Assembly: GCA_025057675.1 (NCBI GenBank) | Contig: JANWVE010000001.1 | Location: 7,566 to 66,981 of the forward strand | Source of the DNA: Bacteroidia bacterium | GTDB taxonomy: Bacteria > Bacteroidota > Bacteroidia > JANWVE01 | Direction: 5' to 3' | DNA length: 59,416 nucleotides | Shown: positions 1 to 59,416 of the stretch, in pieces | Numbering within the stretch: the first letter of the stretch is position 1 | How the letters are laid out: every line of letters begins with the position of its first letter | Made by a program: the position numbers and the translations under genes | Notes under the pieces: generated by a model | Databases searched by the model: none | The model's input: the letters and a program-made list of their open reading frames with translations, nothing else | Told to the model about the DNA's origin: nothing

Positions 1-598
1 TGGGCGTGTCCTTGTGGGCGTTTCGCTGGCGCTCATGCCCACAAGGTCGGCGTGCTACGGGCTAACGGTGCTGCGCCCCACCCGCCCACCCCCTGGACAA
101 GGGTTTGGGTGTCTGCAGAGGGCTTCGCACCAAGCCTCACGGCTTGCCCTTCGCATGCCTCACGCAAGCAGCAATAAACTAAACTCACTTATTCAAACTT
201 TAACCTTGTAAGTAACTGAAAAGGTCAGTTCCATCTTCCCAGCTCAAATAAGCAAAGATATAATTACGAAGGTAAAACTTTTTTACTCAACTTAAAATGT
301 TACAGAAGTTCTATCTATCCAAGATTTAACTTTTTACATGCTTGAAAATCAACATAAAACAAGATAAAGCAAGTGTAATTAAAACAAAGTAAAAAATTTT
401 AACCTTGTAACAGTTTCATAATCAACATGAAACAAGGTAAAGCAAAGATATATGTACAAATGAAGTAAAACATCAAAATGCTACTTGCGTGAGGGCTATG
501 GAGCATGCCGTTAGGCAGTGCGAAGCGGTAGCGTAGCACCGAGCGTCAGCGTAGTGCGCAATAGCCCGACCCGAGCGCAGCGAGGGACACGCCCAAAA
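1..598 (-). repeat. GC-arm/AT-core repeat, copy 1 (reverse core)
   Basis: Full-length member of the dispersed family, cut by the window start just inside its left tip. The left arm is the long type (with the CCCACCCGCCCACCCCCTGG block), the AT-rich core spans about 180-470, and the right short arm ends GGGACACGCCC at about 585-595. The core reads in reverse compared with most copies. Left tip hairpin: TTGTGGGC/GCCCACAA. Arm hairpin stems: CAAGCC-GTGA-GGCTTG (left) and TGCC-GTTA-GGCA (right). The right arm also has the closing pair GGGCTAT/ATAGCCC. The core's distal units are diverged and resemble copy 12 in lacking the usual third unit. Confidence 0.9.
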
Positions 599-653
599 TA
601 AAAAACTTAATTATCCGAGTATAAATCAAAGAGTAGAAAGCATTAAATTTTCT

Positions 654-661
654 TACCTTTG
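654..661 (+). promoter_or_regulatory. Bacteroidota -7 element TACCTTTG
   Basis: TACCTTTG matches the Bacteroidota -7 consensus TAnnTTTG and stands 5 nt before the ATG at 667. Transcription from it would begin at or next to the start codon, so the mRNA is probably leaderless. No convincing -33 box was seen. Confidence 0.6.
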
Positions 662-666
662 TACTA

Positions 667-1908
667 ATGTTTGAGAATAAAAGCACTAATCTGGTTCAAG
701 AGCTCTCTCTAAAAAAACAGCAATTAGATACCTTACTTGAAATGGTACAAATGCTTAATCAAAAAGTGGTCAGAGAAAGTCCCGAACAACTCATCCGCAT
801 TTTTGAACTCTCTCTACGGGCTTACTTCGGAGTAGAAAAGGTGTGTGCTATATTTAAACAAAATCAATACTGGGCTTGTCCTTTTGTTTATGGCTTTGAC
901 AAAACAAAAGAAGATATCGAGTCTTTGCTCACTTCTCAAAATATAGATTTAAGAACTATACAAAACTTCTTAAATGCTGAACACACCATCACTCTCTCTA
1001 ACGCTACTGAACATAATGCCGCAATCTTTGTATCTCAAAAAGATATAGACCCATCTTTGAAGCAGAGTAATATCACTTTTGTTAAGACGTTATTTAACGT
1101 ACTACTCTCAAAGTTAGCATTAAAGGAATTGATCAAACAACAAATTGAACAAGAGGCTTTACAAAGAGAATTAAAAGTAGCAGGCGAAATTCAGACTAAC
1201 CTTTTACCTAAAACATTACCTAATCACAAAAATTTATCCATCACGTCATTTAACCAGCCTTACATACAAGTAGGAGGTGATTTTTACGATGTAATCAAAC
1301 ACAAACAAGAACAATACTACCTCGTCATTGCAGATGTAGCAGGAAAAGGAATATCGGCTGCTATCATGATGGCTAATTTACAAGCTAGTTTGCGATCGTT
1401 AATTGTAACTCATGCATCTCTACCCAGTATCGTAAAAAACTTAAATAAACTCATTTTAGAATTAACCAATCAAGAGCGCTTTCTGACCTTGTTCATAGCT
1501 AAATTAGACTTGCACAAAAAAGAACTTTATTATATCAATTGCGGACATCCCTATCCTATTCTCAAAATAGGAAAGAAAGTCAAGTTACTGCAAAAAGGTA
1601 CTACAATACTAGGCTCTTTTTCAGACATAAAAATACAAGTGGGTAGAGAAAAACTCTATGAACCTTGTTATTTAGTCCTTTATACAGATGGTATCAGTGA
1701 AGCGACCAACCCTAAACAGGAAATGTATGAGATAGACCGCATTGTAACCGTAGTACAAAATTTTGAACCTTTTAACTCTCCGCAGTTACTTAAAACAACT
1801 ATTTTATCCGATTGGAAAAATTTTCAAAAAGACAACAAACCTAATGACGATGCTACTTTGTTAGTGTGTTATATTCATCCCCAGGAACAAGCCTCGTTTT
1901 TTGTATAA
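667..1908 (+). CDS. SpoIIE/PP2C-type serine phosphatase with N-terminal GAF-like region
   Basis: Probable PPM-type serine phosphatase acting on a regulatory phosphoprotein, as in RsbU/RsbP partner-switching pathways. The first ~35 residues look like a coiled coil, residues ~40-160 resemble a degenerate GAF sensor region, a second helix runs ~150-175, and the catalytic SpoIIE domain fills ~180-405. Metal-binding motifs are visible: GGDFYDV at 203-209, DVAGKG at 223-228, NCGHP near 291, YTDGISEA from 339 and NDDAT at 393-397. No signal peptide or membrane segment, so cytoplasmic. The ATG at 667 fits the -7 element 5 nt upstream. No anti-sigma or STAS partner lies beside it, so its substrate is unknown. 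It stands alone between repeat copies 1 and 2. Confidence 0.85.
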   Translation: MFENKSTNLVQELSLKKQQLDTLLEMVQMLNQKVVRESPEQLIRIFELSLRAYFGVEKVCAIFKQNQYWACPFVYGFDKTKEDIESLLTSQNIDLRTIQNFLNAEHTITLSNATEHNAAIFVSQKDIDPSLKQSNITFVKTLFNVLLSKLALKELIKQQIEQEALQRELKVAGEIQTNLLPKTLPNHKNLSITSFNQPYIQVGGDFYDVIKHKQEQYYLVIADVAGKGISAAIMMANLQASLRSLIVTHASLPSIVKNLNKLILELTNQERFLTLFIAKLDLHKKELYYINCGHPYPILKIGKKVKLLQKGTTILGSFSDIKIQVGREKLYEPCYLVLYTDGISEATNPKQEMYEIDRIVTVVQNFEPFNSPQLLKTTILSDWKNFQKDNKPNDDATLLVCYIHPQEQASFFV

Positions 1909-1920
1909 AGTAATTTGATT

Positions 1921-2542
1921 TTTGTGGGCGTGTCCCTTCGCTGCGCTTCGGGTCGGCGTGCTGCGGGCTTCGCTGACGCTTCGGTGCTTCGCTGCGCTCC
2001 GCACTGCTCACGCACCCTCCGCATGCCTCACGCAGCGGCCTTTTGCCGTTTTACCTTGTTTTTAGACATATCTTTACTTTACCTTATTTAGTGCTGATTA
2101 TCAAGAATTTACAAAGTTAAAATTTTTTACCTTGTTTGAACCACGTTCGTTTTATCTTGTTTTACATTGATTATCAATCATATATAAGGTTAAACCTTGA
2201 ATACATGGACTTTTGATAATCCCTTAATCCTGAACATACAAATTTTATCTTTTTTTCAATTGATTTTCAGTAATTTACAAGATAAAAATATATTTTTATC
2301 TTGTTTTAATGTTGATATTCAGATACTTACAAGATAAACTTTTACATAAGTGGATTGAGTTTGATAGCCGCTTGCGTGAGGCATGCGGAGGGCGTGCGTC
2401 AGCACGGTGCGAAGCCTCTTACCCACGCCCTTAACCCCATAACCAGGGGGTGGGCGGGTGGGGCGTAGCACCGTTAGCCCGTAGCACGCCGACCTTGCCC
2501 ACACGAGCGCAGCGAGCCGTGGGCAAGGACACGCCCCAAAAA
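1921..2542 (+). repeat. GC-arm/AT-core repeat, copy 2 (forward core)
   Basis: Full-length copy between two + strand genes. Short arm left (about 1925-2038), AT core about 2040-2365, long arm right with the CCAGGGGGTGGGCGGGTGGGG block. Arm hairpins: TGC-GTGA-GCA (left) and CGTGC-GTCA-GCACG (right). Right tip hairpin TTGCCCAC/GTGGGCAA. Ends GGACACGCCCC with one extra C. Carries the conserved central core motif CCTTGAATACATGGACTTTT. Confidence 0.92.
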
Positions 2543-2628
2543 ATTAAAACCTAATCTCTCAATATGACTTCTTGTGTAAAGAAAAAATAGAATTAACATG
2601 AATTAAAGGTGCGTACCGCAGATTTGTG

Positions 2629-2636
2629 TATTTTTG
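2629..2636 (+). promoter_or_regulatory. Bacteroidota -7 element TATTTTTG
   Basis: TATTTTTG lies 4 nt before the ATG at 2641. This position rules out the in-frame GTG at 2626 as the start, because that codon lies upstream of the element. Confidence 0.6.
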
Positions 2637-2640
2637 TAAT

Positions 2641-3321
2641 ATGAGAGGTAAATATCCTATTGTATTTTTATTAACTCTTTTTCTATTTCGGCACTTTTAC
2701 AGCGCGGCACAATCCGATTTGAACCGAGATATGATTATAGGTATTATAGGAGGTGCAGGTATTATGTTACCAGGAGGTAGCGCAGGTGCAGGCTTTCGCT
2801 TCCCAATTACGGGCGGTATGCGTTTCGATTTTAGAATGTCTAATTACGTGTATTTGAGAAGTGGTACGCTAGTACGTTATGCAGGTACAAGAACCCGACA
2901 TTTTGAAGCTACAACCTTCATCCCTGACTACGTAGACTACAACAATCTTAACTTAATTATACCCCTCAATTTGAGGATTAACTTAACCCCTGTATGGAGT
3001 AGAGAGAGACACTGGTACATAGCAGGAGGCTCTATGTTTTACGCAGGTACATATCGTGTAAATAGGGGAGTTTCAGGTTCAGGAGTATATACAGGACCTT
3101 ACGACCCTAATAATCCCGTATATAAACCCAGCGAGCTAAGGAGCTTATTATACTTGCTTAATTTTAACCTCTCACCAGGCATAGCAAAAAGAATTCACAG
3201 AAAATGGATTATAGAAGCGGAATTAGAATTTGCCCGAAACTACATGCATGGTAAAAATAAATTAGATAATCACTGGTTTATTGGGGCAAACTTAGGTATA
3301 TTCTACAATAAGAGACATTGA
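2641..3321 (+). CDS. Outer-membrane beta-barrel protein (OMP_b-brl-like)
   Basis: 226-residue exported protein. Residues 1-23 are a signal peptide (FLLTLFLF core, cleavage probably after SAAQ). The rest alternates polar and aromatic/hydrophobic residues in short strands (YVYLRSGTLVRYAG, WYIAGGSMFYAGTY, LNFNLSPGIAKRI, HWFIGANLGIFY) and ends in an aromatic strand, as in small PorT-like or OMP_b-brl barrels of Bacteroidota. Function is not assignable beyond an outer-membrane barrel. The start was moved to ATG 2641 because of the -7 element and the signal peptide. Its end lies 23 bp from the convergent gene at 3345. Confidence 0.65.
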   Translation: MRGKYPIVFLLTLFLFRHFYSAAQSDLNRDMIIGIIGGAGIMLPGGSAGAGFRFPITGGMRFDFRMSNYVYLRSGTLVRYAGTRTRHFEATTFIPDYVDYNNLNLIIPLNLRINLTPVWSRERHWYIAGGSMFYAGTYRVNRGVSGSGVYTGPYDPNNPVYKPSELRSLLYLLNFNLSPGIAKRIHRKWIIEAELEFARNYMHGKNKLDNHWFIGANLGIFYNKRH

Positions 3322-3344
3322 AATTCGCCCTCAAAGTAAGATAG

Positions 3345-3830
3345 TTACCATGTCGAATCTGCCCCTGACAAGATGAAAAATGTACTTTTTGCATCTGAAA
3401 AAGTAAGTTCAATACTTTTCTCAAAGGGACTGTATAAAACCACTTTTTTTACTCTTACTTGTACTTTACCTGATACTCTTTTCATTTTAAGGCATGAATA
3501 CACTCCAATTGGCTCGGTCAGTATGGAAGCAGATAAGGTAAAAGGTATTTCAGTCTGACCAGCAATGCCCCAGCCTGTTTTAGTATTACAGAGTATTTCA
3601 AAATAAATAATACCTCTTGGATGAGTTACCCCGTACTGTGCAGTAATATAGTGCAGCTTTGTTCTTACCATGAGATGATGCAGGTCCTGCCAAGTTAGGT
3701 TACTCTCGTTTTTGACTGTATCTTTGTTATGTTTTACTAATGCAAAATGTATCAGACTATCGGCGTAGATTTGTCCATACGTTGATGAAACTATACAAAG
3801 CATCAAAAAGCATATCCAGTATTTTCTCAT
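3345..3830 (-). CDS. Small secreted protein of unknown function
   Basis: 161 residues with a clear signal peptide (ICFLMLCIVSSTYG, cleavage before Q20). The mature part is a single domain rich in beta-strand-like segments (GIIYFEILCNTKTGWG, IPFTLSASILTEPIGVY, KVQVRVKKVVLYSPFEKSIELTFSD). I do not recognise the family. It is transcribed towards the barrel protein gene, which it meets tail to tail. Possibly periplasmic or surface-associated; no catalytic motif seen. Confidence 0.6.
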   Translation of the reverse strand: MRKYWICFLMLCIVSSTYGQIYADSLIHFALVKHNKDTVKNESNLTWQDLHHLMVRTKLHYITAQYGVTHPRGIIYFEILCNTKTGWGIAGQTEIPFTLSASILTEPIGVYSCLKMKRVSGKVQVRVKKVVLYSPFEKSIELTFSDAKSTFFILSGADSTW

Positions 3831-3951
3831 TATAGAATAAATAACTTCGCAAAGATATGAAAGATAAATACATGGGGAACAGGTTTTAAGTCATGCTTAC
3901 TTTTGGTACATTTGAGCGTTCTTGGAGTAGTTTGATTATTTTAAGAATATA

Positions 3952-4578
3952 TTTTTTTTGGCGTGTCCCTTCGCTGCGCTTCGGGTCGGCGTGCTGCGGG
4001 CTGCGCTATCGCTTCGGTGCTTCGCTGCGCTTCGCACTGCTCACGCACCCTCCGCATGCCTCACGCAGCAGTTTTGGGATGTTTTATCTTGTTTTTAGAC
4101 ATATCCTTGCTTTACCTTGTTTCTTGTTTAATGTTGATTATCAAACACTTACAAGGTTAAAAATTTTTGCTTTACTTGAATTGCGTCCATTTTATCTTGC
4201 TTTATCTTGATTTTCAAGCATGTACAAGGTTAAACCTTGAATATATGGACTTTTTACAACCTTTTAACCCTGAATATAAAAGTTTTACTTTATTTTGTAT
4301 TGATTTTCAATGATTTACAATGTAAAAATACATTTTAATCTTGTTTAGTCTTCATTTTCATACACTTACAAGATTAAGTTTTGTATAAGTGGGATTAGCT
4401 TACTTGCTGCGTGCGTGAGGCATGCGGAGGGCGTGCGATAGCACGGTGCGAAGCCCTCGCACACGCTCTCACTCTTGCCCAGGGGGTGGGCGGGTGGGGC
4501 GTAGCACCGTTAGCCCGTAGCACGCCGACCTTGCCCACACAAGCGCAGCGAGACGTGGGCAAGGACACGCCCAAAAAA
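3952..4578 (+). repeat. GC-arm/AT-core repeat, copy 3 (forward core)
   Basis: Full-length copy between two - strand genes. Left tip starts TTGGCGTGTCCC (first G of GGGCG changed). Arm hairpins TGC-GTGA-GCA (left) and CGTGC-GATA-GCACG (right). Right tip hairpin TTGCCCAC/GTGGGCAA. The long right arm carries the GGGGGTGGGCGGGTGGGG block. Confidence 0.92.
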
Positions 4579-4618
4579 TAATAAGACTTTGAAAAAATAA
4601 AAAGTTAAACTTCACATG

Positions 4619-7600
4619 TCATTCCCCTATGAGAACAAAAGCCCCCCAGAAATAAGGATGCGAAAATTCAGGCATCTTTCGGAGTGCATTCTGCGCAGCT
4701 ATAAAAGAGACTTTAATATCTCCTGTTTTTGCTAATTCTGTATAAAAGTTTTGCATCAATAAATTGGTGGCTTGGTCATTAACCTTCCATAAACTCATAA
4801 GAATATGTTTTGCCCCTGCTATCTTAAAAGCGCGCTGTAAGCCAAAAACCCCTTCTCCACCCGTAGCTAACTGCGTAAAACCTCCCGTCATACTAAGCTC
4901 ACCTAATCCTGTTTCACAAGCACTCAATACTACTAACTCTGTATTATCTAAATTAAGGTTTTGTATCTCAAAAGCGGTTAAAATTCCATTATCACGGTCA
5001 TTTTTTCCTGCTTCGGGGTGTGTAGAACCGGCTAAGTACAATCCTGAACGCAACATTGGATTTTTAAAGACATCAATATCTACACTGTTAGCGGTGAGTT
5101 TATATACCCTATCATGAGGTAAAAAAAAGCCATGTGTAGCAATATGCAGAATGGTAGGCGCATTTTGAGATTTTAACACTTCTTCAGTAGCTTTCTCTCC
5201 ATCAAGTGCTTGCACCTTTATATTACGATTTTGTAAAATTTGCTTTATTTTTTCACCTTCCTCACGAGTACCTGGTAAAGGTGCTAGTCTAGCGCCATAA
5301 CGGGTAATCTCCTCTATATTTTTGCTTCCTGTCAAAACTTCTACACTTCCGCGTTCTTTATTTTTCACATTAGGATTAAGGTTTGCATTAAAAGTCGGAT
5401 TATAAACTAAGGTTGCACTGGTATTTGCCCATTGTATCGTTTTATTGGGTTTTTGTTTGAGTAGATCTCGGGTATTGTGGAGTAAAATAACTTCGCACTC
5501 TTCTATTAAATAGCGTTTTGAGTTAGGATTGTACAAACTTAGCAAACTGATTTTGTTATACACACCATCAGGTGAGAAGTAAATCCGTTTGACTCCAGAT
5601 AACTTCTCTGCTATCGGTTTCCAGTAATAATTATAACTCTCTTCGTCTAATAATTTATTTTTTACATTCCGAGAATATAAAGTAAAGTATTCATTTTCTA
5701 ACTTAAATCCATTTTTGAGAACAACTAGGGTGGGTTGTGTGCTTTTGGGTGTAATAATCAAAATAGCATATTCTGAGCTATCCACAGTTTTTTCCATAGC
5801 ATTGACATATTTTTTTACCTCAATAGCAGCCTCACCATCAGTTAATTTTTTTTGAACATCCTGCCAAGTGGGTGCAATCTCGGTTTCTTTAACCATGTCC
5901 TTGCTTAGGTAAGCAATATCCCGAGATAAGGATTGAGCGCTTCGGTTGAGTGAGTCTAAATCAATTCCTGCATTTTTTTGTTCTGTTGGGGTCATTAAAG
6001 CACCTTTTGCAATCATTTGATTGGTTTTTTGCCATTGCTGGTATAAATTGATGAGTTTTGCATCTCCACTATTGAGAATTTTTTGACGGGTTTTTATAGT
6101 ACTGCTGGTAGCTATACCCTTAACAGCAAGAATGTTGTTATACAGTTCTCCTAATAGTTCGGGTTGTTTAGAGGCATTTTTTGCTGCAATTACCGTAAAA
6201 TTATTGAATATCATTTCTGCTATAGAAATAAACTCTAATTTTTCTTTCTCTGTCATAGTAGGGAATACGCTTTGTATTTGGTTGAGGTAATGGTTTTTAC
6301 TCTGAATCGCGTATTCCTTGGCTTTATCTAATTTACCATTTATACTACATAAAATAGACAGGTTAGAAAGTATGATTTGATAGTCAGGGTTATTTTTACC
6401 TACACTTTTTTCCATCAATTGTAGAGCTTGGGCAAACATTCTTTCAGCTTGTAAATAGTTTTTTAGTTCTAATTCTGTTACAGCAACGTTATTGACTATC
6501 AGAGCATAATAAGAGTTATCTACAAATTTATTTTGTTCTAATATAGCTTTGGCTAATTCAAAATTTTGTTTTGCTTCTAAGTTTTTGCCCATCCTACGAT
6601 AGCATTCAGCAGTGTTATTTGCCATTAGACCGTAGAATACATGTTTCTCTCCTACTAAGTTTTTAGTTCCTTCCTTACATTCTAAAAACAGCCCTATGGA
6701 CCTATCATATAATCCTAGTAAAAGATATATTTGTGCTAATGTTTCTAAATTGATGTAGTAATCTATATGGTTTTTACCGTAGGCTTTTTCAATCTCTTCT
6801 AAACCCACTTTTGAAAGTTTCAAGGCATCTTCGTATCGTCCAATTTTGATATATAAAGCAGCTAGACTATTGAGTAGCTGAGCATGTTCTTTTCTTTCTC
6901 TGGGAGTTGCATCTTTAGATATATTTCTATGACTCATTTCATATACCATTAAATCTTCTGCTTGAGTATATTTGCCCATTAGTACATAGAGCTTGCCTAA
7001 TTCTCCTATCAAGTCTAAGAAACGAGTATTTTTATATTGAGCCATTTGGGGTTCACTATTGATAATTTCTATTGCTTTTCGGTAATCTTGTTCGGCAGTT
7101 TCATACAATCCAATAACGGTGTAGTATGCAGCTCGCTCTTGTAAAATATTGATCATTTCTATATCCTTCGGATGATTTTTTTCAGTAAATGGAAATACTT
7201 CGTCAATACATTGTTTAGCTTTTAGGTAACTTCCGCTTAATCTATAATTCTGACCGAGCTCGTATTTAAAGTTGATATAGTTATCATTATTTTTACCTTG
7301 TGCTTTTTCTAATACAGGTAACACTTCCTCTAGTGTAGATACAGCATTATTATACTGACTAAGTTCGCGGTATAGTGTTCCGAGCTGATATCCTAAAATT
7401 ATATAGTTATTTACATAGTTTTTGAGATGATTTTTGTACACCCGAAGGGCTTCTTCCATATACATGGTTTGAAATTCGTAAGCTTTGGGATTTATTTTAG
7501 CTTGAGCACCTAAGTAGATAGCTATTTTTTCACACATTAAGCCGTAGTATTCGTCGGTGCTTTTTTGGTATCCTTCTTGGGATTTGACAACACCTTTATC

Positions 7601-7741
7601 TACCCATTCAGCAATACATTTGGCGTCGTTTCTAGCAGCACATTCACGAATTTTTTCATATATTTGTTTGTAACTCTGTGCAAATACTATTTCACAACAA
7701 AGCAGGACAGCCAAGAATAATAAAAAGTTTCTTTTTGCCAT
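4619..7741 (-). CDS. Secreted TPR-CHAT protein (caspase-like protease)
   Basis: 1040-residue exported protein. A signal peptide (residues 1-21, cleavage after VFA) precedes a long TPR solenoid (about 60-480; motifs such as YNNAVSTLEEVLPVLEKA and GRYEDALKLSKVGLEEIEKAYG), a helical linker, and a C-terminal CHAT domain (about 740-1040). The CHAT domain keeps both expected catalytic residues: His870 in HIATHGFF and Cys942 in LSACETGLGE, followed by the GGEGVFGLQRAF and MSLWKVND segments. CHAT is a caspase-fold peptidase family (clan CD), so proteolysis of an envelope or surface substrate is likely; the TPRs probably choose the partner. No CRISPR gene is nearby and the signal peptide argues against a Craspase-like role. 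The promoter element at 7759-7766 supports the ATG at 7741. Confidence 0.85.
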   Translation of the reverse strand: MAKRNFLLFLAVLLCCEIVFAQSYKQIYEKIRECAARNDAKCIAEWVDKGVVKSQEGYQKSTDEYYGLMCEKIAIYLGAQAKINPKAYEFQTMYMEEALRVYKNHLKNYVNNYIILGYQLGTLYRELSQYNNAVSTLEEVLPVLEKAQGKNNDNYINFKYELGQNYRLSGSYLKAKQCIDEVFPFTEKNHPKDIEMINILQERAAYYTVIGLYETAEQDYRKAIEIINSEPQMAQYKNTRFLDLIGELGKLYVLMGKYTQAEDLMVYEMSHRNISKDATPRERKEHAQLLNSLAALYIKIGRYEDALKLSKVGLEEIEKAYGKNHIDYYINLETLAQIYLLLGLYDRSIGLFLECKEGTKNLVGEKHVFYGLMANNTAECYRRMGKNLEAKQNFELAKAILEQNKFVDNSYYALIVNNVAVTELELKNYLQAERMFAQALQLMEKSVGKNNPDYQIILSNLSILCSINGKLDKAKEYAIQSKNHYLNQIQSVFPTMTEKEKLEFISIAEMIFNNFTVIAAKNASKQPELLGELYNNILAVKGIATSSTIKTRQKILNSGDAKLINLYQQWQKTNQMIAKGALMTPTEQKNAGIDLDSLNRSAQSLSRDIAYLSKDMVKETEIAPTWQDVQKKLTDGEAAIEVKKYVNAMEKTVDSSEYAILIITPKSTQPTLVVLKNGFKLENEYFTLYSRNVKNKLLDEESYNYYWKPIAEKLSGVKRIYFSPDGVYNKISLLSLYNPNSKRYLIEECEVILLHNTRDLLKQKPNKTIQWANTSATLVYNPTFNANLNPNVKNKERGSVEVLTGSKNIEEITRYGARLAPLPGTREEGEKIKQILQNRNIKVQALDGEKATEEVLKSQNAPTILHIATHGFFLPHDRVYKLTANSVDIDVFKNPMLRSGLYLAGSTHPEAGKNDRDNGILTAFEIQNLNLDNTELVVLSACETGLGELSMTGGFTQLATGGEGVFGLQRAFKIAGAKHILMSLWKVNDQATNLLMQNFYTELAKTGDIKVSFIAAQNALRKMPEFSHPYFWGAFVLIGE

Positions 7742-7758
7742 AATAATACATAATAATA

Positions 7759-7766
7759 CAAAGGTA
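7759..7766 (-). promoter_or_regulatory. Bacteroidota -7 element TACCTTTG for the TPR-CHAT gene
   Basis: Read on the minus strand, TACCTTTG stands 17 nt before the ATG at 7741, leaving a short AT-rich leader. Confidence 0.55.
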
Positions 7767-7814
7767 CAGATGCAGAACTTTTTGCATATACGTAGAAGTA
7801 CGTATTCTGATTGA

Positions 7815-7879
7815 TTTTTTTGGCGTGTCCTCGTGGGTATACGCGCAGCGTAACGCCCACAAGGACACGCCCAAAAAAA
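7815..7879. repeat. Short palindrome form of the repeat (copy 4)
   Basis: Consists only of the tip: TTTTTTTGGCGTGTCC, an inner stem TCGTGGGT/GCCCACAA (two imperfect pairs) around a loop rich in GCGCAGCG, then GGACACGCCCAAAAAAA. No arm or AT core. Lies between two tandem - strand genes. Confidence 0.85.
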
Positions 7880-7959
7880 GAAATACTCTAAAAATAACCC
7901 TTTTTACCTTATATAGTCTGCATATCTAACTCAAATCAATGATGAGTTACTTTTTTATC

Positions 7960-9372
7960 TCATTTTTTCTTAGGCTCGTCATACTTTTTTATGTACAACA
8001 CCGATTGATGATTTTCCCAATGCATCCAAAAGGGGCGAACTCTACCCGCATAAGCCGATATGCCAATATAATCACCAAAAAAATCTATTTCATGAGGTGT
8101 AAAAGGTTTTTCAGAAATAAACTCATTAGTCCAAGTCTGACCACCATCGCGGGAGATAGCTAAAACTACTTCTGTGGCATTACCCTGCGTGCGGCTACGG
8201 TCATAGAATACACAATAAATATACCCTGTGGTAGGGTCAACAGACATCCATGTTAAAAATTGGTATCTTCTTGTTTTATCTTGATTGACACGAATAGGAC
8301 TGCTCCATGTATTCCCCCCATCTGTGGATTTGACGATAAATACATCTGTATTATCCGTACCATTTCTTGTATCTATCCAATTGATGTAAATATTGCCTCT
8401 ATAAGGACTATCAGGGGCAATATCACAAGCCATTACGGGCATGCCATTACTTCGGTCTAATCCAGGTATAGTTATATTCCATCCTCCTATAATGTTGGTC
8501 GCAACAATGGGTTTAGAAAATGTTTGTCCTCCGTCTAAGGATTTTACAAAGTAGATATTTTCATCACAAGCCCAAGAAACATATACTTCACCATTAGGAC
8601 CTACGGCAGGAACTGCACCTTCGTTAGTATGGTCATCATCTGTGGCACTACCTGCTTTGTTATCCAAACGAATGGGCTTGGAAAAGGTTTTACCTCTGTC
8701 TGTGGAACGAGAGAAAAGAATAATACTACTATCTTTTAAGTGCTTATATTTATTATCCCATCTTTTGATACCCCTGTAACGGCTAAACTGCGTCCAAGCT
8801 ACGTATATGTTATTTTGTGTTTGTGGGTTATCTGTCAAATCTGCGCAGGGATAGGCTTTATCTTCAAAAGGGATTAAACCTTTATGGGCTAAGACATCAG
8901 TGCTCTTTCCAGGAAATGTAAGTCCTTTATCATTAGATACTTGGCAATAAATTCCTGAGTCATCCCATCCGCCGATGTAAACCATATACACGTTACCTTC
9001 TTTATCTGCGGTTAGGGCAGGATCGCCGAGTACGTTTATGTTTTCATTACGAATACGATCGTATTTCCAAGTTTTACCATTATCAGGAGTAGTGAAGTAG
9101 AATAAAGGAACTTGAGCCCCCCCCGTCCAGTAATCAGGATTTGCAGGATTAACAACAATAGAAAGCTCTTCTAAACTCTTCGTTGGTCCTTGTATTTTGA
9201 TAAGGTCTTTATCCGCAATTTGAGTGATAGTAAAAGTGTTTTGTGTAGTGGTTTTGTATTCTTTTAGCTCGTTTTTAGGGGCTTTAGTACCTGTTTTATG
9301 AGATTGACAACCTATTAAAGTTAGCAAAATGTAAATTACAATACCTACCTTTGAATACATTATCAAGTTCAT
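7960..9372 (-). CDS. Sialidase/BNR-fold lipoprotein with Asp-box repeats
   Basis: 470 residues. A lipoprotein signal ending LTLIGC puts it at the cell envelope. The mature protein shows at least six Asp-box motifs (TPDNGKTWKYD, SNDKGLTFPGK, STDRGKTFSKP, SLDGGQTFSKP, STDGGNTWSSP, SRDGGQTWTNE), the hallmark of the sialidase-type six-bladed propeller. Asp-boxes are structural, and I could not place the Arg triad and Tyr/Glu of true sialidases, so the enzymatic activity is open; many such Bacteroidota proteins are annotated only as exo-alpha-sialidase or glycosyl hydrolase. The upstream TTG was rejected in favour of ATG 9372, 3 nt after TATCTTTG; ATG 9360 is also possible and gives a more compact signal peptide. 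Confidence 0.75.
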   Translation of the reverse strand: MNLIMYSKVGIVIYILLTLIGCQSHKTGTKAPKNELKEYKTTTQNTFTITQIADKDLIKIQGPTKSLEELSIVVNPANPDYWTGGAQVPLFYFTTPDNGKTWKYDRIRNENINVLGDPALTADKEGNVYMVYIGGWDDSGIYCQVSNDKGLTFPGKSTDVLAHKGLIPFEDKAYPCADLTDNPQTQNNIYVAWTQFSRYRGIKRWDNKYKHLKDSSIILFSRSTDRGKTFSKPIRLDNKAGSATDDDHTNEGAVPAVGPNGEVYVSWACDENIYFVKSLDGGQTFSKPIVATNIIGGWNITIPGLDRSNGMPVMACDIAPDSPYRGNIYINWIDTRNGTDNTDVFIVKSTDGGNTWSSPIRVNQDKTRRYQFLTWMSVDPTTGYIYCVFYDRSRTQGNATEVVLAISRDGGQTWTNEFISEKPFTPHEIDFFGDYIGISAYAGRVRPFWMHWENHQSVLYIKKYDEPKKK

Positions 9373-9375
9373 GTA

Positions 9376-9383
9376 CAAAGATA
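9376..9383 (-). promoter_or_regulatory. Bacteroidota -7 element TATCTTTG
   Basis: On the minus strand TATCTTTG lies 3 nt before ATG 9372 and 15 nt before the alternative ATG 9360 of the Asp-box lipoprotein. Confidence 0.5.
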
Positions 9384-9460
9384 TGAAATTTTAGGTTAGG
9401 TATTTAAGTATATTTCTTTTAGCAAAAACAGGCTCATTTTAGGAACAGTCAATTTTAATG

Positions 9461-10067
9461 TTTTTTTGGGCGTGTCCTTGACCACGTCTCGCTGCGCTCG
9501 TGTGGGCAAGGTCGGCGTGCTACGGGCTAACGGTGCTACGCCCCACCCCCTGGGTAAGAGTGAGCGTGTGAGCGAGGGGCTTCGCACCGTGCTACCGCAC
9601 GCCCTCCGCATGCCTCACGCATGCAGCAAGTAAGCTAATCCCACTTATACAAAACTTAATCTTGTAAGTGTCTGAAAATAAATACTAAACAAGGTTAAAA
9701 TGTATTTTTACATTGTAAATCATTGAAAATCAATACAAAATAAAGTAAAACTTCTATATTCAGGGTTAAAGGGTTAGAAGTCCATGTATTCAAGGTTTAA
9801 CATTGCAAATGCTTGAAAATCAATATAAAACAAGGCAAAGTAACAACGTTTGAAACAAGATAAAAAATTTTAACTTTGTAAATTCCTGACAATCAGCACT
9901 AAACAAGGTAAAGCAAAGATATGTCTAAAAACAAGGTAAAATGGCAAAAGACTGCTGCGTGAGGCATGCGGAGGGTGCGTGAGCAGTGCGGAGCGCAGCG
10001 AAGCACCGAAGCGATAGCGTAGCCCGCAGCACGCCGACCCGAAGCGCAGCGAGGGGCACGCCCAAAA
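9461..10067 (-). repeat. GC-arm/AT-core repeat, copy 5 (reverse core)
   Basis: Full-length copy in a divergent promoter gap. The long arm is on the left but lacks part of the CGCCCACC block. Arm hairpins CGTGC-GGTA-GCACG (left) and TGC-GTGA-GCA (right). Left tip stem TTGACCAC/GTGGGCAA has one mismatch. The right tip reads GGGGCACGCCC, with one base changed from GGGACACGCCC. Confidence 0.92.
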
Positions 10068-10209
10068 CTGAAATTATTTTTTAGAATAATATAGTATAGT
10101 ATATATCTGCGCATAAGTGGCAAAAAATTATGACCCAAAATTTGTAAGTTTAATAAATGAAGCATAAATTTACACCTAAAACTAATATTCCACCTTTCTA
10201 TGAACATCT

Positions 10210-10932
10210 ATGAACACCAAACCATATGCGAATTACCAGCTAGGTAGCAGAGGACTGCGATTCCTAGCATACATTATTGACAGTATTGTTTTATGGATTG
10301 TTATCGTGACTATTTCTCGAATTTTATCAGCAAATGCTATCTCATCAATTGACGAACTTATTCTTCTTAAAGAAACATCAGAGCCTGCTGTTTTAGAGAA
10401 GATACTTTCTCTTTTTAGGAAAATTCTGATTTATTACTTTGTTACGTACGTATGCGTACAATGGTTGTACGGATTTGTCTGTTATCCTAATTTGAGAGGG
10501 ACCTTAGGACATAGAATATTCAATTTGAGAGTTATAGGAAGTGATGGGCAGATACTTACAGGCGTAAAGGGTGGGAGTAGAGAGTTATTAAAAAGTCTAC
10601 CCACGATAATCTACATACTTGTGTTTCTGTTTAGTATTGCCAGTATGGAACGGCTAATTGCAAACATCGTACGTATAGAAGATTTAGAAAGGATTAGTCG
10701 CGAGGCTAATAATAACTTAAACTTAGCCTATAATTTTTTTGTCATAATCATTTATGCACTAACATTTGTGATATTCTTTTTGTGGAAAATTTGGCTAATT
10801 TTTAATAAAGACAAACAAAACATATATGACTTGATATTAAAAACGTACGTAGTTGTAGACCAAGACTCTGTAACTCGCCCACAAAACTCATACTTGGATA
10901 AGAATGATGAGAACCCTACTAGTATTACATAA
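10210..10932 (+). CDS. RDD-family integral membrane protein
   Basis: 240 residues with about four hydrophobic segments (roughly 16-38, 75-95, 132-152, 172-198). The RDD hallmarks are present: an N-terminal Arg before the first helix and an Asp within it (RFLAYIIDSIVLW), and the GTLGHRIFNLRVIGSDG segment after the second helix. RDD proteins sit in the inner membrane; some are sodium or compatible-solute transporters, most are uncharacterised. It ends 31 bp from the convergent coaE and is a single-gene unit. Confidence 0.75.
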   Translation: MNTKPYANYQLGSRGLRFLAYIIDSIVLWIVIVTISRILSANAISSIDELILLKETSEPAVLEKILSLFRKILIYYFVTYVCVQWLYGFVCYPNLRGTLGHRIFNLRVIGSDGQILTGVKGGSRELLKSLPTIIYILVFLFSIASMERLIANIVRIEDLERISREANNNLNLAYNFFVIIIYALTFVIFFLWKIWLIFNKDKQNIYDLILKTYVVVDQDSVTRPQNSYLDKNDENPTSIT

Positions 10933-10963
10933 GTGTGAACCTGGTAGGATAAACAGAATTATT

Positions 10964-11554
10964 TCAGCATTGTTTGTATATCCATTTCTCAAGACCCTCA
11001 AGCTGGGGGACTAACTCATGGATGCTATCGTTGTAAATAACGTAGTCTGCTTTATGTAGTTTGTGGTCCTCAGGGAGTTGTTTTTGCATACGAGCTAAAA
11101 TAGTTTCAGGTTCAGTTTTATCTCGCTTACATGCTCTTTCTAATCGGACCTTCATAGGGGCATAAATCACTACAATAGCATCTGTTTGGAGGTAGGATTC
11201 AGTTTCGTACATTAAGGCTGCTTCTTTAAGTACAAATGGTAAGTGTTTATACTGTTGTTTCCAACTTTCAAAATGCTCAAAAACAACAGGATGGACAAGT
11301 TTGTTGAGAGTGGCTAATTGATTACTATCTTGAAAAACAATACTAGCCAGTTTTGCTGTGTTAAGTGTGTTATTTTCGTAAATATCTGATCCAAAGTGTG
11401 TTATCAATTTAGATCTCAAATTTAGGTCATGGTTCATGAGCCATTTAGCTTGAACATCTGCATTGTATACTGGGGCAGAGCGGTCTTCAAACCATTTACA
11501 TACTGTAGTTTTACCTGAACCTATTCCACCTGTAATACCTATTACTCTGACCAT
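10964..11554 (-). CDS. coaE: Dephospho-CoA kinase
   Basis: Catalyses the last step of CoA synthesis, ATP-dependent phosphorylation of dephospho-CoA at the ribose 3'-OH. 196 residues, normal length for the family. P-loop GGIGSGKTT at about 9-17; the family's YNADVQAKWLM and KEAALMYE segments and the lid region ACKRDKTEPETILARMQKQLP follow in the expected order. The start ATG lies 1 nt after the stop of a 58-codon upstream gene, so the two are very probably translationally coupled. The window also holds a type II pantothenate kinase, the first step of the same pathway, but unlinked. Confidence 0.95.
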   Translation of the reverse strand: MVRVIGITGGIGSGKTTVCKWFEDRSAPVYNADVQAKWLMNHDLNLRSKLITHFGSDIYENNTLNTAKLASIVFQDSNQLATLNKLVHPVVFEHFESWKQQYKHLPFVLKEAALMYETESYLQTDAIVVIYAPMKVRLERACKRDKTEPETILARMQKQLPEDHKLHKADYVIYNDSIHELVPQLEGLEKWIYKQC

Positions 11555-11555
11555 T

Positions 11556-11732
11556 TCATTTTAGGTGAAACTCCTTACGTATTTGGTTAATAATAAACTT
11601 TTTAGCGTTGTTGAAGTTAGCTTCTCCTGACCCATCGAAAAAAGCTTTTAATTTTTGATACTCTTCTGGACGCTCTGCCTTAAAAGCTTCGGGGTTTATT
11701 TTTTTCTTTTTCAAATACTCTTCGAAGGTCAT
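11556..11732 (-). CDS. 58-residue protein coupled to coaE
   Basis: Short ORF beginning MTFEEYLKKKKINPEAFKAE and ending IRKEFHLK. It is charged, probably helical and soluble (repeated Lys/Glu, one GSGEANF turn), with no signal peptide or cysteine. Its TGA is separated from the coaE ATG by one base, which is the main reason to believe it is real. Composition matches the neighbouring coding DNA and not the repeats. I do not recognise the family; a CoA-pathway or stress-related role would be a guess from position only. Confidence 0.7.
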   Translation of the reverse strand: MTFEEYLKKKKINPEAFKAERPEEYQKLKAFFDGSGEANFNNAKKFIINQIRKEFHLK

Positions 11733-11872
11733 ATTGTGTAGTTTAATTTAGCCGCACAAAGTTATAACAAAATTGTAATACAAAAAACTACTTGGAGGGC
11801 ATGTTTTTAAGTTAGTTTTGTATTTAACCCAAGGAGATGGTTAGGGTTGATTTTATTAAAAATCGGGGTTCA

Positions 11873-12512
11873 ATTTTTTTGGGCGTGTCCTTGCCCACGT
11901 CTCGCTGCGCTTGTGTGGGCAAGGTCGGCGTGCTGCGGGCTAACGGTGCTGCGCCCCACACGCCCACCCCCTGGACAAGGGTTTGAACGTGGGCGAGGGG
12001 CTTCGCACCAAGCCTGACGGCTTGCCCTCCGCATGCCTCACGCAGCAGCAAGCATACTAATCCCACTTATGCAAATCTTAACCTTGTAAGTACCTGAAAA
12101 TGACCATCAAACAAGATATAATTCAATTTTAACCTTGTAAATCATTGAAAATGAACTCAAAATAAGGTAAAGCTTGTGTACTCAGGGTTAAGGGAGTACA
12201 GCAAATCCGTGTATTCAAGGTTTAACCTTGTAACTACTTGAAAATCAATACAAAACAGGATAAAGCGAAGGGAATTCAGACAAGATAAAAAAATTTAATC
12301 TTGTAAGTGTTTGATAATGAGCATCAAACAAGGTAAAGGATGCGTATGTATAAAAACAAGGTAAAACACCCAAAAGCTGCTGCGTGAGGCATGCGGAGGG
12401 TGCGTCAGCAGTGCGGAGCGCAGCGTAGCACCGAAGCGAAGCGCAGCCCGCAGCACGCCGACCTTGTGGGCATGAGCAAAGCGAAACGCCCACAAGGACA
12501 CGCCCAAAAAAA
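11873..12512 (-). repeat. GC-arm/AT-core repeat, copy 6 (reverse core)
   Basis: Longest copy (640 bp), between two - strand genes. Both tips carry an inner hairpin, but of different types: TTGCCCAC/GTGGGCAA at the left and TTGTGGGC/GCCCACAA at the right. Arm hairpins CAAGCC-GTCA-GGCTTG (left) and TGC-GTCA-GCA (right). Confidence 0.93.
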
Positions 12513-12541
12513 TACAATCAGACTATTAAATCTCATACAAC

Positions 12542-13696
12542 CTATAACCATGACTTGTGATAGTCAGGGTCTTCTATGCTTAAAGCGGCTTTTGTAATTT
12601 GAAGGGGTTTGAAAGGGTCAATCATCACGGCAAGCTCTTCTGTACCCTTCTGCCCAATACTTTTTTCTATTGTACCTGGATGAGGTCCGTGAGGAATGCC
12701 CGCAGGATGTAAAGTAATTTGTCCTTTTTTGACGCTTTTTCTACTCATAAAATCTCCATCTACATAATAGAGAACCTCATCCGAGTCAATGTTACTATGA
12801 TGATACGGCGCGGGAATGGCTAAGGGATGATAATCATATAAACGAGGTACAAAAGAACAAATAACAAAACCATCGCCTTCAAAAGTTTGATGTATAGGAG
12901 GAGGCATGTGTACTCTGCCCGTAATCGGTTCAAAATCATGAATGGAAAAAATGAAAGGATAAAAATATCCATCCCAACCAATAGCATCAAAGGGGTGGTA
13001 CACATACGTGTAAGGATATATCCAACCTTGCTTTTTGATAAGGATTAAAAATTCTCCTTTTTCATCGTGTGTTTTAAGGTTCTGGGGAGTTTTGATATCT
13101 CTTTGACAAAACGGTGCATGCTCCATGAGTTGCCCCACTTCGTTAAGATAACGCTTAGGAAAACGTATAGGACTGAATGCTTCTACGTAAAAAATACGGT
13201 TATTTTCATCGTTAAATTGTATTTGATAAATAACTCCACGAGGAATAACAACATAATCGCCGTACTTGAATTCTAATTCTCCGTAAATGGTCGTTATTTT
13301 GCCCGAGCCTTGGTGGATAAACAAAACTTCATCTGCGTCAGCATTTTTATAGAAGTATTCGGTCATGCTTTTACGAGGTGCAGCACTACCAATGTGTAAA
13401 TGATGATTAACCAAAAGAGTTCTTCTGCTTTTGAGAAAATCATCTTCGGGTTGTAGGGTAAAAGTTTGAAAGCTATGATGCATCATGTTATTTGCAATGG
13501 CTATTTCGGGAATTACGCTGTAAGGTTCTCCAACCTGCTTAACCACTGTGGGGGGATGTACATGATACACCAAAGAATATAAACTAGAAAAACCCCGAGT
13601 GCTGACTAACTCCTCACCATATAAAGTACCATCAGGTTTGCGGAACTGTGTATGTCTTTTGGGTGGTACTTTACCTAACTGAACATAATGCGGCAT
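12542..13696 (-). CDS. hmgA: Homogentisate 1,2-dioxygenase (bacterial short type)
   Basis: Likely opens the ring of homogentisate to maleylacetoacetate in tyrosine/phenylalanine breakdown. 384 residues, the length of the bacterial homogentisate dioxygenase-like group (about 385) and shorter than the human enzyme. Cupin architecture: N-terminal segment HYVQLGKVPPKRHTQFRKPD, GKITTIYGELEFKYGDYVVIPRG cupin strands at about 155-180, the likely iron site MPPPIHQTFEGDGF and the C-terminal HHSNIDSDEVLYYVDGDF and GIPHGPHPG segments. Metal ligands are inferred from motif position. No maleylacetoacetate isomerase or 4-hydroxyphenylpyruvate dioxygenase is adjacent, so the pathway assignment rests on family only; an FAH-family gene lies 28 kb away. 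Confidence 0.8.
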   Translation of the reverse strand: MPHYVQLGKVPPKRHTQFRKPDGTLYGEELVSTRGFSSLYSLVYHVHPPTVVKQVGEPYSVIPEIAIANNMMHHSFQTFTLQPEDDFLKSRRTLLVNHHLHIGSAAPRKSMTEYFYKNADADEVLFIHQGSGKITTIYGELEFKYGDYVVIPRGVIYQIQFNDENNRIFYVEAFSPIRFPKRYLNEVGQLMEHAPFCQRDIKTPQNLKTHDEKGEFLILIKKQGWIYPYTYVYHPFDAIGWDGYFYPFIFSIHDFEPITGRVHMPPPIHQTFEGDGFVICSFVPRLYDYHPLAIPAPYHHSNIDSDEVLYYVDGDFMSRKSVKKGQITLHPAGIPHGPHPGTIEKSIGQKGTEELAVMIDPFKPLQITKAALSIEDPDYHKSWL

Positions 13697-13751
13697 ACTC
13701 TTACTTTATTTTACAAGTGAAATAACAAACAATTTTGGATTTATGCAAGTT

Positions 13752-14951
13752 CTATTGTTTTATACCGACGATTTTTCGGATTTTTTGCCACTCTGCTTCT
13801 GCGGAAAGTTCCTTGGCCGCCAAAGCTGATCTTTTTTTATACTGCTCTATTTCCTGAACAGTTATGTTTTTAATGGTATGAGCAATATTTTTAACATCTC
13901 CATCCACAATAACCCCATTTTGATACTTTTTTAAAAGCTTCTCTACTTCATAGGTGTGAGACATAATCAAGGCTAATTTAGCTTGAATAAACTCAAACAC
14001 TTTATTAGGCAAACAATTAGCATTATTGTAGTTGTTTTTTTCAATTAAATAAAGTCCGATATCATAGACCGCAATGGTTGGAATAATTTGAGAAAAAGGT
14101 ACAGGGGGATGAAAAAAAACATTTTTAACACCCCTAGCTAAACTGTACAAAGCAGCAGCGTAGTTATCATCAATAACTTTAAGATAAAAATGGATTTCAT
14201 AGTTACTTGGCAAATATCGCATTACTTCTATTAGGCTTTCTAAATTTCTATTAGGTATAGCAACGCCGTGATGTACCATCCGTATTATATCAGGATTAGT
14301 GGGACTAGGAGGGCTATCGAAATAAGGTTTAGCGTTGAATATTACGAGGGGTTTTTGGATTAGTTGAAGTTCTTTTTCAAAACGCATAGCGATATTCTCT
14401 CCTACAGTCATGAACACATCAATACATTTTAAGTACTCATCGATAAGATATTTGCGAAAAGGATATTCTTTTTCTATCCAGGCAGACGCCTCATTTTCTT
14501 CTAAAAAATACTCATGTGCATCAAAAATGAGTTTAGTATTTTGCTTTTTGAGAAAGGCAGCTATGGGTAGAGTATCTATATCATTTGCAATGATACAATC
14601 AAAAGTGTATTGATTTTTTATTTTGTTTAATTCGTTCACTCGTATATCTTGCCAGTATCTCCGCTGATATAGATTTTTGTATTTATGCCTTACTATCAAG
14701 CGTAAAATAGCTTTGTACAACAGAATAAATAAGGTTAAGAACTTGCGAATCAAAAAGGGATATCCATAGTGAAAAATATATCTGCGTGTGAGTGAGGCAA
14801 AATTGAAAAAACCTTTGCAAGGAATTTTTTTTACACTATTTGCCATAAAATAAATAGAGGCATGGTCTTTTAGTGCCTCCCACTGGTTGAGTACGCGTGG
14901 GTCGGTATCCACATCGTTATTGACAATGATAAGTATCTTCATGTCTTTCAT
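13752..14951 (-). CDS. GT-B glycosyltransferase (GT4-like)
   Basis: 399 residues. The N-terminal Rossmann start MKILIIVNNDVDTDPRVLNQ, the DIDTLPIAAFL and FDAHEYFLEE segments of the acceptor domain, and a C-terminal NKVFEFIQAKLALIMS donor-binding stretch match family 4-type sugar transferases. A hydrophobic amphipathic region at about 65-95 may touch the membrane. It probably adds a sugar to a polysaccharide or lipid carrier; donor and acceptor are unknown. ATG 14942 is an alternative start giving MKILIIVNN. Neighbours are hmgA downstream (55 bp) and a divergent ABC permease, neither informative. Confidence 0.8.
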   Translation of the reverse strand: MKDMKILIIVNNDVDTDPRVLNQWEALKDHASIYFMANSVKKIPCKGFFNFASLTRRYIFHYGYPFLIRKFLTLFILLYKAILRLIVRHKYKNLYQRRYWQDIRVNELNKIKNQYTFDCIIANDIDTLPIAAFLKKQNTKLIFDAHEYFLEENEASAWIEKEYPFRKYLIDEYLKCIDVFMTVGENIAMRFEKELQLIQKPLVIFNAKPYFDSPPSPTNPDIIRMVHHGVAIPNRNLESLIEVMRYLPSNYEIHFYLKVIDDNYAAALYSLARGVKNVFFHPPVPFSQIIPTIAVYDIGLYLIEKNNYNNANCLPNKVFEFIQAKLALIMSHTYEVEKLLKKYQNGVIVDGDVKNIAHTIKNITVQEIEQYKKRSALAAKELSAEAEWQKIRKIVGIKQ

Positions 14952-15044
14952 CTCTATCTTCGCAAATTAACCAAAAAAACGCTGAATTTTGAACACTACT
15001 TTACACTTTACACAAAGAGTGGTCCTAAAGAAGTTAGGTTTTAA

Positions 15045-15109
15045 TTTTTTGGGCGTGTCCTTGTGGGCATAAGCGAAAGTGTAACGCTCACAAGGACACG
15101 CCCAAAAAA
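15045..15109. repeat. Short palindrome form of the repeat (copy 7)
   Basis: TTTTTTGGGCGTGTCC, inner stem TTGTGGGC/GCTCACAA (one G-U-type pair), GGACACGCCCAAAAAA. No arms or core. Sits in a divergent gap; the remaining 168 bp up to 15278 hold only the next gene's promoter. Confidence 0.88.
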
Positions 15110-15265
15110 TTAACATAACATAAAAACATACATAAATGCCCTCTAATACACTTAAACAAAAATTAATGTCACATATAATTTGAAAAATAATAACTTCACT
15201 TCAAACTATTCCCTTCCTTCACTTCTTAGGAAATAGCTATCTACTTGAAATTACCCCGTATCTCG

Positions 15266-15273
15266 TATTTTTG
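15266..15273 (+). promoter_or_regulatory. Bacteroidota promoter: TATTTTTG with upstream TTG
   Basis: TATTTTTG stands 4 nt before the ATG at 15278; a TTG at 15245-15247 is 18 nt upstream, a plausible -33 element. The spacing implies a leaderless mRNA and excludes the in-frame TTG at 15245 as a start codon. Confidence 0.6.
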
Positions 15274-15277
15274 TATC

Positions 15278-16612
15278 ATGAATTTTTCATTGCTCAAACT
15301 CATCATTCAAAGAGAATATCTCAATAAAGTTAGAAATAAAGTATTTATTATTAGCACTTTATTAGCCCCCCTAGGATTAGTTGCTATCATCGTAGCTCAA
15401 ATTATAGCTACCGCATACACTAAACCTGAACCCCTAAACCTCGGAATTGTAGATGAAACCACTCTAATTTCTCAAAATCTACCTCGTAAAGAAAAAAACT
15501 TTACATTTACCCCTTTACAAGGCGATATAAACAAAAACCTAACATACATACAAGGTAAAAATCCAAAATTTAATGGCATTATCTATATCCCTAAACAGTT
15601 TTCTATCAAAGGAGGCGACCTTATTTACTATGGCAAAAACACATTAAGTGTGGGAAATCATAATAAATTAGAAGATTTATTCATCCAAATTCTTAAAAAT
15701 CAGCAGCTCATTCAAAGCGGAATCAGACCCTCACAATTAGATAGCATTCAAGCCAAGGTTAATCTTTCAAGTGTAGAAGTAAGCGATAAAGGAGATATTA
15801 AGCAAACTAATAGTTTTATTCGTACGTTTGTTGGTTTTGGGGCAAGCCTGCTGTTATACATGTTTTTGTTCATTTATGGAGCCATAGTGTTAAGAATCGT
15901 GATAGAGGAAAAAACAAATCGTGTAATAGAAGTATTGCTCACTTGTGTAAAACCTATTGATCTTTTAATCAGCAAAATTATTGCTGTTTTGTTAGTGGGC
16001 TTGACACAAATTGGGATTTGGTTAGGTTTGATAGTAATCCTAGGTAGTATCATAAGCCCAATGATAACGAAAAACACTACTGAAAAACGTACTCGTGCAG
16101 AACAGCAAGTCGTTGAACAACAAAGTATCGACCCTGCATCTATGACTATTCAAAATTCAAAACCTAATTTATTGCAAGCTTTGTATTCTACTTCCCCTAT
16201 GATTTTATTATACTTTGTATTATACTTCATAGGTGGGTATTTATTTTACGGCTCTTTATTTGCTGCTATAGGTGCCGCAGTAGATAATGAGTCAGATACA
16301 CAGTATTTACAACTTCCTATTACTTTACCGGTTATCATTCCTATTTTATTTACAGGGCATATTTTAGAAAATCCTAATAGTGGGCTTTCAAGATTCTTAT
16401 CATACTTTCCTATGACTTCTCCTATGACAATGCTGACACGCTTTAACTCAGGTAAGGTAGAATGGTGGGAAATAACCTTGTCTTTGATACTCTTGTATTT
16501 ATCTGTTTTTGCCGCTTTGTGGATAGCTGCAAAAATTTATCGTGTGGGAATTTTAATGTATGGTAAAAAAGCTTCTTACAAGGAGCTGTGGAAATGGCTA
16601 AAAATGTCATGA
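15278..16612 (+). CDS. ABC-2 type permease (NatB-like)
   Basis: 444 residues. An N-terminal membrane helix (IISTLLAPLGLVAIIVAQIIA) is followed by a ~140-residue extracytoplasmic domain and then about five further helices. The signature NRVIEVLLTCVKPIDLLISKIIAVLLVGL, with the loop ending in the ABC-2 membrane block, fits NatB-type sodium-exporter permeases (COG1668). The ATPase subunit (NatA) is not in the window, so the substrate is unknown. Its stop overlaps the next start as ATGA at 16609. Confidence 0.8.
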   Translation: MNFSLLKLIIQREYLNKVRNKVFIISTLLAPLGLVAIIVAQIIATAYTKPEPLNLGIVDETTLISQNLPRKEKNFTFTPLQGDINKNLTYIQGKNPKFNGIIYIPKQFSIKGGDLIYYGKNTLSVGNHNKLEDLFIQILKNQQLIQSGIRPSQLDSIQAKVNLSSVEVSDKGDIKQTNSFIRTFVGFGASLLLYMFLFIYGAIVLRIVIEEKTNRVIEVLLTCVKPIDLLISKIIAVLLVGLTQIGIWLGLIVILGSIISPMITKNTTEKRTRAEQQVVEQQSIDPASMTIQNSKPNLLQALYSTSPMILLYFVLYFIGGYLFYGSLFAAIGAAVDNESDTQYLQLPITLPVIIPILFTGHILENPNSGLSRFLSYFPMTSPMTMLTRFNSGKVEWWEITLSLILLYLSVFAALWIAAKIYRVGILMYGKKASYKELWKWLKMS

Positions 16613-18114
16613 ATAGATACACAATATGTCACAATATGTCTTTGTTTAATTTACGAACAGAAATATGGTCTTATCCTCTTATTTGGAACTTAATTTTTAT
16701 CCTATCCTGGAGTATTTTATATTTTACTTTTGGAGAAAGAATAACTGCAAACAATGGCTGCGGCTATGATGGACACCACTACTGTCAAATTGCCCAAAAA
16801 TTTGAGATTTTTTGGCAAAACAAAAGTTTTTCCACGTATTACATACATAGAATCTTACCTTGTGGTATTGTATATTGTTTAATCACAGGCATTGGTGCAA
16901 GTCTTTCTTTATCTAATATAATTGTGGGTTTTTATGTATTGAACACAATATCTTGGCTGCTTTCAGTGCTGTTGTGGCACCAAATTATGAAGTATTTACA
17001 AATCTCGTCAAGAGTTCAATGGTTAATCAGTATTCTGATGCTGGTTAATTTTTATGTGCTAAAATTCATTTTTTACTACCCTGTGCTTACGGATAGTTTA
17101 GCATTTTTATTTGGTACAGCTGCTTTATGGTTTTATGTTCAAGACAAAGTAAAAATGTTATTATTGATAGGTTTATTAGGTGCATTCGTGTATCCTTTAT
17201 TCTCTTTTTACATTTTTTTGCTGATAATATTTCCTATATCTTTAAAGTATAAGCAACCCATCCAAAATATCAAAACACATAAGGACTATGTATTTATTGG
17301 ATTATGTTTATTAGTTTTTGTCCTTTTGAGAACTTACTACGCTTATAGAATAGCCTACAAGATAAATTTAGATTTTCATTTAAACACCCTTTTATATGTA
17401 GTTACTTATAGTTATGTTTTGTATCATGCGCTACCTACTTTGTACTGTGTAAAAGAGAATACTAAAATGATTTTAGTCTATTGTATTCAAAGAAAAAACG
17501 TGCAAAAAATAGGTCTAGCCGTATTATTTTTATTGGCAACAATAGCTTTCAAGAAATATTTGACTCAATATCCGCAGATGCAAAGCCCTACAAAAACTTA
17601 TTTTCTCACTTCTGTATTAGGTATAGGTTATCACGGGGCTACATGGATTTTACAGTTTTTCTCTGGTTTTGGTATGATAGCAATACTTTTATACTTCATG
17701 CTAAGCCGAGTAGCTAAAACCATTTTATCTTGTAGTTTAGGGTTATATCTACTTTGGTTAATAGCAATTTTAATCAACTTGCATAAAGAAAGCAGAGTGA
17801 TAATGGATATATATGCTTTTGTAATTCTAAGTGTAGTTCTGACTTTAGAAAAGTATCATCGGTATTTTAACAAGGTTAGCGATTTTTTAGTGGTTTTACT
17901 TATCAATATAGGAATGTCTAAGTTTTACATTAGTATAGAGCATTCGGCGCTTATTTGGCACTCTGTGGAGAAGATATGGATACCCAAGAACTATGCTTTA
18001 AGCACTTATTTAATGGACGATGCTCAATATTGGATGCTAATAGTTCTTTTTATAGTTTGTACAGGTATAAGCAGATTAAGTTTATTTCGTTTTTACGGTC
18101 GGTTAGATAAATAG
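16609..18114 (+). CDS. Polytopic membrane protein, GT-C glycosyltransferase-like
   Basis: 501 residues with about ten to eleven hydrophobic helices. The first periplasmic loop has GCGYDGHHYCQIAQKFE, an acidic Asp-containing site of the kind found after helix 1 in GT-C sugar transferases, and RILPCGIVY follows. No clear family match beyond this. The ATGA overlap with the ABC permease gene suggests a joint operon; the GTG at 16588 is upstream but less likely. If GT-C, it would move a sugar from a lipid carrier on the outer face of the inner membrane. Confidence in the function is low. Confidence 0.55.
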   Translation: MNRYTICHNMSLFNLRTEIWSYPLIWNLIFILSWSILYFTFGERITANNGCGYDGHHYCQIAQKFEIFWQNKSFSTYYIHRILPCGIVYCLITGIGASLSLSNIIVGFYVLNTISWLLSVLLWHQIMKYLQISSRVQWLISILMLVNFYVLKFIFYYPVLTDSLAFLFGTAALWFYVQDKVKMLLLIGLLGAFVYPLFSFYIFLLIIFPISLKYKQPIQNIKTHKDYVFIGLCLLVFVLLRTYYAYRIAYKINLDFHLNTLLYVVTYSYVLYHALPTLYCVKENTKMILVYCIQRKNVQKIGLAVLFLLATIAFKKYLTQYPQMQSPTKTYFLTSVLGIGYHGATWILQFFSGFGMIAILLYFMLSRVAKTILSCSLGLYLLWLIAILINLHKESRVIMDIYAFVILSVVLTLEKYHRYFNKVSDFLVVLLINIGMSKFYISIEHSALIWHSVEKIWIPKNYALSTYLMDDAQYWMLIVLFIVCTGISRLSLFRFYGRLDK

Positions 18115-18133
18115 GTAATTAGATTTGATTGTA

Positions 18134-18746
18134 TTTTTGGGCGTGTCCCTCGCTGCGCTCGGGTCGGCGTGCTGCGGGCTGCGCTATCGCTTCGGTGCTT
18201 CGCACTGCTTACGCACCCTCCGCATGCCTCACGCAGCAGACTTTGGATGTTTTACCTTGTTTTTAGACAAATCTTTGCTTTACCTTGTTTGATACTCATT
18301 ATCAAATACTTGCAAGATTAAAACTTTTTACCTTGTTCGAACCATGGCTATTTTACTTTGTTTTACATTGATTTTCAAGTATGTACAAGGTTAGACCTTG
18401 AACACATGGACTTTTTGTACCTCTACTACCCTGATTTTCGAAGTTTTACCTTATTTACAATTGATTATCAGGTATTTACAATATTAAAATTAGTTTTTAT
18501 CTTTTTTGATGTTCATTTTCACGTACTTACAAAGTAAAACTTTGAGTAAATAGATCCTGCCGACCTGCCAAGATCCTTGCGTGAGGCATGCGGAGGGCAA
18601 GCCGTCAGGCTTGGTGCGAAGCCCCTCGCCCACACTCAACCCATTGCCCAGGGGGTGGGCGGGTGGGGCGCAGCACCGTTAGCCCGTAGCACGCCGACCT
18701 TGCCCACACGAGCGTAGCAAGACGTGGGCAAGGACACGCCCAAAAA
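18134..18746 (+). repeat. GC-arm/AT-core repeat, copy 8 (forward core)
   Basis: Full-length copy between two + strand genes. Short left arm, about 10 bp shorter than in other copies. Arm hairpins TGC-GTAA-GCA (left) and CAAGCC-GTCA-GGCTTG (right). Right tip stem TTGCCCAC/GTGGGCAA. Confidence 0.92.
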
Positions 18747-18817
18747 TTAACCTAATTTGCTATAATACAACCATACAAACATACAAATTTATTTTTTTGC
18801 AAGTATCAACTAAACCT

Positions 18818-18825
18818 TAATTTTG
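18818..18825 (+). promoter_or_regulatory. Bacteroidota -7 element TAATTTTG
   Basis: Located 19 nt before the ATG of the alpha/beta E1 gene at 18845. Confidence 0.45.
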
Positions 18826-18844
18826 CATATTCTAACTTAATCGC

Positions 18845-20914
18845 ATGACTGTTCCGAGAACCTTCCCCACCGTAGATACAGAATTACTTAAAAAAGCCTA
18901 TTTGTACATGCAAACCGCCAAAACTATGGCAGAAGTGTATGACGCTAATAGGACAATATGTAAATACGTTCATTCCACCTCTCGCGGGCATGAAGCCGTA
19001 CAATTAGCTACTGCCTTTTTACTTCAACCTGAAGATTGGGTTAGTCCATATTACAGAGATGACTCTATCTTACTCGGTATAGGTCTAACACCATACGACC
19101 TTATGCTACAACTTCTTGCTAAACGTGATGATATCTTTTCAGGAGGGCGATCATACTATTGCCACCCCAGCTTAAAGCAAGAAGATAAACCTAAAATTAT
19201 ACATCAATCTAGTGCTACGGGTATGCAGGCTATCCCTGCTACAGGTATTGCACAAGGGATTCAGTATTTAGAAAATATACGCTTATCAGGTAAAAGACCC
19301 ATTGTAGTTTGTTCATTAGGAGATGGTTCTGTTACCGAAGGAGAAGTAGCCGAAGCTTTTCAAATGGCAGTATTGAAAAAGCTACCCATACTTTATCTTA
19401 TTCAAGATAATGGCTGGGGCATATCTGCATCAGGAGAGGAGATGCGTGCTATGAATGCGATAGAATACGCACAAGGTTTCAAAGGAATGGCTACTCACAG
19501 TGTAAAAGGAAACGACTTTACTGACTGCTACAAAGGACTAAGTTATGCCTTCGACCACGTGCGTAAACGTAAGGGACCTATGTTAGTACATGCACTTGTA
19601 CCTTTGTTAGGACATCATACCTCAGGTGTACGCAAAGAATGGTACAGAACCGAAGAAGACCTCAAAAAGTGCCGAGAGAAAGACCCGATTTTGATTTTAG
19701 AGTCTCAACTGTTAGAAAAAGGGGTAGGTCAGGAAGAGTTAAACGCAATTAAAGAAAAAGCTAAAAATCAAGTATTAGAGGACTTTGAACGTGCCAAACA
19801 AGCACCTGAACCCGACCCAAGTACAGTAGAAGACTTTATTTTTGTACCTACACCTATTATTGAAGAAAAGGGTAACAGAACCCCTCTTAATGGTCAGGAA
19901 GTAGTTATGGTAGATGCAGCGCTTCATGCTGTAGGCGAAATTTTAGCAAAACATCCAGAGGCGCTTTTGTATGGACAAGATGTAGGAGAACGCCTGGGCG
20001 GTGTATTTCGGGAAGCAGCTTTATTAGCACAAAAATTCGGCAGTCATAGAGTATTCAATACACCTATTCAGGAAGCGTATATTATTGGTTCTACGGTTGG
20101 TATGTCGCAGGTAGGGTGTAAACCTATTGTTGAAGTGCAATTTGCAGATTATATATGGCCTGGATTAAATCAATTAGTAGAGGAGATATCTAAATCTTGT
20201 TATCTCTCTATGGGTAAATGTCCTATTCAAACGCTTATACGTGTGCCTGTGGGTGCTTATGGTGGGGGAGGACCTTATCACAGTGGAAGTATAGAAAGCA
20301 CTTTGCTCACTATCAAAGGCATAAAAGTCGTATATCCATCTAATGCGGCAGATATGAAAGGACTAATGAAAGCCGCTTTTTATGACCCTAATCCCGTAGT
20401 GATGTTAGAACATAAAGGTCTGTATTGGAGTAAAGTACCTGGCACATCCGAAGCTAAAACAATTGAACCTGATGAAGAGTATATTATTCCTTTGGGTAAA
20501 GCTAATATCGTTTTACCTGCCGATGAAAATGAACTTGATGCAGGTAGTACAATAGCTGTAATTACCTATGGAATGGGCGTATATTGGGCAAAAAATGCTG
20601 CTAAAAACTTCAAGGGAAAAATAGAGATTGTAGACTTGCGGACTTTACACCCATTAGATTGGGATATGATAGAGTATGTGGTCAAAAAACATAATAAGGT
20701 TCTGTTAGTTACAGAAGAGCCTATTGAAAATTCGTTTATAGAAGCACTTGCAGGTAGGATTAGCCATCGGTTGTTCAAGTACTTAGATGCCCCTGTTAGT
20801 TATGTAGGAGCGCTTAATTTACCTGCTGTACCTATAAATCTTGTTTTAGAAGCCGCTATGCTTCCCAGTGCGGATAAGGTAGCTCAAAAAATGGCTGAAC
20901 TGTTAGAATGGTAA
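18845..20914 (+). CDS. 2-oxo acid dehydrogenase E1, fused alpha and beta subunits
   Basis: Thiamine-diphosphate enzyme that decarboxylates a 2-oxo acid, most likely branched-chain (2-oxoisovalerate) or pyruvate, and hands the acyl group to lipoyl-E2. 689 residues: alpha part about 1-330 with the ThDP motif GDGSVTEGEVAEAFQMAVLKK and DNGWGIS, a short linker, and beta part about 345-689 with LYGQDVGERLGGVFREAA, EVQFADYIWPGLNQLVEE and a C-terminal transketolase domain (DLRTLHPLDWDMIE, VTEEP). The fused form is usual in Bacteroidota. No E2 or E3 gene is in the window, so the substrate cannot be set. Confidence 0.88.
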   Translation: MTVPRTFPTVDTELLKKAYLYMQTAKTMAEVYDANRTICKYVHSTSRGHEAVQLATAFLLQPEDWVSPYYRDDSILLGIGLTPYDLMLQLLAKRDDIFSGGRSYYCHPSLKQEDKPKIIHQSSATGMQAIPATGIAQGIQYLENIRLSGKRPIVVCSLGDGSVTEGEVAEAFQMAVLKKLPILYLIQDNGWGISASGEEMRAMNAIEYAQGFKGMATHSVKGNDFTDCYKGLSYAFDHVRKRKGPMLVHALVPLLGHHTSGVRKEWYRTEEDLKKCREKDPILILESQLLEKGVGQEELNAIKEKAKNQVLEDFERAKQAPEPDPSTVEDFIFVPTPIIEEKGNRTPLNGQEVVMVDAALHAVGEILAKHPEALLYGQDVGERLGGVFREAALLAQKFGSHRVFNTPIQEAYIIGSTVGMSQVGCKPIVEVQFADYIWPGLNQLVEEISKSCYLSMGKCPIQTLIRVPVGAYGGGGPYHSGSIESTLLTIKGIKVVYPSNAADMKGLMKAAFYDPNPVVMLEHKGLYWSKVPGTSEAKTIEPDEEYIIPLGKANIVLPADENELDAGSTIAVITYGMGVYWAKNAAKNFKGKIEIVDLRTLHPLDWDMIEYVVKKHNKVLLVTEEPIENSFIEALAGRISHRLFKYLDAPVSYVGALNLPAVPINLVLEAAMLPSADKVAQKMAELLEW

Positions 20915-20993
20915 TACTGAATGTATTTACATGTTCTCAAATTTTTAGATAGATACTCTTTTATTGTTTATTCTAATCATTGATTTTTATTTA

Positions 20994-21552
20994 TTTTTTT
21001 GACGTGTCCCTTCGCTGCGCTTCGGGTCGGCGTGCTGCGGGCTGCGCTATCGCTTCGGTGCTTCGCTGCGCTGCGCACTGCTCACGCACCCTCCGCATGC
21101 CTCACGCAGATAAGCCGCAAGCATACTAATCTCACTTGTTTAATACTTAACCCTGTAAGTATTTGAAAATGAACAATAAAAAAGGTTTAATATTATAAGT
21201 TATTGAAAATCAATTAAAAATAAAGTAAAGCTTATGTACTCAAGGTTGAAGGAGTATAACAAGTCCATGTATTCAAGGTTTAATCTTGCAAGTACTTGAA
21301 AATGAATACAAAACAAGATAAAACAAGTACGATTAAAACGAGGTAAAAAATTCTAACTTTATAGACGTCTGATAATCAAAATTGAACAAGGTAAAGCAGG
21401 AATATATATAAAAATCAGGTAAGGCATCAAAATACTGTTTGCGTGAGGGCTATGGAGCATGCCGTCAGGCAGTGCGAAGCGCAGCGTAGCACCGAGCGTC
21501 AGCGTAGTGCGGAATAGCCCGACCCGAGCGCAGCGAGGGACACGCCCAAAAA
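20994..21552 (-). repeat. GC-arm/AT-core repeat, copy 9 (reverse core)
   Basis: Lies in a convergent gap. Left tip begins TTGACGTGTCCC (one base changed). Arm hairpins TGC-GTGA-GCA (left) and TGCC-GTCA-GGCA (right); the right arm also has the closing pair GGGCTAT/ATAGCCC. Neither arm carries the GGGGGTGGGCGGG block. Confidence 0.92.
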
Positions 21553-21602
21553 GAAAAATCCCCTAACTAAATAACTCATCAACAAAATACACTCTTCAAC
21601 TT

Positions 21603-22847
21603 TTATTCGTACCGCAGTGCCTCAATAGGGTCTAAATTAGAAGCTTTCCACGCAGGATAAATACCTGAAATCAAACCTACTAAAAAGCATAAACTTACCG
21701 CCGTAGCAATCCACAGCCAGGGTATAATAAACTCACTACCTATGGCTACTGAAACTAAATTACCTATCAGAATGCCCAAAAGAATACCTAAAAGCCCCCC
21801 TAACTGGCAAATCACAATCGCTTCGGTCAGAAACTGATTGAGGATATTTTTTTTGGTAGCCCCCAGAGATTTACGAACACCAATTTCACGAGTACGCTCA
21901 GTAACACTAACCAACATTATGTTCATCAAACCCACCGCTGCCCCCGTAAGCGTAATCAGACCAATGAACGTAGCCGCAATACGCACAATCGCTAACTCCT
22001 CCAACAGCAAAGTAGACAAAGCATCTGACTTAATAAAACCAAAATTATCCTCCTGTGTGGCACTTAAACCTCTTACTTTTCGCATCACTGCACGGGCTTC
22101 CTCAATAGCAGGGTCAAGTAAAGAATTTTCTTTTACAGTAATGTTAATATGATAATTTTTATTCGTAATTAGGTTTGGAAAGTTTTTGTCTAAAGTCAAG
22201 TAGGGCATAACTACAATTTTATCTCCACCAAATCCCAATGCTGAACCTTTCTCCTCAAACACACCAATAACCGTAAAATGCTTCCCATTGATAGTAATTT
22301 GCTTTTGCAATGGGTTTTGATAAGGAAATAACTCCTTACGCACCTGCTCCCCAATAATTGCAACAGATAAACCTTCGTTAACTTCAAAAGCGTTAAAATT
22401 CCGTCCTTGGGCTATACTGTAGCCTTCTACCACCGTAAAACCTTCATCTCCTCCTTTTATACTGATATTGGGGTTTGTTTTACGATTTTCGTACTTTATC
22501 TGTCCGATTTGTGTATTAGCACTACTAATGCTAATAGTAGCAGGAAAGGTGTAACTTTGTATAAATTGTTCTACCTGTTTTTGGGTAATTTCGGGGTTTT
22601 TTTTCTCTACGTTCTTAGGGCGTTTGCGTCCGCTTATGCGAATTTTTGAGGATTGATTCATAATCTTAAAAGTATTAGCACCCATCAATGAGAATTTATC
22701 GGTCATAGCATGCTTTATTCCGTCAATAGCCGTAAGAATACCCACTAATGCCATAATTCCAAAAGCAATAATAAGCATGGTCAAAATGCTGCGTAATAAA
22801 TTAGCGCGAACGGCTTTTATAGCTTCTTTTATATTCACCCATAACAT
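21603..22847 (-). CDS. MacB-like ABC transporter permease (FtsX domain)
   Basis: 414 residues. One N-terminal helix ([21 protein letters not shown]), a periplasmic MacB core domain (about 50-270), then three helices with the FtsX motif [29 protein letters not shown]. This is the mechanotransmission permease type that works with a LolD/MacB-like ATPase on export or lipoprotein release; the ATPase is not in the window. ATG 22847 ([20 protein letters not shown]) is preferred over the upstream GTG at 22871 because family members begin here. Confidence 0.85.
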
Positions 22848-22867
22848 AGTTGTAGGTAAAATTAGAT

Positions 22868-23065
22868 TCACTTTAGGGTATTAAGAGAAGTAAAATGATT
22901 AAACTTTGCAAAATTGTTTGAAATCAGTTCTCGGGCATGCTCAACATAAGTAATACTTTCTGAGTTCTTTTTGGCAGATGCAAAAAGGAGCAGTCAACAA
23001 TATACAGATTTTTCTTATTGAGCTTGAGCCATAAAGGGAAAATTGTAGTGAGGAGGTTTGTTTAT
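22868..23065 (-). pseudogene. Possible 3' remnant of a protein gene (frameshifted)
   Basis: On the minus strand one frame reads FPLWLKLNKKNLYIVDC and, after a one-base shift, another reads FASAKKNSESITYVEHAREL and runs to a TGA at 22868. Joined, they look protein-like and faintly resemble the NLYIVDxSFFPS end of GMC oxidoreductases. No start or body of a gene remains; upstream lies repeat copy 10. The reading ends 20 bp before the permease gene, as an operon partner would. It could also be chance. Confidence 0.25.
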
Positions 23066-23089
23066 ATTAAGTCTAAAAAATAATTTTAC

Positions 23090-23660
23090 TTTTGGGCGTG
23101 CCCCTCGCTGCGCTCGGGTCGGGCTACTGCGCACTACGCTAACGCTTCGGTGCTACGCTGCGCTTCGCACTGCCTAACGGCATGCTCCGTATCCCTCACG
23201 CAAACGGCATTTTCATGTTTTACCTCATTTTTAGGCATACATTAGCTTTACCTTGTTTAATACGGGTTATCAACTACTTACAAGGTTAAAATTTTTTACC
23301 TTATTTCAAGTGGGGTTATTTTACCTTGTTTTACATTCATTTTCAAGGATACACAAGCTTAAACCTTGAATGCATGGACTTTTTGCAGCCCTTTAACCCT
23401 GATTCCCAAAATTTTACTTTATTTTGAATGGATTTTCAATAATTTACAAGGTAAAAATATATTTTTGCTTTGTTTAGTATTCATTGTCAGGTACTTACAA
23501 AGTTAACGTTTCAATAAGTGGGGTTAGTGTGCCTGCCGCGTGCGTGAGGCATGCGGAGGGTGCGTTAGCAGTGCGTAGCACCGAAGCGATAGCGTAGCCC
23601 GTAGCACGCCGACCTTGCTTGCATGAGCGCAGCGAAACGCAAGCAAGGACACGCCCAAAA
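23090..23660 (+). repeat. GC-arm/AT-core repeat, copy 10 (forward core)
   Basis: Between two - strand genes. Left tip GGGCGTGCCCC. Arm hairpins TGCC-GTTA-GGCA (left) and TGC-GTTA-GCA (right). Right tip has the rarer stem TTGCTTGC/GCAAGCAA. The right arm lacks the GGGGGTGGGCGGG block. Confidence 0.92.
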
Positions 23661-23728
23661 ATAAAATTGAATAACAAAGACATTCAAAAATATAAATCTG
23701 ATTATCAAAAAATTGGACTCAAACTAAG

Positions 23729-25138
23729 TTAAAAGCGATAATAAATAAATGGATTATACGAGTTACCTACTAACAAACTGGTACTAACCCAAAGTAAAAA
23801 TATACTAAACACAAAAGTAGGTACAAGCAAATACGGGCGAATTTTCTGCTGCCAAAAATGACTATCCCACTTCTTAATCCACATATACACGGGCATACAC
23901 AAAATAATGGCTAACATAAACCAAAACATGTTTTCTTTAAGCATATAAGTAAGTTCTACTTTCCAAAATGAAGAATAAGAAATACATAAAAGAACCTTTA
24001 AATAGGCTATCAACTTAGAAAAATCAGTGAAATAAAATAAAGCCCAACCTATGACCGCCACCAATAAAAGATACAAATGACCGATAAACTTAGGCAGCTT
24101 ATTTAGCATTTTAAGTAAAAACAACTGCTCTATAGCTATCAAAATGCCAAAATATAAGCCCCACAGTACAAAGTTCCAACTTGCTCCGTGCCAAAGTCCT
24201 GTTAAAGCCCAAACTACAAATAAGTTAAAATACCTTCTTTTGCGATTGCCCCCCAAAGGTATATACACATAATCTCTAAAAAAACTGCCCAAAGAAATAT
24301 GCCAACGCCGCCAAAACTCGGTAGCAGAAGTGGAAATATAAGGATATTTGAAGTTTTCAGGAAAAGTAAAACCAAACATTCTACCTAATCCGATAGCCAT
24401 GTCTGAATAACCTGAAAAATCAAAATAAATTTGAATGGAAAATAAAATAATTCCTATCCACGCCTCCCCCACCGCAAGATGATAAGGTACGGCTTCTAAA
24501 TAAGGTTTAGCTAACTCACCTGCTACGTTCGCAATGGCTACTTTCTTAAATAATCCCACACAAAACCGATGTAATCCTCCTACTAAAAATAACCCATTTA
24601 CTTTTCTCCGTTCAATTTCCTGTTCTATTTGCTGATACCTTACAATAGGTCCTGCTACTAACTGCGGAAATAAACTTACAAATAACAAAAATTTGCTGAA
24701 AGACTTTTGTACCTGTACTTTGTTCCTGTATAAATCAATGCTATAAGACATAGTTTGAAAGGTGTAAAATGAAATCCCTATCGGCAAAGTAATGTTAGGT
24801 ACAGGCAGATTCAAACCAAGTAAAAAGTTGAGGTTTTGATAGATAAAACCTGTGTATTTGAAGGCAATCAGTATTCCTAAGTTGATGGTAATAGAAGAGA
24901 TTAGTCCCAATTTAGCCCCTATTTTACCTCTGTATTTGTGAATAATTAACCCATTGAGATAATCCACCAAAGCCGAAAAAATTAAAAGACTAACCCAAAT
25001 AGGTTCTCCCCACGCGTAAAAAAATAACGAAAATATAATCAGCACCGCATTGCGATAATGAATATTCTGAAAAATATGGTAACAGAATAAACAAAGCGGT
25101 AAAAAGAAATACAAAAATGTTAAACTCGCAAAAACCAT
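23729..25138 (-). CDS. MBOAT-family O-acyltransferase (AlgI-like)
   Basis: Polytopic inner-membrane acyltransferase, 469 residues. Starts MVFASLTFLYFFLPLCLF as AlgI/DltB-like proteins do. Family motifs: FWRRWHISLGSFFRDYVYIPLGGNRK (about 265-290, seen in two overlapping parts) and the catalytic His317 in TGLWHGASWNF. It would move acetyl groups across the membrane for transfer to a polysaccharide. It is the last gene of a three-gene unit with a DHHW/AlgJ-like protein and an SGNH protein, only 20 bp after the latter. No alginate or other polymerase gene is adjacent, so the polymer is unknown. Confidence 0.9.
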   Translation of the reverse strand: MVFASLTFLYFFLPLCLFCYHIFQNIHYRNAVLIIFSLFFYAWGEPIWVSLLIFSALVDYLNGLIIHKYRGKIGAKLGLISSITINLGILIAFKYTGFIYQNLNFLLGLNLPVPNITLPIGISFYTFQTMSYSIDLYRNKVQVQKSFSKFLLFVSLFPQLVAGPIVRYQQIEQEIERRKVNGLFLVGGLHRFCVGLFKKVAIANVAGELAKPYLEAVPYHLAVGEAWIGIILFSIQIYFDFSGYSDMAIGLGRMFGFTFPENFKYPYISTSATEFWRRWHISLGSFFRDYVYIPLGGNRKRRYFNLFVVWALTGLWHGASWNFVLWGLYFGILIAIEQLFLLKMLNKLPKFIGHLYLLLVAVIGWALFYFTDFSKLIAYLKVLLCISYSSFWKVELTYMLKENMFWFMLAIILCMPVYMWIKKWDSHFWQQKIRPYLLVPTFVFSIFLLWVSTSLLVGNSYNPFIYYRF

Positions 25139-25158
25139 GTTACTACTTGATAAAAAAA

Positions 25159-26772
25159 CTATTTGAGATATATTTTAAGGGTTTTTCCTGCATAAATACG
25201 AGTGTCATTTAATCCATTCCATGCTTGGAGTTCCTTTACTGTTACCTTAAATTGCACCGCAATTTTTCCTAAGGTATCCCCAGGCTGAATAGTGTAAATG
25301 TACTCTTTTTGTCCGTGGGGTATAATAATAGGTTGCGTACTTGGCTTAGACTTGTCTTTGGCTATTTTATCTAAACTTTCCTTTTTAATGGAGTCAATAG
25401 GTAAAATGTATGAATTCTGTGAAGGATTGTTTTGTAACCAACGTATAGTGTTCTTAAAGGCATCTGCTAAAAATTCCCCTTTTAGTTGATAACCTCTGGG
25501 AGTAAGATGAACCATATCTCTACTCATTAAACCTGCTTGATTCCACTCTTTAGCTACACCATATCCGCCCGAAATCCAATACCAATCGTAGATAATGCAA
25601 TGCTCTTCTTGAGCAATTTTGTGGATGAGATCTACAAATTTAACCGCTGATTTGAGAGATACATTTCTCTTTTTCATATCTTGAGTAGTTGTGAGCATGA
25701 TGACGGCATTAGGACACGCTGCTCGTATATTCTCAATAATTTTTTTGATTTCAGTTTCTAAAGATGTGTCAATTTTATCTTTGTATAGATAGTCGTTTGT
25801 GCCGTAGTCTAATATAACTAAGTTAGGGGAAAAAACAGGTAATTGCTGCATAAACAAATCTTGCAACAACACTGAGAGAAACCGAGATGCCCCTACCCCT
25901 GCATTATGCAATAATAAGCCTTTATTTTCTGCACTTTCTAAACTCATTCCGTAAAATTCAAAATGGTCTTGAATGGGCGATGTTTTAATAGTGCGCAAAG
26001 TAATAGTTTTGGAAGTAAAGTTATCTAATGATATAGTAATTTCAGGTTTTTCGGGATAAGAGAATGTTTTTACAAGAATTTTTTTATCGCCTGTTTCTAT
26101 CTCAAAATCAAAACAAGTAGTGTCTTTTTTGACAAGTAGTTTTAGAAGTGTGTAGTTTTTAATATTTTCTCTGTTGAGCGTGAAAGATAAAGTAGCCCCC
26201 TCCTCTTGGGTGTGCACAGTCATCCCAGATACACCCAAAGTTAATTTAGGTTTGAGTACAATACATCGTGCCGCGGTCCAATTTCCTGTACATGATGTAG
26301 TAACCGCACAAGAAGGGTAAGTCTTTACCGCACTGTAATTGACCATTATACCTTGTCCGCCATCACCTAATACTTTAATGAGTTCCTCTCGTAACCGTTC
26401 AGGATAATAACCTGATTGTAAATGCGAGTCGCCCATGTGAAGAATGACCAGCTTTTGTTTGTCTACATTTTGCCATGCTTGGTACAAGGGTTCAATATCT
26501 TTTCGGTCATAAAATTGAATGTAGTTGAGTTGAGGGTACATCCATGAGTATTTTTCTTGTGCGCGTACCTGCAAAGAGAAAGGAAAAAGAATACTGAATA
26601 AAGTTATAGCCGTGTGTACCTGCGTGAGGTGCATGACGCATGCCGTTAGGCAGTGCGGAGCGTAGCGAAGCACCGCAGCGAATGCGGAGTGCAGAATGCA
26701 CCGACCCAAGCGCAGCGCAGGGACACGCCCAAAAATAAAATATAACCCTACAAATGTTTTAACCTGCTTCAT
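25159..26772 (-). CDS. SGNH/GDSL hydrolase with C-terminal LysM; repeat arm in signal region
   Basis: Periplasmic or surface SGNH esterase/acetyltransferase-like protein. SGNH blocks: VILHMGDSHLQSGYY (Ser116 from ATG 26772), VILDYGTNDYLY, and the catalytic pair in DMVHLTPRGYQ; the C-terminal ~45 residues (YTIQPGDTLGKIAVQF, VKELQAWNGLNDTRIYAGKTL) are a LysM peptidoglycan-binding domain. The ATG at 26772 is 2 nt after the stop of the previous gene and is probably the ancestral start, but residues ~14-50 are encoded by a repeat arm (26621-26735) that splits the signal peptide. ATG 26634, supplied by the repeat itself, gives MHLTQVHTAITLFSILFPF as a normal signal peptide and may be the working start (491 residues). 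Confidence 0.82.
   Translation of the reverse strand: MKQVKTFVGLYFIFGRVPALRLGRCILHSAFAAVLRYAPHCLTACVMHLTQVHTAITLFSILFPFSLQVRAQEKYSWMYPQLNYIQFYDRKDIEPLYQAWQNVDKQKLVILHMGDSHLQSGYYPERLREELIKVLGDGGQGIMVNYSAVKTYPSCAVTTSCTGNWTAARCIVLKPKLTLGVSGMTVHTQEEGATLSFTLNRENIKNYTLLKLLVKKDTTCFDFEIETGDKKILVKTFSYPEKPEITISLDNFTSKTITLRTIKTSPIQDHFEFYGMSLESAENKGLLLHNAGVGASRFLSVLLQDLFMQQLPVFSPNLVILDYGTNDYLYKDKIDTSLETEIKKIIENIRAACPNAVIMLTTTQDMKKRNVSLKSAVKFVDLIHKIAQEEHCIIYDWYWISGGYGVAKEWNQAGLMSRDMVHLTPRGYQLKGEFLADAFKNTIRWLQNNPSQNSYILPIDSIKKESLDKIAKDKSKPSTQPIIIPHGQKEYIYTIQPGDTLGKIAVQFKVTVKELQAWNGLNDTRIYAGKTLKIYLK
26621..26735 (-). repeat. Single-arm repeat fragment inside a coding region (copy 11)
   Basis: One GC arm (115 bp) from GCGTGAGG to GGGACACGCCC, without core or second arm. 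Hairpin TGCC-GTTA-GGCA, and a closing pair GGTGCAT/ATGCACC that differs in both strands from the GGGCTAT/ATAGCCC of other arms. It lies in frame within the SGNH gene. Confidence 0.88.
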
Positions 26773-26774
26773 AT

Positions 26775-28109
26775 TCAGTTGTTTAAGACTATTTTTAACC
26801 TGTCTGAATGCCATGCAACATTAGCAAATACAGAGGTCGTAACTATTATTACATCCGTGATTTGATACTGATCGACTAACTTTTTCACCCCCTTACCGTC
26901 ATAATACCGATAATCTAAAGCAATGATTTTGTCAAAATGCTGCACTAAATAAGGTACAAAAGGATTTCCATAGGAATTTTTAAGCACAATTGCACGCCTG
27001 CCATTGTTTAAATCTGTATCAATCTCAATATAAGGGTGGTCCGAACCAATAAAAACACCATAGCTCGCCCCTCCTCGGGCATACTCCGCATATAAGGGTA
27101 TCCTGATTTTTTCTTTATATCCTTCCCCCTTGCCATAATACATTCGGTAGGGCGTGTTTATCTTGTAATACACTACTGAATCCATGCCTTTTTGTAAGCG
27201 TTCATCTTGTAATACATAATACAAAGAACCTAAAAACTTGGGAATTACCTTGCGTTGCATATTTTCCAAAGGAATGGCATCTATACCCGCTTCTTGACAA
27301 AAAGCTTGATACGCATAATACGCTCCTAAACCTGTCCAATGGTGGTCAGTGTTGAAGTAAATGTACTCATCTTTGTGCTCCTCTAAAATTTCATACACTT
27401 TTGGCATGTGCACTTGGCTATTAAGATTTTTGCGAATGCAATCTAAATTATCTTTTTCTGATGTGCCTCGCCTGTATTTTTCAGGGATATAAAAAGCACC
27501 GCTGGAAGGTGGTACTACGCAATGTACAGTAACATTTTTGGGCGATAAAGCAGAATGGTATTCATTCATGGTTTTAGCAAAATATTTAGCCATGCTTTCA
27601 TTGCCCCCAAAGAATTGTAGTGCCATGTTTTTGTAAATTAGGATTCCGTTTTTATATATAGCATCCTCTGTATCAGGGATATTGTTTTGTGTAGTTTGTG
27701 TTTGTATTAGGGTAGTATTTTTAACCTTGAACTCAGTGAGGGTATCTTTATTAGGCGAAATTTGTTTTTTTGCATTAGTAGTAGATAGGGTATCTTTTTT
27801 CTTAGGTAGAATAACAGGTTGTACGAAGGCTACTTCTTTATCTTGGATCCCTTTACTTTGTTTGAGTGTGCGGGCAGTTTGTAGCCAAGTTTCCCGATAG
27901 GGGAAATGATCAGCAATATATTCATCTACGTGGTTAGCGTATTGTTTTGACCACCATTGCGTCCATTCAAAGCGAGGGGTGGCAGCTAGTGTTCTTTTTT
28001 CTTGTTCGGAGTGAGTTTGTTTAGGAGTAAAGAAAAAGAAAACGCCGCCTATTATTAAAATAGTGCAGAAAATCCAAAATAAGAGGTAACTCGTAAAAAA
28101 ACGTTGCAT
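26775..28109 (-). CDS. DHHW/AlgJ-like SGNH-type protein
   Basis: 444 residues. One N-terminal membrane helix (YLLFWIFCTILIIGGVFFFF) anchors it, followed by the ENR-like start EQEKRTLAATPRF typical of DHHW/AlgJ/AlgX-family O-acetylation proteins. The family's Asp-His site is present: NTDHHWTGLGAYYAYQAFC with Asp255-His256-His257. A Ser/Thr/Lys-rich linker at about 95-150 is extra. It is first in the operon with the SGNH-LysM and MBOAT genes; together they fit an envelope polysaccharide O-acetylation machine. The ATG is supported by TACCTTTG 9 nt upstream. Confidence 0.85.
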   Translation of the reverse strand: MQRFFTSYLLFWIFCTILIIGGVFFFFTPKQTHSEQEKRTLAATPRFEWTQWWSKQYANHVDEYIADHFPYRETWLQTARTLKQSKGIQDKEVAFVQPVILPKKKDTLSTTNAKKQISPNKDTLTEFKVKNTTLIQTQTTQNNIPDTEDAIYKNGILIYKNMALQFFGGNESMAKYFAKTMNEYHSALSPKNVTVHCVVPPSSGAFYIPEKYRRGTSEKDNLDCIRKNLNSQVHMPKVYEILEEHKDEYIYFNTDHHWTGLGAYYAYQAFCQEAGIDAIPLENMQRKVIPKFLGSLYYVLQDERLQKGMDSVVYYKINTPYRMYYGKGEGYKEKIRIPLYAEYARGGASYGVFIGSDHPYIEIDTDLNNGRRAIVLKNSYGNPFVPYLVQHFDKIIALDYRYYDGKGVKKLVDQYQITDVIIVTTSVFANVAWHSDRLKIVLNN

Positions 28110-28118
28110 AGTTCAGTG

Positions 28119-28126
28119 CAAAGGTA
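28119..28126 (-). promoter_or_regulatory. Bacteroidota -7 element TACCTTTG for the O-acetylation operon
   Basis: On the minus strand TACCTTTG precedes ATG 28109 by 9 nt, giving a leader of at most a few bases. It is the only promoter-like site seen for the three-gene unit. Confidence 0.55.
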
Positions 28127-28185
28127 GTGTATTTTTGGGATATTGAATTTATCAAGTTAAAGAAAATTAGGTTTGAATATTTTGT

Positions 28186-28804
28186 TTTCTGGGCGTGTCC
28201 TTGTGGGCGTTACGCTGCGCGTATACCCACAAGGTCGGCGTGCTGCGGGCTACGCTAACGCTTCGGTGCTGCGCCCCACCCGCCCACCCCCTGGTTATGG
28301 GGTTAAGGGCGTGTGCGAGAGGCTTCGCACCAAGCCTGACGGCTTGCCCTTCGCATGCCTCACGCAAGCAGTCAGTACGCTAATCCCACTTAATCAAAGC
28401 TTTACCTTGTAAGTACCTGATAACGTAGTTTGAGTTTGCTAGCTCAAACCAATAAACACGTAACTACAAAAGTAAAACTGGCATATTCAGTGTTAAAGCG
28501 TTATCAAAAGTCCGTGTATTCAAGGTTTAACCTTGCAAGCAATTGAAAATGAACAAAAAACAAGATAAAACGAGGGCAGTTCAAACAAGGTAAAAAAATT
28601 TAACCTTGTAAGTACTTGATAATGAGCATCAAACGAGGTAAAGCAAGGATATGTATAAAAATAAGGTAAAACGTTAAAAGGCTGCTGCGTGAGGCATGCG
28701 GAGGGCGTGCGTTAGCACGGTGCGAAGCGCAGCGTAGCACCGAAGCGCTAGCGTAGCCCGTAGCACGCCGACCCGAGCGCAAGCGAGGGACACGCCCAAA
28801 AAAA
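28186..28804 (-). repeat. GC-arm/AT-core repeat, copy 12 (reverse core)
   Basis: Divergent gap between the O-acetylation operon and the SBBP gene. Arm hairpins CAAGCC-GTCA-GGCTTG (left) and CGTGC-GTTA-GCACG (right). Left tip stem TTGTGGGC/ACCCACAA with one terminal mismatch. The part of the core next to the long arm is replaced by a different sequence with its own hairpin GTTTGAG/CTCAAAC, as in copy 1. Confidence 0.92.
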
Positions 28805-28927
28805 GTAAACTAAACCATTAACTTAATATAATATGCCCATTACCCATGATTTTCGCCCTTTTCTTTGATAGCATTTGCAAACTTTGAAGGCGACATGTAA
28901 TTTTACAAAATATCATAATAAAATGTT

Positions 28928-31042
28928 ATGAAAACAAAAGTTTTTTCTTTTTTCTTGACTTGCTTTTTGCCTATAACAATACTGCTTGCAAAAAATAAAA
29001 AATCTGATAGTCAGCTAACCAAAATTGATTATCTGTTCTTTATTGAAAATAAAGGTCAATGGCATAATGACGTCTTATATTTATGCCGTATGAGCGGTTT
29101 AGACGCCTGGATTACAAAGTATGGCGTCAATTACACGTTTTACAAGGTAGAACAAAATAAAGTAACAGAATTTTGTACTCTCAAAAATAAGTCCGAGGAT
29201 TTTGAAAATCAAACTTTACTTGGGCATAGAATACTGTTTGAGTTAGAAAATTCTAATCCTAACCCTGTACGAGAAGGTAAAAAGCAGATAGAAACCTACT
29301 ACAACTATTTCATTGGCAATGATGAAACTAAACATGCTACGTATGTAGGTTTGTATAAAGAGGCTTGGGTTAAAAATGTGTACGAAGGAATAGATATACG
29401 ATATTATTTTGACGAGGGTAGATTGCGATATGACTTTGTGGTACAACCGTACGCAGATATTTCGCAAATTAGGTTTAAACTAAGAGGGCAAGATAAGATT
29501 TATACTAAGGGTGAAACCCAGCTTTGTTTTACCACGCGTTTTGGTGAAGCATCACTATCAGATTTGTGTACTTACCAAGATAACCATATCATACCAAGCA
29601 AATTTATTAGAAATGGTGAAACATGGCAGTTTTTTTTAAGCGATTATGATAGAACTAAGCTCGTGGTGATAGACCCATTAGTATACTCTACTTATATTGG
29701 GGGAAATGATTTTGATCATGGTAAAGACATATTTGTAGATGGCAGTGGCTGCGTGTATGTAACAGGTATTAGCAGGTCAGCCGATTACGATATCACTCCT
29801 GGAGTTTTTCAAACAGCATTTCAAGGAGAAATGGATGTTTTTGTTACCAAACTTAACGCCGCAGGTAATAAAATAGAGTTTTCTACCTATATTGGGGGAG
29901 AGCGCTTTGATGAAAGTAGTGGCATATTCGTAGATGGTAGCGGTTGTGTGTATATAGCAGGATGGACATACTCATCTAATTATGATGTTACTCCAGGGGC
30001 TTTTCAAAAAAAATCTGGGGGATATATGGATGTTTTTATTACAAAATTTAACGCAACAGGCAGTAGTCTAGTATATTCTACTTATATTGGGGGAAATAAT
30101 GATGATAAAGGAGCGGGTATGTTCGTAGATAATAGCGGTTGTGTGTATATAACAGGCTATACATTATCACCCGACTATGATGTTACTCCTGGTGCGTTCC
30201 AAACTACACATGGAGAAGAGGAAGATGTTTTTGTTACGAAAATTAACGCAACAGGTAGCAGTTTAGTGTATTCTACTTACATTGGAGGAGGTTCGAGGGA
30301 CTATGGAACAGATATATTCGTAGATAATAGCGGTTGCGTGTATATAACAGGCTATACATTATCACTCGACTATGATATTACTCCAGGGGCATTCCAAACT
30401 ACAAACCAGAAATATGATGATGTCTTCGTCACAAAACTCAACCCAACAGGAACTGCGTTGATATATTCTACTTATATTGGTGGAAATAATTCGGACAAGG
30501 GGAATGCCATATTTGTAGATGGTAGCGGTTGTGCGTATGTAACGGGTTATACCTATTCAACCAATTACGATGTTACCCAAAAGGTGTTTCAAGCTACAAG
30601 CGAGCCACATAGTAATATCTTTGTTACAAAACTCAATGCAACAGGTAGCAGTTTAGTGTATTCTACCTACATCGGAGGAAATAATGAAGATGTAGCTAAT
30701 GACATATTCGTGGATGGTAACGGCTGCGCGTACATAACGGGTTATACAAAGTCAACCAATTATGATATTACTACAGACGCATTTCAATCAAAAAATGGAG
30801 GAGGAGAATTGGAGGACGCTTTTATTACAAAACTCAACCCAACAGGAACTGCTTTGATGTACTCTACCTACATCGGAGGAAGTAATTCAGATCAGGGCAA
30901 TGCCATATTTGTAGACAGTAACGGTTGTGTATATATAACGGGTTATACCTATTCAACTGATTATGATATCACACCAGGGGCGTTCCAAACGAAAAGTGGA
31001 GGAGACAAGGAAATTTTTGTTACTAAACTAAAACTTAGTTAA
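28928..31042 (+). CDS. Secreted SBBP beta-propeller-repeat protein
   Basis: 704 residues with a signal peptide (FFLTCFLPITILLA). Residues ~30-235 form the N-terminal domain that usually precedes SBBP repeats (FIENKGQWHNDVLYLCR). From ~250 to the end there are seven units of about 57-60 residues built on STYIGG..D.G..IFVD.SGCVYITGYT....YDITPGAFQT....DVFVTKLN, with positions occupied by SBBP propeller blades. The unit sequences are also alike at the DNA level. The usual C-terminal type IX sorting domain is absent: the protein stops within a blade at FVTKLKLS. Likely cell-surface, ligand unknown. The ATG follows TAATTTTA, a weak -7-like site. Confidence 0.85.
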   Translation: MKTKVFSFFLTCFLPITILLAKNKKSDSQLTKIDYLFFIENKGQWHNDVLYLCRMSGLDAWITKYGVNYTFYKVEQNKVTEFCTLKNKSEDFENQTLLGHRILFELENSNPNPVREGKKQIETYYNYFIGNDETKHATYVGLYKEAWVKNVYEGIDIRYYFDEGRLRYDFVVQPYADISQIRFKLRGQDKIYTKGETQLCFTTRFGEASLSDLCTYQDNHIIPSKFIRNGETWQFFLSDYDRTKLVVIDPLVYSTYIGGNDFDHGKDIFVDGSGCVYVTGISRSADYDITPGVFQTAFQGEMDVFVTKLNAAGNKIEFSTYIGGERFDESSGIFVDGSGCVYIAGWTYSSNYDVTPGAFQKKSGGYMDVFITKFNATGSSLVYSTYIGGNNDDKGAGMFVDNSGCVYITGYTLSPDYDVTPGAFQTTHGEEEDVFVTKINATGSSLVYSTYIGGGSRDYGTDIFVDNSGCVYITGYTLSLDYDITPGAFQTTNQKYDDVFVTKLNPTGTALIYSTYIGGNNSDKGNAIFVDGSGCAYVTGYTYSTNYDVTQKVFQATSEPHSNIFVTKLNATGSSLVYSTYIGGNNEDVANDIFVDGNGCAYITGYTKSTNYDITTDAFQSKNGGGELEDAFITKLNPTGTALMYSTYIGGSNSDQGNAIFVDSNGCVYITGYTYSTDYDITPGAFQTKSGGDKEIFVTKLKLS
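29686..31035 (+). repeat. Seven tandem ~171-190-bp coding repeats (SBBP units)
   Basis: Units start at each STYIGG codon block. Units three to seven share long near-identical stretches such as GTAGATGGTAGCGGTTGTG, which points to recent duplication or gene conversion within the array. Confidence 0.75.
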
Positions 31043-31139
31043 GTCAAAAAAAATAGTAAATTTTTTAGGAGTTTTCATGTTGGTTTAGACACAAGAAGCG
31101 GGAAGAAAACTTAAATAAAATGGATAAGTTTATTTTACT

Positions 31140-31546
31140 TTCTGGGCGTGCCCCTCGCTAACGCTCGGGTCGGTGCATTCCGCACTTCGCTATCGCTGCG
31201 GTGCTACGCTAACGCTCCGCACTGCCTAACGGCATGCTCCATGCCCCTCACGCAATTTAACCCTGTATTTTGAGGTTTTATTTTGTTTTTAGATATAGTT
31301 TTGCTTTATCTTATTTTTTATTTATTTTCAGATATTTGCAAGGTTAAACTTTGACTAGGTGAACTTTATTTCTTTGCAGCATTCTTCGCGTGAGGCATGC
31401 GGAGGGCGTGCGTCAGCACGGTGCGAAGCCCCTCGCCCACGCTTTTACCATTGCCCAGGGGGTGGGCGGGTGGGGCGCAGCACCGAAGCGAAGCGCAGCC
31501 CGCAGCACGCCGACCCGAGCGCAAGCGAGGGACACGCCCAAAAAAG
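31140..31546 (+). repeat. GC-arm/AT-core repeat, copy 13 (core-deleted)
   Basis: Only 407 bp: both arms are complete but the core is reduced to about 110 bp, with one palindromic unit where first and last units appear fused. Arm hairpins TGCC-GTTA-GGCA (left) and CGTGC-GTCA-GCACG (right). Tip loops here are GTTA (left) and GCAA (right) within the GAGC/GCGAG stem. Reading frame of the downstream tamB stays open through the right arm from 31359. Confidence 0.9.
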
Positions 31547-31559
31547 TAACATCTATCAA

Positions 31560-34500
31560 ATGATTTATTCCCTAAATATCACTTTTTTCTTAACTTTGCT
31601 TATTGATTTACGTTTTAATCTTGTGTATCAGCGCATATTTTGGGGGATAAAACACGGAACCATTATCTTAACGGTTTTCATACTTTTTATTCTCGGCGCT
31701 GTACAAACTGAACACGTCCAAAATGTATTTGCTCGCATAGGTGCAGAATACCTTTCACACAAATTAGGCACACCTGTAAAAATCGGACATGTGCGCATCA
31801 TTTTGTTCGACAAAGTTTTATTAGAAAATGTAGAGATATTAGACCAACAAAAAAATACTCTTTTCTCTGTTGAGAAAGTAGAACTTTCAGACATTGGAAT
31901 TAACTTGAAAAAAAAACGGATTTTTGTACATCAAACCGAGATTATTGCCCCCGCAGCACATATCTACCGCCGTAATAAGGACTCAATATGGAACTATCAG
32001 TATATCCTTGACGCCTTCGCTAGCACAGATACTACATCCTCTAAAAACTCGGGTTTGCCTTGGGCAATTATTTTCACAGATGCCAAGATCCGTAATCTAC
32101 GATTTTTATACGCAGACTCTACGTGCCTCAAAAATCCACCTACACCTACGTACCTGGCTTTTGATAACCTAAATCTCGAAAATACAGATATTGACTTTTC
32201 CTTTATATTAGACGAAAAAGGAACTATCAAAGCAAATATTTGCCATTTTACTGCACACGAGAGAAGCTCAGGTATCCATATCAAACACTTCTCAACAGGT
32301 TTTGAAATGTCTGATACACTCATGAAAGCTAATCACCTTCGTTTAATTACAGACCGTTCAGATATACATTTAAGCGCCTCTATTCAGTACAAAAAGATCA
32401 ATGATATTGGAAATTTTAATAATAAAGTTACCCTTCACTTATATCCTAGTGTGTATGAGTTAGATGACATTGCCATGTTTGCTGAAAACTATCACGACTT
32501 AAAAGGACCTGTTAAAATCACTACCCGCATAGATGGGCGACTAAACAAACTCAACATTCGTAACATGGATATTGAATATGCAGAACATACAAAAATCCAC
32601 TTGCAGGGACGAGTTAATGGACTTCCTGACATAGAAACTACCATTTTTGATGTACGGCTCGACTCTACCTACGTGATGTACGATGACTTTAACCGTATGA
32701 TGCCCTCCGTGGCAAAAGATTTACCTACACAAATAAAAAAATTAGGTAAAACTAGATTAGACCTCAAATATACAGGTTTTTATCACAACTTTGTTACTAA
32801 TGGGTTCATCACCACCAAATATGGTTTGATTAGACCTGATTTACAATACAACATCAACACTGATGAGTATTCAGGCAAACTTGTACTCAAAGATTTTAAC
32901 CTTGCCAAAGCTTTGGAGATAGACTCTACTCAGATCAATCAACTTGATTTAGAAACAGAGATAAAAGGTAAAGGATTTAATCCTCAGAGCATGGAATTGG
33001 AGGTCAGTACCTTGGTTAGTCAAGTAAATGTATTAGGATTTGGTTTAGTGAATGTAAATTCTGCCTTCAAAATACAAGGGGCTACATACAGGGGCGAATT
33101 AAGCATACAAGACTCTACCTGGGGAATATATGCTAAAGGTTTTGTGGATAAACGTAAGGATACATTACCTATCTACGATCTCAAAGGGCGAGTTTATAAA
33201 TTAGACCTCAAGCGTTTTAAGGCTACGCCTCATTCGTTTTACATTACCACAGATTTTGTGCTCAAAGGAGAGGGAGATAATGAAAATAATCTCAAAACAG
33301 ACTTACTCTTGAACAATACTTCATTAGAGCAGCTTGATAGGAAGCTCTTTTTTGAAGGAAAAAGTCATCTTACTTTAGATTATCGAAAAATAGACTCTAA
33401 TACCATAGAAAGAGATTTGACACTATACACTCCTTTTGTTTCAGGTTCGGTAAAAGGTAATTATATTATTTCTGAATTGATTACAGAAATGGGTAGTATG
33501 GTGTATCAATTCACAGACTATTTCAAACATAAGCTTGATAGTACTACCCAAACATTACCTGGTGCAGGGATGGATACTTCCAAAGTTAAAGAGCAGCTTG
33601 TATATGAAATTCAGATGCGTAAGGCTAAACCCTTACTTGATTTTATTGACCCTACCCTGCCTTTGGATATGGCTGAGAATACCTTAATAAAAGGGCATGC
33701 AAAAATAGATGAAAACTTTATTTTTGATATTGAAGAAATCAGTTCAGATAGTATCGTGTATGATAATATGCGCTTTAACAAAGTGAAGTTTGACCTTACT
33801 GCGTCTAAGAGAAAAAATATTCCGCACGCATTAGGAATGTTAAATTTAAGTGTTGAGGAGTATATTATTGGAAAGGATACAGCTACCCATCTGAAAAATA
33901 TCAACTTTGGTACAGTTTGGTTAGATAGTATGTTTACTTTTCGTACAGGCTTAAAACATCTACCTACTCAGCACGAGGTCAAACTCAATGGTAAAGGACG
34001 ATTCTCACGTAATAATCTGTTTGTTTCATTAAAAAATTCTGCTCTTCTCTTACACGGATGTCAGTATCTAACTAGCACAGAACAAAAGGAAGTAGTCAAA
34101 GATACTACGATTATTTGGAAGATGTCAGATAATAACCGAATTACTTTGCGGAATGGTTTCTATAAAATAGAAAACTTTTCTCTTCAAAACTTAGCACAAA
34201 AGTTGGAAGTAGAGGGTACGATTAGTGATAATCCTAAAGATGTGCTGACTATTTATGCTAATAAGCTAGATCTATCGGAATTAGGTAAGGTTCTGCAAAT
34301 TAAAGGATTAGATATGAAAGGCACAGCAGAGTTGAGCACCGATCTCATCTATACTTTGAGCGACTCGCTCAAAATAGTTTCTAATGGCAAGGTTAGAGAT
34401 TTTATTATTTCAGATTTAGAAGTAGGTACAATTGACCTCTATCAGGTATTTGACAACAAGCGCCAGACTTTAACATTAAAAAAGCTGCATATTCTTGAAC

Positions 34501-36887
34501 CACAGTACGACTCGCAAGGCAAAAAAACAGGATATAGGATGGTTGTTTCGCAACCACGTATGGGTGATAAAGAAAAAGAAAGCCGAATTAACTTAGCAAA
34601 TAAAGAGAAGTTTTTCGATTTACACTTCGTTATAGATACTCTATATATCAAGAAATTTGAGCCTTTTTTAGCTGGTGAAATAGACAGCATTTCAAGAAAA
34701 AGCTTTATTACAGGTAAATTAAATATAGCAGGTTCGCAGGACTCGCCCAGCTTATTAGGAGGAATCGGCTTGCATAACTTCCGATTTAGAGTAAAATATA
34801 CTAATACTTACTATCAACTTAGCATGGATAGACAAAGATTTACAAATATTAACTATCCTATTATCATCTTTAAGCATGTGGGCAGACATGATGAAATTTT
34901 GTTTAGTAATCTTGTTTTACAAGATTGTGAGCTTCTTCGAGAAAATAAAGATAAAATTAGTATCATTTCTCAAAAAATTACACAACTCCAAAAACTAAAT
35001 CAAGGTGTATTTCCCGAGTATAATAAAATACTTAACGAAATTAAACAAGAATTGGAGTATAATGGTTACGTTACGGAAAGAAATATGGCGCAAATTGAAG
35101 TATTAGATAGCGCATACAAATCTAATAAAGAATTTAGTTCACGATTAGCTCGGGATTTTCGTAAGGACCTACACGATCTTCGCAGAAACCTAAATAAAGA
35201 AAACCTACCTCAAACAAACAGTCTAGGCGGTACTGCTAAAATATCAGGAGTAATTTATCATGAAGGATTTAATGATATATACTTTAACATTAACCGTATT
35301 ATAATGGACAAGTTCCTAGCTCTAAACACCACCCTTAAAGATAACTCATTGTATTATGGTAGAGCGTTTGTTTCTACCCTAGACACTACCCGATGCTTGC
35401 GTGTAAGGGGTGCATTAGACCATCTTAAAATATCTGGTGAGGTTAGTACAGATGTAGGTACTTATACATCTGGGAATTTAAGTATAGACAATGACAGGAC
35501 ACAAACTGTTATCAACTTACCTTTGGGAAGCAGCAATGAAGTTTCTGAAAAAAGCTATATTCGGTTTGTTAAAGATACTTCTGACCTTAGAGCTGCGGTT
35601 AAAACTAGTTTAAGCGGTATTGAAATGGATGTTTTGTTTAAGTTACGAGAAAACACAAATCGTTTCAGGGTTATTTTTGATGAAAAAACAGGTGATGTTA
35701 TTGATGCCAGGACCAAAGGGGAAGTTCGTATGACCATAAACAGTATAGATGAAACCTTTGAAATGAATGGTGGCGTTGAAGTGATTGACGGAAACTACCT
35801 ATTTACTGCAGAAAATATCATAAAGAAGCGCTTTATATTACAAAAAGGAGGGACTATAGTATGGGATGGCGACCCTGTAGCAGCTAAACTCAATCTTAGT
35901 GCCGCATACTATACTCGTGCCCCTGCCAAAGACTTGAATATTGGCATTTCAGAAGCAACCAATTTCAACCGCCTGCTACCCGTGGCCGTAATTATGAACA
36001 TGACAGGAAGCTTATCCGCACCTGTATTCAGAACAGATATTGAATTCCCAGGATTAGACGTAGGAAATACTTCAGAACTATCGCTTCGCCTAAATCGGTT
36101 AAAAGCACAGTGGAACTTAAATGAGCAAGAACGTAATCAGCAAGTGTTTAGCTTGTTAGTACTGAACCGCTTTGTTACGCCCTCTGATATTCCACAAGTC
36201 AATAATACAAATATTGACCCGTCTTTTGTTGCCGCCAGTACAGGTATTGAACTGCTTTCAAATGAATTAAGTCTGTGGCTTTCTCAACTTACTCCTGAAA
36301 TGGATATACGTATTGCACTCGGGCAGCAAAAACTCCTTCGAGACGCAGATATTACCCTAGGAAAGAACTTTTTTAGTAATCGTATTCGGTTAGAGCGAAC
36401 AGGAACACTATTTAATCCCAATGACCCCAATTCTAATCGTATCAGTGCAGGAAATCTTACTTTGCGCGTACGCCTAGATAACCTTGACCGTTTCAATCTT
36501 GAATTTTTTAACCGAGTAGATAATTTTAACAGCTTCGCCGGCACAAATAATGTTCAAGGAGTGGGGCTATTTTACAGACAATCTTTTGATAATCCCACTG
36601 AACTGTGGTCCTTTCTTCATAGAAATAGCTATGAAGAGGCCGAAATCGCTCGCATAAGAAACTATCAAAATAGACAAATACTAAAAAAAGATGTAACTAA
36701 ACTCTTCCAAGATATTGCGAATACCCCCAAAAATGCTATTGCCCTTGGCGTAAATGTAGCGGGCGATGCTATCAAATTCTCTGCAGACCAAGTAAGTAAT
36801 GTTGCCAAAACTACCAGCAAACTTAATCAGGTATTCAAACGTAAAAGCAAAAATAAAAAGGAAAAAAGAAATGACAATAAACCTTAA
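31560..36887 (+). CDS. tamB: TamB-family translocation/assembly protein
   Basis: Large inner-membrane-anchored, periplasm-spanning protein; TamB-like proteins help move phospholipids or outer-membrane proteins across the envelope. 1775 residues from ATG 31560. An N-terminal helix (IILTVFILFILGAVQT) is followed by the family opening YLSHKLGTPVKIGHVRI...VLLENVEILDQQKNTLF and a very long beta-rich repeat region; the C-terminal ~450 residues are the TamB domain (GTAKISGVIYHEGFND, NGGVEVIDGNYLFTAENII, FRTDIEFPGLD). The frame continues upstream into repeat copy 13, but that part is repeat-coded and not credible. A TAACTTTG element at 31591-31598 lies inside the ATG-started frame, so GTG 31623 (then YQRIFWGIKHG) may be the true start. 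It overlaps the TPM gene by 17 bp. No BamA/TamA partner is in the window. Confidence 0.88.
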   Translation: MIYSLNITFFLTLLIDLRFNLVYQRIFWGIKHGTIILTVFILFILGAVQTEHVQNVFARIGAEYLSHKLGTPVKIGHVRIILFDKVLLENVEILDQQKNTLFSVEKVELSDIGINLKKKRIFVHQTEIIAPAAHIYRRNKDSIWNYQYILDAFASTDTTSSKNSGLPWAIIFTDAKIRNLRFLYADSTCLKNPPTPTYLAFDNLNLENTDIDFSFILDEKGTIKANICHFTAHERSSGIHIKHFSTGFEMSDTLMKANHLRLITDRSDIHLSASIQYKKINDIGNFNNKVTLHLYPSVYELDDIAMFAENYHDLKGPVKITTRIDGRLNKLNIRNMDIEYAEHTKIHLQGRVNGLPDIETTIFDVRLDSTYVMYDDFNRMMPSVAKDLPTQIKKLGKTRLDLKYTGFYHNFVTNGFITTKYGLIRPDLQYNINTDEYSGKLVLKDFNLAKALEIDSTQINQLDLETEIKGKGFNPQSMELEVSTLVSQVNVLGFGLVNVNSAFKIQGATYRGELSIQDSTWGIYAKGFVDKRKDTLPIYDLKGRVYKLDLKRFKATPHSFYITTDFVLKGEGDNENNLKTDLLLNNTSLEQLDRKLFFEGKSHLTLDYRKIDSNTIERDLTLYTPFVSGSVKGNYIISELITEMGSMVYQFTDYFKHKLDSTTQTLPGAGMDTSKVKEQLVYEIQMRKAKPLLDFIDPTLPLDMAENTLIKGHAKIDENFIFDIEEISSDSIVYDNMRFNKVKFDLTASKRKNIPHALGMLNLSVEEYIIGKDTATHLKNINFGTVWLDSMFTFRTGLKHLPTQHEVKLNGKGRFSRNNLFVSLKNSALLLHGCQYLTSTEQKEVVKDTTIIWKMSDNNRITLRNGFYKIENFSLQNLAQKLEVEGTISDNPKDVLTIYANKLDLSELGKVLQIKGLDMKGTAELSTDLIYTLSDSLKIVSNGKVRDFIISDLEVGTIDLYQVFDNKRQTLTLKKLHILEPQYDSQGKKTGYRMVVSQPRMGDKEKESRINLANKEKFFDLHFVIDTLYIKKFEPFLAGEIDSISRKSFITGKLNIAGSQDSPSLLGGIGLHNFRFRVKYTNTYYQLSMDRQRFTNINYPIIIFKHVGRHDEILFSNLVLQDCELLRENKDKISIISQKITQLQKLNQGVFPEYNKILNEIKQELEYNGYVTERNMAQIEVLDSAYKSNKEFSSRLARDFRKDLHDLRRNLNKENLPQTNSLGGTAKISGVIYHEGFNDIYFNINRIIMDKFLALNTTLKDNSLYYGRAFVSTLDTTRCLRVRGALDHLKISGEVSTDVGTYTSGNLSIDNDRTQTVINLPLGSSNEVSEKSYIRFVKDTSDLRAAVKTSLSGIEMDVLFKLRENTNRFRVIFDEKTGDVIDARTKGEVRMTINSIDETFEMNGGVEVIDGNYLFTAENIIKKRFILQKGGTIVWDGDPVAAKLNLSAAYYTRAPAKDLNIGISEATNFNRLLPVAVIMNMTGSLSAPVFRTDIEFPGLDVGNTSELSLRLNRLKAQWNLNEQERNQQVFSLLVLNRFVTPSDIPQVNNTNIDPSFVAASTGIELLSNELSLWLSQLTPEMDIRIALGQQKLLRDADITLGKNFFSNRIRLERTGTLFNPNDPNSNRISAGNLTLRVRLDNLDRFNLEFFNRVDNFNSFAGTNNVQGVGLFYRQSFDNPTELWSFLHRNSYEEAEIARIRNYQNRQILKKDVTKLFQDIANTPKNAIALGVNVAGDAIKFSADQVSNVAKTTSKLNQVFKRKSKNKKEKRNDNKP
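31591..31598 (+). promoter_or_regulatory. Possible -7 element TAACTTTG for tamB
   Basis: Matches TAnnTTTG and lies 24 nt before the in-frame GTG at 31623. If it is used, the first ~21 codons of the ATG-started reading are not translated. Confidence 0.4.
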
Positions 36888-37686
36888 AAAGATTTTTTTT
36901 GCGATCTTTCTTATATTTTGTACCATTCTCAAAGCAGATATTCCCGAGAAACCTACGGGATATATAAACGATTTTGCTGCCAAACTTTCTTTACCTCAAA
37001 AACAAGCCCTTGAAAATAAACTTACTCGTTTTGAAGAGCAGACCTCAAATCAAATTTTTGTACTCATTTATCCTTCCTTAGAAGGTAAACCTATTGAAGA
37101 GTTTACTCATGAAGTAGCTCGTAAGTGGAAAATTGGGCAAAAAGACAAAAATAATGGCGTTTTATTAGGAATTTTTGTTAATGACCGTAAGGTACGAATA
37201 GAGGTAGGATACGGATTAGAGGGTGCTTTACCTGATATTACGGCTAAACAAATTATAGAAAATGAAATCAAGCCCGCGCTCAGAGCTAATAACTATTACG
37301 GTGCTGTAGACGCAGCTACTAATGCCATCATACAGGCTACTCAAGGCGAGTACAAGGGTACAGGTAAGTCTGCTTACAAGTACAAAATAAAAAATAAGGG
37401 ACAAAACAAAGGAGATAGAGAGTTTGGTTTATTCTTAATGATTTTTGTAGTGATATTTATCATGCTTATTGTTGTAAGTGCTATCCGGGCTATATCTCAC
37501 AGAACGTATCAAAATACCTCACATCATGATAGTGGATACAGTGGCGGATATTATTATGGCGGATATTATGATAGCAGTTATTATAGCAGTTCAGGTTATA
37601 GTGATAGTTCTTGGGGCAGTGATAGCAGCTTTGGTGGTGGCGGTGGTGGAGATTTTGGTGGCGGCGGGGCTAGCGGAGAATGGTAA
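36871..37686 (+). CDS. TPM-domain membrane protein
   Basis: 271 residues. Signal peptide at 1-24 (IFFAIFLIFCTILKA), then a TPM domain about 30-165 (YINDFAAKLSLPQKQALENKL, EEFTHEVARKWKIGQKDKNNG, VGYGLEGALPDITAKQI), a single transmembrane helix at about 190-210 (FLMIFVVIFIMLIVVSAI), and a Tyr/Ser/Gly-rich tail ending in a poly-Gly run. TPM proteins have been tied to photosystem repair in plants and are of unknown role in Bacteroidota. ATG 36871 overlaps the tamB end by 17 bp, so the pair is probably co-translated; the upstream in-frame extension to 36799 lies inside tamB and is rejected. Confidence 0.82.
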   Translation: MTINLKKIFFAIFLIFCTILKADIPEKPTGYINDFAAKLSLPQKQALENKLTRFEEQTSNQIFVLIYPSLEGKPIEEFTHEVARKWKIGQKDKNNGVLLGIFVNDRKVRIEVGYGLEGALPDITAKQIIENEIKPALRANNYYGAVDAATNAIIQATQGEYKGTGKSAYKYKIKNKGQNKGDREFGLFLMIFVVIFIMLIVVSAIRAISHRTYQNTSHHDSGYSGGYYYGGYYDSSYYSSSGYSDSSWGSDSSFGGGGGGDFGGGGASGEW

Positions 37687-37713
37687 CCATTTTTGCATTG
37701 TTTAATAATTTGA

Positions 37714-38337
37714 TTTTTTGGGCGTGTCCCTTCGCTTGCGCTTCGGGTCGGCGTGCTGCGGGCTGCGCTATCGCTTCGGTGCTATGCTGCGCTCCGCACT
37801 GCTCATGCACCCTTCGCATGCCTCACGCAGCAGCATTCTGACGCCTTACCTAATTTGCATACATACCTTTGCTTTACCTTGTTTTATGTTGATTATCAAA
37901 CACTTAAAAGGTTAAGATTCTTTACTTTATTTGAACTGCTGTTACTTTGCTTTGTTTCTTATTCATTTTCAAGCATATACAAGGTTAAACCTTGAATACA
38001 CGGACTTTTTATACTCTCTTTAACCCTCATATCTAAATTTTACCTTATTCTCAATTGATTTTCAGGTATTTACAAGATTAAAGTACATTTTTACCTTGTT
38101 TGATGTTCATTTTCAGATACTTACAAGGATAAGTTTCGTATGAGTGAACTTAGTCTGATTACTGCGTGCGTGAGGCATGCGGAGGGCAAGCCGTCAGGCT
38201 TGGTGCGAAGCCCCTCGCCCACTCTTTTACTCTTGCTCAGGGGGTGGGCGGGTGGGGCGTAGCACCGTTAGCCCGTAGCACGCCGACCTTGTGGGCATGA
38301 GCGCCAGCGAAACGCCCACAAGGACACGCCCAAAAAA
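37714..38337 (+). repeat. GC-arm/AT-core repeat, copy 14 (forward core)
   Basis: Convergent gap between the TPM gene and folK. Arm hairpins TGC-ATGA-GCA (left, loop not G-initial) and CAAGCC-GTCA-GGCTTG (right). Right tip stem TTGTGGGC/GCCCACAA with GC-GCCA-GC in its loop; left tip GC-GCAA-GC. Confidence 0.92.
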
Positions 38338-38360
38338 TTATTCATAAAACTTATCTCAAC

Positions 38361-38825
38361 CTAGTGCTGATTCCGCGCAATCAAATCTTGTATAGAAAGA
38401 TTTAACCTGGGATGTACATACTCAGGGTAAAGCTCTTGTAAAGGAAGTAAAGCAAATAAACGCTGATGCAAATAAGGATGTGGAACTATTACTAAATTGC
38501 TTTCAAAAATTTCTTGATTATAGTCCAGAATATCTAAATCTATCGTGCGGGGTTGCCATTTATCTCTTCCCCTTACTCTGCCCATACTCTCTTCAATAGT
38601 AAGCAAATAACGCATAAGAACATCAGCCGATAAATAGGTATGAATTTGCACACAAGCATTTAGAAAATCCTCTTGATTAACATTTCCCCAAGCAGGCGTG
38701 CAGTAAAAAGTAGAAACAGCTATCAAAGTACTTCTTGGAATGACCTCAATATGTCTAATAGCAGTATGTAAGTGTCTGTGTCTATCTCCGATATTACTGC
38801 CTAATCCAATAAAAACTCTTTTCAT
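38361..38825 (-). CDS. folK: 2-amino-4-hydroxy-6-hydroxymethyldihydropteridine diphosphokinase
   Basis: Transfers pyrophosphate from ATP to hydroxymethyldihydropterin in folate synthesis. 154 residues, usual length. Motifs: FIGLGSNIGDR at the N-terminus, TFYCTPAWGN, QEDFLNACVQIHT, the signature RGRDKWQPRTIDLDILDYN, and VPHPYLHQRLFALLPLQEL. It lies 26 bp after the helicase gene on the same strand but has its own TATTTTTG element in that gap, so it can be transcribed alone. Confidence 0.95.
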   Translation of the reverse strand: MKRVFIGLGSNIGDRHRHLHTAIRHIEVIPRSTLIAVSTFYCTPAWGNVNQEDFLNACVQIHTYLSADVLMRYLLTIEESMGRVRGRDKWQPRTIDLDILDYNQEIFESNLVIVPHPYLHQRLFALLPLQELYPEYVHPRLNLSIQDLIARNQH

Positions 38826-38829
38826 ACCT

Positions 38830-38837
38830 CAAAAATA
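38830..38837 (-). promoter_or_regulatory. Bacteroidota -7 element TATTTTTG for folK
   Basis: Minus-strand TATTTTTG lies 4 nt before the folK ATG at 38825, a leaderless-type arrangement. Confidence 0.55.
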
Positions 38838-38851
38838 CAAGCTTAATCACA

Positions 38852-40312
38852 TTAACTACCTTTCACATACTTTTGATAAAAATCAACTACTCTCGGATTT
38901 ACTCTAATTCTTTGCGGTTGTACGGGAGTTATCAAGTTAAGTCCAGACAAACTCCTTACTCGGCTTAGCGCAACATATACCTGTCCTTCGACAAAAGCTG
39001 CAGAAACATCTACATTAGCTTTTTGAAACGTCATACCTTGACTTTTGTGTATCGTAATAGCATAAGCTAATTTAAGCGGATATTGTGTATATGTACCTAG
39101 TACAGTGGCAACAATTTTTTTTTCTATCTTTCCGTTTTCCTCTACTTCTTTGTACTCATAACGAATGTTTTCCCATACTTCTTTTTCTACTACAACAAAG
39201 CGTTTTGCGGCATCTTCCTCATCTATAATTGAAACAATAATGTTATGCTCGTCTAAATGTTCTACACGCCCTAAGGTACCATTTTGCCAACCTGCACCTG
39301 TAACAATGCAGTAAGGTTCATCATCTTTATCTTCCTCATCAGTAGACTCTTTTGGAATGACATGAAGGGCTAATTTTTTATTTCTCAAAAACATCACTTT
39401 GGCGCCTACTTTTAGTTCTAACTCCATTGGAGCAGGCAGGTTAGCAGAATTAAATTCACCCTGGATTATACCATTGTAAATATAGATCTTTCCATTAAGT
39501 TGCGATAACCCCATTTTATTAAAATGATTTACGTCATCATTTTTGGTCAGCAGGTTTATACTTTCATCCTGAAAATTGATATTAAATTTAGGTTGATAGC
39601 GCTGGTTGAGTTTAAGCAAGTAAGGGTCATTGTATAACTTTACATCAGCAACACGTATTTTGTTGAGAATTTCTGTAAAATCTCGGTCTTTTTGTCTGTG
39701 TACAGTTTGAAGTTCGAATACTTCCACGTGTTGTTTTTTTAACACATAAGCTTCAAAAAAGTAAGGACTTGGGTAACGTTTTTTGAAGTATTCTATCAAA
39801 CTATCTTGTTGCTCTTCTTTTGCTGATAATATAGGAGGTAGTTGAAATAAATCGCCGAAGAATATCATTTTTTTACCTCCAAAAGCTACGTAACTTTTTG
39901 TATTGATGCGAAGGTAGGTATCTATGGCATCTATAATATCTGCTCTTACCATAGAAATCTCGTCTATTACTATAACCTCAACAGTTCTAATCAGTTGGGC
40001 AGCGAGAGACTCATCAGGTAATCTTTCTATTTCTTTATCATCCTCTAATAAAATGCGAGTAGGAAATTTAAAGAAAGAGTGTATCGTTTGTCCGCCTACA
40101 TTCACCGCAGCTATGCCTGTAGGTGCTAAAACTACGGTTTTATTTTTAGGAGCGAGGTTATGGATATAATATTTCAGGAGCGTGCTTTTGCCTGTTCCTG
40201 CTTTACCTGTGATAAATACACAGTTATACATCGGGTTGGTAAGAAGTTGTATAGCCTTTTCAAACTCTGGTGTAATTTCTATATCATTATTTTGAGTTAC
40301 AGAGGTGTCCAT
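38852..40312 (-). CDS. Pif1/RecD2-like superfamily 1 DNA helicase
   Basis: 486 residues, cytoplasmic. Walker A GKAGTGKST at about 36-44, Walker B VIVIDEISMV near 112-121, motif III region IFFGDLFQLPPI, and the C-terminal UvrD_C_2 block YAITIHKSQGMTF followed by VYVALSRVRSLSGL. This set is typical of Pif1-family 5'-3' helicases, which resolve G-quadruplex and recombination structures. The promoter region shows TAATTTTG within the 125-bp divergent gap shared with the FAH-family gene. Confidence 0.85.
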   Translation of the reverse strand: MDTSVTQNNDIEITPEFEKAIQLLTNPMYNCVFITGKAGTGKSTLLKYYIHNLAPKNKTVVLAPTGIAAVNVGGQTIHSFFKFPTRILLEDDKEIERLPDESLAAQLIRTVEVIVIDEISMVRADIIDAIDTYLRINTKSYVAFGGKKMIFFGDLFQLPPILSAKEEQQDSLIEYFKKRYPSPYFFEAYVLKKQHVEVFELQTVHRQKDRDFTEILNKIRVADVKLYNDPYLLKLNQRYQPKFNINFQDESINLLTKNDDVNHFNKMGLSQLNGKIYIYNGIIQGEFNSANLPAPMELELKVGAKVMFLRNKKLALHVIPKESTDEEDKDDEPYCIVTGAGWQNGTLGRVEHLDEHNIIVSIIDEEDAAKRFVVVEKEVWENIRYEYKEVEENGKIEKKIVATVLGTYTQYPLKLAYAITIHKSQGMTFQKANVDVSAAFVEGQVYVALSRVRSLSGLNLITPVQPQRIRVNPRVVDFYQKYVKGS

Positions 40313-40409
40313 AATTTTCTATTTTCGTATTCGTATAGGTTTACAAAATTACTAAAAAAATGATAAATTATACTCATGAACGAAAAGAACATCTTTGAAT
40401 AGAAAAATG

Positions 40410-40417
40410 TACTTTTG
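40410..40417 (+). promoter_or_regulatory. Bacteroidota -7 element TACTTTTG
   Basis: Ends at 40417 and lies 20 nt before ATG 40438; it makes the in-frame GTG at 40417 an unlikely start. Confidence 0.45.
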
Positions 40418-40437
40418 TGCCTCTGGCAGATGCATTT

Positions 40438-41049
40438 ATGAAATTTATTTGTATTGGTAGAAACTACGCAGAGCATGTTAAAGAACTGAATAACCCACTT
40501 CCTTCCGAACCCGTTATTTTTATCAAACCTGATACTGCACTACTTCAAAACAAAGGTACTTTATATCTACCCGAGTATTCAAATAACGTGCATTATGAAA
40601 TTGAGCTCATTTTTAAGGTATGTTTAGAAGGTAAGTTTATTCAACCGCAGTACGCTCTCAAATATGTCAATCAAATTAGTGTGGGTATAGATTTTACAGC
40701 ACGTGATGTGCAAGAAGAGTGTAAAAAAAAGGGATTACCCTGGACAAAGGCAAAGTGTTTTAATGGTAGTGCGGCAGTAGGAGATTTTATTCCTTTATCC
40801 GATATAGATGATTTGAAAAACATTACCTTTGAACTGTTCCAAAATGGACAGATAAAACAGCAAGGTAATTCTGCTATGATGCTTTTTGATGTGCCTAATA
40901 TCATCAGTTACATTTCTACTATTATGACTTTGAAAAGGGGAGATATTATTTTCACAGGTACTCCCTCGGGGGTGGGTAGAACTGTACCAGGTGATATTTT
41001 AACAGGATATTTGCTGGGTAGAAAATTACTAGAAATTCAAGTGCAGTAG
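40438..41049 (+). CDS. Fumarylacetoacetate hydrolase-family protein (FAHD1-like)
   Basis: 203 residues, the short FAHD1-like form, which in characterised relatives cleaves acylpyruvates or decarboxylates oxaloacetate. Begins MKFICIGRNYAEHVKELNN; divalent-metal ligands are visible in HYEIELIF (two Glu) and GIDFTARDVQ (Asp); the C-terminal GDIIFTGTPSGVG is the family signature. The length and sequence favour a FAHD1-type enzyme over a true fumarylacetoacetase, so a direct link to the homogentisate dioxygenase gene is not claimed. Confidence 0.85.
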   Translation: MKFICIGRNYAEHVKELNNPLPSEPVIFIKPDTALLQNKGTLYLPEYSNNVHYEIELIFKVCLEGKFIQPQYALKYVNQISVGIDFTARDVQEECKKKGLPWTKAKCFNGSAAVGDFIPLSDIDDLKNITFELFQNGQIKQQGNSAMMLFDVPNIISYISTIMTLKRGDIIFTGTPSGVGRTVPGDILTGYLLGRKLLEIQVQ

Positions 41050-41309
41050 GAAAGATAACTTTTACATGTATTTTGATTAAATACTTTTCGGATGCGTGGA
41101 ACTAATCCTTAGGTATTTTGTGTTTTTATTTTGATTTTTGTGCGAAAAAGGTGTTTCATAGCAGTAGTACAAAGCACAAAGGTTAAAGGTGAATAGATAA
41201 AGGTTTTACAGTGGCTAAATGCCACTGTTCTTAATTTGTTAAAAACATTAGTCTGCTGCTCATGTAAAAATTTAAGGGGGCAATATTTTGTAGTCAAAAA
41301 GATACAATT
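41050..41309. other. Intergenic stretch with a small hairpin
   Basis: No gene seen. An 8-bp perfect stem ACAGTGGC/GCCACTGT with loop TAAAT (41208-41228) is followed by a modestly T-rich stretch and could be a weak terminator for the FAH-family gene, although it lies 160 bp after the stop. Confidence 0.3.
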
Positions 41310-41915
41310 ATTTTTTTGGGCGTGTCCCTTCGCTGCGCTCGGGTCGGCGTGCTGCGGGCTGCGCTTTCGCTTCGGTGCTTCGCACTGCTGACGCACCCTC
41401 CGCATGCCTCACGCAGCAGTCTTTTGTCGTTTTACCTTGTTTTTAGACATATCTTTACTTTACCTTGTTTAGTGCTGATTATTAAGAATTTACAAGGTTA
41501 AAATTTTTTACCTTGTTTGAAGTGTTGTTATTTTACCTTGTTTTAGATTGATTTTCAAGTATATACAAGGTTAAACCTTGAATATATGGACTTTTGGTAA
41601 CCCTTTAACCTTGAATACTCAAGTTTTACCTTATTTTTCATTGGTTTTCAAGAATTTACAATATTAAATCTTGTTTTTATCTTGTTTGATATTCATTTTC
41701 AAGTACTTACAAGGTTAAAATTTGAATAGGTGGACTTCGTTTAATAGCTGCTTGCGTGAGGCATGCGGAGGGCAAGCCGTCAGGCTTGGTGCGAAGCCCC
41801 TCGCCCACACTCAAACCCCCACCCAGGGGGTGGGCGGGTGGGGCGCAGCACCGAAGCGATAGCGCAGCCCGTAGCACGCCGACCCGAGCGTAGCGAAGGG
41901 ACACGCCCAAAAAAT
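41310..41915 (+). repeat. GC-arm/AT-core repeat, copy 15 (forward core; reference copy)
   Basis: Cleanest copy for the core. Imperfect palindromic units, each TTTTACCTTGT to ACAAGGTTAAA, lie at 41459-41503, 41531-41575, 41624-41667 and 41675-41720. The unpaired central motif CCTTGAATATATGGACTTTT lies between units two and three. Arm hairpins TGC-GTCA-GCA (left) and CAAGCC-GTCA-GGCTTG (right). Both tips are the simple GAGCG(C/T)(A)GCG type. Confidence 0.94.
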
Positions 41916-41967
41916 TTAAATAAATCAGCTACCCAAATTTGATACAAAAAATAATTACCTTTACAAC

Positions 41968-42522
41968 ATGAAAATATACACAAAAACAGGAGATGAAGGC
42001 AAAACAGGACTAATTGGAGGTACTAGGGTCTTAAAATCCGATGTCCGTATAGAAAGCTACGGCACAGTAGACGAACTGAATAGCTACATAGGATGGATCC
42101 TCTCATTTGAGGAAATTAGTCCGCAACGGAGTTTATTGAGAGAAATTCAAGACCGTTTATTTACAATAGGTTCTTTATTAGCAGCTGACCCCGAGGGCGT
42201 GAAAATGCTTCTACCCGATTTGTTTGAGGAGGATGTTAAGTTACTAGAAATTACCATAGATGAGCTGTCTGCTCAAATTCCCCCGATGAAACATTTTGTA
42301 TTACCAGGCGGAGGTCAAATAAATGGGTTAATTCATGTAGCCCGATGTGTATGTAGGCGAGCAGAACGATGGGTAGTTGCTCTGCATCAAGAACAACCCG
42401 TAGACCCTCTTATTCTTAAATATCTAAATAGATTAAGCGATTATCTTTTTGTACTTTCAAGATGGGTAAATCATCGTCTTGGTGCAGAAGAAATACCCTG
42501 GATGCCCCGAAAAAATAAATAA
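41968..42522 (+). CDS. Cob(I)alamin adenosyltransferase, PduO type
   Basis: Makes adenosylcobalamin from cob(I)alamin and ATP. 184 residues. The PduO-type nucleotide site is at the N-terminus (KIYTKTGDEGKTGLIGG, then RIESYGTVDELNSYIGW), with FVLPGGGQINGLIHVARCVCRRAERWV in the helical core and a C-terminal NRLSDYLFVLSRWVNH. Its cofactor would serve methylmalonyl-CoA mutase, which fits propionate metabolism, but no mutase is in the window (prpD, of the other propionate route, is 16 kb away). ATG 41968 follows TACCTTTA, one base off the -7 consensus. Confidence 0.92.
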   Translation: MKIYTKTGDEGKTGLIGGTRVLKSDVRIESYGTVDELNSYIGWILSFEEISPQRSLLREIQDRLFTIGSLLAADPEGVKMLLPDLFEEDVKLLEITIDELSAQIPPMKHFVLPGGGQINGLIHVARCVCRRAERWVVALHQEQPVDPLILKYLNRLSDYLFVLSRWVNHRLGAEEIPWMPRKNK

Positions 42523-42532
42523 AATAAACTAC

Positions 42533-43855
42533 TCAAATACCGCTTTCTATCTCTATGCCAACATTATCTTGATATTCAAAGATAACCCTGTACTTTATCC
42601 CCCTCACATAGCTCTGCAAACATGATTTTGAAACTACATAAACTGCCTTATGTATGTAAAACTTATCTGTTAGTAGCCTTTCTTGATGAGGATTTTTACG
42701 TTTCAAGTATTCTAAACAAGAACAGACCGCAATGTACTTAACATTACGATAGTTCAATCCTAAATTGCTCTCCGCAGAAAAAATAATGGGGTTATCTCCG
42801 CAAAAAGAAGGTATACTTTTCTGCTCTTGATAGCTCAACACACCTTCCAATTTTTTTATCCAGGTTGACTCACCTGTAAAGTAAGTGTATAAATAAGAAA
42901 TCTGACCAAACAAAAATAAACCTGAACAAGCAAAAACTGCTATTATCTTCACCCTTTGACTAACAACCTCAAAAAAAAGAAGAATCAAAAATGGAATAGT
43001 CAAGAGTTGATAGTGTAAATATAATTCTTTACCTATCCACGCGCTGCTTAAAGACAATATAAAAGCTGCCCACAAGGTAATTTGTTTTATATTATTTTTC
43101 ACCTTCGAGAGGCTTAGGAATAACCCTATGTAGAGGGGCAAAACAAAGAACTGTCCATACACAAATCGTTTCCAGATATAGCTTCCCGTTTCTGATAAAT
43201 TTCTGTACCATAAATTGTAACCAATAATCCAATCGTAAGCCTCACGAAGGGTTTGAGTGTAAATTACGTATATCAAGCAAATAATAGGTAGTATAAAAAT
43301 AGGATACACACTGCGCCAGAAGTGCGTTGGGTATAGAAAAATACTGTATGCTAATAACGGAATGACTAAAAGAAGGGTATGTTGTTTTATCATAAGGCTT
43401 GCACCGCATAAAAGATAAGCTCCTTTGTACCAAGTAATGTTTTTTTTCTCAAAAATCCAATAATAAGCAGGCAACATACACAGTAGGACCCAGTATTCTA
43501 GATTCAATTCAAGGTAACTAGGCGATGCAGCTGTAACAAGTAAAAAAATAATTCCTGCACTGCGGTAATGGGTAATTTTATGAATATAAAAGCTTACAAT
43601 ACAAGATATAAGAATTAGTGTAAAAAATGGCGAGATAATATCAGGAATAGCATATAAAAAGTAAGCTAAAGGAGGTTTATTGTCTAATATAGTTTGGTAT
43701 AGTGTAGCACCGTTTTTTATGCCTGTCCAAGCCGCTAAGTAGTACCATTCATCATAGTTGATAGAAAAGGTCAGGTAAATTAGGCGAGTAAAGCATGCGG
43801 ATATTAAATAAAATACAAAATCGTGTAGTGTGTTACGGTGAGTGCAGGTCAGCAT
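42533..43855 (-). CDS. ArnT/GT39-like membrane glycosyltransferase
   Basis: 440 residues, about ten transmembrane helices and a small C-terminal soluble tail. The first periplasmic loop has DEWYYLAAWTGIKNGATLY and DNKPPLAYFLYAI, the usual GT-C/ArnT pattern of an acidic site after helix 1 and a KPPL motif. It should move a sugar from a lipid carrier to an envelope acceptor; both are unknown. Its first 23 bp overlap the end of the upstream lipoprotein gene, so they form an operon. Confidence 0.75.
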   Translation of the reverse strand: MLTCTHRNTLHDFVFYLISACFTRLIYLTFSINYDEWYYLAAWTGIKNGATLYQTILDNKPPLAYFLYAIPDIISPFFTLILISCIVSFYIHKITHYRSAGIIFLLVTAASPSYLELNLEYWVLLCMLPAYYWIFEKKNITWYKGAYLLCGASLMIKQHTLLLVIPLLAYSIFLYPTHFWRSVYPIFILPIICLIYVIYTQTLREAYDWIIGYNLWYRNLSETGSYIWKRFVYGQFFVLPLYIGLFLSLSKVKNNIKQITLWAAFILSLSSAWIGKELYLHYQLLTIPFLILLFFEVVSQRVKIIAVFACSGLFLFGQISYLYTYFTGESTWIKKLEGVLSYQEQKSIPSFCGDNPIIFSAESNLGLNYRNVKYIAVCSCLEYLKRKNPHQERLLTDKFYIHKAVYVVSKSCLQSYVRGIKYRVIFEYQDNVGIEIESGI

Positions 43856-45251
43856 ACAGGTGCTTTCGTATATCAGATATAGAAGTTATGGAGTCTGCAC
43901 TCCAGTGCATTGTAAAGGTGTAGGAATGAAGGGTTTTTATTTTGTTTCTTTCTACTTTTTGTATTTTACCTAAAAAGAGCTTATGGTCTTCGGTCAGTGC
44001 AACAAATTTTCCGTTTTCGTCCAAGCTTATGAGCCTATTTTGTTTTTCTGTGGGGTTGACATAATCAATTACTACTCTATTTTGTGCATCTATGAAGTAG
44101 ACAGTGGTTTTTTGTTTGCAGGGTTTGTTAAACACAAAGTTTGAGAGTATGTAAATAGCATTTTTATTATCATAAATTCTACCGCAGTTCCAAAGTCCAA
44201 ATTGGTGGATAATCCAATGATAATTTCGGACTACTTTGGTTTCTAGATAGCGTTTTATCTTTTTAGTTTTAGTAACTTCTTTTTTTTCTTTAGGTTTGAC
44301 GATAGTTGTGAAGGTAGTGTTGTCATAGCCAATAAAGACCATTTTGTATGTGCCGTCGTTTTGTGGGGTAAGTTTGACGTCGTTCCATGCTCTTTTAAGT
44401 ACCCACTGATTATGCTCTACGCTTTGGTTTTTATTTTTTCCTGCGAACACCCAAGCAATAGATTTATATTTTTTAAGTTCTGGATATTGGTCTACGTCTA
44501 TTTCTAATTGAAAATAGAAATTTGAAGTTTGGGGTTCTGTTTCTTCTATTATTTCGTCTTCAATTTTTGAGTAGTATTTTTTGACCGTATCTTTGTGCAT
44601 CTCTTCTATGTAGCCTTCTTGGGGAGTAGCTAAGCGCCATCTGTTTTGTGTATAATCAAAGTTGTATACTTTATAGTCGCTGTGCATAGAGGAGAAGGGC
44701 ATACGTACTTCTATGTAAGTATTAGGTTTAAGGTATAGTTTTTCACCTTTTTGCAGAGCGTGGATTTCCATCATTCCGACGGTTTCTAGATAACGTGGGT
44801 TATGGTTGAAAGTGTCTAAAAGCATTGATACGCTGCTTGCGGCTATATCTAAGGCGTCGTGCATTTCTCTAAAAGAGATATCTACTTGTCCTTTGACGGA
44901 TTTTCCATCTTTGTAACAAAGTGCAGAGGGAGGGATGTGGATAGTAGTTCCGTTTTGATGTTTTATGACAGCGCCTTGCTCTGCTTTTAGCGAATACTGT
45001 TGTTGTGGAATAGCTAACCTGGATGGTATGTTGGCAGGTGGTTTAATAATTTTTGTATCCTCTGACTCTGATGTTTCTGAACTGTATGTATTTACTTTTG
45101 TAGTATCGTAATTTACTGGCTTTTTTGTTATATCGTTTCGGATAGTTTCGCTCTGTTGAGTCTGGGTTCGAGGCGTGTTTTTGCAACTCACAATAATGCT
45201 AAATAAACAGATATATATGGTAGCCTTACAAAAATACACCGAAGGTTTCAT
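43833..45251 (-). CDS. Lipoprotein with ZU5-like domain
   Basis: 472 residues. Lipobox FSIIVSC at about 17-23, then a low-complexity Thr/Ser/Glu linker. Residues ~90-195 (GAVIKHQNGTTIHIPPSALC, VKGQVDISFREMHDALD, ETVGMMEIHALQKGEKLYL) resemble ZU5-type domains of Bacteroidota surface proteins; the remainder is beta-rich and unassigned. The predicted site is the outer or inner membrane face. ZU5 assignment is inferred from the pattern only. The gene starts an operon with the ArnT-like gene, and TACCTTTG lies 38 nt before the ATG. Confidence 0.65.
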   Translation of the reverse strand: MKPSVYFCKATIYICLFSIIVSCKNTPRTQTQQSETIRNDITKKPVNYDTTKVNTYSSETSESEDTKIIKPPANIPSRLAIPQQQYSLKAEQGAVIKHQNGTTIHIPPSALCYKDGKSVKGQVDISFREMHDALDIAASSVSMLLDTFNHNPRYLETVGMMEIHALQKGEKLYLKPNTYIEVRMPFSSMHSDYKVYNFDYTQNRWRLATPQEGYIEEMHKDTVKKYYSKIEDEIIEETEPQTSNFYFQLEIDVDQYPELKKYKSIAWVFAGKNKNQSVEHNQWVLKRAWNDVKLTPQNDGTYKMVFIGYDNTTFTTIVKPKEKKEVTKTKKIKRYLETKVVRNYHWIIHQFGLWNCGRIYDNKNAIYILSNFVFNKPCKQKTTVYFIDAQNRVVIDYVNPTEKQNRLISLDENGKFVALTEDHKLFLGKIQKVERNKIKTLHSYTFTMHWSADSITSISDIRKHLYADLHSP

Positions 45252-45289
45252 GGAAAGAGTGAGAACTCGTTCTGACTAAAACTCGACAA

Positions 45290-45297
45290 CAAAGGTA
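45290..45297 (-). promoter_or_regulatory. Bacteroidota -7 element TACCTTTG for the lipoprotein operon
   Basis: Minus-strand TACCTTTG ends 38 nt before ATG 45251, giving one of the longer leaders in the window. Confidence 0.5.
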
Positions 45298-45474
45298 CTA
45301 TTTTTTTCTATATAAAACTATGAAAATCCTATTATTTTTCTCAACTTACTGAAAAACAGTTAGATATATTTTATTCAAAAATGCGTATATTTATGCAAGT
45401 AGTATAATTTTACAACACAACAATATGATAATCAATGACCTATAAGATAAAAATAATATGTTACTCTATTTATT

Positions 45475-45985
45475 ATGGGCGTGTCCCTTCGCTGCGCTTC
45501 GGGTCGGGCTATTCCGCACTACGCTGACGCTCGGTGCTACGCTCACGCTTCGCACTGCCTTACGGCATGCTCCATAGCCCTCACGCAACCAGTATTTTGA
45601 TGTTTTACCTGATTTTTATACATATCCCTGCTTTACTTTATTTAATCTTGTTTATTTAATCTTGGTTATGAAATACTTACAAGATTAAGATTTTTTACCT
45701 TTTTTTATATTCATTTTCAAGTACTTGCAAAGTTAAACCTTGAATGCATGGACTTATCATAACATTTTAGCTCTGAATATGAAATTTTTATCTTATTTTG
45801 ATTTCATTTTCAGATAGATACAAGGTTAAGTATTGTACAAGTGAGATAGGTTCATTAGTCGCTTGCGTGAGGCATGCGGAGGGTGCGTCAGCAGTGCAAA
45901 GCACCGAAGCGAAGCGCAGCCCGCAGCACGCCGACCTTGCTTGCATGAGCGCAGCGAAACGCAAGCAAGGACACGCCCAAAAAAA
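45475..45985 (+). repeat. GC-arm/AT-core repeat, copy 16 (core shortened)
   Basis: Between two - strand genes. The core lacks about one palindromic unit (511 bp in total). Arm hairpins TGCC-GTAA-GGCA (left) and TGC-GTCA-GCA (right). Left arm closing pair GGGCTAT/ATAGCCC. Right tip stem TTGCTTGC/GCAAGCAA, shared only with copy 10. Confidence 0.92.
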
Positions 45986-46017
45986 TATCAAAAAATTATC
46001 CCCCGCTTTGTAATTTC

Positions 46018-46860
46018 TTACTCTATTTTATCCATGTCGTTACTTTCTAAATGATAAGCGCCGAGTGCATTAGCATACGCACCATGCTGCACAAAAACTA
46101 ATTCTTTCTGAATAAAATCCTGATAATGTATAAGTAAAGACTTTAATGGATTATCGTTTTCTATACTCGAACCTATACAAACCACCTGCTTAAAACCCGA
46201 GAACTCAGGCACTAAATCTATCAAAACAATGTCTCGGATAGCACTGATAGCTATCATGTTCAAAAAGCCCATCTGAACATCTGACTTTGAACTATGCGGT
46301 TGAGCCTTAGCCAAATGGGCTACTAATAAATTTCCTTCAGGTTTAGATGCAGTTTCTGCAATTTTGTCTTTGAGTAAAAGTTCTACGTTTTCTAGCTTTC
46401 CTTCTTTGGCAATGTTGAGAAAATCTGTGTATCGGTTATAGCCAAGAAATTTGCTCATTCCGTACAAAAACCCACCTGCTAAAGCATTACCTAGCGGAAA
46501 CTTACGTACACTTGCACCCCGTACGCGCGTATACGAAGTACCTGTACCAATAGAAACTAATAAATAATCTTGTATATGAGATTTACCTTGCTGCGCTAAT
46601 AAATAATTAACTCCTGCCACTTGATTGAGAAGCTCTGCCATTATGACATCTCCTTTTCTTTTTCGTAACTCAAAGCCGTTGATTAAGGGCAGATAATTTA
46701 GTCCAATACCTGTAATATGTAATTGTGTAATTTGTTTTCTTTGTAAGTTACGCAATAAAACATCTAAAGGTTGGTGTGCCGTGCTGTCAAATTGCCAATG
46801 ATTATCTTCCTGCCAAACTACCTTAATAAGGGTGCTGCCTACATCAAAACCTGCTTTCAT
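46018..46860 (-). CDS. coaW: Type II pantothenate kinase
   Basis: Phosphorylates pantothenate, the first committed step of CoA synthesis, with a fold of the ASKHA kinases. 280 residues. Nucleotide-binding motif GFDVGSTLIKVVW at the N-terminus, SIGTGTSYTRVRG near the centre, GNALAGGFLYGMSKFLGY, and the C-terminal HGAYANALGAYHL. Type II enzymes are usually refractory to CoA feedback. It follows the DUF1015 gene after 44 bp and is probably cotranscribed with it. Confidence 0.88.
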   Translation of the reverse strand: MKAGFDVGSTLIKVVWQEDNHWQFDSTAHQPLDVLLRNLQRKQITQLHITGIGLNYLPLINGFELRKRKGDVIMAELLNQVAGVNYLLAQQGKSHIQDYLLVSIGTGTSYTRVRGASVRKFPLGNALAGGFLYGMSKFLGYNRYTDFLNIAKEGKLENVELLLKDKIAETASKPEGNLLVAHLAKAQPHSSKSDVQMGFLNMIAISAIRDIVLIDLVPEFSGFKQVVCIGSSIENDNPLKSLLIHYQDFIQKELVFVQHGAYANALGAYHLESNDMDKIE

Positions 46861-46904
46861 AATTTATTGCAAGATAAAACAAAGTATTTAGACAAAGCTT
46901 GTGC

Positions 46905-48188
46905 CTACATAAATTGTGTCATAAATGGAGATTGATAGTCTTCTGTTTCAATAGAACCAAAGACAAAACCGCAAATTACTTTGGGATAAAAGTAAGTAGA
47001 TTTCATCGGCATAATCTGACCTGACTCACATACTTGCTTCATCTGCTGTTTAGATACACTATTTAAGATAAAAGCTATATTAGCCTCGCCTTGTTGTACT
47101 TTTTGAGTAGCTACTTTCTCATCGCGTAAAAAAGACAAACTGTCCCAGGTGCGCTGTCTTTCCATATCTATACCCATGATGTTTTCAAAAATACCGTAAT
47201 GCAAGAGAGTGTAATCTAAATTCTTGACAGAGGGGTCTATTTTCTGAGGTACTAATTGATGTATATCTACCTTGATCTGCGCAACGTATTTAGCAGATGA
47301 AGTAATTATGCCAATAGCATGCTTTTTATTTTGTATTTGTGTTGATAGTGGCTGGGTATTTTCTATTTTTTCAAGCGTAAAATAAGGTTTTATTTGCTCT
47401 AATATTCTATCTTCATTCACGTTACTCAATAACCGGTGTGTAGGGAGTATTTTTATACCTTCATTTTCTAATGCAGTAAAGTACATTAAGTGGTAATTGT
47501 AGCCTTCCCTTCCCGTATGGAAGGGGTTAGCTTTCTTTTGCTGACAGTAATATCGCATAGAACTCTCGTAGCGATGATGTCCATCTGCAAGGTAGATATT
47601 CTTATCTTTTAGGTGGTTCATGATAAATAAAATATCTTTAGCATCCTGAATAATAGCCATTCTATCTTCTACGCCTTGATAATCCACATAACGGTAAATA
47701 GGATATTGCATATATTTATCTAATAGAGGTTCTAAACTGTGATAAGGGTCTGAATATAAACCATGGGTGGGACTAACATTCATTTGGGTATAGCTTAATA
47801 CTTCTGTTCTTTCTATTACAGAGTTGAGGAGGGTATTTTCATGGGGCATAACTGTTGATTTAGTTTCGTCTAGTTTAAGATTAGCAATAAATCCTTTACG
47901 TACATGGATTTTACCTTGTAGTGAAAAGTATTGATAATATACGTAAATAGAAGGTAGTACATCACGCAGGATAATTTTATCTTGTTTCCATTGTAGAATA
48001 GTTTTTTGCAAGTCTTGTGGGGTAGTGCGAGGTACAGAGATGTGTATAGCGTTATATGGACTTATTTCATACAATTGTTTTCTTTGTGCAGGTGTAATGA
48101 CATCAAAAAGTGGTGAGCAAAGGTGATTCAAGCTCCGTAATTGGGCGATATTATATCGCCATGCGTGTAAGGGGTATATGTTAGCCAT
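46905..48188 (-). CDS. DUF1015-family protein
   Basis: 427 residues, cytoplasmic, function unknown. Shows the family's conserved HAWRYNIAQ start, PYNAIHISVPR, the central IYLADGHHRYESSMRYY and a C-terminal FAMPKSTYFYPK-like segment (here MKSTYFYPKVICGF). The start was set to the ATG at 48188 (MANIYPLHAWRYN) because family members begin there; the longer reading to 48206 adds only MFICPL. It lies upstream of coaW in the same direction. Confidence 0.85.
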   Translation of the reverse strand: MANIYPLHAWRYNIAQLRSLNHLCSPLFDVITPAQRKQLYEISPYNAIHISVPRTTPQDLQKTILQWKQDKIILRDVLPSIYVYYQYFSLQGKIHVRKGFIANLKLDETKSTVMPHENTLLNSVIERTEVLSYTQMNVSPTHGLYSDPYHSLEPLLDKYMQYPIYRYVDYQGVEDRMAIIQDAKDILFIMNHLKDKNIYLADGHHRYESSMRYYCQQKKANPFHTGREGYNYHLMYFTALENEGIKILPTHRLLSNVNEDRILEQIKPYFTLEKIENTQPLSTQIQNKKHAIGIITSSAKYVAQIKVDIHQLVPQKIDPSVKNLDYTLLHYGIFENIMGIDMERQRTWDSLSFLRDEKVATQKVQQGEANIAFILNSVSKQQMKQVCESGQIMPMKSTYFYPKVICGFVFGSIETEDYQSPFMTQFM

Positions 48189-48222
48189 TAAGGGGCAAAT
48201 AAACAAAAAATTTGGTTAGATG

Positions 48223-48845
48223 TTTTTTTGGGCGTGTCCCTTCGCTTCGCTCGGGTCGGCGTGCTACGGGCTACGCTTCGCTTCGGTGCTTTGCTGCGCT
48301 TCGCACCGTGCTAACGCACGCCCTCCGCATGCCTCACGCAGCAGCATTTTGACATTTTACCTTTTTTATACCCGCTTTTGTCTTACCTTTTTTAACATTG
48401 ATTATCAATTACTTACAAGGTAAAAATTTTTACCTTGTTTTATGTATAGTCGTTTTTATCTTGTTTTAGATTGATTTTCAAGCATTTACAAGGTTAAACT
48501 TTGAATACATGGACTTATTACTACTCTTTAACCCTTGATACACAATCTTTACTTTATTTTGAATTGATTTTCAAGCATTTACAAGGTAAAAATATATTTT
48601 AACCTTGTTTAGAGTTCTTTTTCAGGGACTTACAAAGTTACATTTTGTATAAATGGAATTAGCATACTTGCTGCATGCGTGAGGCATGCGGAGGGCAAGC
48701 CATCAGGCTTGGTGCGAAGCCCCTCGCACACTCTTTCACTCTTGCCCAGGGGGTGGGCGGGTGGGGCGTAGCACCGTTAGCCCGTAGCACGCCGACCTTG
48801 CCCACACGAGCGTAGCGAGATGTGGGCAAGGACACGCCCAAAAAA
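48223..48845 (+). repeat. GC-arm/AT-core repeat, copy 17 (forward core)
   Basis: Divergent gap. Arm hairpins CGTGC-GTTA-GCACG (left, a stem otherwise mostly in long arms) and CAAGCC-ATCA-GGCTTG (right). Right tip stem TTGCCCAC/GTGGGCAA. Confidence 0.92.
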
Positions 48846-49017
48846 TAAAACTTAATGCGTTCAAAGGTATTTTTTGTGTAAAAAACAAAATAGACTTCAC
48901 ATATAAAGAAATCATAAATCTAACTTGATCGCCGCTCATAAGGTCATACATAACGTACATTTGAAAAAATAACTCACATACAAGGTTAAGCAACTGTTTT
49001 ATTTAGGGTAGCGTTAC

Positions 49018-49025
49018 TAAATTTG
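49018..49025 (+). promoter_or_regulatory. Bacteroidota -7 element TAAATTTG
   Basis: Lies 4 nt before the ATG at 49030, a leaderless-type arrangement. Confidence 0.5.
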
Positions 49026-49029
49026 CATT

Positions 49030-49458
49030 ATGTTATTTCTGGCAACTATTCTATTTGCTTGTTTTGTGGTAGCCTTACCTATTCTTATCACATACCTCGT
49101 CAATCTGCAATACACCCGAAATAAAGAGTGGCGAGAACTTACAGAGAAGTTCAGCAAAACCAAGTTTCCGCTAGAAAACGTGTATATCATACCTTTTGCA
49201 CGTGTAGCGAATAAAAAATTGAAATATGCCTTGAAAGTTGCTGTGGACACAGATGGTGTGTATTTTCACGTAAGTAAATTATTTAGTGCCTTGGCAATTT
49301 GGTTCATCCCTTGGTCTCAAATTCAGAATTTATCGTGTCAGGAACAGGATAAAAGCATTATTTTTAATGTCAATAGTACTACCTTTGTTCTGTTTCCTGT
49401 CAATTCATCAGAGTTATATCAAATGCTACAAAATGGCTATCAAAATCGGGTTAAATGA
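49030..49458 (+). CDS. Small membrane-anchored protein, PH/GRAM-like body
   Basis: 142 residues: a single N-terminal helix (LFLATILFACFVVALPILITYLV) and a ~110-residue cytoplasmic beta-rich part (KVAVDTDGVYFHVSKLFSALAIWFIPWSQIQNLSCQEQD, SIIFNVNSTTFVLFPVN). The WSQIxN pattern with alternating strands resembles bacterial PH-like domains. Function unknown. Single-gene unit. Confidence 0.6.
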   Translation: MLFLATILFACFVVALPILITYLVNLQYTRNKEWRELTEKFSKTKFPLENVYIIPFARVANKKLKYALKVAVDTDGVYFHVSKLFSALAIWFIPWSQIQNLSCQEQDKSIIFNVNSTTFVLFPVNSSELYQMLQNGYQNRVK

Positions 49459-49543
49459 TGCGTAGATGCTTTTGTAGGTGTATTTTTTGAACAAATTTAT
49501 TCACAAAGTAAAGTGAGATAATATTCAAAACTGTTTTTTATAC

Positions 49544-49588
49544 TTTGGGTGCGTCCCTCACTAGCGCGGCGAGAGACGCACTCAAAAA
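49544..49588. repeat. Short palindrome form of the repeat, diverged (copy 18)
   Basis: TTTGGGTGCGTCCCTC and GAGAGACGCACTCAAA pair except for one G-U-type pair and one mismatch, though the stem differs from the standard GGGCGTGTCC/GGACACGCCC. It lies in a convergent gap of 132 bp. Confidence 0.7.
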
Positions 49589-49590
49589 TA

Positions 49591-51942
49591 CTATCCACTA
49601 CAAGCTTCGCATGAGTCAGGATTGTCTAAGGAACAAGCAATCTCCTGCTGCTTACGAGAGTCTTCTTGCAGCTTAGTTTTATCGATAGTGAATTGAATAG
49701 CATCGGCGGCGGCCTTAGTTCTCAAATAGTAAATACCCGTTTTTAACCCTGACTTCCATGCATAAAAATGCATAGAGGTTAATTTAGCATAATTAGGATT
49801 TTCCATGAATAAATTCAAGCTTTGACTTTGGCAAATAAATGCACCTCTGTCCGCAGCCATATCAATCAAAGTCTTCTGCTTGATTTCCCATGCTGTTTTA
49901 TACAGTTCTTTGATATGACTAGGAATTTCAGGAATATTCTGTATTGAGCCTTTATGCAAAATAATTTTGTCTTTTAGGCGCTCATTCCAGATGCCAAGAT
50001 CTACCAAGTCTTTCATTAGATGTTTGTTGACAATCGCAAACTCGCCTGAGAGTACTCTGCGTGTGTATATGTTAGAGGTATAAGGTTCAAAACATTCATT
50101 GTTGCCCAATATCTGCGAGGTTGAAGCCGTAGGCATAGGTGCTATCAATAAGCTGTTTCGTAAGCCATACTGCCGAATACTTTCCTTTAATCCTTCCCAA
50201 TTCCAACGGTCAGAGGGTTTTACTCCCCACATGTCGAATTGTAGAATTCCCTGACTAGCTGGCGAACCCTGAAATGTTTCATAAGGTCCGTATTTTTTAG
50301 CTAACTCGTTGCTTTCTAACAAAGCACCGTAGTATATGGCTTCAAAGATAGCTTTGTTGAGCGCACGAGCCTCTTCACTTTCAAAAGGAAATCGCATCAA
50401 GATAAAAGCATCTGCTAAACCTTGCACACCTATGCCAATGGGTCTATGGCGTTTATTACTTCGTTCTGCTTCAGGTACAGGGTAGTAATTGCCATCAATA
50501 ATTTTATTCAAGTTACGAGTAATAGCGCGGGTGATTTCTACTAACTTTTCAAAATCAAAATGCTTGCGAACAGGATCTACAAATTTAGGCAAAGCAATAG
50601 ATGCAAGATTACAAACTGCAACCTCATCAGGGCTGCTATATTCTATAATCTCAGTACATAAATTACTGCTACGAATAGTACCAAGATTTTTTTGATTAGA
50701 TTTTTCATTGCAAGCATCCTTGTACAGTAGATATGGGTTGCCAGTTTCTATTTGCGCGTCAATGATTTTTGACCAAAGATCGCGAGCTCTGATGGTTTTG
50801 CGTTGCTTTCCTTCTTTTTCATATCTTTCGTACAATTCGTTGAATGCCTTTCCATATACTTCATACAAACCAGGGGCTTCGTTCGGACAGAATAAAGACC
50901 ATTCGCCGTCTGCTTGAACACGTTGCATGAATAGGTCGGGTATCCACAATGCATAGAACAAATCTCTTGCTCTTTGCTCTTCTTTACCGTGATTTTTTTT
51001 GAGGTCTAATACATCAAAAATATCAGCATGCCAAGGTTCAATATAAATAGCAAAGGCGCCTTTACGTTTTCCTCCTCCTTGGTCTACGTATCTGGCTGTG
51101 TCGTTGAATACCCGCAGCATGGGGACTAATCCGTTAGAAACTCCGTTTGTACCTTTAATGTAACTGTCTTTTGCTCGAATGTTATGCACACTTATTCCTA
51201 TTCCCCCTGCGGATTGGGAGATTTTTGCACACTGTTTAAGAGTTTCGTATATTCCTTCTATACTGTCTTCTTTCATGGTCAGTAGAAAGCAAGAAGACAT
51301 TTGAGGTTTAGGTGTACCTGCATTAAACAATGTGGGGGATGCATGAGTAAACCAACGTTCAGACATTAAATTATAGGTTTCTATTGCGGCATCTATGTCA
51401 TTTTTGTGTATACCGATAGCTACCCGCATGAGCATGTGCTGAGGGCGTTCTACTACCTTTCCATTCATTTTGAGCAAATAAGAGCGTTCCAAAGTCTTAA
51501 ATCCGAAGTAGTCGTATCCAAAATCGCGGTCGTGAATGAGGGTAGAGTCTAGAAGTTCTGCATTTACCATGACAATTTCGTACACATCATCGGCGATTAG
51601 TCCTGCGGGCTGTCCGCTGCGCGGGTCAATGTAGTGATAAAGTTTGTGAATCGTTTTAGAAAAGGATTTATCGGTATTTTTGTGCAGATTGGAGATTGCA
51701 ATACGTGCCGCGAGTATTGCATAGTCAGGGTGTTTAGTGGTCAGGGAAGCTGCGGTTTCTGCGGCTAAGGTGTCTAGCTCGGTTGTAGTCACCCCATCAT
51801 AGATACCTTGAATGACTTTTTTAGCTACTTCAATTGTATCTACATGTTTGGGGTCTAATCCGTAGCTTAATTTTTGAATACGAAAAGTGATTTTATCAAA
51901 TTTTACGGACTCTTTTCGCCCATCTCTTTTAACGACGTACAT
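49591..51942 (-). CDS. nrdA: Ribonucleotide reductase class I, large subunit
   Basis: Reduces ribonucleoside diphosphates to deoxy forms. 783 residues from ATG 51942. N-terminal ATP-cone ([21 protein letters not shown]), then the catalytic barrel with [12 protein letters not shown], the active-site loop [11 protein letters not shown] (Asn, Cys, Glu), [12 protein letters not shown], and [19 protein letters not shown]. The C-terminal tail ends SCEACSG, the Cys pair that exchanges with thioredoxin or glutaredoxin. It resembles the class Ia eukaryote-like form. The start at 51942 omits an 18-residue extension with no family support. The small subunit is not adjacent. No NrdR box identified by eye. 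Confidence 0.93.
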
Positions 51943-52245
51943 ATCTAACTTAATTATTTTGTTTGGTAAAATTTCTAAACTGATGTAAATTGTCAATTAT
52001 TTAACACAAAGAAAAATAAATTCATTCATAATGCAAAATTGCCCACGGCGCTATCAAAAAACGCACTTGTTGTTTCAAAGCTTTGTTGATTATAGGGATG
52101 AATTGTTCGTTTTTTTGCTTTACCTTGTTTTATCGGGTGATAAGCTAATTGCTTGTAATACAGTATAAAAAATTTTTGTATAGAAGTGTGTTATTTGAGT
52201 GTAAAACAAGAAGTCTGTTCTGACTATGTTTATTTTTTTAGAGGA
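51943..52245. other. Intergenic stretch with a decayed core fragment
   Basis: No gene seen. At 52110-52163 the sequence TTTGCTTTACCTTGTTTTAT followed by GGGTGATAA and CTTGTAAT resembles the start of the repeat's AT core (compare copy 10), suggesting that a full repeat once stood here and decayed to the short palindrome at 52246. Confidence 0.45.
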
Positions 52246-52299
52246 TTTTTTGGGCGTGTCCCTCGCTGCGCGTATGCCCACAAGGACACGCCCAAAAAA
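52246..52299. repeat. Short palindrome form of the repeat, hybrid (copy 19)
   Basis: GGGCGTGTCC and GGACACGCCC are intact, but the inside joins two tip types: CTCGCTGCGCG (simple tip) on the left and GCCCACAA (GTGGGC-type) on the right, which do not pair with each other. Confidence 0.85.
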
Positions 52300-52399
52300 A
52301 TACAACTTAACAAGCTATCAAGTTCTGTGTATGTTAATTATTTTACATAACTTCGTGGCATATCGTTTGTAAAAAGTTTATTATCCTAAGTCCAATAAC

Positions 52400-53506
52400 A
52401 TGAAAAATGCGATTGTAAATTTACTTGTAATAGGGTTCTTAAAAAGTTTTTGCCAAATGGTCAATACCCCTGGTCTTTGCAGCATAGTAATCTCCACCCC
52501 TAATAATGAACCTATCACCGTGTTAATAAATAATGCCATACAAAACCCTACTCCGCAACCGATAGTAACTCTGGATGGCATTCCCGCAGGTACACATAAC
52601 GTCAAAATTAATAGACATGTGGGTATAATGTCTTATACCGTAGTGGATAAAACCCTTTTACTGTACCCTAACACAAGAGTGAGCTATTTGCTGCAAATCA
52701 ATAGTTTATATCAGTATGACCTTGTACCCACAGGTACGCAGCCTTGGTCGCCCACTCCTGTATTTACTCCACCAATAGAAGGCTATAACGGACCCTACGG
52801 ATGCCCCACTCCTACCTTAAATCCACAAGATTTTGAGGCACTCAAACAAACTATTAAAAATCAACCCTTCGGAAGTACTAAAATGAGTATTGCTAAACAA
52901 GCGGTTTCTAATCATTGTTTGTTATCGCAGCAAGTAGTTGAGTTAGTCAGCCTATTCAGTTTTGAGAACGAAAAATTAGAAATAGCCAAATTCTGCTACC
53001 GACAAACCTGCGACCAAGGTAGATACTTCGTCGTTCATAACGCGCTTACCTTCACAAGCTCCAAAGAAGAGCTGAGTAGATACATTCAGGAAACGGGCAG
53101 CGGACAATTTAATCCCAACCAAATGCAAAACTGGAACGGTAACTGGGGTAGTAACTGGAATAATAATTCTACATCTCCTCCTATTCCTGGGTACAACGGA
53201 CCTTATGGATGTCCTGCACCTACCCTGAATAATACTGCTTTTACTCAAGCAAAACAGACTATTGCTTCCAATAACTTTGATGATACTCGCCTGACCATAG
53301 CTAAACAAATTATTCGGAATAATTGTATGTTAGCTTCTCAGGTAGCAGAGATTATGCGCTTATTTACTTTTGAAAATAGTAAGTTAGAAATTGCGAAATT
53401 TGCGTATTCGTACACTTGCGATAAAGGGCGTTATTACGTAGTAAATTCAGAGCTGAGAAATAGTAGTTCCATACAGGAATTGGCAAATTATATTCAAGGA
53501 AGGTAA
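52400..53506 (+). CDS. Secreted protein with tandem DUF4476 domains
   Basis: 368 residues with a weak signal peptide (MKNAIVNLLVIGFLKSFC). An N-terminal beta-rich region (~22-110; CSIVISTPNNEPITVLINN) is followed by two DUF4476 copies at about 140-232 and 275-367. Each copy opens with YNGPYGCP(T/A)PTLN, continues with IAKQ.....NC(L/M)L.SQV, (L)F.FEN.KLEIAKF, and closes with CD.GRYFVV.....SS..EL..YIQ. A Pro/Asn/Gly/Trp-rich linker joins them. DUF4476 is a Bacteroidota helical domain of unknown role in exported proteins. A domain duplication is clear. Confidence 0.82.
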   Translation: MKNAIVNLLVIGFLKSFCQMVNTPGLCSIVISTPNNEPITVLINNAIQNPTPQPIVTLDGIPAGTHNVKINRHVGIMSYTVVDKTLLLYPNTRVSYLLQINSLYQYDLVPTGTQPWSPTPVFTPPIEGYNGPYGCPTPTLNPQDFEALKQTIKNQPFGSTKMSIAKQAVSNHCLLSQQVVELVSLFSFENEKLEIAKFCYRQTCDQGRYFVVHNALTFTSSKEELSRYIQETGSGQFNPNQMQNWNGNWGSNWNNNSTSPPIPGYNGPYGCPAPTLNNTAFTQAKQTIASNNFDDTRLTIAKQIIRNNCMLASQVAEIMRLFTFENSKLEIAKFAYSYTCDKGRYYVVNSELRNSSSIQELANYIQGR

Positions 53507-53564
53507 CATTTTTACAATCATATTAAGCGATTTAGATTATGTTTGAATTCTATAAGATATTTAC

Positions 53565-54136
53565 TTTTGGGCGTGTCCCTTCGCTGCGCTTCGGGTCGGG
53601 CTATTCCGCACTACGCTGGCGCTCGGTGCTTCGCTTCTCTCCGCACTGCCTAACGGCATGCTCCATAGCCCTCACGCAAGGGGTATTTTGATGTTTTACT
53701 TTATTTATACACGTATCTTTGCTTTATCTTGTTTTAGTTTGATTGTCAAATACTTACAAGACTAAAATTTTTTACTTTGTTTTAACTGTGTTTGTTTTAC
53801 CTTGTTTCATATTCATTTTCAAGTATTTGCAAGGTTAAACCTTGAATACATGGACTTTACACCATCCTTTAACCCTGAACGTTGAGATTTTACTTTTTTT
53901 TAGATTGATTTTCAATTATTTATAAGATTAAAATGTGTTTTTATCTTGTTTATTGTTCATTTTGAGGTACTTACAAGGTTAAGGTTTGAACAAATGGACT
54001 CAGTTTACGTTACAGTTTGCGTGAGGCATGCGGAGGGTGGGCGTTAGCCCAGTGCGAAGCGCAGCGAAGCACCGAAGCGAAAGCGTAGCCCGTAGCACGC
54101 CGACCCGAAGCGCAGCGAAGGGACACGCCCAAAAAT
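53565..54136 (+). repeat. GC-arm/AT-core repeat, copy 20 (forward core)
   Basis: Between two + strand genes. Arm hairpins TGCC-GTTA-GGCA (left) and TGGGC-GTTA-GCCCA (right), the latter a stem seen nowhere else in the window. Left arm closing pair GGGCTAT/ATAGCCC. The right arm lacks the GGGGGTGGGCGGG block. Confidence 0.93.
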
Positions 54137-54165
54137 TAAATCAAACAAGATTGAAGGCTTATCTA

Positions 54166-54173
54166 TAACTTTG
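54166..54173 (+). promoter_or_regulatory. Bacteroidota -7 element TAACTTTG
   Basis: Lies 6 nt before ATG 54180 and contains the in-frame TTG at 54171, which therefore is not the start. Confidence 0.55.
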
Positions 54174-54179
54174 CAAAAT

Positions 54180-57100
54180 ATGAAGATAAATCTATGGCTT
54201 CGTTGGGCAATCGTATTGATAGGACTGGCAGTGGTAATGTTTATACACAAAAAACAAAAAGAAACCCTCAAAAATATAAGTAAAATAGATAAAAATACCG
54301 TCCAAAATGTATTCACTACGTTAGAAATAAAAGGATTTCACTTGCTTAGTAAATTATCTCAACAATCTCGGTTAGATACATTACTTCTACCCTATCATCA
54401 CGCACATTTGTTTGAAAAAATTAACACTATTCAAAATGAAGAGCATTTCTACATCTATGTATTAGACTACAATCACACCTTGATAGCCTGGAATACAAAC
54501 GAGTATACCCCCACTAACGCTGAATGGGATACACAAATCGGGTTAAAAAAACCTTTCACATTTTTTAAAAAAAATATTGTTTATTACAGCCTATTCGATG
54601 AGATTTCTAACCCACAGCAAGGAATAGTAGGCTATGTATTTGTAGCTATCCCATTATGTAAAAGATACAGTATTGAAAATGCATATATTCAATCTTCCTC
54701 TATTTTTGACACTAAATCTATTCAGTTTGACCTTACTTCGGATACCCTTAACACTTCCGCTATTCCAATATACAATCAGCAAAAAGAATATGTTACAAGC
54801 ATATACCTGCGAGCAAAAACTAACCAAATTTTAGATATTGAATACTACTTTGTAATAAGTGTTTTTGCATGGCTTACTTTGTTAATTTTGGTAATACAAC
54901 ATACTATCAAACAGATAATCTCATCACCCTTTTTACGCACTTTAATTTTTACAATCACTATCATTTTAGTGCGCTACATAATGGTATATGCTCACTTTCC
55001 ACAAAAGGATTATCCTATACCTCTTTTCTCGCCTACCTATTATGCATCCAATATTTGGAACGCATCTCTGGGCGATTTACTGATTAACACAATACTTGGA
55101 TTATATCTTACTTTTCAATGGTACTATACCTTATCACAAAAAATTTCACTCCTCTGCCCATTGATACAAAGAAAAAAATATATAAAGATACTTTTCTCAA
55201 TACTGGTGTATCTTGTTTTTGTATTAAGCACATTTATCTACCAGCAGATTGTGTACTCAGTTATTATACATTCTAACATACGTTTTGATTTTACCTATAA
55301 CCCGCAAATAGATATCTATACGGGTATTGCAGTTCTATGCCTAATGTTGATTTTTATATGCTTTTTTTTAGTGCAATACGGTTTAATTGGATTTTGGATA
55401 GAATTATTTGATTCCAAACACGTGATGATACTTGTTTTAACTCACATATTTGTAGGAGTGGTTAATTTTTTTATTAGCAAGATAGAGAATTATGTACTTT
55501 GGTGGATTATACCTTCTTATTTTGTAGCATTTACATACATTCGGTATTATACAGAGTACAAAGAAAAACTTTTTTTTAGCTTCAATCACAGCTTAGCATT
55601 AGTGGTTGTTTTTGGTATTAACATGGCAGCGTATCTTCGTTTTTACACAGAGGAGAGACATAAACAAGAACAAGTTCAGTTTGCTTTACGTAAGGCCAAG
55701 CAGCATGATGAAATTTTAGAAAGTTTATTCAGTGAAATAAGCCAACAAATTAAAAAAGACCCTTTTGTTCAGCGTTTTATTGCTGATAGCACAGCTTATA
55801 CACCCGCACTCATTCAAAAAATAGAGCGTTTAATTACTAATATCACCCAATACTATACTTGCGACATTGCAATCACAGACAATAAAAATAAAATATTATA
55901 CAACCCTAAAAGCACTTTACTTCGTGTAAATGAAAAAACAGTACTCAAAAATGAGTATCAAATTCAAAAAGAACTGTATTTTATTCCATATAATAGAGAG
56001 TTCATAGAAAATTTATACGTTGCTATCATTCCGTTTGCACAAAAAGATAGAACTATAAATGTACATATTGAATTTATACCGAATACAGTATATCGTAATG
56101 GCTTATATCCAAACTTTTTAGTAGATAAAAAGCAGCAAAAATTTTTACAACGTGCTTCTAAATACAGCTATGCCGTTTATTATAGTAATCAATTAGTGAA
56201 TATGCAGGGTAATTATGATTACAGTTTTCAAAACAATATCTGTAAAACACATTTAGCAGAGTTACAAGGTATTTGGCAGAGAGATAAAAACTATTTACAC
56301 TACATATACTCCCCAGAGACACAAAAGATTATTATTGTAACCCGAAGGATGCCTAACATTATTGAGCTATTTGCTTTGCACTCTTATTTGATATATGCTT
56401 GGGCGATATTATTCACAATCTTAAGTGCATTTTATTGGGTAAAATACTATATCAGAAGAAAGAAATTACGTTTTAACTTGTATTACCGTACTAAAATTCA
56501 AATTTACTTGCTACTAATGAGCCTCATTCCTTTATTCATCATTAGTGTAATATCCATTCCATTTATTAAAAAAAGTTATTTTGAGGAGGTTCAAAGGGAA
56601 TTGAAGCGCCAGACACAAGCAGTACTCTCTGCTATTCAAGCTAAGAATTTTGTAGAAAATGATTTTGTGCAATACTCTTCAACATTACAAAATTTAGTTG
56701 CGGATATTGCTACCCTTACGCAAAGTGATATAAATTTATATTCTAAACAAGGCAAATTAGTAGTTTCTACGCAGCCCAAAATTTTTGAGTTAGGATTACT
56801 TTCTACGATTATTAACCCTAATGCATATTTTCACTTGAACATGCAATACCAACAGGAGTATATCCAAGACGAGCAAATGGGCAGACTTTCTTATATCAGT
56901 ATTTATGTTCCAGTGATTGACAAAAATCTTAACATGATAGGTATTCTGAACATGCCTTACATTACTCGGCAGGGGCAATTGGAGGGAGAAGTAGCGCGTT
57001 TTCTTTCTTATCTTATCAGTATTTATGTTGTTATTTTGTTGTTGTTATCGGGTTTAGCGTTGTTATTATCTCGTACTTTGACCAAGCCGTTGAATGTTCT

Positions 57101-57920
57101 TAGACAGCGCATTGAGCAAATCCGATTAGGGAAGAGAAATGAAAAGATGGAATGGAAATCTAATGATGAGATTGGTGCATTAGTAAATGCATACAATCAG
57201 ATGGTGGAGAAGCTAGCGCTTAGTGAGAGAAAATTAGCCAGTTCTGAACGGGAAGCAGCTTGGCGAGAAATGGCACGTCAGATAGCTCATGAAATAAAAA
57301 ATCCGCTTACACCAATGAAGTTGAGCATACAACATCTCTTACGCGCTCAACGCGATAACCACCCTAATCTACCCACTATGATGCAAAAAGTAGCTCAAAC
57401 TTTACTTACAGAAATAGAGTCGTTAAATGAAATTGCTACCTCTTTTTCTAACTTTGCTAAAATCCAACAACAAGAACCCGAGGTTATTGATGTTCAAAAC
57501 CTACTCAAACAGAACATTGCCCTGTATCAAAGTCATGAGGAGGTTACTTTTCAAGTTGATTTACATCAGAAGCCTTGTTTTATTTACGCTGATGCTTCTG
57601 CAATATCCCGTGCCTTCCAAAATCTTATCAAAAATGCCATTCAAGCTATGGAAAGGAGTGAAAAAAAGATTTTATCTATTACGTTAAATAAAGAAAGAAA
57701 TCAGATTCATGTAATCATCAAAGACACGGGATGCGGTATAGAACCGATTCATATAGAGCGTATTTTTGAACCTAATTTTACCACAAAAAGTGCGGGTACG
57801 GGATTAGGATTAGCCATAAGTAAGAGGGCAATTGAAAACGCAGGAGGGACTATTATTGTGCAAAGCGCACTTAATATAGGTACAACATTTTTTATTACTT
57901 TACCTGAGCATGAGTTGTAA
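54180..57920 (+). CDS. Large NtrY-like sensor histidine kinase
   Basis: 1246 residues. One helix at the N-terminus (about 9-25), a ~190-residue periplasmic domain, a central block of about seven helices (~220-480), a second extracytoplasmic domain, another helix near 745, a third extracytoplasmic domain (~790-930), a helix at ~940-965, then HAMP (TLTKPLNVLRQRIEQIRLGKR), HisKA with His1037 in ARQIAHEIKNPLTP, and HATPase_c with N-box NLIKNAIQAME, G1 DTGCGIEP, and FTTKSAGTGLGLAISK. The KNPLTPM H-box is NtrY-type. No response regulator is adjacent. The signal sensed is unknown. Confidence 0.85.
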   Translation: MKINLWLRWAIVLIGLAVVMFIHKKQKETLKNISKIDKNTVQNVFTTLEIKGFHLLSKLSQQSRLDTLLLPYHHAHLFEKINTIQNEEHFYIYVLDYNHTLIAWNTNEYTPTNAEWDTQIGLKKPFTFFKKNIVYYSLFDEISNPQQGIVGYVFVAIPLCKRYSIENAYIQSSSIFDTKSIQFDLTSDTLNTSAIPIYNQQKEYVTSIYLRAKTNQILDIEYYFVISVFAWLTLLILVIQHTIKQIISSPFLRTLIFTITIILVRYIMVYAHFPQKDYPIPLFSPTYYASNIWNASLGDLLINTILGLYLTFQWYYTLSQKISLLCPLIQRKKYIKILFSILVYLVFVLSTFIYQQIVYSVIIHSNIRFDFTYNPQIDIYTGIAVLCLMLIFICFFLVQYGLIGFWIELFDSKHVMILVLTHIFVGVVNFFISKIENYVLWWIIPSYFVAFTYIRYYTEYKEKLFFSFNHSLALVVVFGINMAAYLRFYTEERHKQEQVQFALRKAKQHDEILESLFSEISQQIKKDPFVQRFIADSTAYTPALIQKIERLITNITQYYTCDIAITDNKNKILYNPKSTLLRVNEKTVLKNEYQIQKELYFIPYNREFIENLYVAIIPFAQKDRTINVHIEFIPNTVYRNGLYPNFLVDKKQQKFLQRASKYSYAVYYSNQLVNMQGNYDYSFQNNICKTHLAELQGIWQRDKNYLHYIYSPETQKIIIVTRRMPNIIELFALHSYLIYAWAILFTILSAFYWVKYYIRRKKLRFNLYYRTKIQIYLLLMSLIPLFIISVISIPFIKKSYFEEVQRELKRQTQAVLSAIQAKNFVENDFVQYSSTLQNLVADIATLTQSDINLYSKQGKLVVSTQPKIFELGLLSTIINPNAYFHLNMQYQQEYIQDEQMGRLSYISIYVPVIDKNLNMIGILNMPYITRQGQLEGEVARFLSYLISIYVVILLLLSGLALLLSRTLTKPLNVLRQRIEQIRLGKRNEKMEWKSNDEIGALVNAYNQMVEKLALSERKLASSEREAAWREMARQIAHEIKNPLTPMKLSIQHLLRAQRDNHPNLPTMMQKVAQTLLTEIESLNEIATSFSNFAKIQQQEPEVIDVQNLLKQNIALYQSHEEVTFQVDLHQKPCFIYADASAISRAFQNLIKNAIQAMERSEKKILSITLNKERNQIHVIIKDTGCGIEPIHIERIFEPNFTTKSAGTGLGLAISKRAIENAGGTIIVQSALNIGTTFFITLPEHEL

Positions 57921-57929
57921 AGGCAATTT

Positions 57930-57994
57930 GTTTTTTGGGTGTGTCCTTGTGAGTGTTTCACCTGGCTCATGCCCACAAGGACACACCCAGAAAT
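57930..57994. repeat. Short palindrome form of the repeat with compensated tips (copy 21)
   Basis: Both tips share a paired change: GGGTGTGTCC at the left and GGACACACCC at the right, against GGGCGTGTCC/GGACACGCCC elsewhere. Inner stem TTGTGAGT/GCCCACAA is partly mispaired. Lies in a convergent gap of 85 bp. Confidence 0.85.
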
Positions 57995-58005
57995 TAAATT
58001 ACTAA

Positions 58006-59416
58006 TTAAATTACTAAAATATCCATAAACTCATGCACAGAAGTAGCCACTAACCTCTCATAATCCAACACAAGGTCTAAAATATGCTGCTGCTGTTTGT
58101 GCGGATAGCGCTTTGCTAAATTTGTCTTGAATTTTTTAAGCAATTCAGGAATTCCCTCTTCACGCCTGCGCTTGTGTCCAATCGGATATTCTACCACTAC
58201 CTCATCCAATATCGTACCATCATTAAGCTCTACTGTAAGGGCATTAGCAATAGAGCGTTTGTCAGGGTCGTGGTAGTCTTTTGTAAATTGAGGATCTTCT
58301 ACACAGGTAATTTTATCTCTCAAGATGTCAATTCTTGGGTCAGCGGCTACGTGGTCTTCATAGTCTTCAGAAGTTAGTCGTCCATAGAGTAAGGGAATGG
58401 CTACAATATACTGTATGCAATGGTCCCTATCTGCGGGATTGTTTAATTTGCCTTTTTTATCAATGATGCGAATAGCAGCTTCATGCGTGCGGATAGTAAT
58501 TTTTTTAATGTCCTCTGCGGTTTTGTTGAGAGATTTGAGCTTGTGGTGAATAATCATAGCTGCTTCGGCAGCAGTTTGTCCGTGAAATTCAGCAGGGAAT
58601 GAGATTTTGAGCAGTACATTCTCCATGACGTACGAACCAAAAGCACGTTGGAATTTGAAAGAATTACCTCTAAATAGCACATCGTAAAAGCCCCAAGTTT
58701 TTGCTGTTAGCACAGAAGGATAGCCCATTTCGCCTGTTTTAGCAATCAGAGCTAAGCGTACGGCACGAGAAGTAGCATCGCCTGCTGCCCAAGATTTACG
58801 GCTGCCTGTATTAGGTGAATGGCGATAGGTACGCAAAGGATGCCCATCTACAAATACATGCGAAATGGCGTTGATGAGTTCCTCTTGCGTTAGCCCTAGT
58901 AACTTACCTGCCACAGCCGTAGAAGCTAACTTGACTAATATCACATGGTCTAATCCTACTCGGTTAAAAGCATTCTCCAAAGCAAACACACCTTGTATCT
59001 CATACGCACGTATCATAGCATCTAACACGTCTTTAACAACAAAAGGTTTTTTACCTTGGGCTACGGCTTCGCGTGATAGCCAGTCTGCCACAGCTAAAAT
59101 AGCACCCAGATTGTCTGAAGGGTGTCCCCATTCGGCAGCTAACCAAGTGTCATTGTAATCTAGCCAACGAATGATCGTGCCTATGTTAAAAGCGGCTTGT
59201 ACAGGGTCTAATTGAAACTGTGTACCGAATACTCTTGCACCATTTGGGACAATTGTACCTTTGACAATAGGTCCGAGTAATTTAGTACATTCAGGATAAG
59301 ACAAAGCTTCCAAACCGCAACCAATAGAATCTAATAAACAATAGTGTGCGGTTTTCCAAGCTAAATCACTTTGAATTTGATAGTTAAGTACGTAGTTGGC
59401 TACGTCAACCAAAACC
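58006..59416 (-). CDS. prpD: 2-methylcitrate dehydratase (MmgE/PrpD family), N-terminus cut by window edge
   Basis: Dehydrates 2-methylcitrate in the propionate-degrading methylcitrate cycle. 470 codons are visible, running past the right edge; family members are about 483 residues and have roughly 15 more before [12 protein letters not shown], so the TTG at 59412 is not taken as the start. Family segments: ARYCLLDS-type [26 protein letters not shown]-like [61 protein letters not shown] and [10 protein letters not shown]. No prpC or prpB is inside the window; they could lie beyond the edge. Confidence 0.9.

Follow-up and report, generated by a model that had tools for sequence, protein, structure and literature searches.

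Our analysis revealed that the genome of a bacterium of the class Bacteroidia is pervaded by one family of non-coding repeats, whose full element of roughly 600 bases consists of two inverted units of ~110 nt around an AT-rich core of ~340 bp. As the arm turned out to be a structured unit occurring throughout the class, the element is to be read as an inverted pair of such units enclosing a genus-specific core. The composite is probably an old, non-autonomous repeat of REPIN/MITE-like kind, which selection confines to the space between transcription units, whose copies exchange tracts and whose motifs are maintained by selection. A share of ~15% of a small genome held by a single repeat family that never lies within genes is exceptional in comparison with the MITE families in the consulted part of PMC10969869, and the family represents a natural experiment on the sequences that selection will tolerate in the space separating transcription units.

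Copies in the window and in the host genome

The window, i.e., the whole stretch of 59,416 nucleotides analysed here, comprises bases 7566-66981 of contig C111 in a 2.89-Mb draft host genome (G000; 336 contigs, 91% complete). Its genes form an ordinary Bacteroidota set (ribonucleotide reductase, 2-oxoacid dehydrogenase, HPPK, CoaE and others), and the closest named relatives of the 2-oxoacid dehydrogenase, with identities of at most 68%, belong to Bacteroidota in every case. A beta-propeller (SBBP) gene with a DUF7948 domain carries in-frame tandem repeats of 195 nt (65 aa) at 29679-31076. Two congeners, G001 and G002, were compared with the host, protein identity being about 75-78% in each pairing, and the samples comprised 549 kb (host), about 690 kb (G001) and 1.03 Mb (G002) of DNA. 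Outside operons, the order of genes is heavily scrambled across these samples, even in element-poor G001, at a protein identity of ~77%. Genes were called with a small purpose-written hexamer-based caller, the full window copy at 41314..41912 served as the query of the genome search, and a profile was built from the window copies.

Fifteen full copies, one arm fragment and four short palindromes were recovered in the window, all of them intergenic. Full elements on the forward strand are located at 1922..2541, 3955..4576, 18135..18745, 23090..23660, 37716..38335, 41314..41912, 48226..48843 and 53565..54134, and the anatomy is exemplified by the first of these, with a left unit at about 1926-2034, an AT core at about 2035-2372 and an inverted right unit extending to 2535. 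Two further forward copies have a shortened (45473..45982) or mostly deleted core (31140..31543). On the reverse strand, full elements lie at 9464..10067, 11877..12509, 20996..21551, 28187..28801 and 1..598, the last being cut at its left end by the window edge and recognised by its profile match and arm pair. The solitary arm unit or fragment is found at 26641..26734, likewise on the reverse strand. Short palindromes, which have no strand, occupy 7822..7876, where only the outer ends and hairpin 1 are present, 15051..15107, 52252..52292 and, in a diverged form reading GGGTGTGTCC...GGACACACCC, an 85-bp convergent gap at 57937..57990. The initial annotation had counted the same full copies and arm fragment, along with five short palindromes, of which four were found again; its total of ~9.2 kb compares with 8.94 kb, or 15.1% of the window, covered by the profile alone. 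A conserved 19-mer of the arm occurs 20 times in the window, where none would be expected. Open frames of 90-105 aa cross element arms at 3893-4210, 9899-10207, 12245-12517, 41109-41405 and 54044-54316; they are not common to the copies and would be spurious calls in an automatic annotation.

The family is also abundant in the host genome beyond the window. Of the repeats in the 549-kb sample, 151 are full copies and 43 are short or arm-only forms, which together account for 16% of its DNA, and a 147-kb subset chosen by contig number, blind to hits, holds 36 full copies and 14 arm forms (14%). Extrapolation yields about 700-800 full copies for the host, or ~15% of the genome. Coding density in the host is 73%, as against 90% in G001. 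Both units could be identified in 116 host full copies, and in each of these they form an inverted pair with GGGCGTG facing outward.

The composite of units and core is restricted to one genus among the genomes searched, and the profiles matched none of 80 Bacteroidota loci, the only hits of that scan being loci of the congeners. Not a single core was detected in 688 kb of G001, where arm units of about 110-130 nt occur singly, while 23 cores and many solitary units are present in 1.03 Mb of G002; some solitary units also occur in the host. Full elements of G002 cluster on few contigs (C25, C62, C86, C166 and C202). Since some proteins encoded on these element-rich contigs have second copies elsewhere in the bin, the contigs are possibly mis-binned ones from a related species.

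The arm as a structured unit of the Bacteroidia

The unit follows the layout TTTTT-GGGCGTG-YCC-hairpin-GGTCGG...CTCACGC over about 110 nt, with CTCACGC-A at its end. The fold derived from the alignment of 59 units comprises an outer stem (GCGTG/CACGC), a first hairpin that is replaceable, a second stem and inner hairpins; the second stem occurs as GGCGTGC/GCATGCC, GGGCTAT/ATAGCCC or GGTGCAT/ATGCCCC. Both sides of 15 out of 27 base pairs were changed with pairing retained, a pattern that fits a structure adopted by RNA or by single-stranded DNA. Template-switch correction of palindromes could also generate this covariation, which alone does not prove an RNA function. Evidence for the strand is weak, with 39 G-T against 7 A-C oppositions, nearly all in one column. 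Because the lengths of the units differ by numbers not divisible by three, the units share no reading frame.

The pattern GGGTCGGGCTATNCGC was encountered in 42 of 295 Bacteroidia genomes, as opposed to one genome for the reversed control pattern, and the covariance model of the unit matched sequences from 17 genomes of other genera, the best E being 1e-10. These out-of-genus units have in common the ends GGGCGTG(C)CC and (A/C)TCCCTCACGC together with GGTCGGGCT after the first hairpin. The loci L231, L233-L236 and L240-L256, along with many Bacteroidia genomes, display the form GGGCGTG(C)CC-hairpin-GGTCGGGCT...ATCCCTCACGC, in which the first hairpin is freely replaceable. The structured unit spans at least a dozen Bacteroidia families and deserves a family of its own. 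In G116 (C12:24-460) units are placed head to tail at a spacing of 89-130 nt, forming a small tandem array in another family, and in G001 (e.g., L061:16187-16301) the first hairpin is often CACCCTTCGGCAAGCTCAGGGT, which looks as if a hairpin widespread between bacterial genes had been spliced into the unit.

The arm-core design had been described in the initial annotation as unrecognised. The window had no Rfam match at the gathering score and a search with a single element gave chance-level matches only, which led to the rejection of a known RNA family, and among CC-licensed papers none was found to name the unit, searches with unit sequences returning only unrelated work. The arm itself, however, is not unique to this design; the arms reveal a structured unit with strong, clean covariation, distributed over many Bacteroidia families and absent from Rfam and the papers searched. 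A viral carrier was rejected, as none of 2.9 million viral contigs contains the arm 19-mer.

Placement between transcription units

None of the 194 host copies in the 549-kb sample overlaps a called gene, and the tight operon gaps of the window hold none, which bears out the earlier description of a dispersed family at transcription-unit borders. The independence of orientation from gene direction was likewise upheld, elements in tandem gaps pointing 36 times in the same direction as the genes and 42 times in the opposite one. In tandem gaps the element begins a median of 39 bp past the stop codon and leaves 99 bp ahead of the next start, whereas the median distance is 107 bp to either start in divergent gaps and 45 bp to either stop in convergent gaps. 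After subtraction of the element, spacers measure about 107 bp (convergent), 159 bp (tandem) and 229 bp (divergent), within the range of ordinary spacers as previously proposed. A TANNTTTG box is present in the remaining 5' spacer of ~116 bp for 72% of genes preceded by a full copy, compared to 4% in shuffled sequence, 13% for operonic genes and 62% in long element-free gaps. The retention of this box implies that the copies lie outside intact promoters. On the explanation favoured here, purifying selection would spare copies nowhere but between transcription units, clear of promoters and 3' ends.

Two candidate roles at these sites were rejected. The random orientation and a single match to the Bacteroidota promoter consensus among 151 elements speak against a promoter donor. 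As for an intrinsic terminator, the order of the parts is the reverse of what such a structure shows, with the T-run ahead of the hairpins and the A-run behind them.

Occupancy was less strict than first claimed. Genome-wide, 45 of the 196 gaps longer than 130 bp in the host sample are devoid of both elements and short palindromes, and one 132-bp convergent gap of the window is free, so the proposal that all gaps longer than about 130 bp are occupied does not hold. The accompanying proposal that a gap never holds two elements survives as a tendency and fails as an absolute rule: random placement on border gaps would produce about 30 doubly occupied gaps (simulation minimum 14-26), and two were observed. 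Both of these two-core gaps, missed in a first count that gave none, are on contig C44 and carry their cores in inverted order; inspection of merged clusters disclosed two further gaps with an additional arm unit. Near-single occupancy is therefore a strong tendency, far from chance and not absolute. Doubly occupied gaps may have been removed by selection or by recombination.

Conserved motifs of the core

The core is composed of diverged motif blocks of ~45 bp, with the succession TTTACCTTGTTT...TTGATTTTCAA...ACAAGGTTAAA, and carries about eight sites of the ACCTTGT/ACAAGGT type along with several TTGATTTTCAA motifs. Compared with the remaining sequence, cores are enriched about 22-fold in ACAAGGT and about 300-fold in TTGATTTTCAA. 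Core positions that look paired covary no more than independence predicts, and A-C mismatches are found there as often as G-T, which rules out the core as a structured RNA and indicates that it is conserved as sequence rather than as a fold. In recently related windows, conserved core columns change at 0.012 per site and variable columns at 0.07-0.08, a difference of about 7 times, column conservation having been computed without the compared pair. This slow change points to constraint on the core motifs of individual copies, differences in mutability being a less likely alternative, and the constrained motifs fit candidate protein-binding sites. Such constraint exceeds what would be expected of a pure fossil parasite and counts against the explanation favoured here; in conjunction with the exchange of tracts described below, it means that the copies are not simply decaying inserts.

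These properties raise the question of a function at borders or in chromosome organisation, whereby a protein would bind the core array, the arms would bracket it, and each copy would be kept for separating transcription units or organising the chromosome. We regard this reading, the main alternative, as unlikely, although several observations agree with it: copies sit almost singly at unit borders without preference of orientation, their placement outside promoters is symmetric, the roughly eight conserved motifs per core are constrained even on recent branches, and ~15% of a 2.9-Mb genome has been retained. Against it stand the gaps above 130 bp that lack a copy and the situation in the congeners, where the coreless G001 (688 kb) and G002 with its 23 cores (1.03 Mb) have ordinary gene density, from which it follows that the element is not essential to the genus. 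The more specific proposition that ~750 near-singly placed copies, their arrays read by a dedicated DNA-binding protein, constitute an insulator or chromosome-folding system taking up ~15% of the genome and made from a folded unit of class-wide occurrence appears rather doubtful.

Divergence, exchange and gene order

Divergence between copies amounts to about 20% when the whole element is compared and to 25% in the core. Core distances between G002 and host copies (0.248) equal those among host copies (0.250), so no recent burst is visible. Linkage disequilibrium is gone beyond ~40-100 bp and distances of different segments are mostly uncorrelated; low long-range linkage would also follow from a star-like history. 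Near-identical tracts of 130-270 columns are nonetheless shared by copies with much lower similarity in their other parts, and three of the seven longest join copies less than 6 kb apart, where 0.1 would be expected. Such tracts, together with their excess between neighbours, indicate exchange by gene conversion. The window provides an example in the mosaic copy at 9464..10067, one half of which is 96% like the copy at 3955 and the other 89% like the copy at 1922. According to the explanation we favour, the copies would persist as a community swapping tracts, mostly among near neighbours, with selection keeping the motifs.

Neighbouring genes were kept at none of the element-filled gaps (0/75 in G002, 0/51 in G001), in comparison with 15/50 (G002) and 3/23 (G001) of the element-free border gaps (Fisher 2.5e-7 and 0.027). 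As filled gaps never keep their neighbours, no orthologous pair of an empty and a filled gap was found. The lost adjacency also fits recombination at elements, and the family might be driven by rearrangement, its copies being recombination joints and the filled borders breakpoints, with exchange between inverted copies giving rise to both mosaicism and exclusion. Besides the loss of adjacency at all filled gaps and its retention at some element-free ones, the mosaic copies, the exchange between neighbours and the inverted arrangement in both two-core gaps are in line with this possibility. Borders, however, show little conservation of gene order even when the two element-poor congeners are compared with each other, G001 and G002 having kept it at 1/39 convergent gaps and 0/22 gaps above 250 bp. 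The element-free gaps are thus not a well-matched control for adjacency, and elements may merely sit where order is free. Rearrangement explains neither the copy number nor the origin of the family, and we consider this explanation distinctly improbable.

Element ends, machinery and relation to known repeats

The composite, in which an inverted pair of Bacteroidia-wide structured units encloses a genus-specific array of motifs, most probably spread long ago as a REPIN/MITE-like non-autonomous element, the machinery that would have mobilised it in trans having since been lost or escaping recognition. Among 123 copies no target-site duplication was detected, no offset or length rising above shuffled pairing beyond noise, and the suggestion of an insertion with duplicated target site did not find confirmation, although a duplication may have eroded with age. 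No transposase is encoded among the window proteins scanned, as stated in the initial annotation. Y1_Tnp was absent from all three genomes of the genus (0/3; host assembly 91% complete) in a search that was positive in E. coli and other controls; in the host, the search for transposases returned three weak DDE_Tnp_1 fragments and that for rve gave no match. Accordingly, the transposase with the same ends that had been envisaged was not encountered, the Y1, rve and DDE searches disclosing no insertion-sequence partner that shares the element ends.

The elements resemble REP/BIME/REPIN sequences in being intergenic, in their folded units, in high copy number and in the inversion of two units. 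They differ in that the units are multibranched and ~110 nt long, compared with 20-40 bp in REPs, begin with TTTTT-GGGCGTG and end with CTCACGC-A in place of the GTAG/CGTC tag, and enclose a conserved core of ~340 bp, in a genus without Y1_Tnp. A TnpA_REP subclass of Bacteroidetes, 2.6, has been described with genes flanked by atypical secondary structures that have copies elsewhere (PMC6006769). Bacteroidetes hosts, a non-canonical fold and dispersal are shared with the arms, and the flanking structures might be equal to the arm unit, the two being likened by description only. The structures of subclass 2.6 flank genes; among the matches listed, the nearest strict-pattern copy of the class-wide unit lies 3.2 kb (G039) and 7.4 kb (G116) from a Y1 gene, and no adjoining unit was seen in the genomes tested. 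That the elements are REPINs proper, with units moved as REPs by a RAYT such as subclass 2.6, is in our judgement very improbable. Palindromic units in an inverted, intergenic pair and their occurrence throughout Bacteroidia would suit this assignment, as would the description of subclass 2.6 and the Y1_Tnp genes in 14 of 22 tested unit- or pattern-bearing genomes, but the other eight and the host genus have none, the RAYT-like genes of G039 and G116 are about 3 and 7 kb away from the nearest listed unit on their contigs, and the unit ends are devoid of the tag.

Bacterial MITEs such as Correia, ERIC, Chunjie and QMITE are, in the consulted part of PMC10969869, also non-coding and intergenic, with inverted ends and a fixed size class accompanied by deletion derivatives. 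The same part of that source gives typical sizes below 500 bp and terminal repeats of 4-30 bp, in contrast to ~600 bp and ~110 nt here, and its highest MITE count is 711 ERIC copies in Photorhabdus. Unlike MITEs, the present family combines ~15% of the genome with no detected target duplication and no partner transposase found. The BrickBuilt MITE of Porphyromonas gingivalis (PMC4596501) likewise belongs to Bacteroidota, is always intergenic and has core repeats within inverted ends; it has a core of perfect 23-nt tandem repeats, is present in 19 copies and shows promoter activity, whereas the elements described here have dispersed, diverged core motifs, hundreds of copies and a promoter consensus in 1 of 151 copies. 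The element behaves like a REPIN or MITE, but as the tests of tag, transposase and target duplication failed, we designate it a new variant and not a member of the REPINs or MITEs.

The ends of the element are sharp, the T-run and the A-run being part of the terminal repeat. A minority of ends is extended outward by AAGTCTAAAAAATAATTTTAC, as observed at 35505 of host contig C222, at 31167 of host contig C336 and at 23090 and 10067 of the window. When present on both sides, the AAGTCTAAAAAATAATTTTAC extension lies within an inverted repeat and perhaps represents the intact terminal repeat.

Follow-up and report, generated by a model that had tools for sequence, protein, structure and literature searches.

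The AT-rich core of a 591-bp dispersed repeat probably represents a phase-locked array of half-sites that would be bound as double-stranded DNA by a multimeric protein, in the middle of a REPIN/BIME-like composite repeat. We hold this reading, which is based on sequence comparison, with moderate confidence. The element has a composite anatomy and an intergenic location, compensatory pairing occurs in its arms only, the spacing within its core is fixed, the same core columns are constrained in two genomes, and one empty site has been found in a relative. The repeat was studied in the window, a stretch of 59,416 nucleotides from a Bacteroidia-like genome of 2.89 Mb (G000), with comparison to two genomes of the same genus (G001 and G002). 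A first-pass annotation of the window had described an AT core built from four imperfect palindromes and had proposed a protein-binding array. The observation is real and far beyond chance, while several of its details are corrected here.

Anatomy of the composite repeat

The repeat extends from 41318 to 41908, has the ends TTTTTTGGGCGTGTCC and GGACACGCCCAAAAAA, and consists of a left half-element, the AT-rich core, and a longer, inverted right half-element. It is non-coding, and its half-elements, which are 98-160 nt long, are mutually inverted. The features of this copy and its neighbour genes are as follows.

40417-41049, + strand: upstream neighbour gene, FAA hydrolase family
41318-41415, + strand: left half-element (short arm), GGGCGTGTCC...CCTCACGCA, with a T-run before it
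41416-41752, + strand: AT-rich core; the core profile is matched over its full length at 41415-41742
41430-41441, + strand: single extra half-site TTTTACCTTGTT, upstream of unit 1
41459-41502, + strand: unit 1, 44 bp; its family consensus TATCAAATACTTA fits the IHF consensus WATCAANNNNTTR
41506-41517, + strand: single extra half-site TTTTACCTTGTT, between units 1 and 2
41532-41575, + strand: unit 2, 44 bp
41576-41624, + strand: linker CCTTGAATATATGGACTTTT...TTTAACCTTGAATACTC, between units 2 and 3
41625-41668, + strand: unit 3, 44 bp
41676-41719, + strand: unit 4, 44 bp
41715-41737, + strand: linker motif repeated after unit 4 (TTAAAATTTGAATAGGTGGACTT)
41753-41908, - strand: right half-element (long arm), inverted, with an A-run after it
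41968-42522, + strand: downstream neighbour gene, cobalamin adenosyltransferase, starting 60 bp past the element

The four units had been measured as 45, 45, 44, and 46 bp; they align without gaps at 44 nt each, and 28 of the 44 columns are identical in all four. Each unit is laid out as TTTACCTTGTTT, four to five variable positions, an 11-bp centre, four variable positions, and TTACAAGGTTAAA, with units 3 and 4 deviating in the outer arms. In the alignment of 84 copies, the centres of units 1 to 4 have the consensus sequences TTGATTATCAA, TTCATTTTCAA, TTGATTTTCAA, and TTCATTTTCAG, respectively. The string ATTGATTTTCAAG, which had been given for the units in general, is exact in unit 2, and the others read CTGATTATTAAG, ATTGGTTTTCAAG, and ATTCATTTTCAAG. 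Likewise, CCTTGAATACATGGACTTTT and TTTAACCCTGAAT are strings of the family consensus that match the window exactly only once and twice, respectively, and copy 15 reads CCTTGAATATATGGACTTTTGG and TTTAACCTTGAAT. The central motif had been regarded as unique, which it is not, for a relative follows unit 4 (41715-41737). Beyond the four units, the core holds two single half-sites, at 41430 and 41506. Four inverted pairs of 44 bp and additional single copies of the half-site (TTTA[A]CCTTGTWA or its inverse) would thus make up the putative array, which has about ten half-sites in all.

Copy number and forms

The exact end GGGCGTGTCC occurs 730 + 719 times genome-wide, compared to 2 + 5 times for a reversed-pattern control, and these approximately 1,450 exact ends suggest roughly 700 elements. 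The genome-wide motif search that had been suggested as a check on the array gave 1,202 matches to the spaced motif TCAAN4TTACAAGGTT (at most one mismatch) versus 1 for the reversed-pattern control. Stretches of G000 amounting to 425 kb, on which the counts rest together with the genome-wide pattern counts, contain 104 paired ends, and complete pairs alone account for 13.7% of this DNA. Few bacterial genomes are known in which one non-coding repeat family makes up about one seventh of the DNA.

In the window, 13 full-length cores are accompanied by two shortened ones (31263-31351 and 45586-45851), which bears out the earlier report of shortened copies. Core-less forms of 42-106 bp are found repeatedly in both G000 and G002. 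Tiny elements, in which only the terminal hairpin is present between T-run and A-run, are seen in the window at 7821-7872, 15051-15103, 52252-52293, and 57937-57988; they are 42-53 bp long and hold the extreme ends only. A solitary half-element at 26621-26735 overlaps the 5' part of the ORF 25159-26814 (- strand), the true start codon of which probably lies downstream of this half-element. A different type of repetition is present at 28928-31042, where a gene with DUF7948 and SBBP beta-propeller repeats shows up as a 195-bp direct DNA repeat (approximately 29679 to 31076).

No Rfam family was matched in the window, viral contigs contained no exact match to the core or arm patterns, and no relevant description of GGGCGT/CCCTCACGC repeats in Bacteroidetes was found in the open-licence literature.

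Relatives and comparison with known repeat systems

Most elements of G002 are one-unit forms of about 347 bp; it also has core-less forms of 92-106 bp as well as some longer ones of 600 bp. As contamination is listed at 5% for this genome, part of the few 600-bp copies may be foreign to it. G001 has single half-elements of 101-133 nt, which lack a core. Half-elements related to these are also present in further families of the class, G049 and G019 being examples. Solitary half-elements of about 110 nt with GGGCGTG...CCTCACGCA ends and covarying hairpins were observed on L153, L154, L155, L157, and others in G001 and on L162, L163, and L164 in other families, and some of them adjoin tRNA genes. 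No published description was found for this structured half-element of about 110 nt, which is widespread in Bacteroidota in solitary form. The simplest reading would be that a widespread folding half-element became paired and gained a core in this lineage.

BIME-1 consists of two opposed REPs separated by a sequence with which IHF interacts (PMC2817692). In REPINs, two REPs form an inverted doublet with a spacer; these doublets are dispersed extragenically, and their arms are predicted to fold (PMC3116915). Like BIME-1/RIB (RIP) of E. coli, the element described here has two opposed palindromic units around a spacer, is intergenic, and is present in many copies. In contrast to the 20-40-bp REPs of BIME-1/RIB, its half-elements are multi-branched structures of 98-160 nt with five helices; in further contrast, its core of about 320 bp carries four phased units, and its roughly 700 copies represent about 14% of the DNA. 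Compared with the IHF-binding spacer of BIME-1/RIB, the motif in the core appears only partly IHF-like. With REPINs, the element shares the inverted doublets with a spacer, the extragenic location, and the folding arms, whereas its spacer is long and constrained. The inverted doublet is the dispersed unit of REPINs; here, doublets dominate in G000 and single half-elements in G001. No match to Y1_Tnp (PF01797) was found in G000, G001, and G002, which are 91-99% complete, and a RAYT/Y1 transposase is therefore rejected as the mover in these three genomes. As the tests for REP-sized units and for RAYT failed, the element is not filed as a member of BIME-1/RIB or REPIN. These are nevertheless the known systems closest to it; it resembles them in layout and, by analogy, may resemble them in the way it works.

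BrickBuilt, a MITE of Porphyromonas gingivalis, is present in 19 copies and contains direct tandem repeats of 23 bp (PMC4596501). In common with such MITEs of Bacteroidota, the element is intergenic and has inverted-repeat ends, internal repeated units, and no coding capacity; in contrast to BrickBuilt, it has about 700 copies, and its 44-bp units are inverted and have a fixed, non-tandem spacing. Terminal inverted repeats, lack of coding capacity, and a high copy number are features of MITEs, as is an empty site in a relative, of which there is one case (between hisC and hisB, see below). The element is flanked by a T-run and an A-run with no clear target-site duplication, and the general description of a MITE applies apart from target duplication and a partner transposon. 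Its mobility is suggested by the copy number, the empty site, and the lineage-specific forms.

A mobile element might carry the array for its own use. A putative transposase or recombinase of the element would then bind it as an internal enhancer or for synapsis, and the constraint on the core would reflect the ability to spread and not a host function. The near restriction of the motif to elements and its fixed geometry fit this explanation, as does the lineage-specific difference between the one-unit cores of G002 and the four-unit cores of G000. However, half-elements without a core stand alone in G001, and the short core-less forms occur in both G000 and G002, from which it follows that the core is unnecessary for the presence of the ends. 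Moreover, the subfamily structure expected from a few master copies was not seen, and no autonomous partner was found, Y1_Tnp being the transposase family searched. We regard this explanation as unlikely.

Constraint on the core

The core was analysed in an alignment of 84 full copies, in which 17% of the core bases differ from the consensus. The distances between core anchors (62, 12, 61, 39, 54, and 51 bp) are the same in approximately 80-95% of the copies. The ratio of small indels to substitutions is 0.019 for the core, compared to 0.305 for the left and 0.146 for the right arm, a comparison in which hairpin instability may raise the indel rates of the arms and thereby flatter the core. 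As a point against the array reading, substitutions per site are fewer in the arms (0.09-0.10) than in the core (0.17). The unit-to-unit distances of 73, 93, and 51 bp correspond to about 7, 9, and 5 helical turns, which would fit binding on one face.

Conservation is unevenly distributed. Among the 239 A/T columns of the core, 104 are conserved to at least 95% and 40 to at most 75%, with a standard deviation of 0.146 versus a binomial expectation of 0.036, and differences in mutation rate between bases or contexts could explain part of this heterogeneity. In 12 full cores of the congener G002, the conserved A/T columns agree to 97.4% and the variable ones to 63.5%.

The core could instead be a passive spacer derived from an old tandem duplication that is now drifting, its copies resembling each other through common origin and gene conversion only. 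In line with this, pairwise identity is lower in the core (0.75) than in the arms (0.86-0.88), and the copies look star-like. The strong differences in rate from site to site, which are repeated in the second genome, and the near absence of indels make such drift improbable. When copies are compared in pairs, the similarity of one part (left arm, core halves, or right arm) hardly correlates with that of another (r from -0.02 to 0.26), a pattern that either a star-like expansion or extensive exchange among copies would produce. Given a star-like history, the differences in rate between columns indicate that the copies themselves are under selection, an effect that is not separable here from gene conversion. 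Free decay of the core with the arms kept, which had been named as an observation that would speak against an array, is not what is found, as the spacing is locked and indels are few. Under the favoured reading of a bound array, the putative binding would be what constrains the core.

Position and orientation relative to genes

Cores lie outside called genes in 137 of 139 cases, and a TAnnTTTG-like string follows the first half-site in the core consensus. Both would suit a transcription signal for the neighbouring genes, such as a promoter, terminator, or insulator. However, cores show no preferred orientation with respect to co-directional genes (34:39, p=0.64), and a directional signal is rejected on this ground. 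Furthermore, elements are frequent in gene gaps of every type in G000 (39% where the flanking genes are co-directional, 54% where they converge, and 55% where they diverge), and the T-run before and the A-run after their ends are in the opposite arrangement to that of an intrinsic terminator. A role in transcription is thus very unlikely.

Folding of arms and core

The two types of palindrome in the element differ in their pattern of change. In the palindrome arms of the core, pairing equals the chance expectation at essentially all variable pairs of the 84 copies, C-G changes to C-A or T-G at the frequency seen in shuffled data, and there is no surplus of double changes. In contrast, hairpin 1 of the half-elements occurs in several variants (CCTTGTGGGC/GCCCACAAGG, CCTTGCTTGC/GCAAGCAAGG, CCTTGCCCAC/GTGGGCAAGG, and others), the strands of which are complementary within each copy and not between copies. 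A fold of the half-element from 29 sequences of three genomes has five helices and shows both-side changes in 14 of 33 pairs. Doubly changed cells number 77 versus 24.7 +/- 4.8 in shuffles; since this structure was drawn from the same sequences, it is somewhat favoured compared to the slid controls. RNAalifold, unaided, produced a nearly identical fold.

Compensatory changes in the arms and their absence from the core identify the arms as the folding sequence and not the core. The idea that the core palindromes, which are inverted repeats by sequence, form hairpins or cruciforms in RNA or single-stranded DNA is rejected on the absent covariation and is very unlikely; moreover, units 2 and 4 have conserved centres that interrupt the palindromic symmetry. 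The arms thus act like hairpins that fold and the core like half-sites spaced along duplex DNA, in partial support of the first-pass annotation. The inverted multi-hairpin half-elements that flank the array fold and are probably recognised during spread. This split within one element, between covarying arms and a core that keeps its spacing and does not covary, provides a testable case of an interspersed repeat with a phased protein-binding array.

Candidate binding proteins

The likeness of the core to IHF sites is concentrated in unit 1. An exact WATCAANNNNTTR is present in 62 of the 84 cores, with 69 sites versus about 4.5 expected, mainly in unit 1. The spacing from the unit centre to the following TTA is that of the IHF consensus; in the 84 cores, the four bases 3' of the centre are mostly variable and the TTA is mostly fixed. 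Units 2-4 of the family consensus have TTTCAA/G instead, so that WATCAANNNNTTR fits unit 1 alone. The one-unit cores of G002 keep TTTACCTTGTTT...TTACAAG..TAAA and have a different centre, TTGAAGTACAA. This difference weakens an IHF site as the single explanation and leaves the half-sites as the common denominator, the IHF likeness being a lead only.

In a search for HU/IHF-domain proteins, one clear match was obtained (L188, E 2e-19), and the second, a 375-aa frame, was weak; an IHF-like pair was not found, with one good match and a weak second one per genome. The half-sites are almost confined to elements, and their scarcity elsewhere does not suggest a general host regulator. An excess of TTACAAGGTTAAA outside elements in G001 was only apparent, as these matches lie mostly within coding genes. 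The binder would accordingly be sought among DNA-bending nucleoid proteins of the HU/IHF class, possibly recruited by the array, or could be an element-specific protein. The proposed protein-binding array is thus partly supported, and of all readings it agrees best with the sequence, given the lack of compensation in the core palindromes, the locked spacing, the few indels, the uneven constraint in two genomes, and the gene-independent orientation. It requires modification in that the centre is not unique, the IHF-like centre varies between subfamilies, and the core is part of a composite with folding arms.

Association with changes in gene order

The element would have spread to about 700 intergenic places, and it is associated with breaks in gene order. 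Among junctions at which both flanking genes match in a congener, adjacency is kept at 1 of 24 element-bearing junctions, compared to 14 of 16 element-free gaps of at least 60 bp and 41 of 43 below that length. Misassembly of short reads at repeats is a caveat on the lost adjacency, though contigs tend to stop within the arms and not to run through them. A wider test, which excludes genes near contig ends and is safer in its G001 half because contig ends in G002 are often at elements, found the neighbour kept at 0 of 88 testable element junctions of G000 versus 9 of 29 element-free gaps of at least 60 bp.

The only conserved element junction is the empty site. In G000, a 365-bp one-unit element lies between hisC and hisB (L126:8782-9147, contig C11), whereas the two genes overlap by 4 bp in G001 (L154:1495-1510, contig C130). 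This indicates that elements are gained or lost.

The elements could cause the breaks in gene order, or they could accumulate where breaks are tolerated. More speculatively, they might act as chromosome-wide module boundaries that combine an array for an architectural protein with recombination-promoting arms, occupy more than 40% of gene gaps, and shuffle gene order into element-bounded blocks; we consider such a role doubtful. Since adjacency is lost at nearly every element, this genome offers a natural experiment on the reshaping of chromosomes by dispersed repeats.

Most contigs of G002 (L166-L185) begin inside a half-element, and the repeat is probably the main reason why these assemblies are fragmented.

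Follow-up and report, generated by a model that had tools for sequence, protein, structure and literature searches.

Matched tip changes in the short forms of an abundant intergenic repeat family of a Bacteroidia bacterium

Introduction

Matched changes in the two arms of a hairpin are usually taken as proof of structural selection. A short palindrome in the genome of a Bacteroidia bacterium (lineage JANWVE01; assembly GCA_025057675.1), both tips of which carry the same change, raises the question of how such a match comes about: by selection on pairing, by two independent hits, or by the copying of one arm onto the other. The window analysed here is the whole stretch of 59,416 nucleotides around it (contig JANWVE010000001.1, positions 7,566 to 66,981 of the forward strand), and it was compared with its own genome (G000) and with two sister species of the same genus (G001 and G002). 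The assembly comprises 336 contigs and is 91% complete, some mis-assembly of long repeats is possible, and the genes referred to are mechanical open reading frames (ORFs).

The short palindrome and its setting

The short form, including its T-run and A-run flanks, occupies 57931-57994 (elements are given without strand throughout). Its left tip (57937-57946) reads GGGTGTGTCC and its right tip (57979-57988) reads GGACACACCC, with TTTTTT before the former and AGAAAT after the latter. Members of the family usually have GGGCGTGTCC and GGACACGCCC as tips, and the same change is found on both sides of 57937-57988 (GGGCGTGTCC to GGGTGTGTCC), namely C to T on one arm and the partner G to A on the other, at tip position 4. 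A sequence-only reading of this DNA had claimed that both tips of a palindrome at 57930-57994 changed alike (GGGTGTGTCC and GGACACACCC against GGGCGTGTCC and GGACACGCCC), and this is borne out. Both halves of the matched change sit at the CpG of the tip. Between the tips lies an inner B1-type hairpin (TTGTGAGT...GCCCACAA; 57947-57978), in the stem of which, TTGTGAGT against TTGTGGGC, two of eight pairs are unmatched, a point absent from the sequence-only reading. Folded as DNA, 57931-57994 reaches -22.5 kcal/mol (z -7.8), and none of 200 shuffles did equally well.

The palindrome sits in the 85-base gap left by two convergent genes, whose stop codons are at 57920 and 58006. The two genes are a histidine kinase gene on the plus strand (54171-57920), which ends 16 bases before the left tip, and a MmgE/PrpD family gene on the minus strand (58006-59412), which ends 17 bases past the right tip. 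An intrinsic terminator, that is a G+C-rich hairpin followed by a T-run, was ruled out here, as a scan of 57800-58200 found none and, whichever strand is read, the T-run comes ahead of the hairpin, which is the wrong side.

The PrpD gene shows 96% DNA identity to its copy in G002 (L136, G002:C4:10001-30000, 14910-16322), whereas the median identity of the other matched proteins in the sequenced parts compared is 58-74%. The likeness of the two genomes at this gene reaches as far as the boundary of the element; G000 has a short form at this place and G002 a long one. The elements may act as junctions for gene exchange.

The parent family of long intergenic elements

The family to which the palindrome belongs is built on the plan of a T-run, GGGCGTGTCC, usually about 600 bp, GGACACGCCC and an A-run. 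Inside a long element the order is T-run, tip, end hairpin, conserved segment and AT-rich middle, and then the same in reverse. Two types of end hairpin occur, A (CCCTTCGCTGCGCTTCGGG and similar) and B (one of TTGTGGGC, TTGCCCAC, TTGCTTGC and TTGCACAC, paired with its matching arm). The element at 1926-2536 is typical, with an A-type left end, an AT-rich middle and a B-type right end, and the genome contains numerous copies with 81-85% identity to it. Others lie at 53569-54130 (the nearest long element to the left of 57931-57994), at 48230-48839 (adjoining a short form at 49547) and at 9468-10063 (about 600 bp, apparently non-coding). Besides five short forms and one lone end, the window as a whole contains 15 long elements that are complete and measure about 400-625 bp, and few ORFs of at least 100 codons overlap these long elements. 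Tip-like 10-mers with up to two mismatches number 53 in the window, against 13.6 expected, a count reached by none of 100 shuffles. The lone end, a right end with the left part absent, is found at 26630-26730 within a region of overlapping ORF calls.

In a 694-kb sample of G000, made up of the window and 39 further stretches, 189 elements take up 14.3% of the sequence, a share that may run slightly high as the contigs of the stretches were chosen for good matches to one element. By size, 16 measure at most 130 bp, 10 are 131-400 bp and 163 are longer; one stretch of 981 bases already contained in the window (L156) was left out of the element, tip, hairpin, gap, flank and gene-pair counts. Exact copies of TTTGGGCGTGTCC number 1277 in G000, 109 in G002 and 21 in G001 (reversed control 0), from which we estimate that G000 holds roughly 700 elements. 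None lies inside a called ORF of its own genome. With genes taken as ORFs of at least 100 codons, elements occupy 52 of 76 convergent gaps, 37 of 75 divergent gaps and 81 of 276 tandem gaps, and the median distance of long elements is 47 bases to a gene 3′ end and 103 to a 5′ end. The end types of 172 long elements are AB in 122, AA in 43 and BB in 7. The end segment as a whole gave no strong fold in two examples (z 0.94 and -1.1).

In the B-type hairpins of long elements (n = 141) four stem positions show two to four pair types each. The arm classes of these end hairpins are distinct, as seen at 11881-12505 of the window and in long elements generally, and an arm (TTGTGGGC, TTGCCCAC, TTGCTTGC or TTGCACAC) is exchanged as a block together with its partner, intermediates being nearly absent and 98.9% of the pairs Watson-Crick.

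Decay of the short forms

Short forms differ from long elements in how well their sequence is kept. Of 172 elements of 300-900 bp, 143 have both tips intact, but only 4 of 16 short forms do, some tip change being present in 29 and 12, respectively. Similarly, 42 of 216 inner-stem pairs (19%) in 27 B-type short forms are not Watson-Crick, compared with 16 of 1410 (1%) in the 141 B-type hairpins of long elements, a set for which an intact tip (which favours young copies) was required and an intact hairpin was not. The short forms are thus a decaying class, and 57931-57994 is most plausibly a member of it. Among the mismatches of the long-element hairpins G-T (4 of 1410) and A-C (5 of 1410) are equally rare, which gives no indication that one RNA strand is under selection.

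The other short forms of the window vary in the same respects. The one at 7821-7872 is changed at tip position 1 on one side only, that at 15051-15103 has unchanged tips and one unmatched inner pair, and that at 52252-52293 has unchanged tips around an A-type/B-type hybrid inner part. The short form at 49547-49583, with an A-type inner part, was described by the sequence-only reading (as 49544-49588) as altered differently yet still largely self-complementary. This description holds: GGGTGCGTC (49547-49555) faces GACGCACTC (49575-49583), tip positions 4 and 6 carry matched changes, positions 2 and 10 carry unmatched ones, and the fold has z -3.3. The element caller drops forms with more than three changed tip positions in all, and this one therefore enters no count.

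Matched and one-sided tip changes across the genome

Short forms were collected with a pattern that requires TTTT before one tip and in which tip positions 1, 4, 7 and 8 may each take any of the observed alternatives, independently of the partner tip. In the whole of G000 it returned 61 rows, which are 37 distinct short forms (control 0); in G002 it found 7 and in G001 none. As a class, short forms are rare. One further form with a matched change at position 4 (L161, 11166-11218) stands outside the 37, having another change beyond positions 1, 4, 7 and 8.

Both tips are unchanged in 18 of the 37. The remaining tip pairs include 5 double-sided changes (position 1 twice; positions 4, 7 and 8 once each) and 19 one-sided ones. 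When arms are dealt randomly among elements a mean of 1.38 doubles results (P = 0.0048), and if each arm retains its count of changes while positions are drawn by frequency the mean is 2.08 (P = 0.020). Pooling G000 with G002 gives 7 doubles and 22 one-sided changes, with 1.8-2.6 doubles expected (P = 0.00045 and 0.0026); G002 alone, with 2 doubles and 3 one-sided changes, shows no excess (P = 0.20 and 0.35). Under a looser rule the 694-kb sample yields 16 short forms with 3 doubles and 16 one-sided changes, which is not clearly above independence. A second pattern, in which the outer six bases are fixed, adds one more double among the matches listed, a transversion of C-G to A-T at position 10 (site C68).

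The excess of matched changes is real but modest, resting on few events (5 of 37 forms) with copies treated as independent, and most changes are unmatched. As the doubles exceed the independent expectation, something besides independent hits makes some of the matched pairs. The sequence-only reading had held that short forms are not simply decaying at random, and had named mostly uncompensated changes genome-wide as what would refute it. The genome-wide comparison bears the claim out in part: doubles lie above chance by either calculation, which supports decay that is not purely random, but one-sided changes outnumber them 19 to 5 (22 to 7 with G002), and this is the refuting outcome that had been named.

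Origin of the short forms and of their matched tips

The palindrome at 57931-57994 has a single terminal hairpin enclosed by the tips and the T/A-run flanks of the family, and lacks about 500 bases of the long-element interior. We somewhat favour the explanation that it is a single-hairpin member of the high-copy intergenic family, that short forms are decaying by-products, and that matched tips come from copying between the arms. Under this explanation the decay of short forms would be slow; one arm would be copied onto the other by a fold-back template switch (quasi-palindrome correction), either at the origin of the short form or later; and subsequent decay would add the more numerous one-sided changes.

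The hairpin classes of the 37 short forms bear on the route. They are BB in 27, AA in 6 (one of them shifted and B-like) and A/B hybrids in 4. A deletion joining both end hairpins of a long element was rejected as the main route, since hybrids make up 4 of 37 short forms whereas 122 of 172 long elements are AB. The scarcity of hybrids implies that a short form is one end hairpin plus a second, matching tip, which could come about by a deletion from the base of a hairpin to the opposite tip, or by a tip being copied across the hairpin. The former tells against copying to some extent, as a simple deletion from one hairpin's base to the opposite tip would also give short forms of a single class. 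One sign of template switching is an inverted loop, and the 30 commonest loop types in the hairpins of long elements include none. The flanks of 16 short forms are not mirrored beyond the T/A-run (0.349 against 0.346 in shuffled sequence), so any fold-back must end within that run. In favour of copying, arm-to-arm transfer would explain why variant tips come in pairs, matched variants being very rare in G000 long elements, and the double C-G to A-T at position 10 counts for it because it is a transversion, without a wobble intermediate. Template switching has been reported to produce compensatory changes of several bases (PMC8794818).

Pure neutral decay, in which the same CpG was hit independently in each of the two tips, is the alternative that has to be taken most seriously, although we think it rather unlikely for the short forms as a whole. 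At the palindrome itself two independent hits at the CpG of 57937 and 57988 are quite possible: position 4 shows 1 double and 5 one-sided changes in the 37 G000 forms, where about 0.33 doubles are expected (calculated by hand), and it is the most often changed position among the 16 short forms of the 694-kb sample. The match at 57931-57994 taken alone is therefore weak evidence, being about what two independent CpG hits give. One-sided changes, which account for 19 of 24 changed pairs, also fit neutral decay. What it fails to explain are the pooled doubles above independence (P = 0.005-0.02 in G000 and lower with G002), the matched transversion at position 10 and the two matched changes in 49547-49583.

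The sequence-only reading had offered selection on pairing or inverted gene conversion, and of the two selection is the less likely. That selection keeps the short forms foldable, as a DNA hairpin or as RNA, would account for the excess of doubles and for the strong predicted folds, and the long hairpins do vary in sequence while 1394 of 1410 pairs remain Watson-Crick, with up to four pair types per position. Nevertheless, a fifth of the inner pairs of short forms (the 19% above) are unpaired, their tip changes are mostly one-sided, and the side of the T-run and the empty scan exclude a terminator, which makes selection improbable. It is more improbable still that the short form is a deletion product of a long element whose both tips were already altered. 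Some tip change is carried by 29 of 172 long elements, and 2 of 15 long elements in G002 have the same change at both tips; in G000, however, a matched variant at both tips occurs in 1 of 172 elements of 300-900 bp, at position 8, and in none at position 4. Copying between arms, not sustained selection, is our best reading of the matched tips.

Relatives and likeness to known systems

A whole-element query found matches in 5 of 40 genomes, namely the three of the genus (G000, G001 and G002) and two with single hits of 30-50 bases. The G001 copies read (e.g., L147 and L151) are half elements, with the gene 3′ end on the tip side in 10 of 11; the stretches examined contain 12 half elements in G001 and 29 in G002. 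None of 15 conserved neighbouring gene pairs (G001, G002 and L055 parts) spans a G000 element, and a same-site comparison is possible beside the PrpD gene only. Of 395 Bacteroidota genomes, 20 (G000 among them) contain a pattern of the tip and end hairpin (GGGCGT-NN-CCC-hairpin-GGGTCGGGCT), whereas the reversed control is present in 2. Of ten such loci taken from outside the genus one reads as coding (L176) and nine as non-coding, and in 8 of these nine the Flavo-1 RNA motif (RF01705) lies beside the pattern at E ≤ 0.1, exceeding the gathering score in one. The Flavo-1-bearing repeat of these Bacteroidia (L177-L185) exceeds the Rfam model, having an extra hairpin and a GGGCGT tip beside it, and, judged by eye, its two ends could pair through GCGTKA and TMACGC.

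Flavo-1 and its Flavobacteria repeats share with the present family, as a pattern only, the end motif around a variable hairpin. In the window Rfam gave no match at the gathering threshold, to RF01705 or any other family; RF01705 was absent from the hits at E ≤ 10 for positions 1-12600 and gave no match at E ≤ 1 to two end segments of the subtype nearest Flavo-1. A sequence model of the genus elements had no match to the Flavobacteria loci, leaving homology unsupported by profile. Two facing halves, an AT-rich middle and a short form are seen in the genus only, unlike in the Flavo-1 repeats. Because the window elements have no Flavo-1 match and the genus model no match to those loci, the relation would therefore appear, from sequence comparison, to be one of likeness at the ends, not of membership. 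In Flavobacterium psychrophilum, Flavo-1 hits are reported in both the sense and the antisense direction, and many fall outside transcripts (PMC9723704), as would be expected of a DNA element.

REP sequences and REPIN/BIME arrays resemble the family in being many, intergenic and palindromic, although the elements here are ten times longer than REP sequences. The REP-associated Y1 transposase (PF01797) had no match in the bacterium's own genome (91% complete), while 5 of 14 control genomes were positive, and by eye the GTAG/CGTC tag of REP sequences (tag names after PMC3733652) is absent at the consensus tip GGGCGTGTCC. MITEs likewise have terminal inverted repeats and hundreds of copies, and they lack coding capacity, as the present elements may too; unlike in MITEs, a target-site duplication is absent here, with no exact adjacent repeat beside the tips in 188 of 189 elements and one of 2 bases in the remaining element, and the T-run and A-run flanks are inverted, not direct. 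No description of the parent family was found in the open-access literature searched by its tip, by the Flavobacteria end strings and by Bacteroidetes intergenic repeats.

Significance

The parent family is a more unusual feature than the short palindrome. It is apparently non-coding, it occupies most convergent gaps, and it makes up about 14% of the sequence examined, which is unusual for a bacterium. A doubtful, speculative extension is that the family is a protein-less DNA-level element whose end hairpins must pair while their sequence is free, that it might spread and keep its copies alike through single-strand hairpin copying, and that short forms would be misfires of that process. The long elements, with near-perfect and sequence-diverse hairpins, and the decaying short ones, with their excess of matched changes, can be compared within one genome. 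With more strains, the family would measure what share of "compensatory" change is due to mutation by copying alone.
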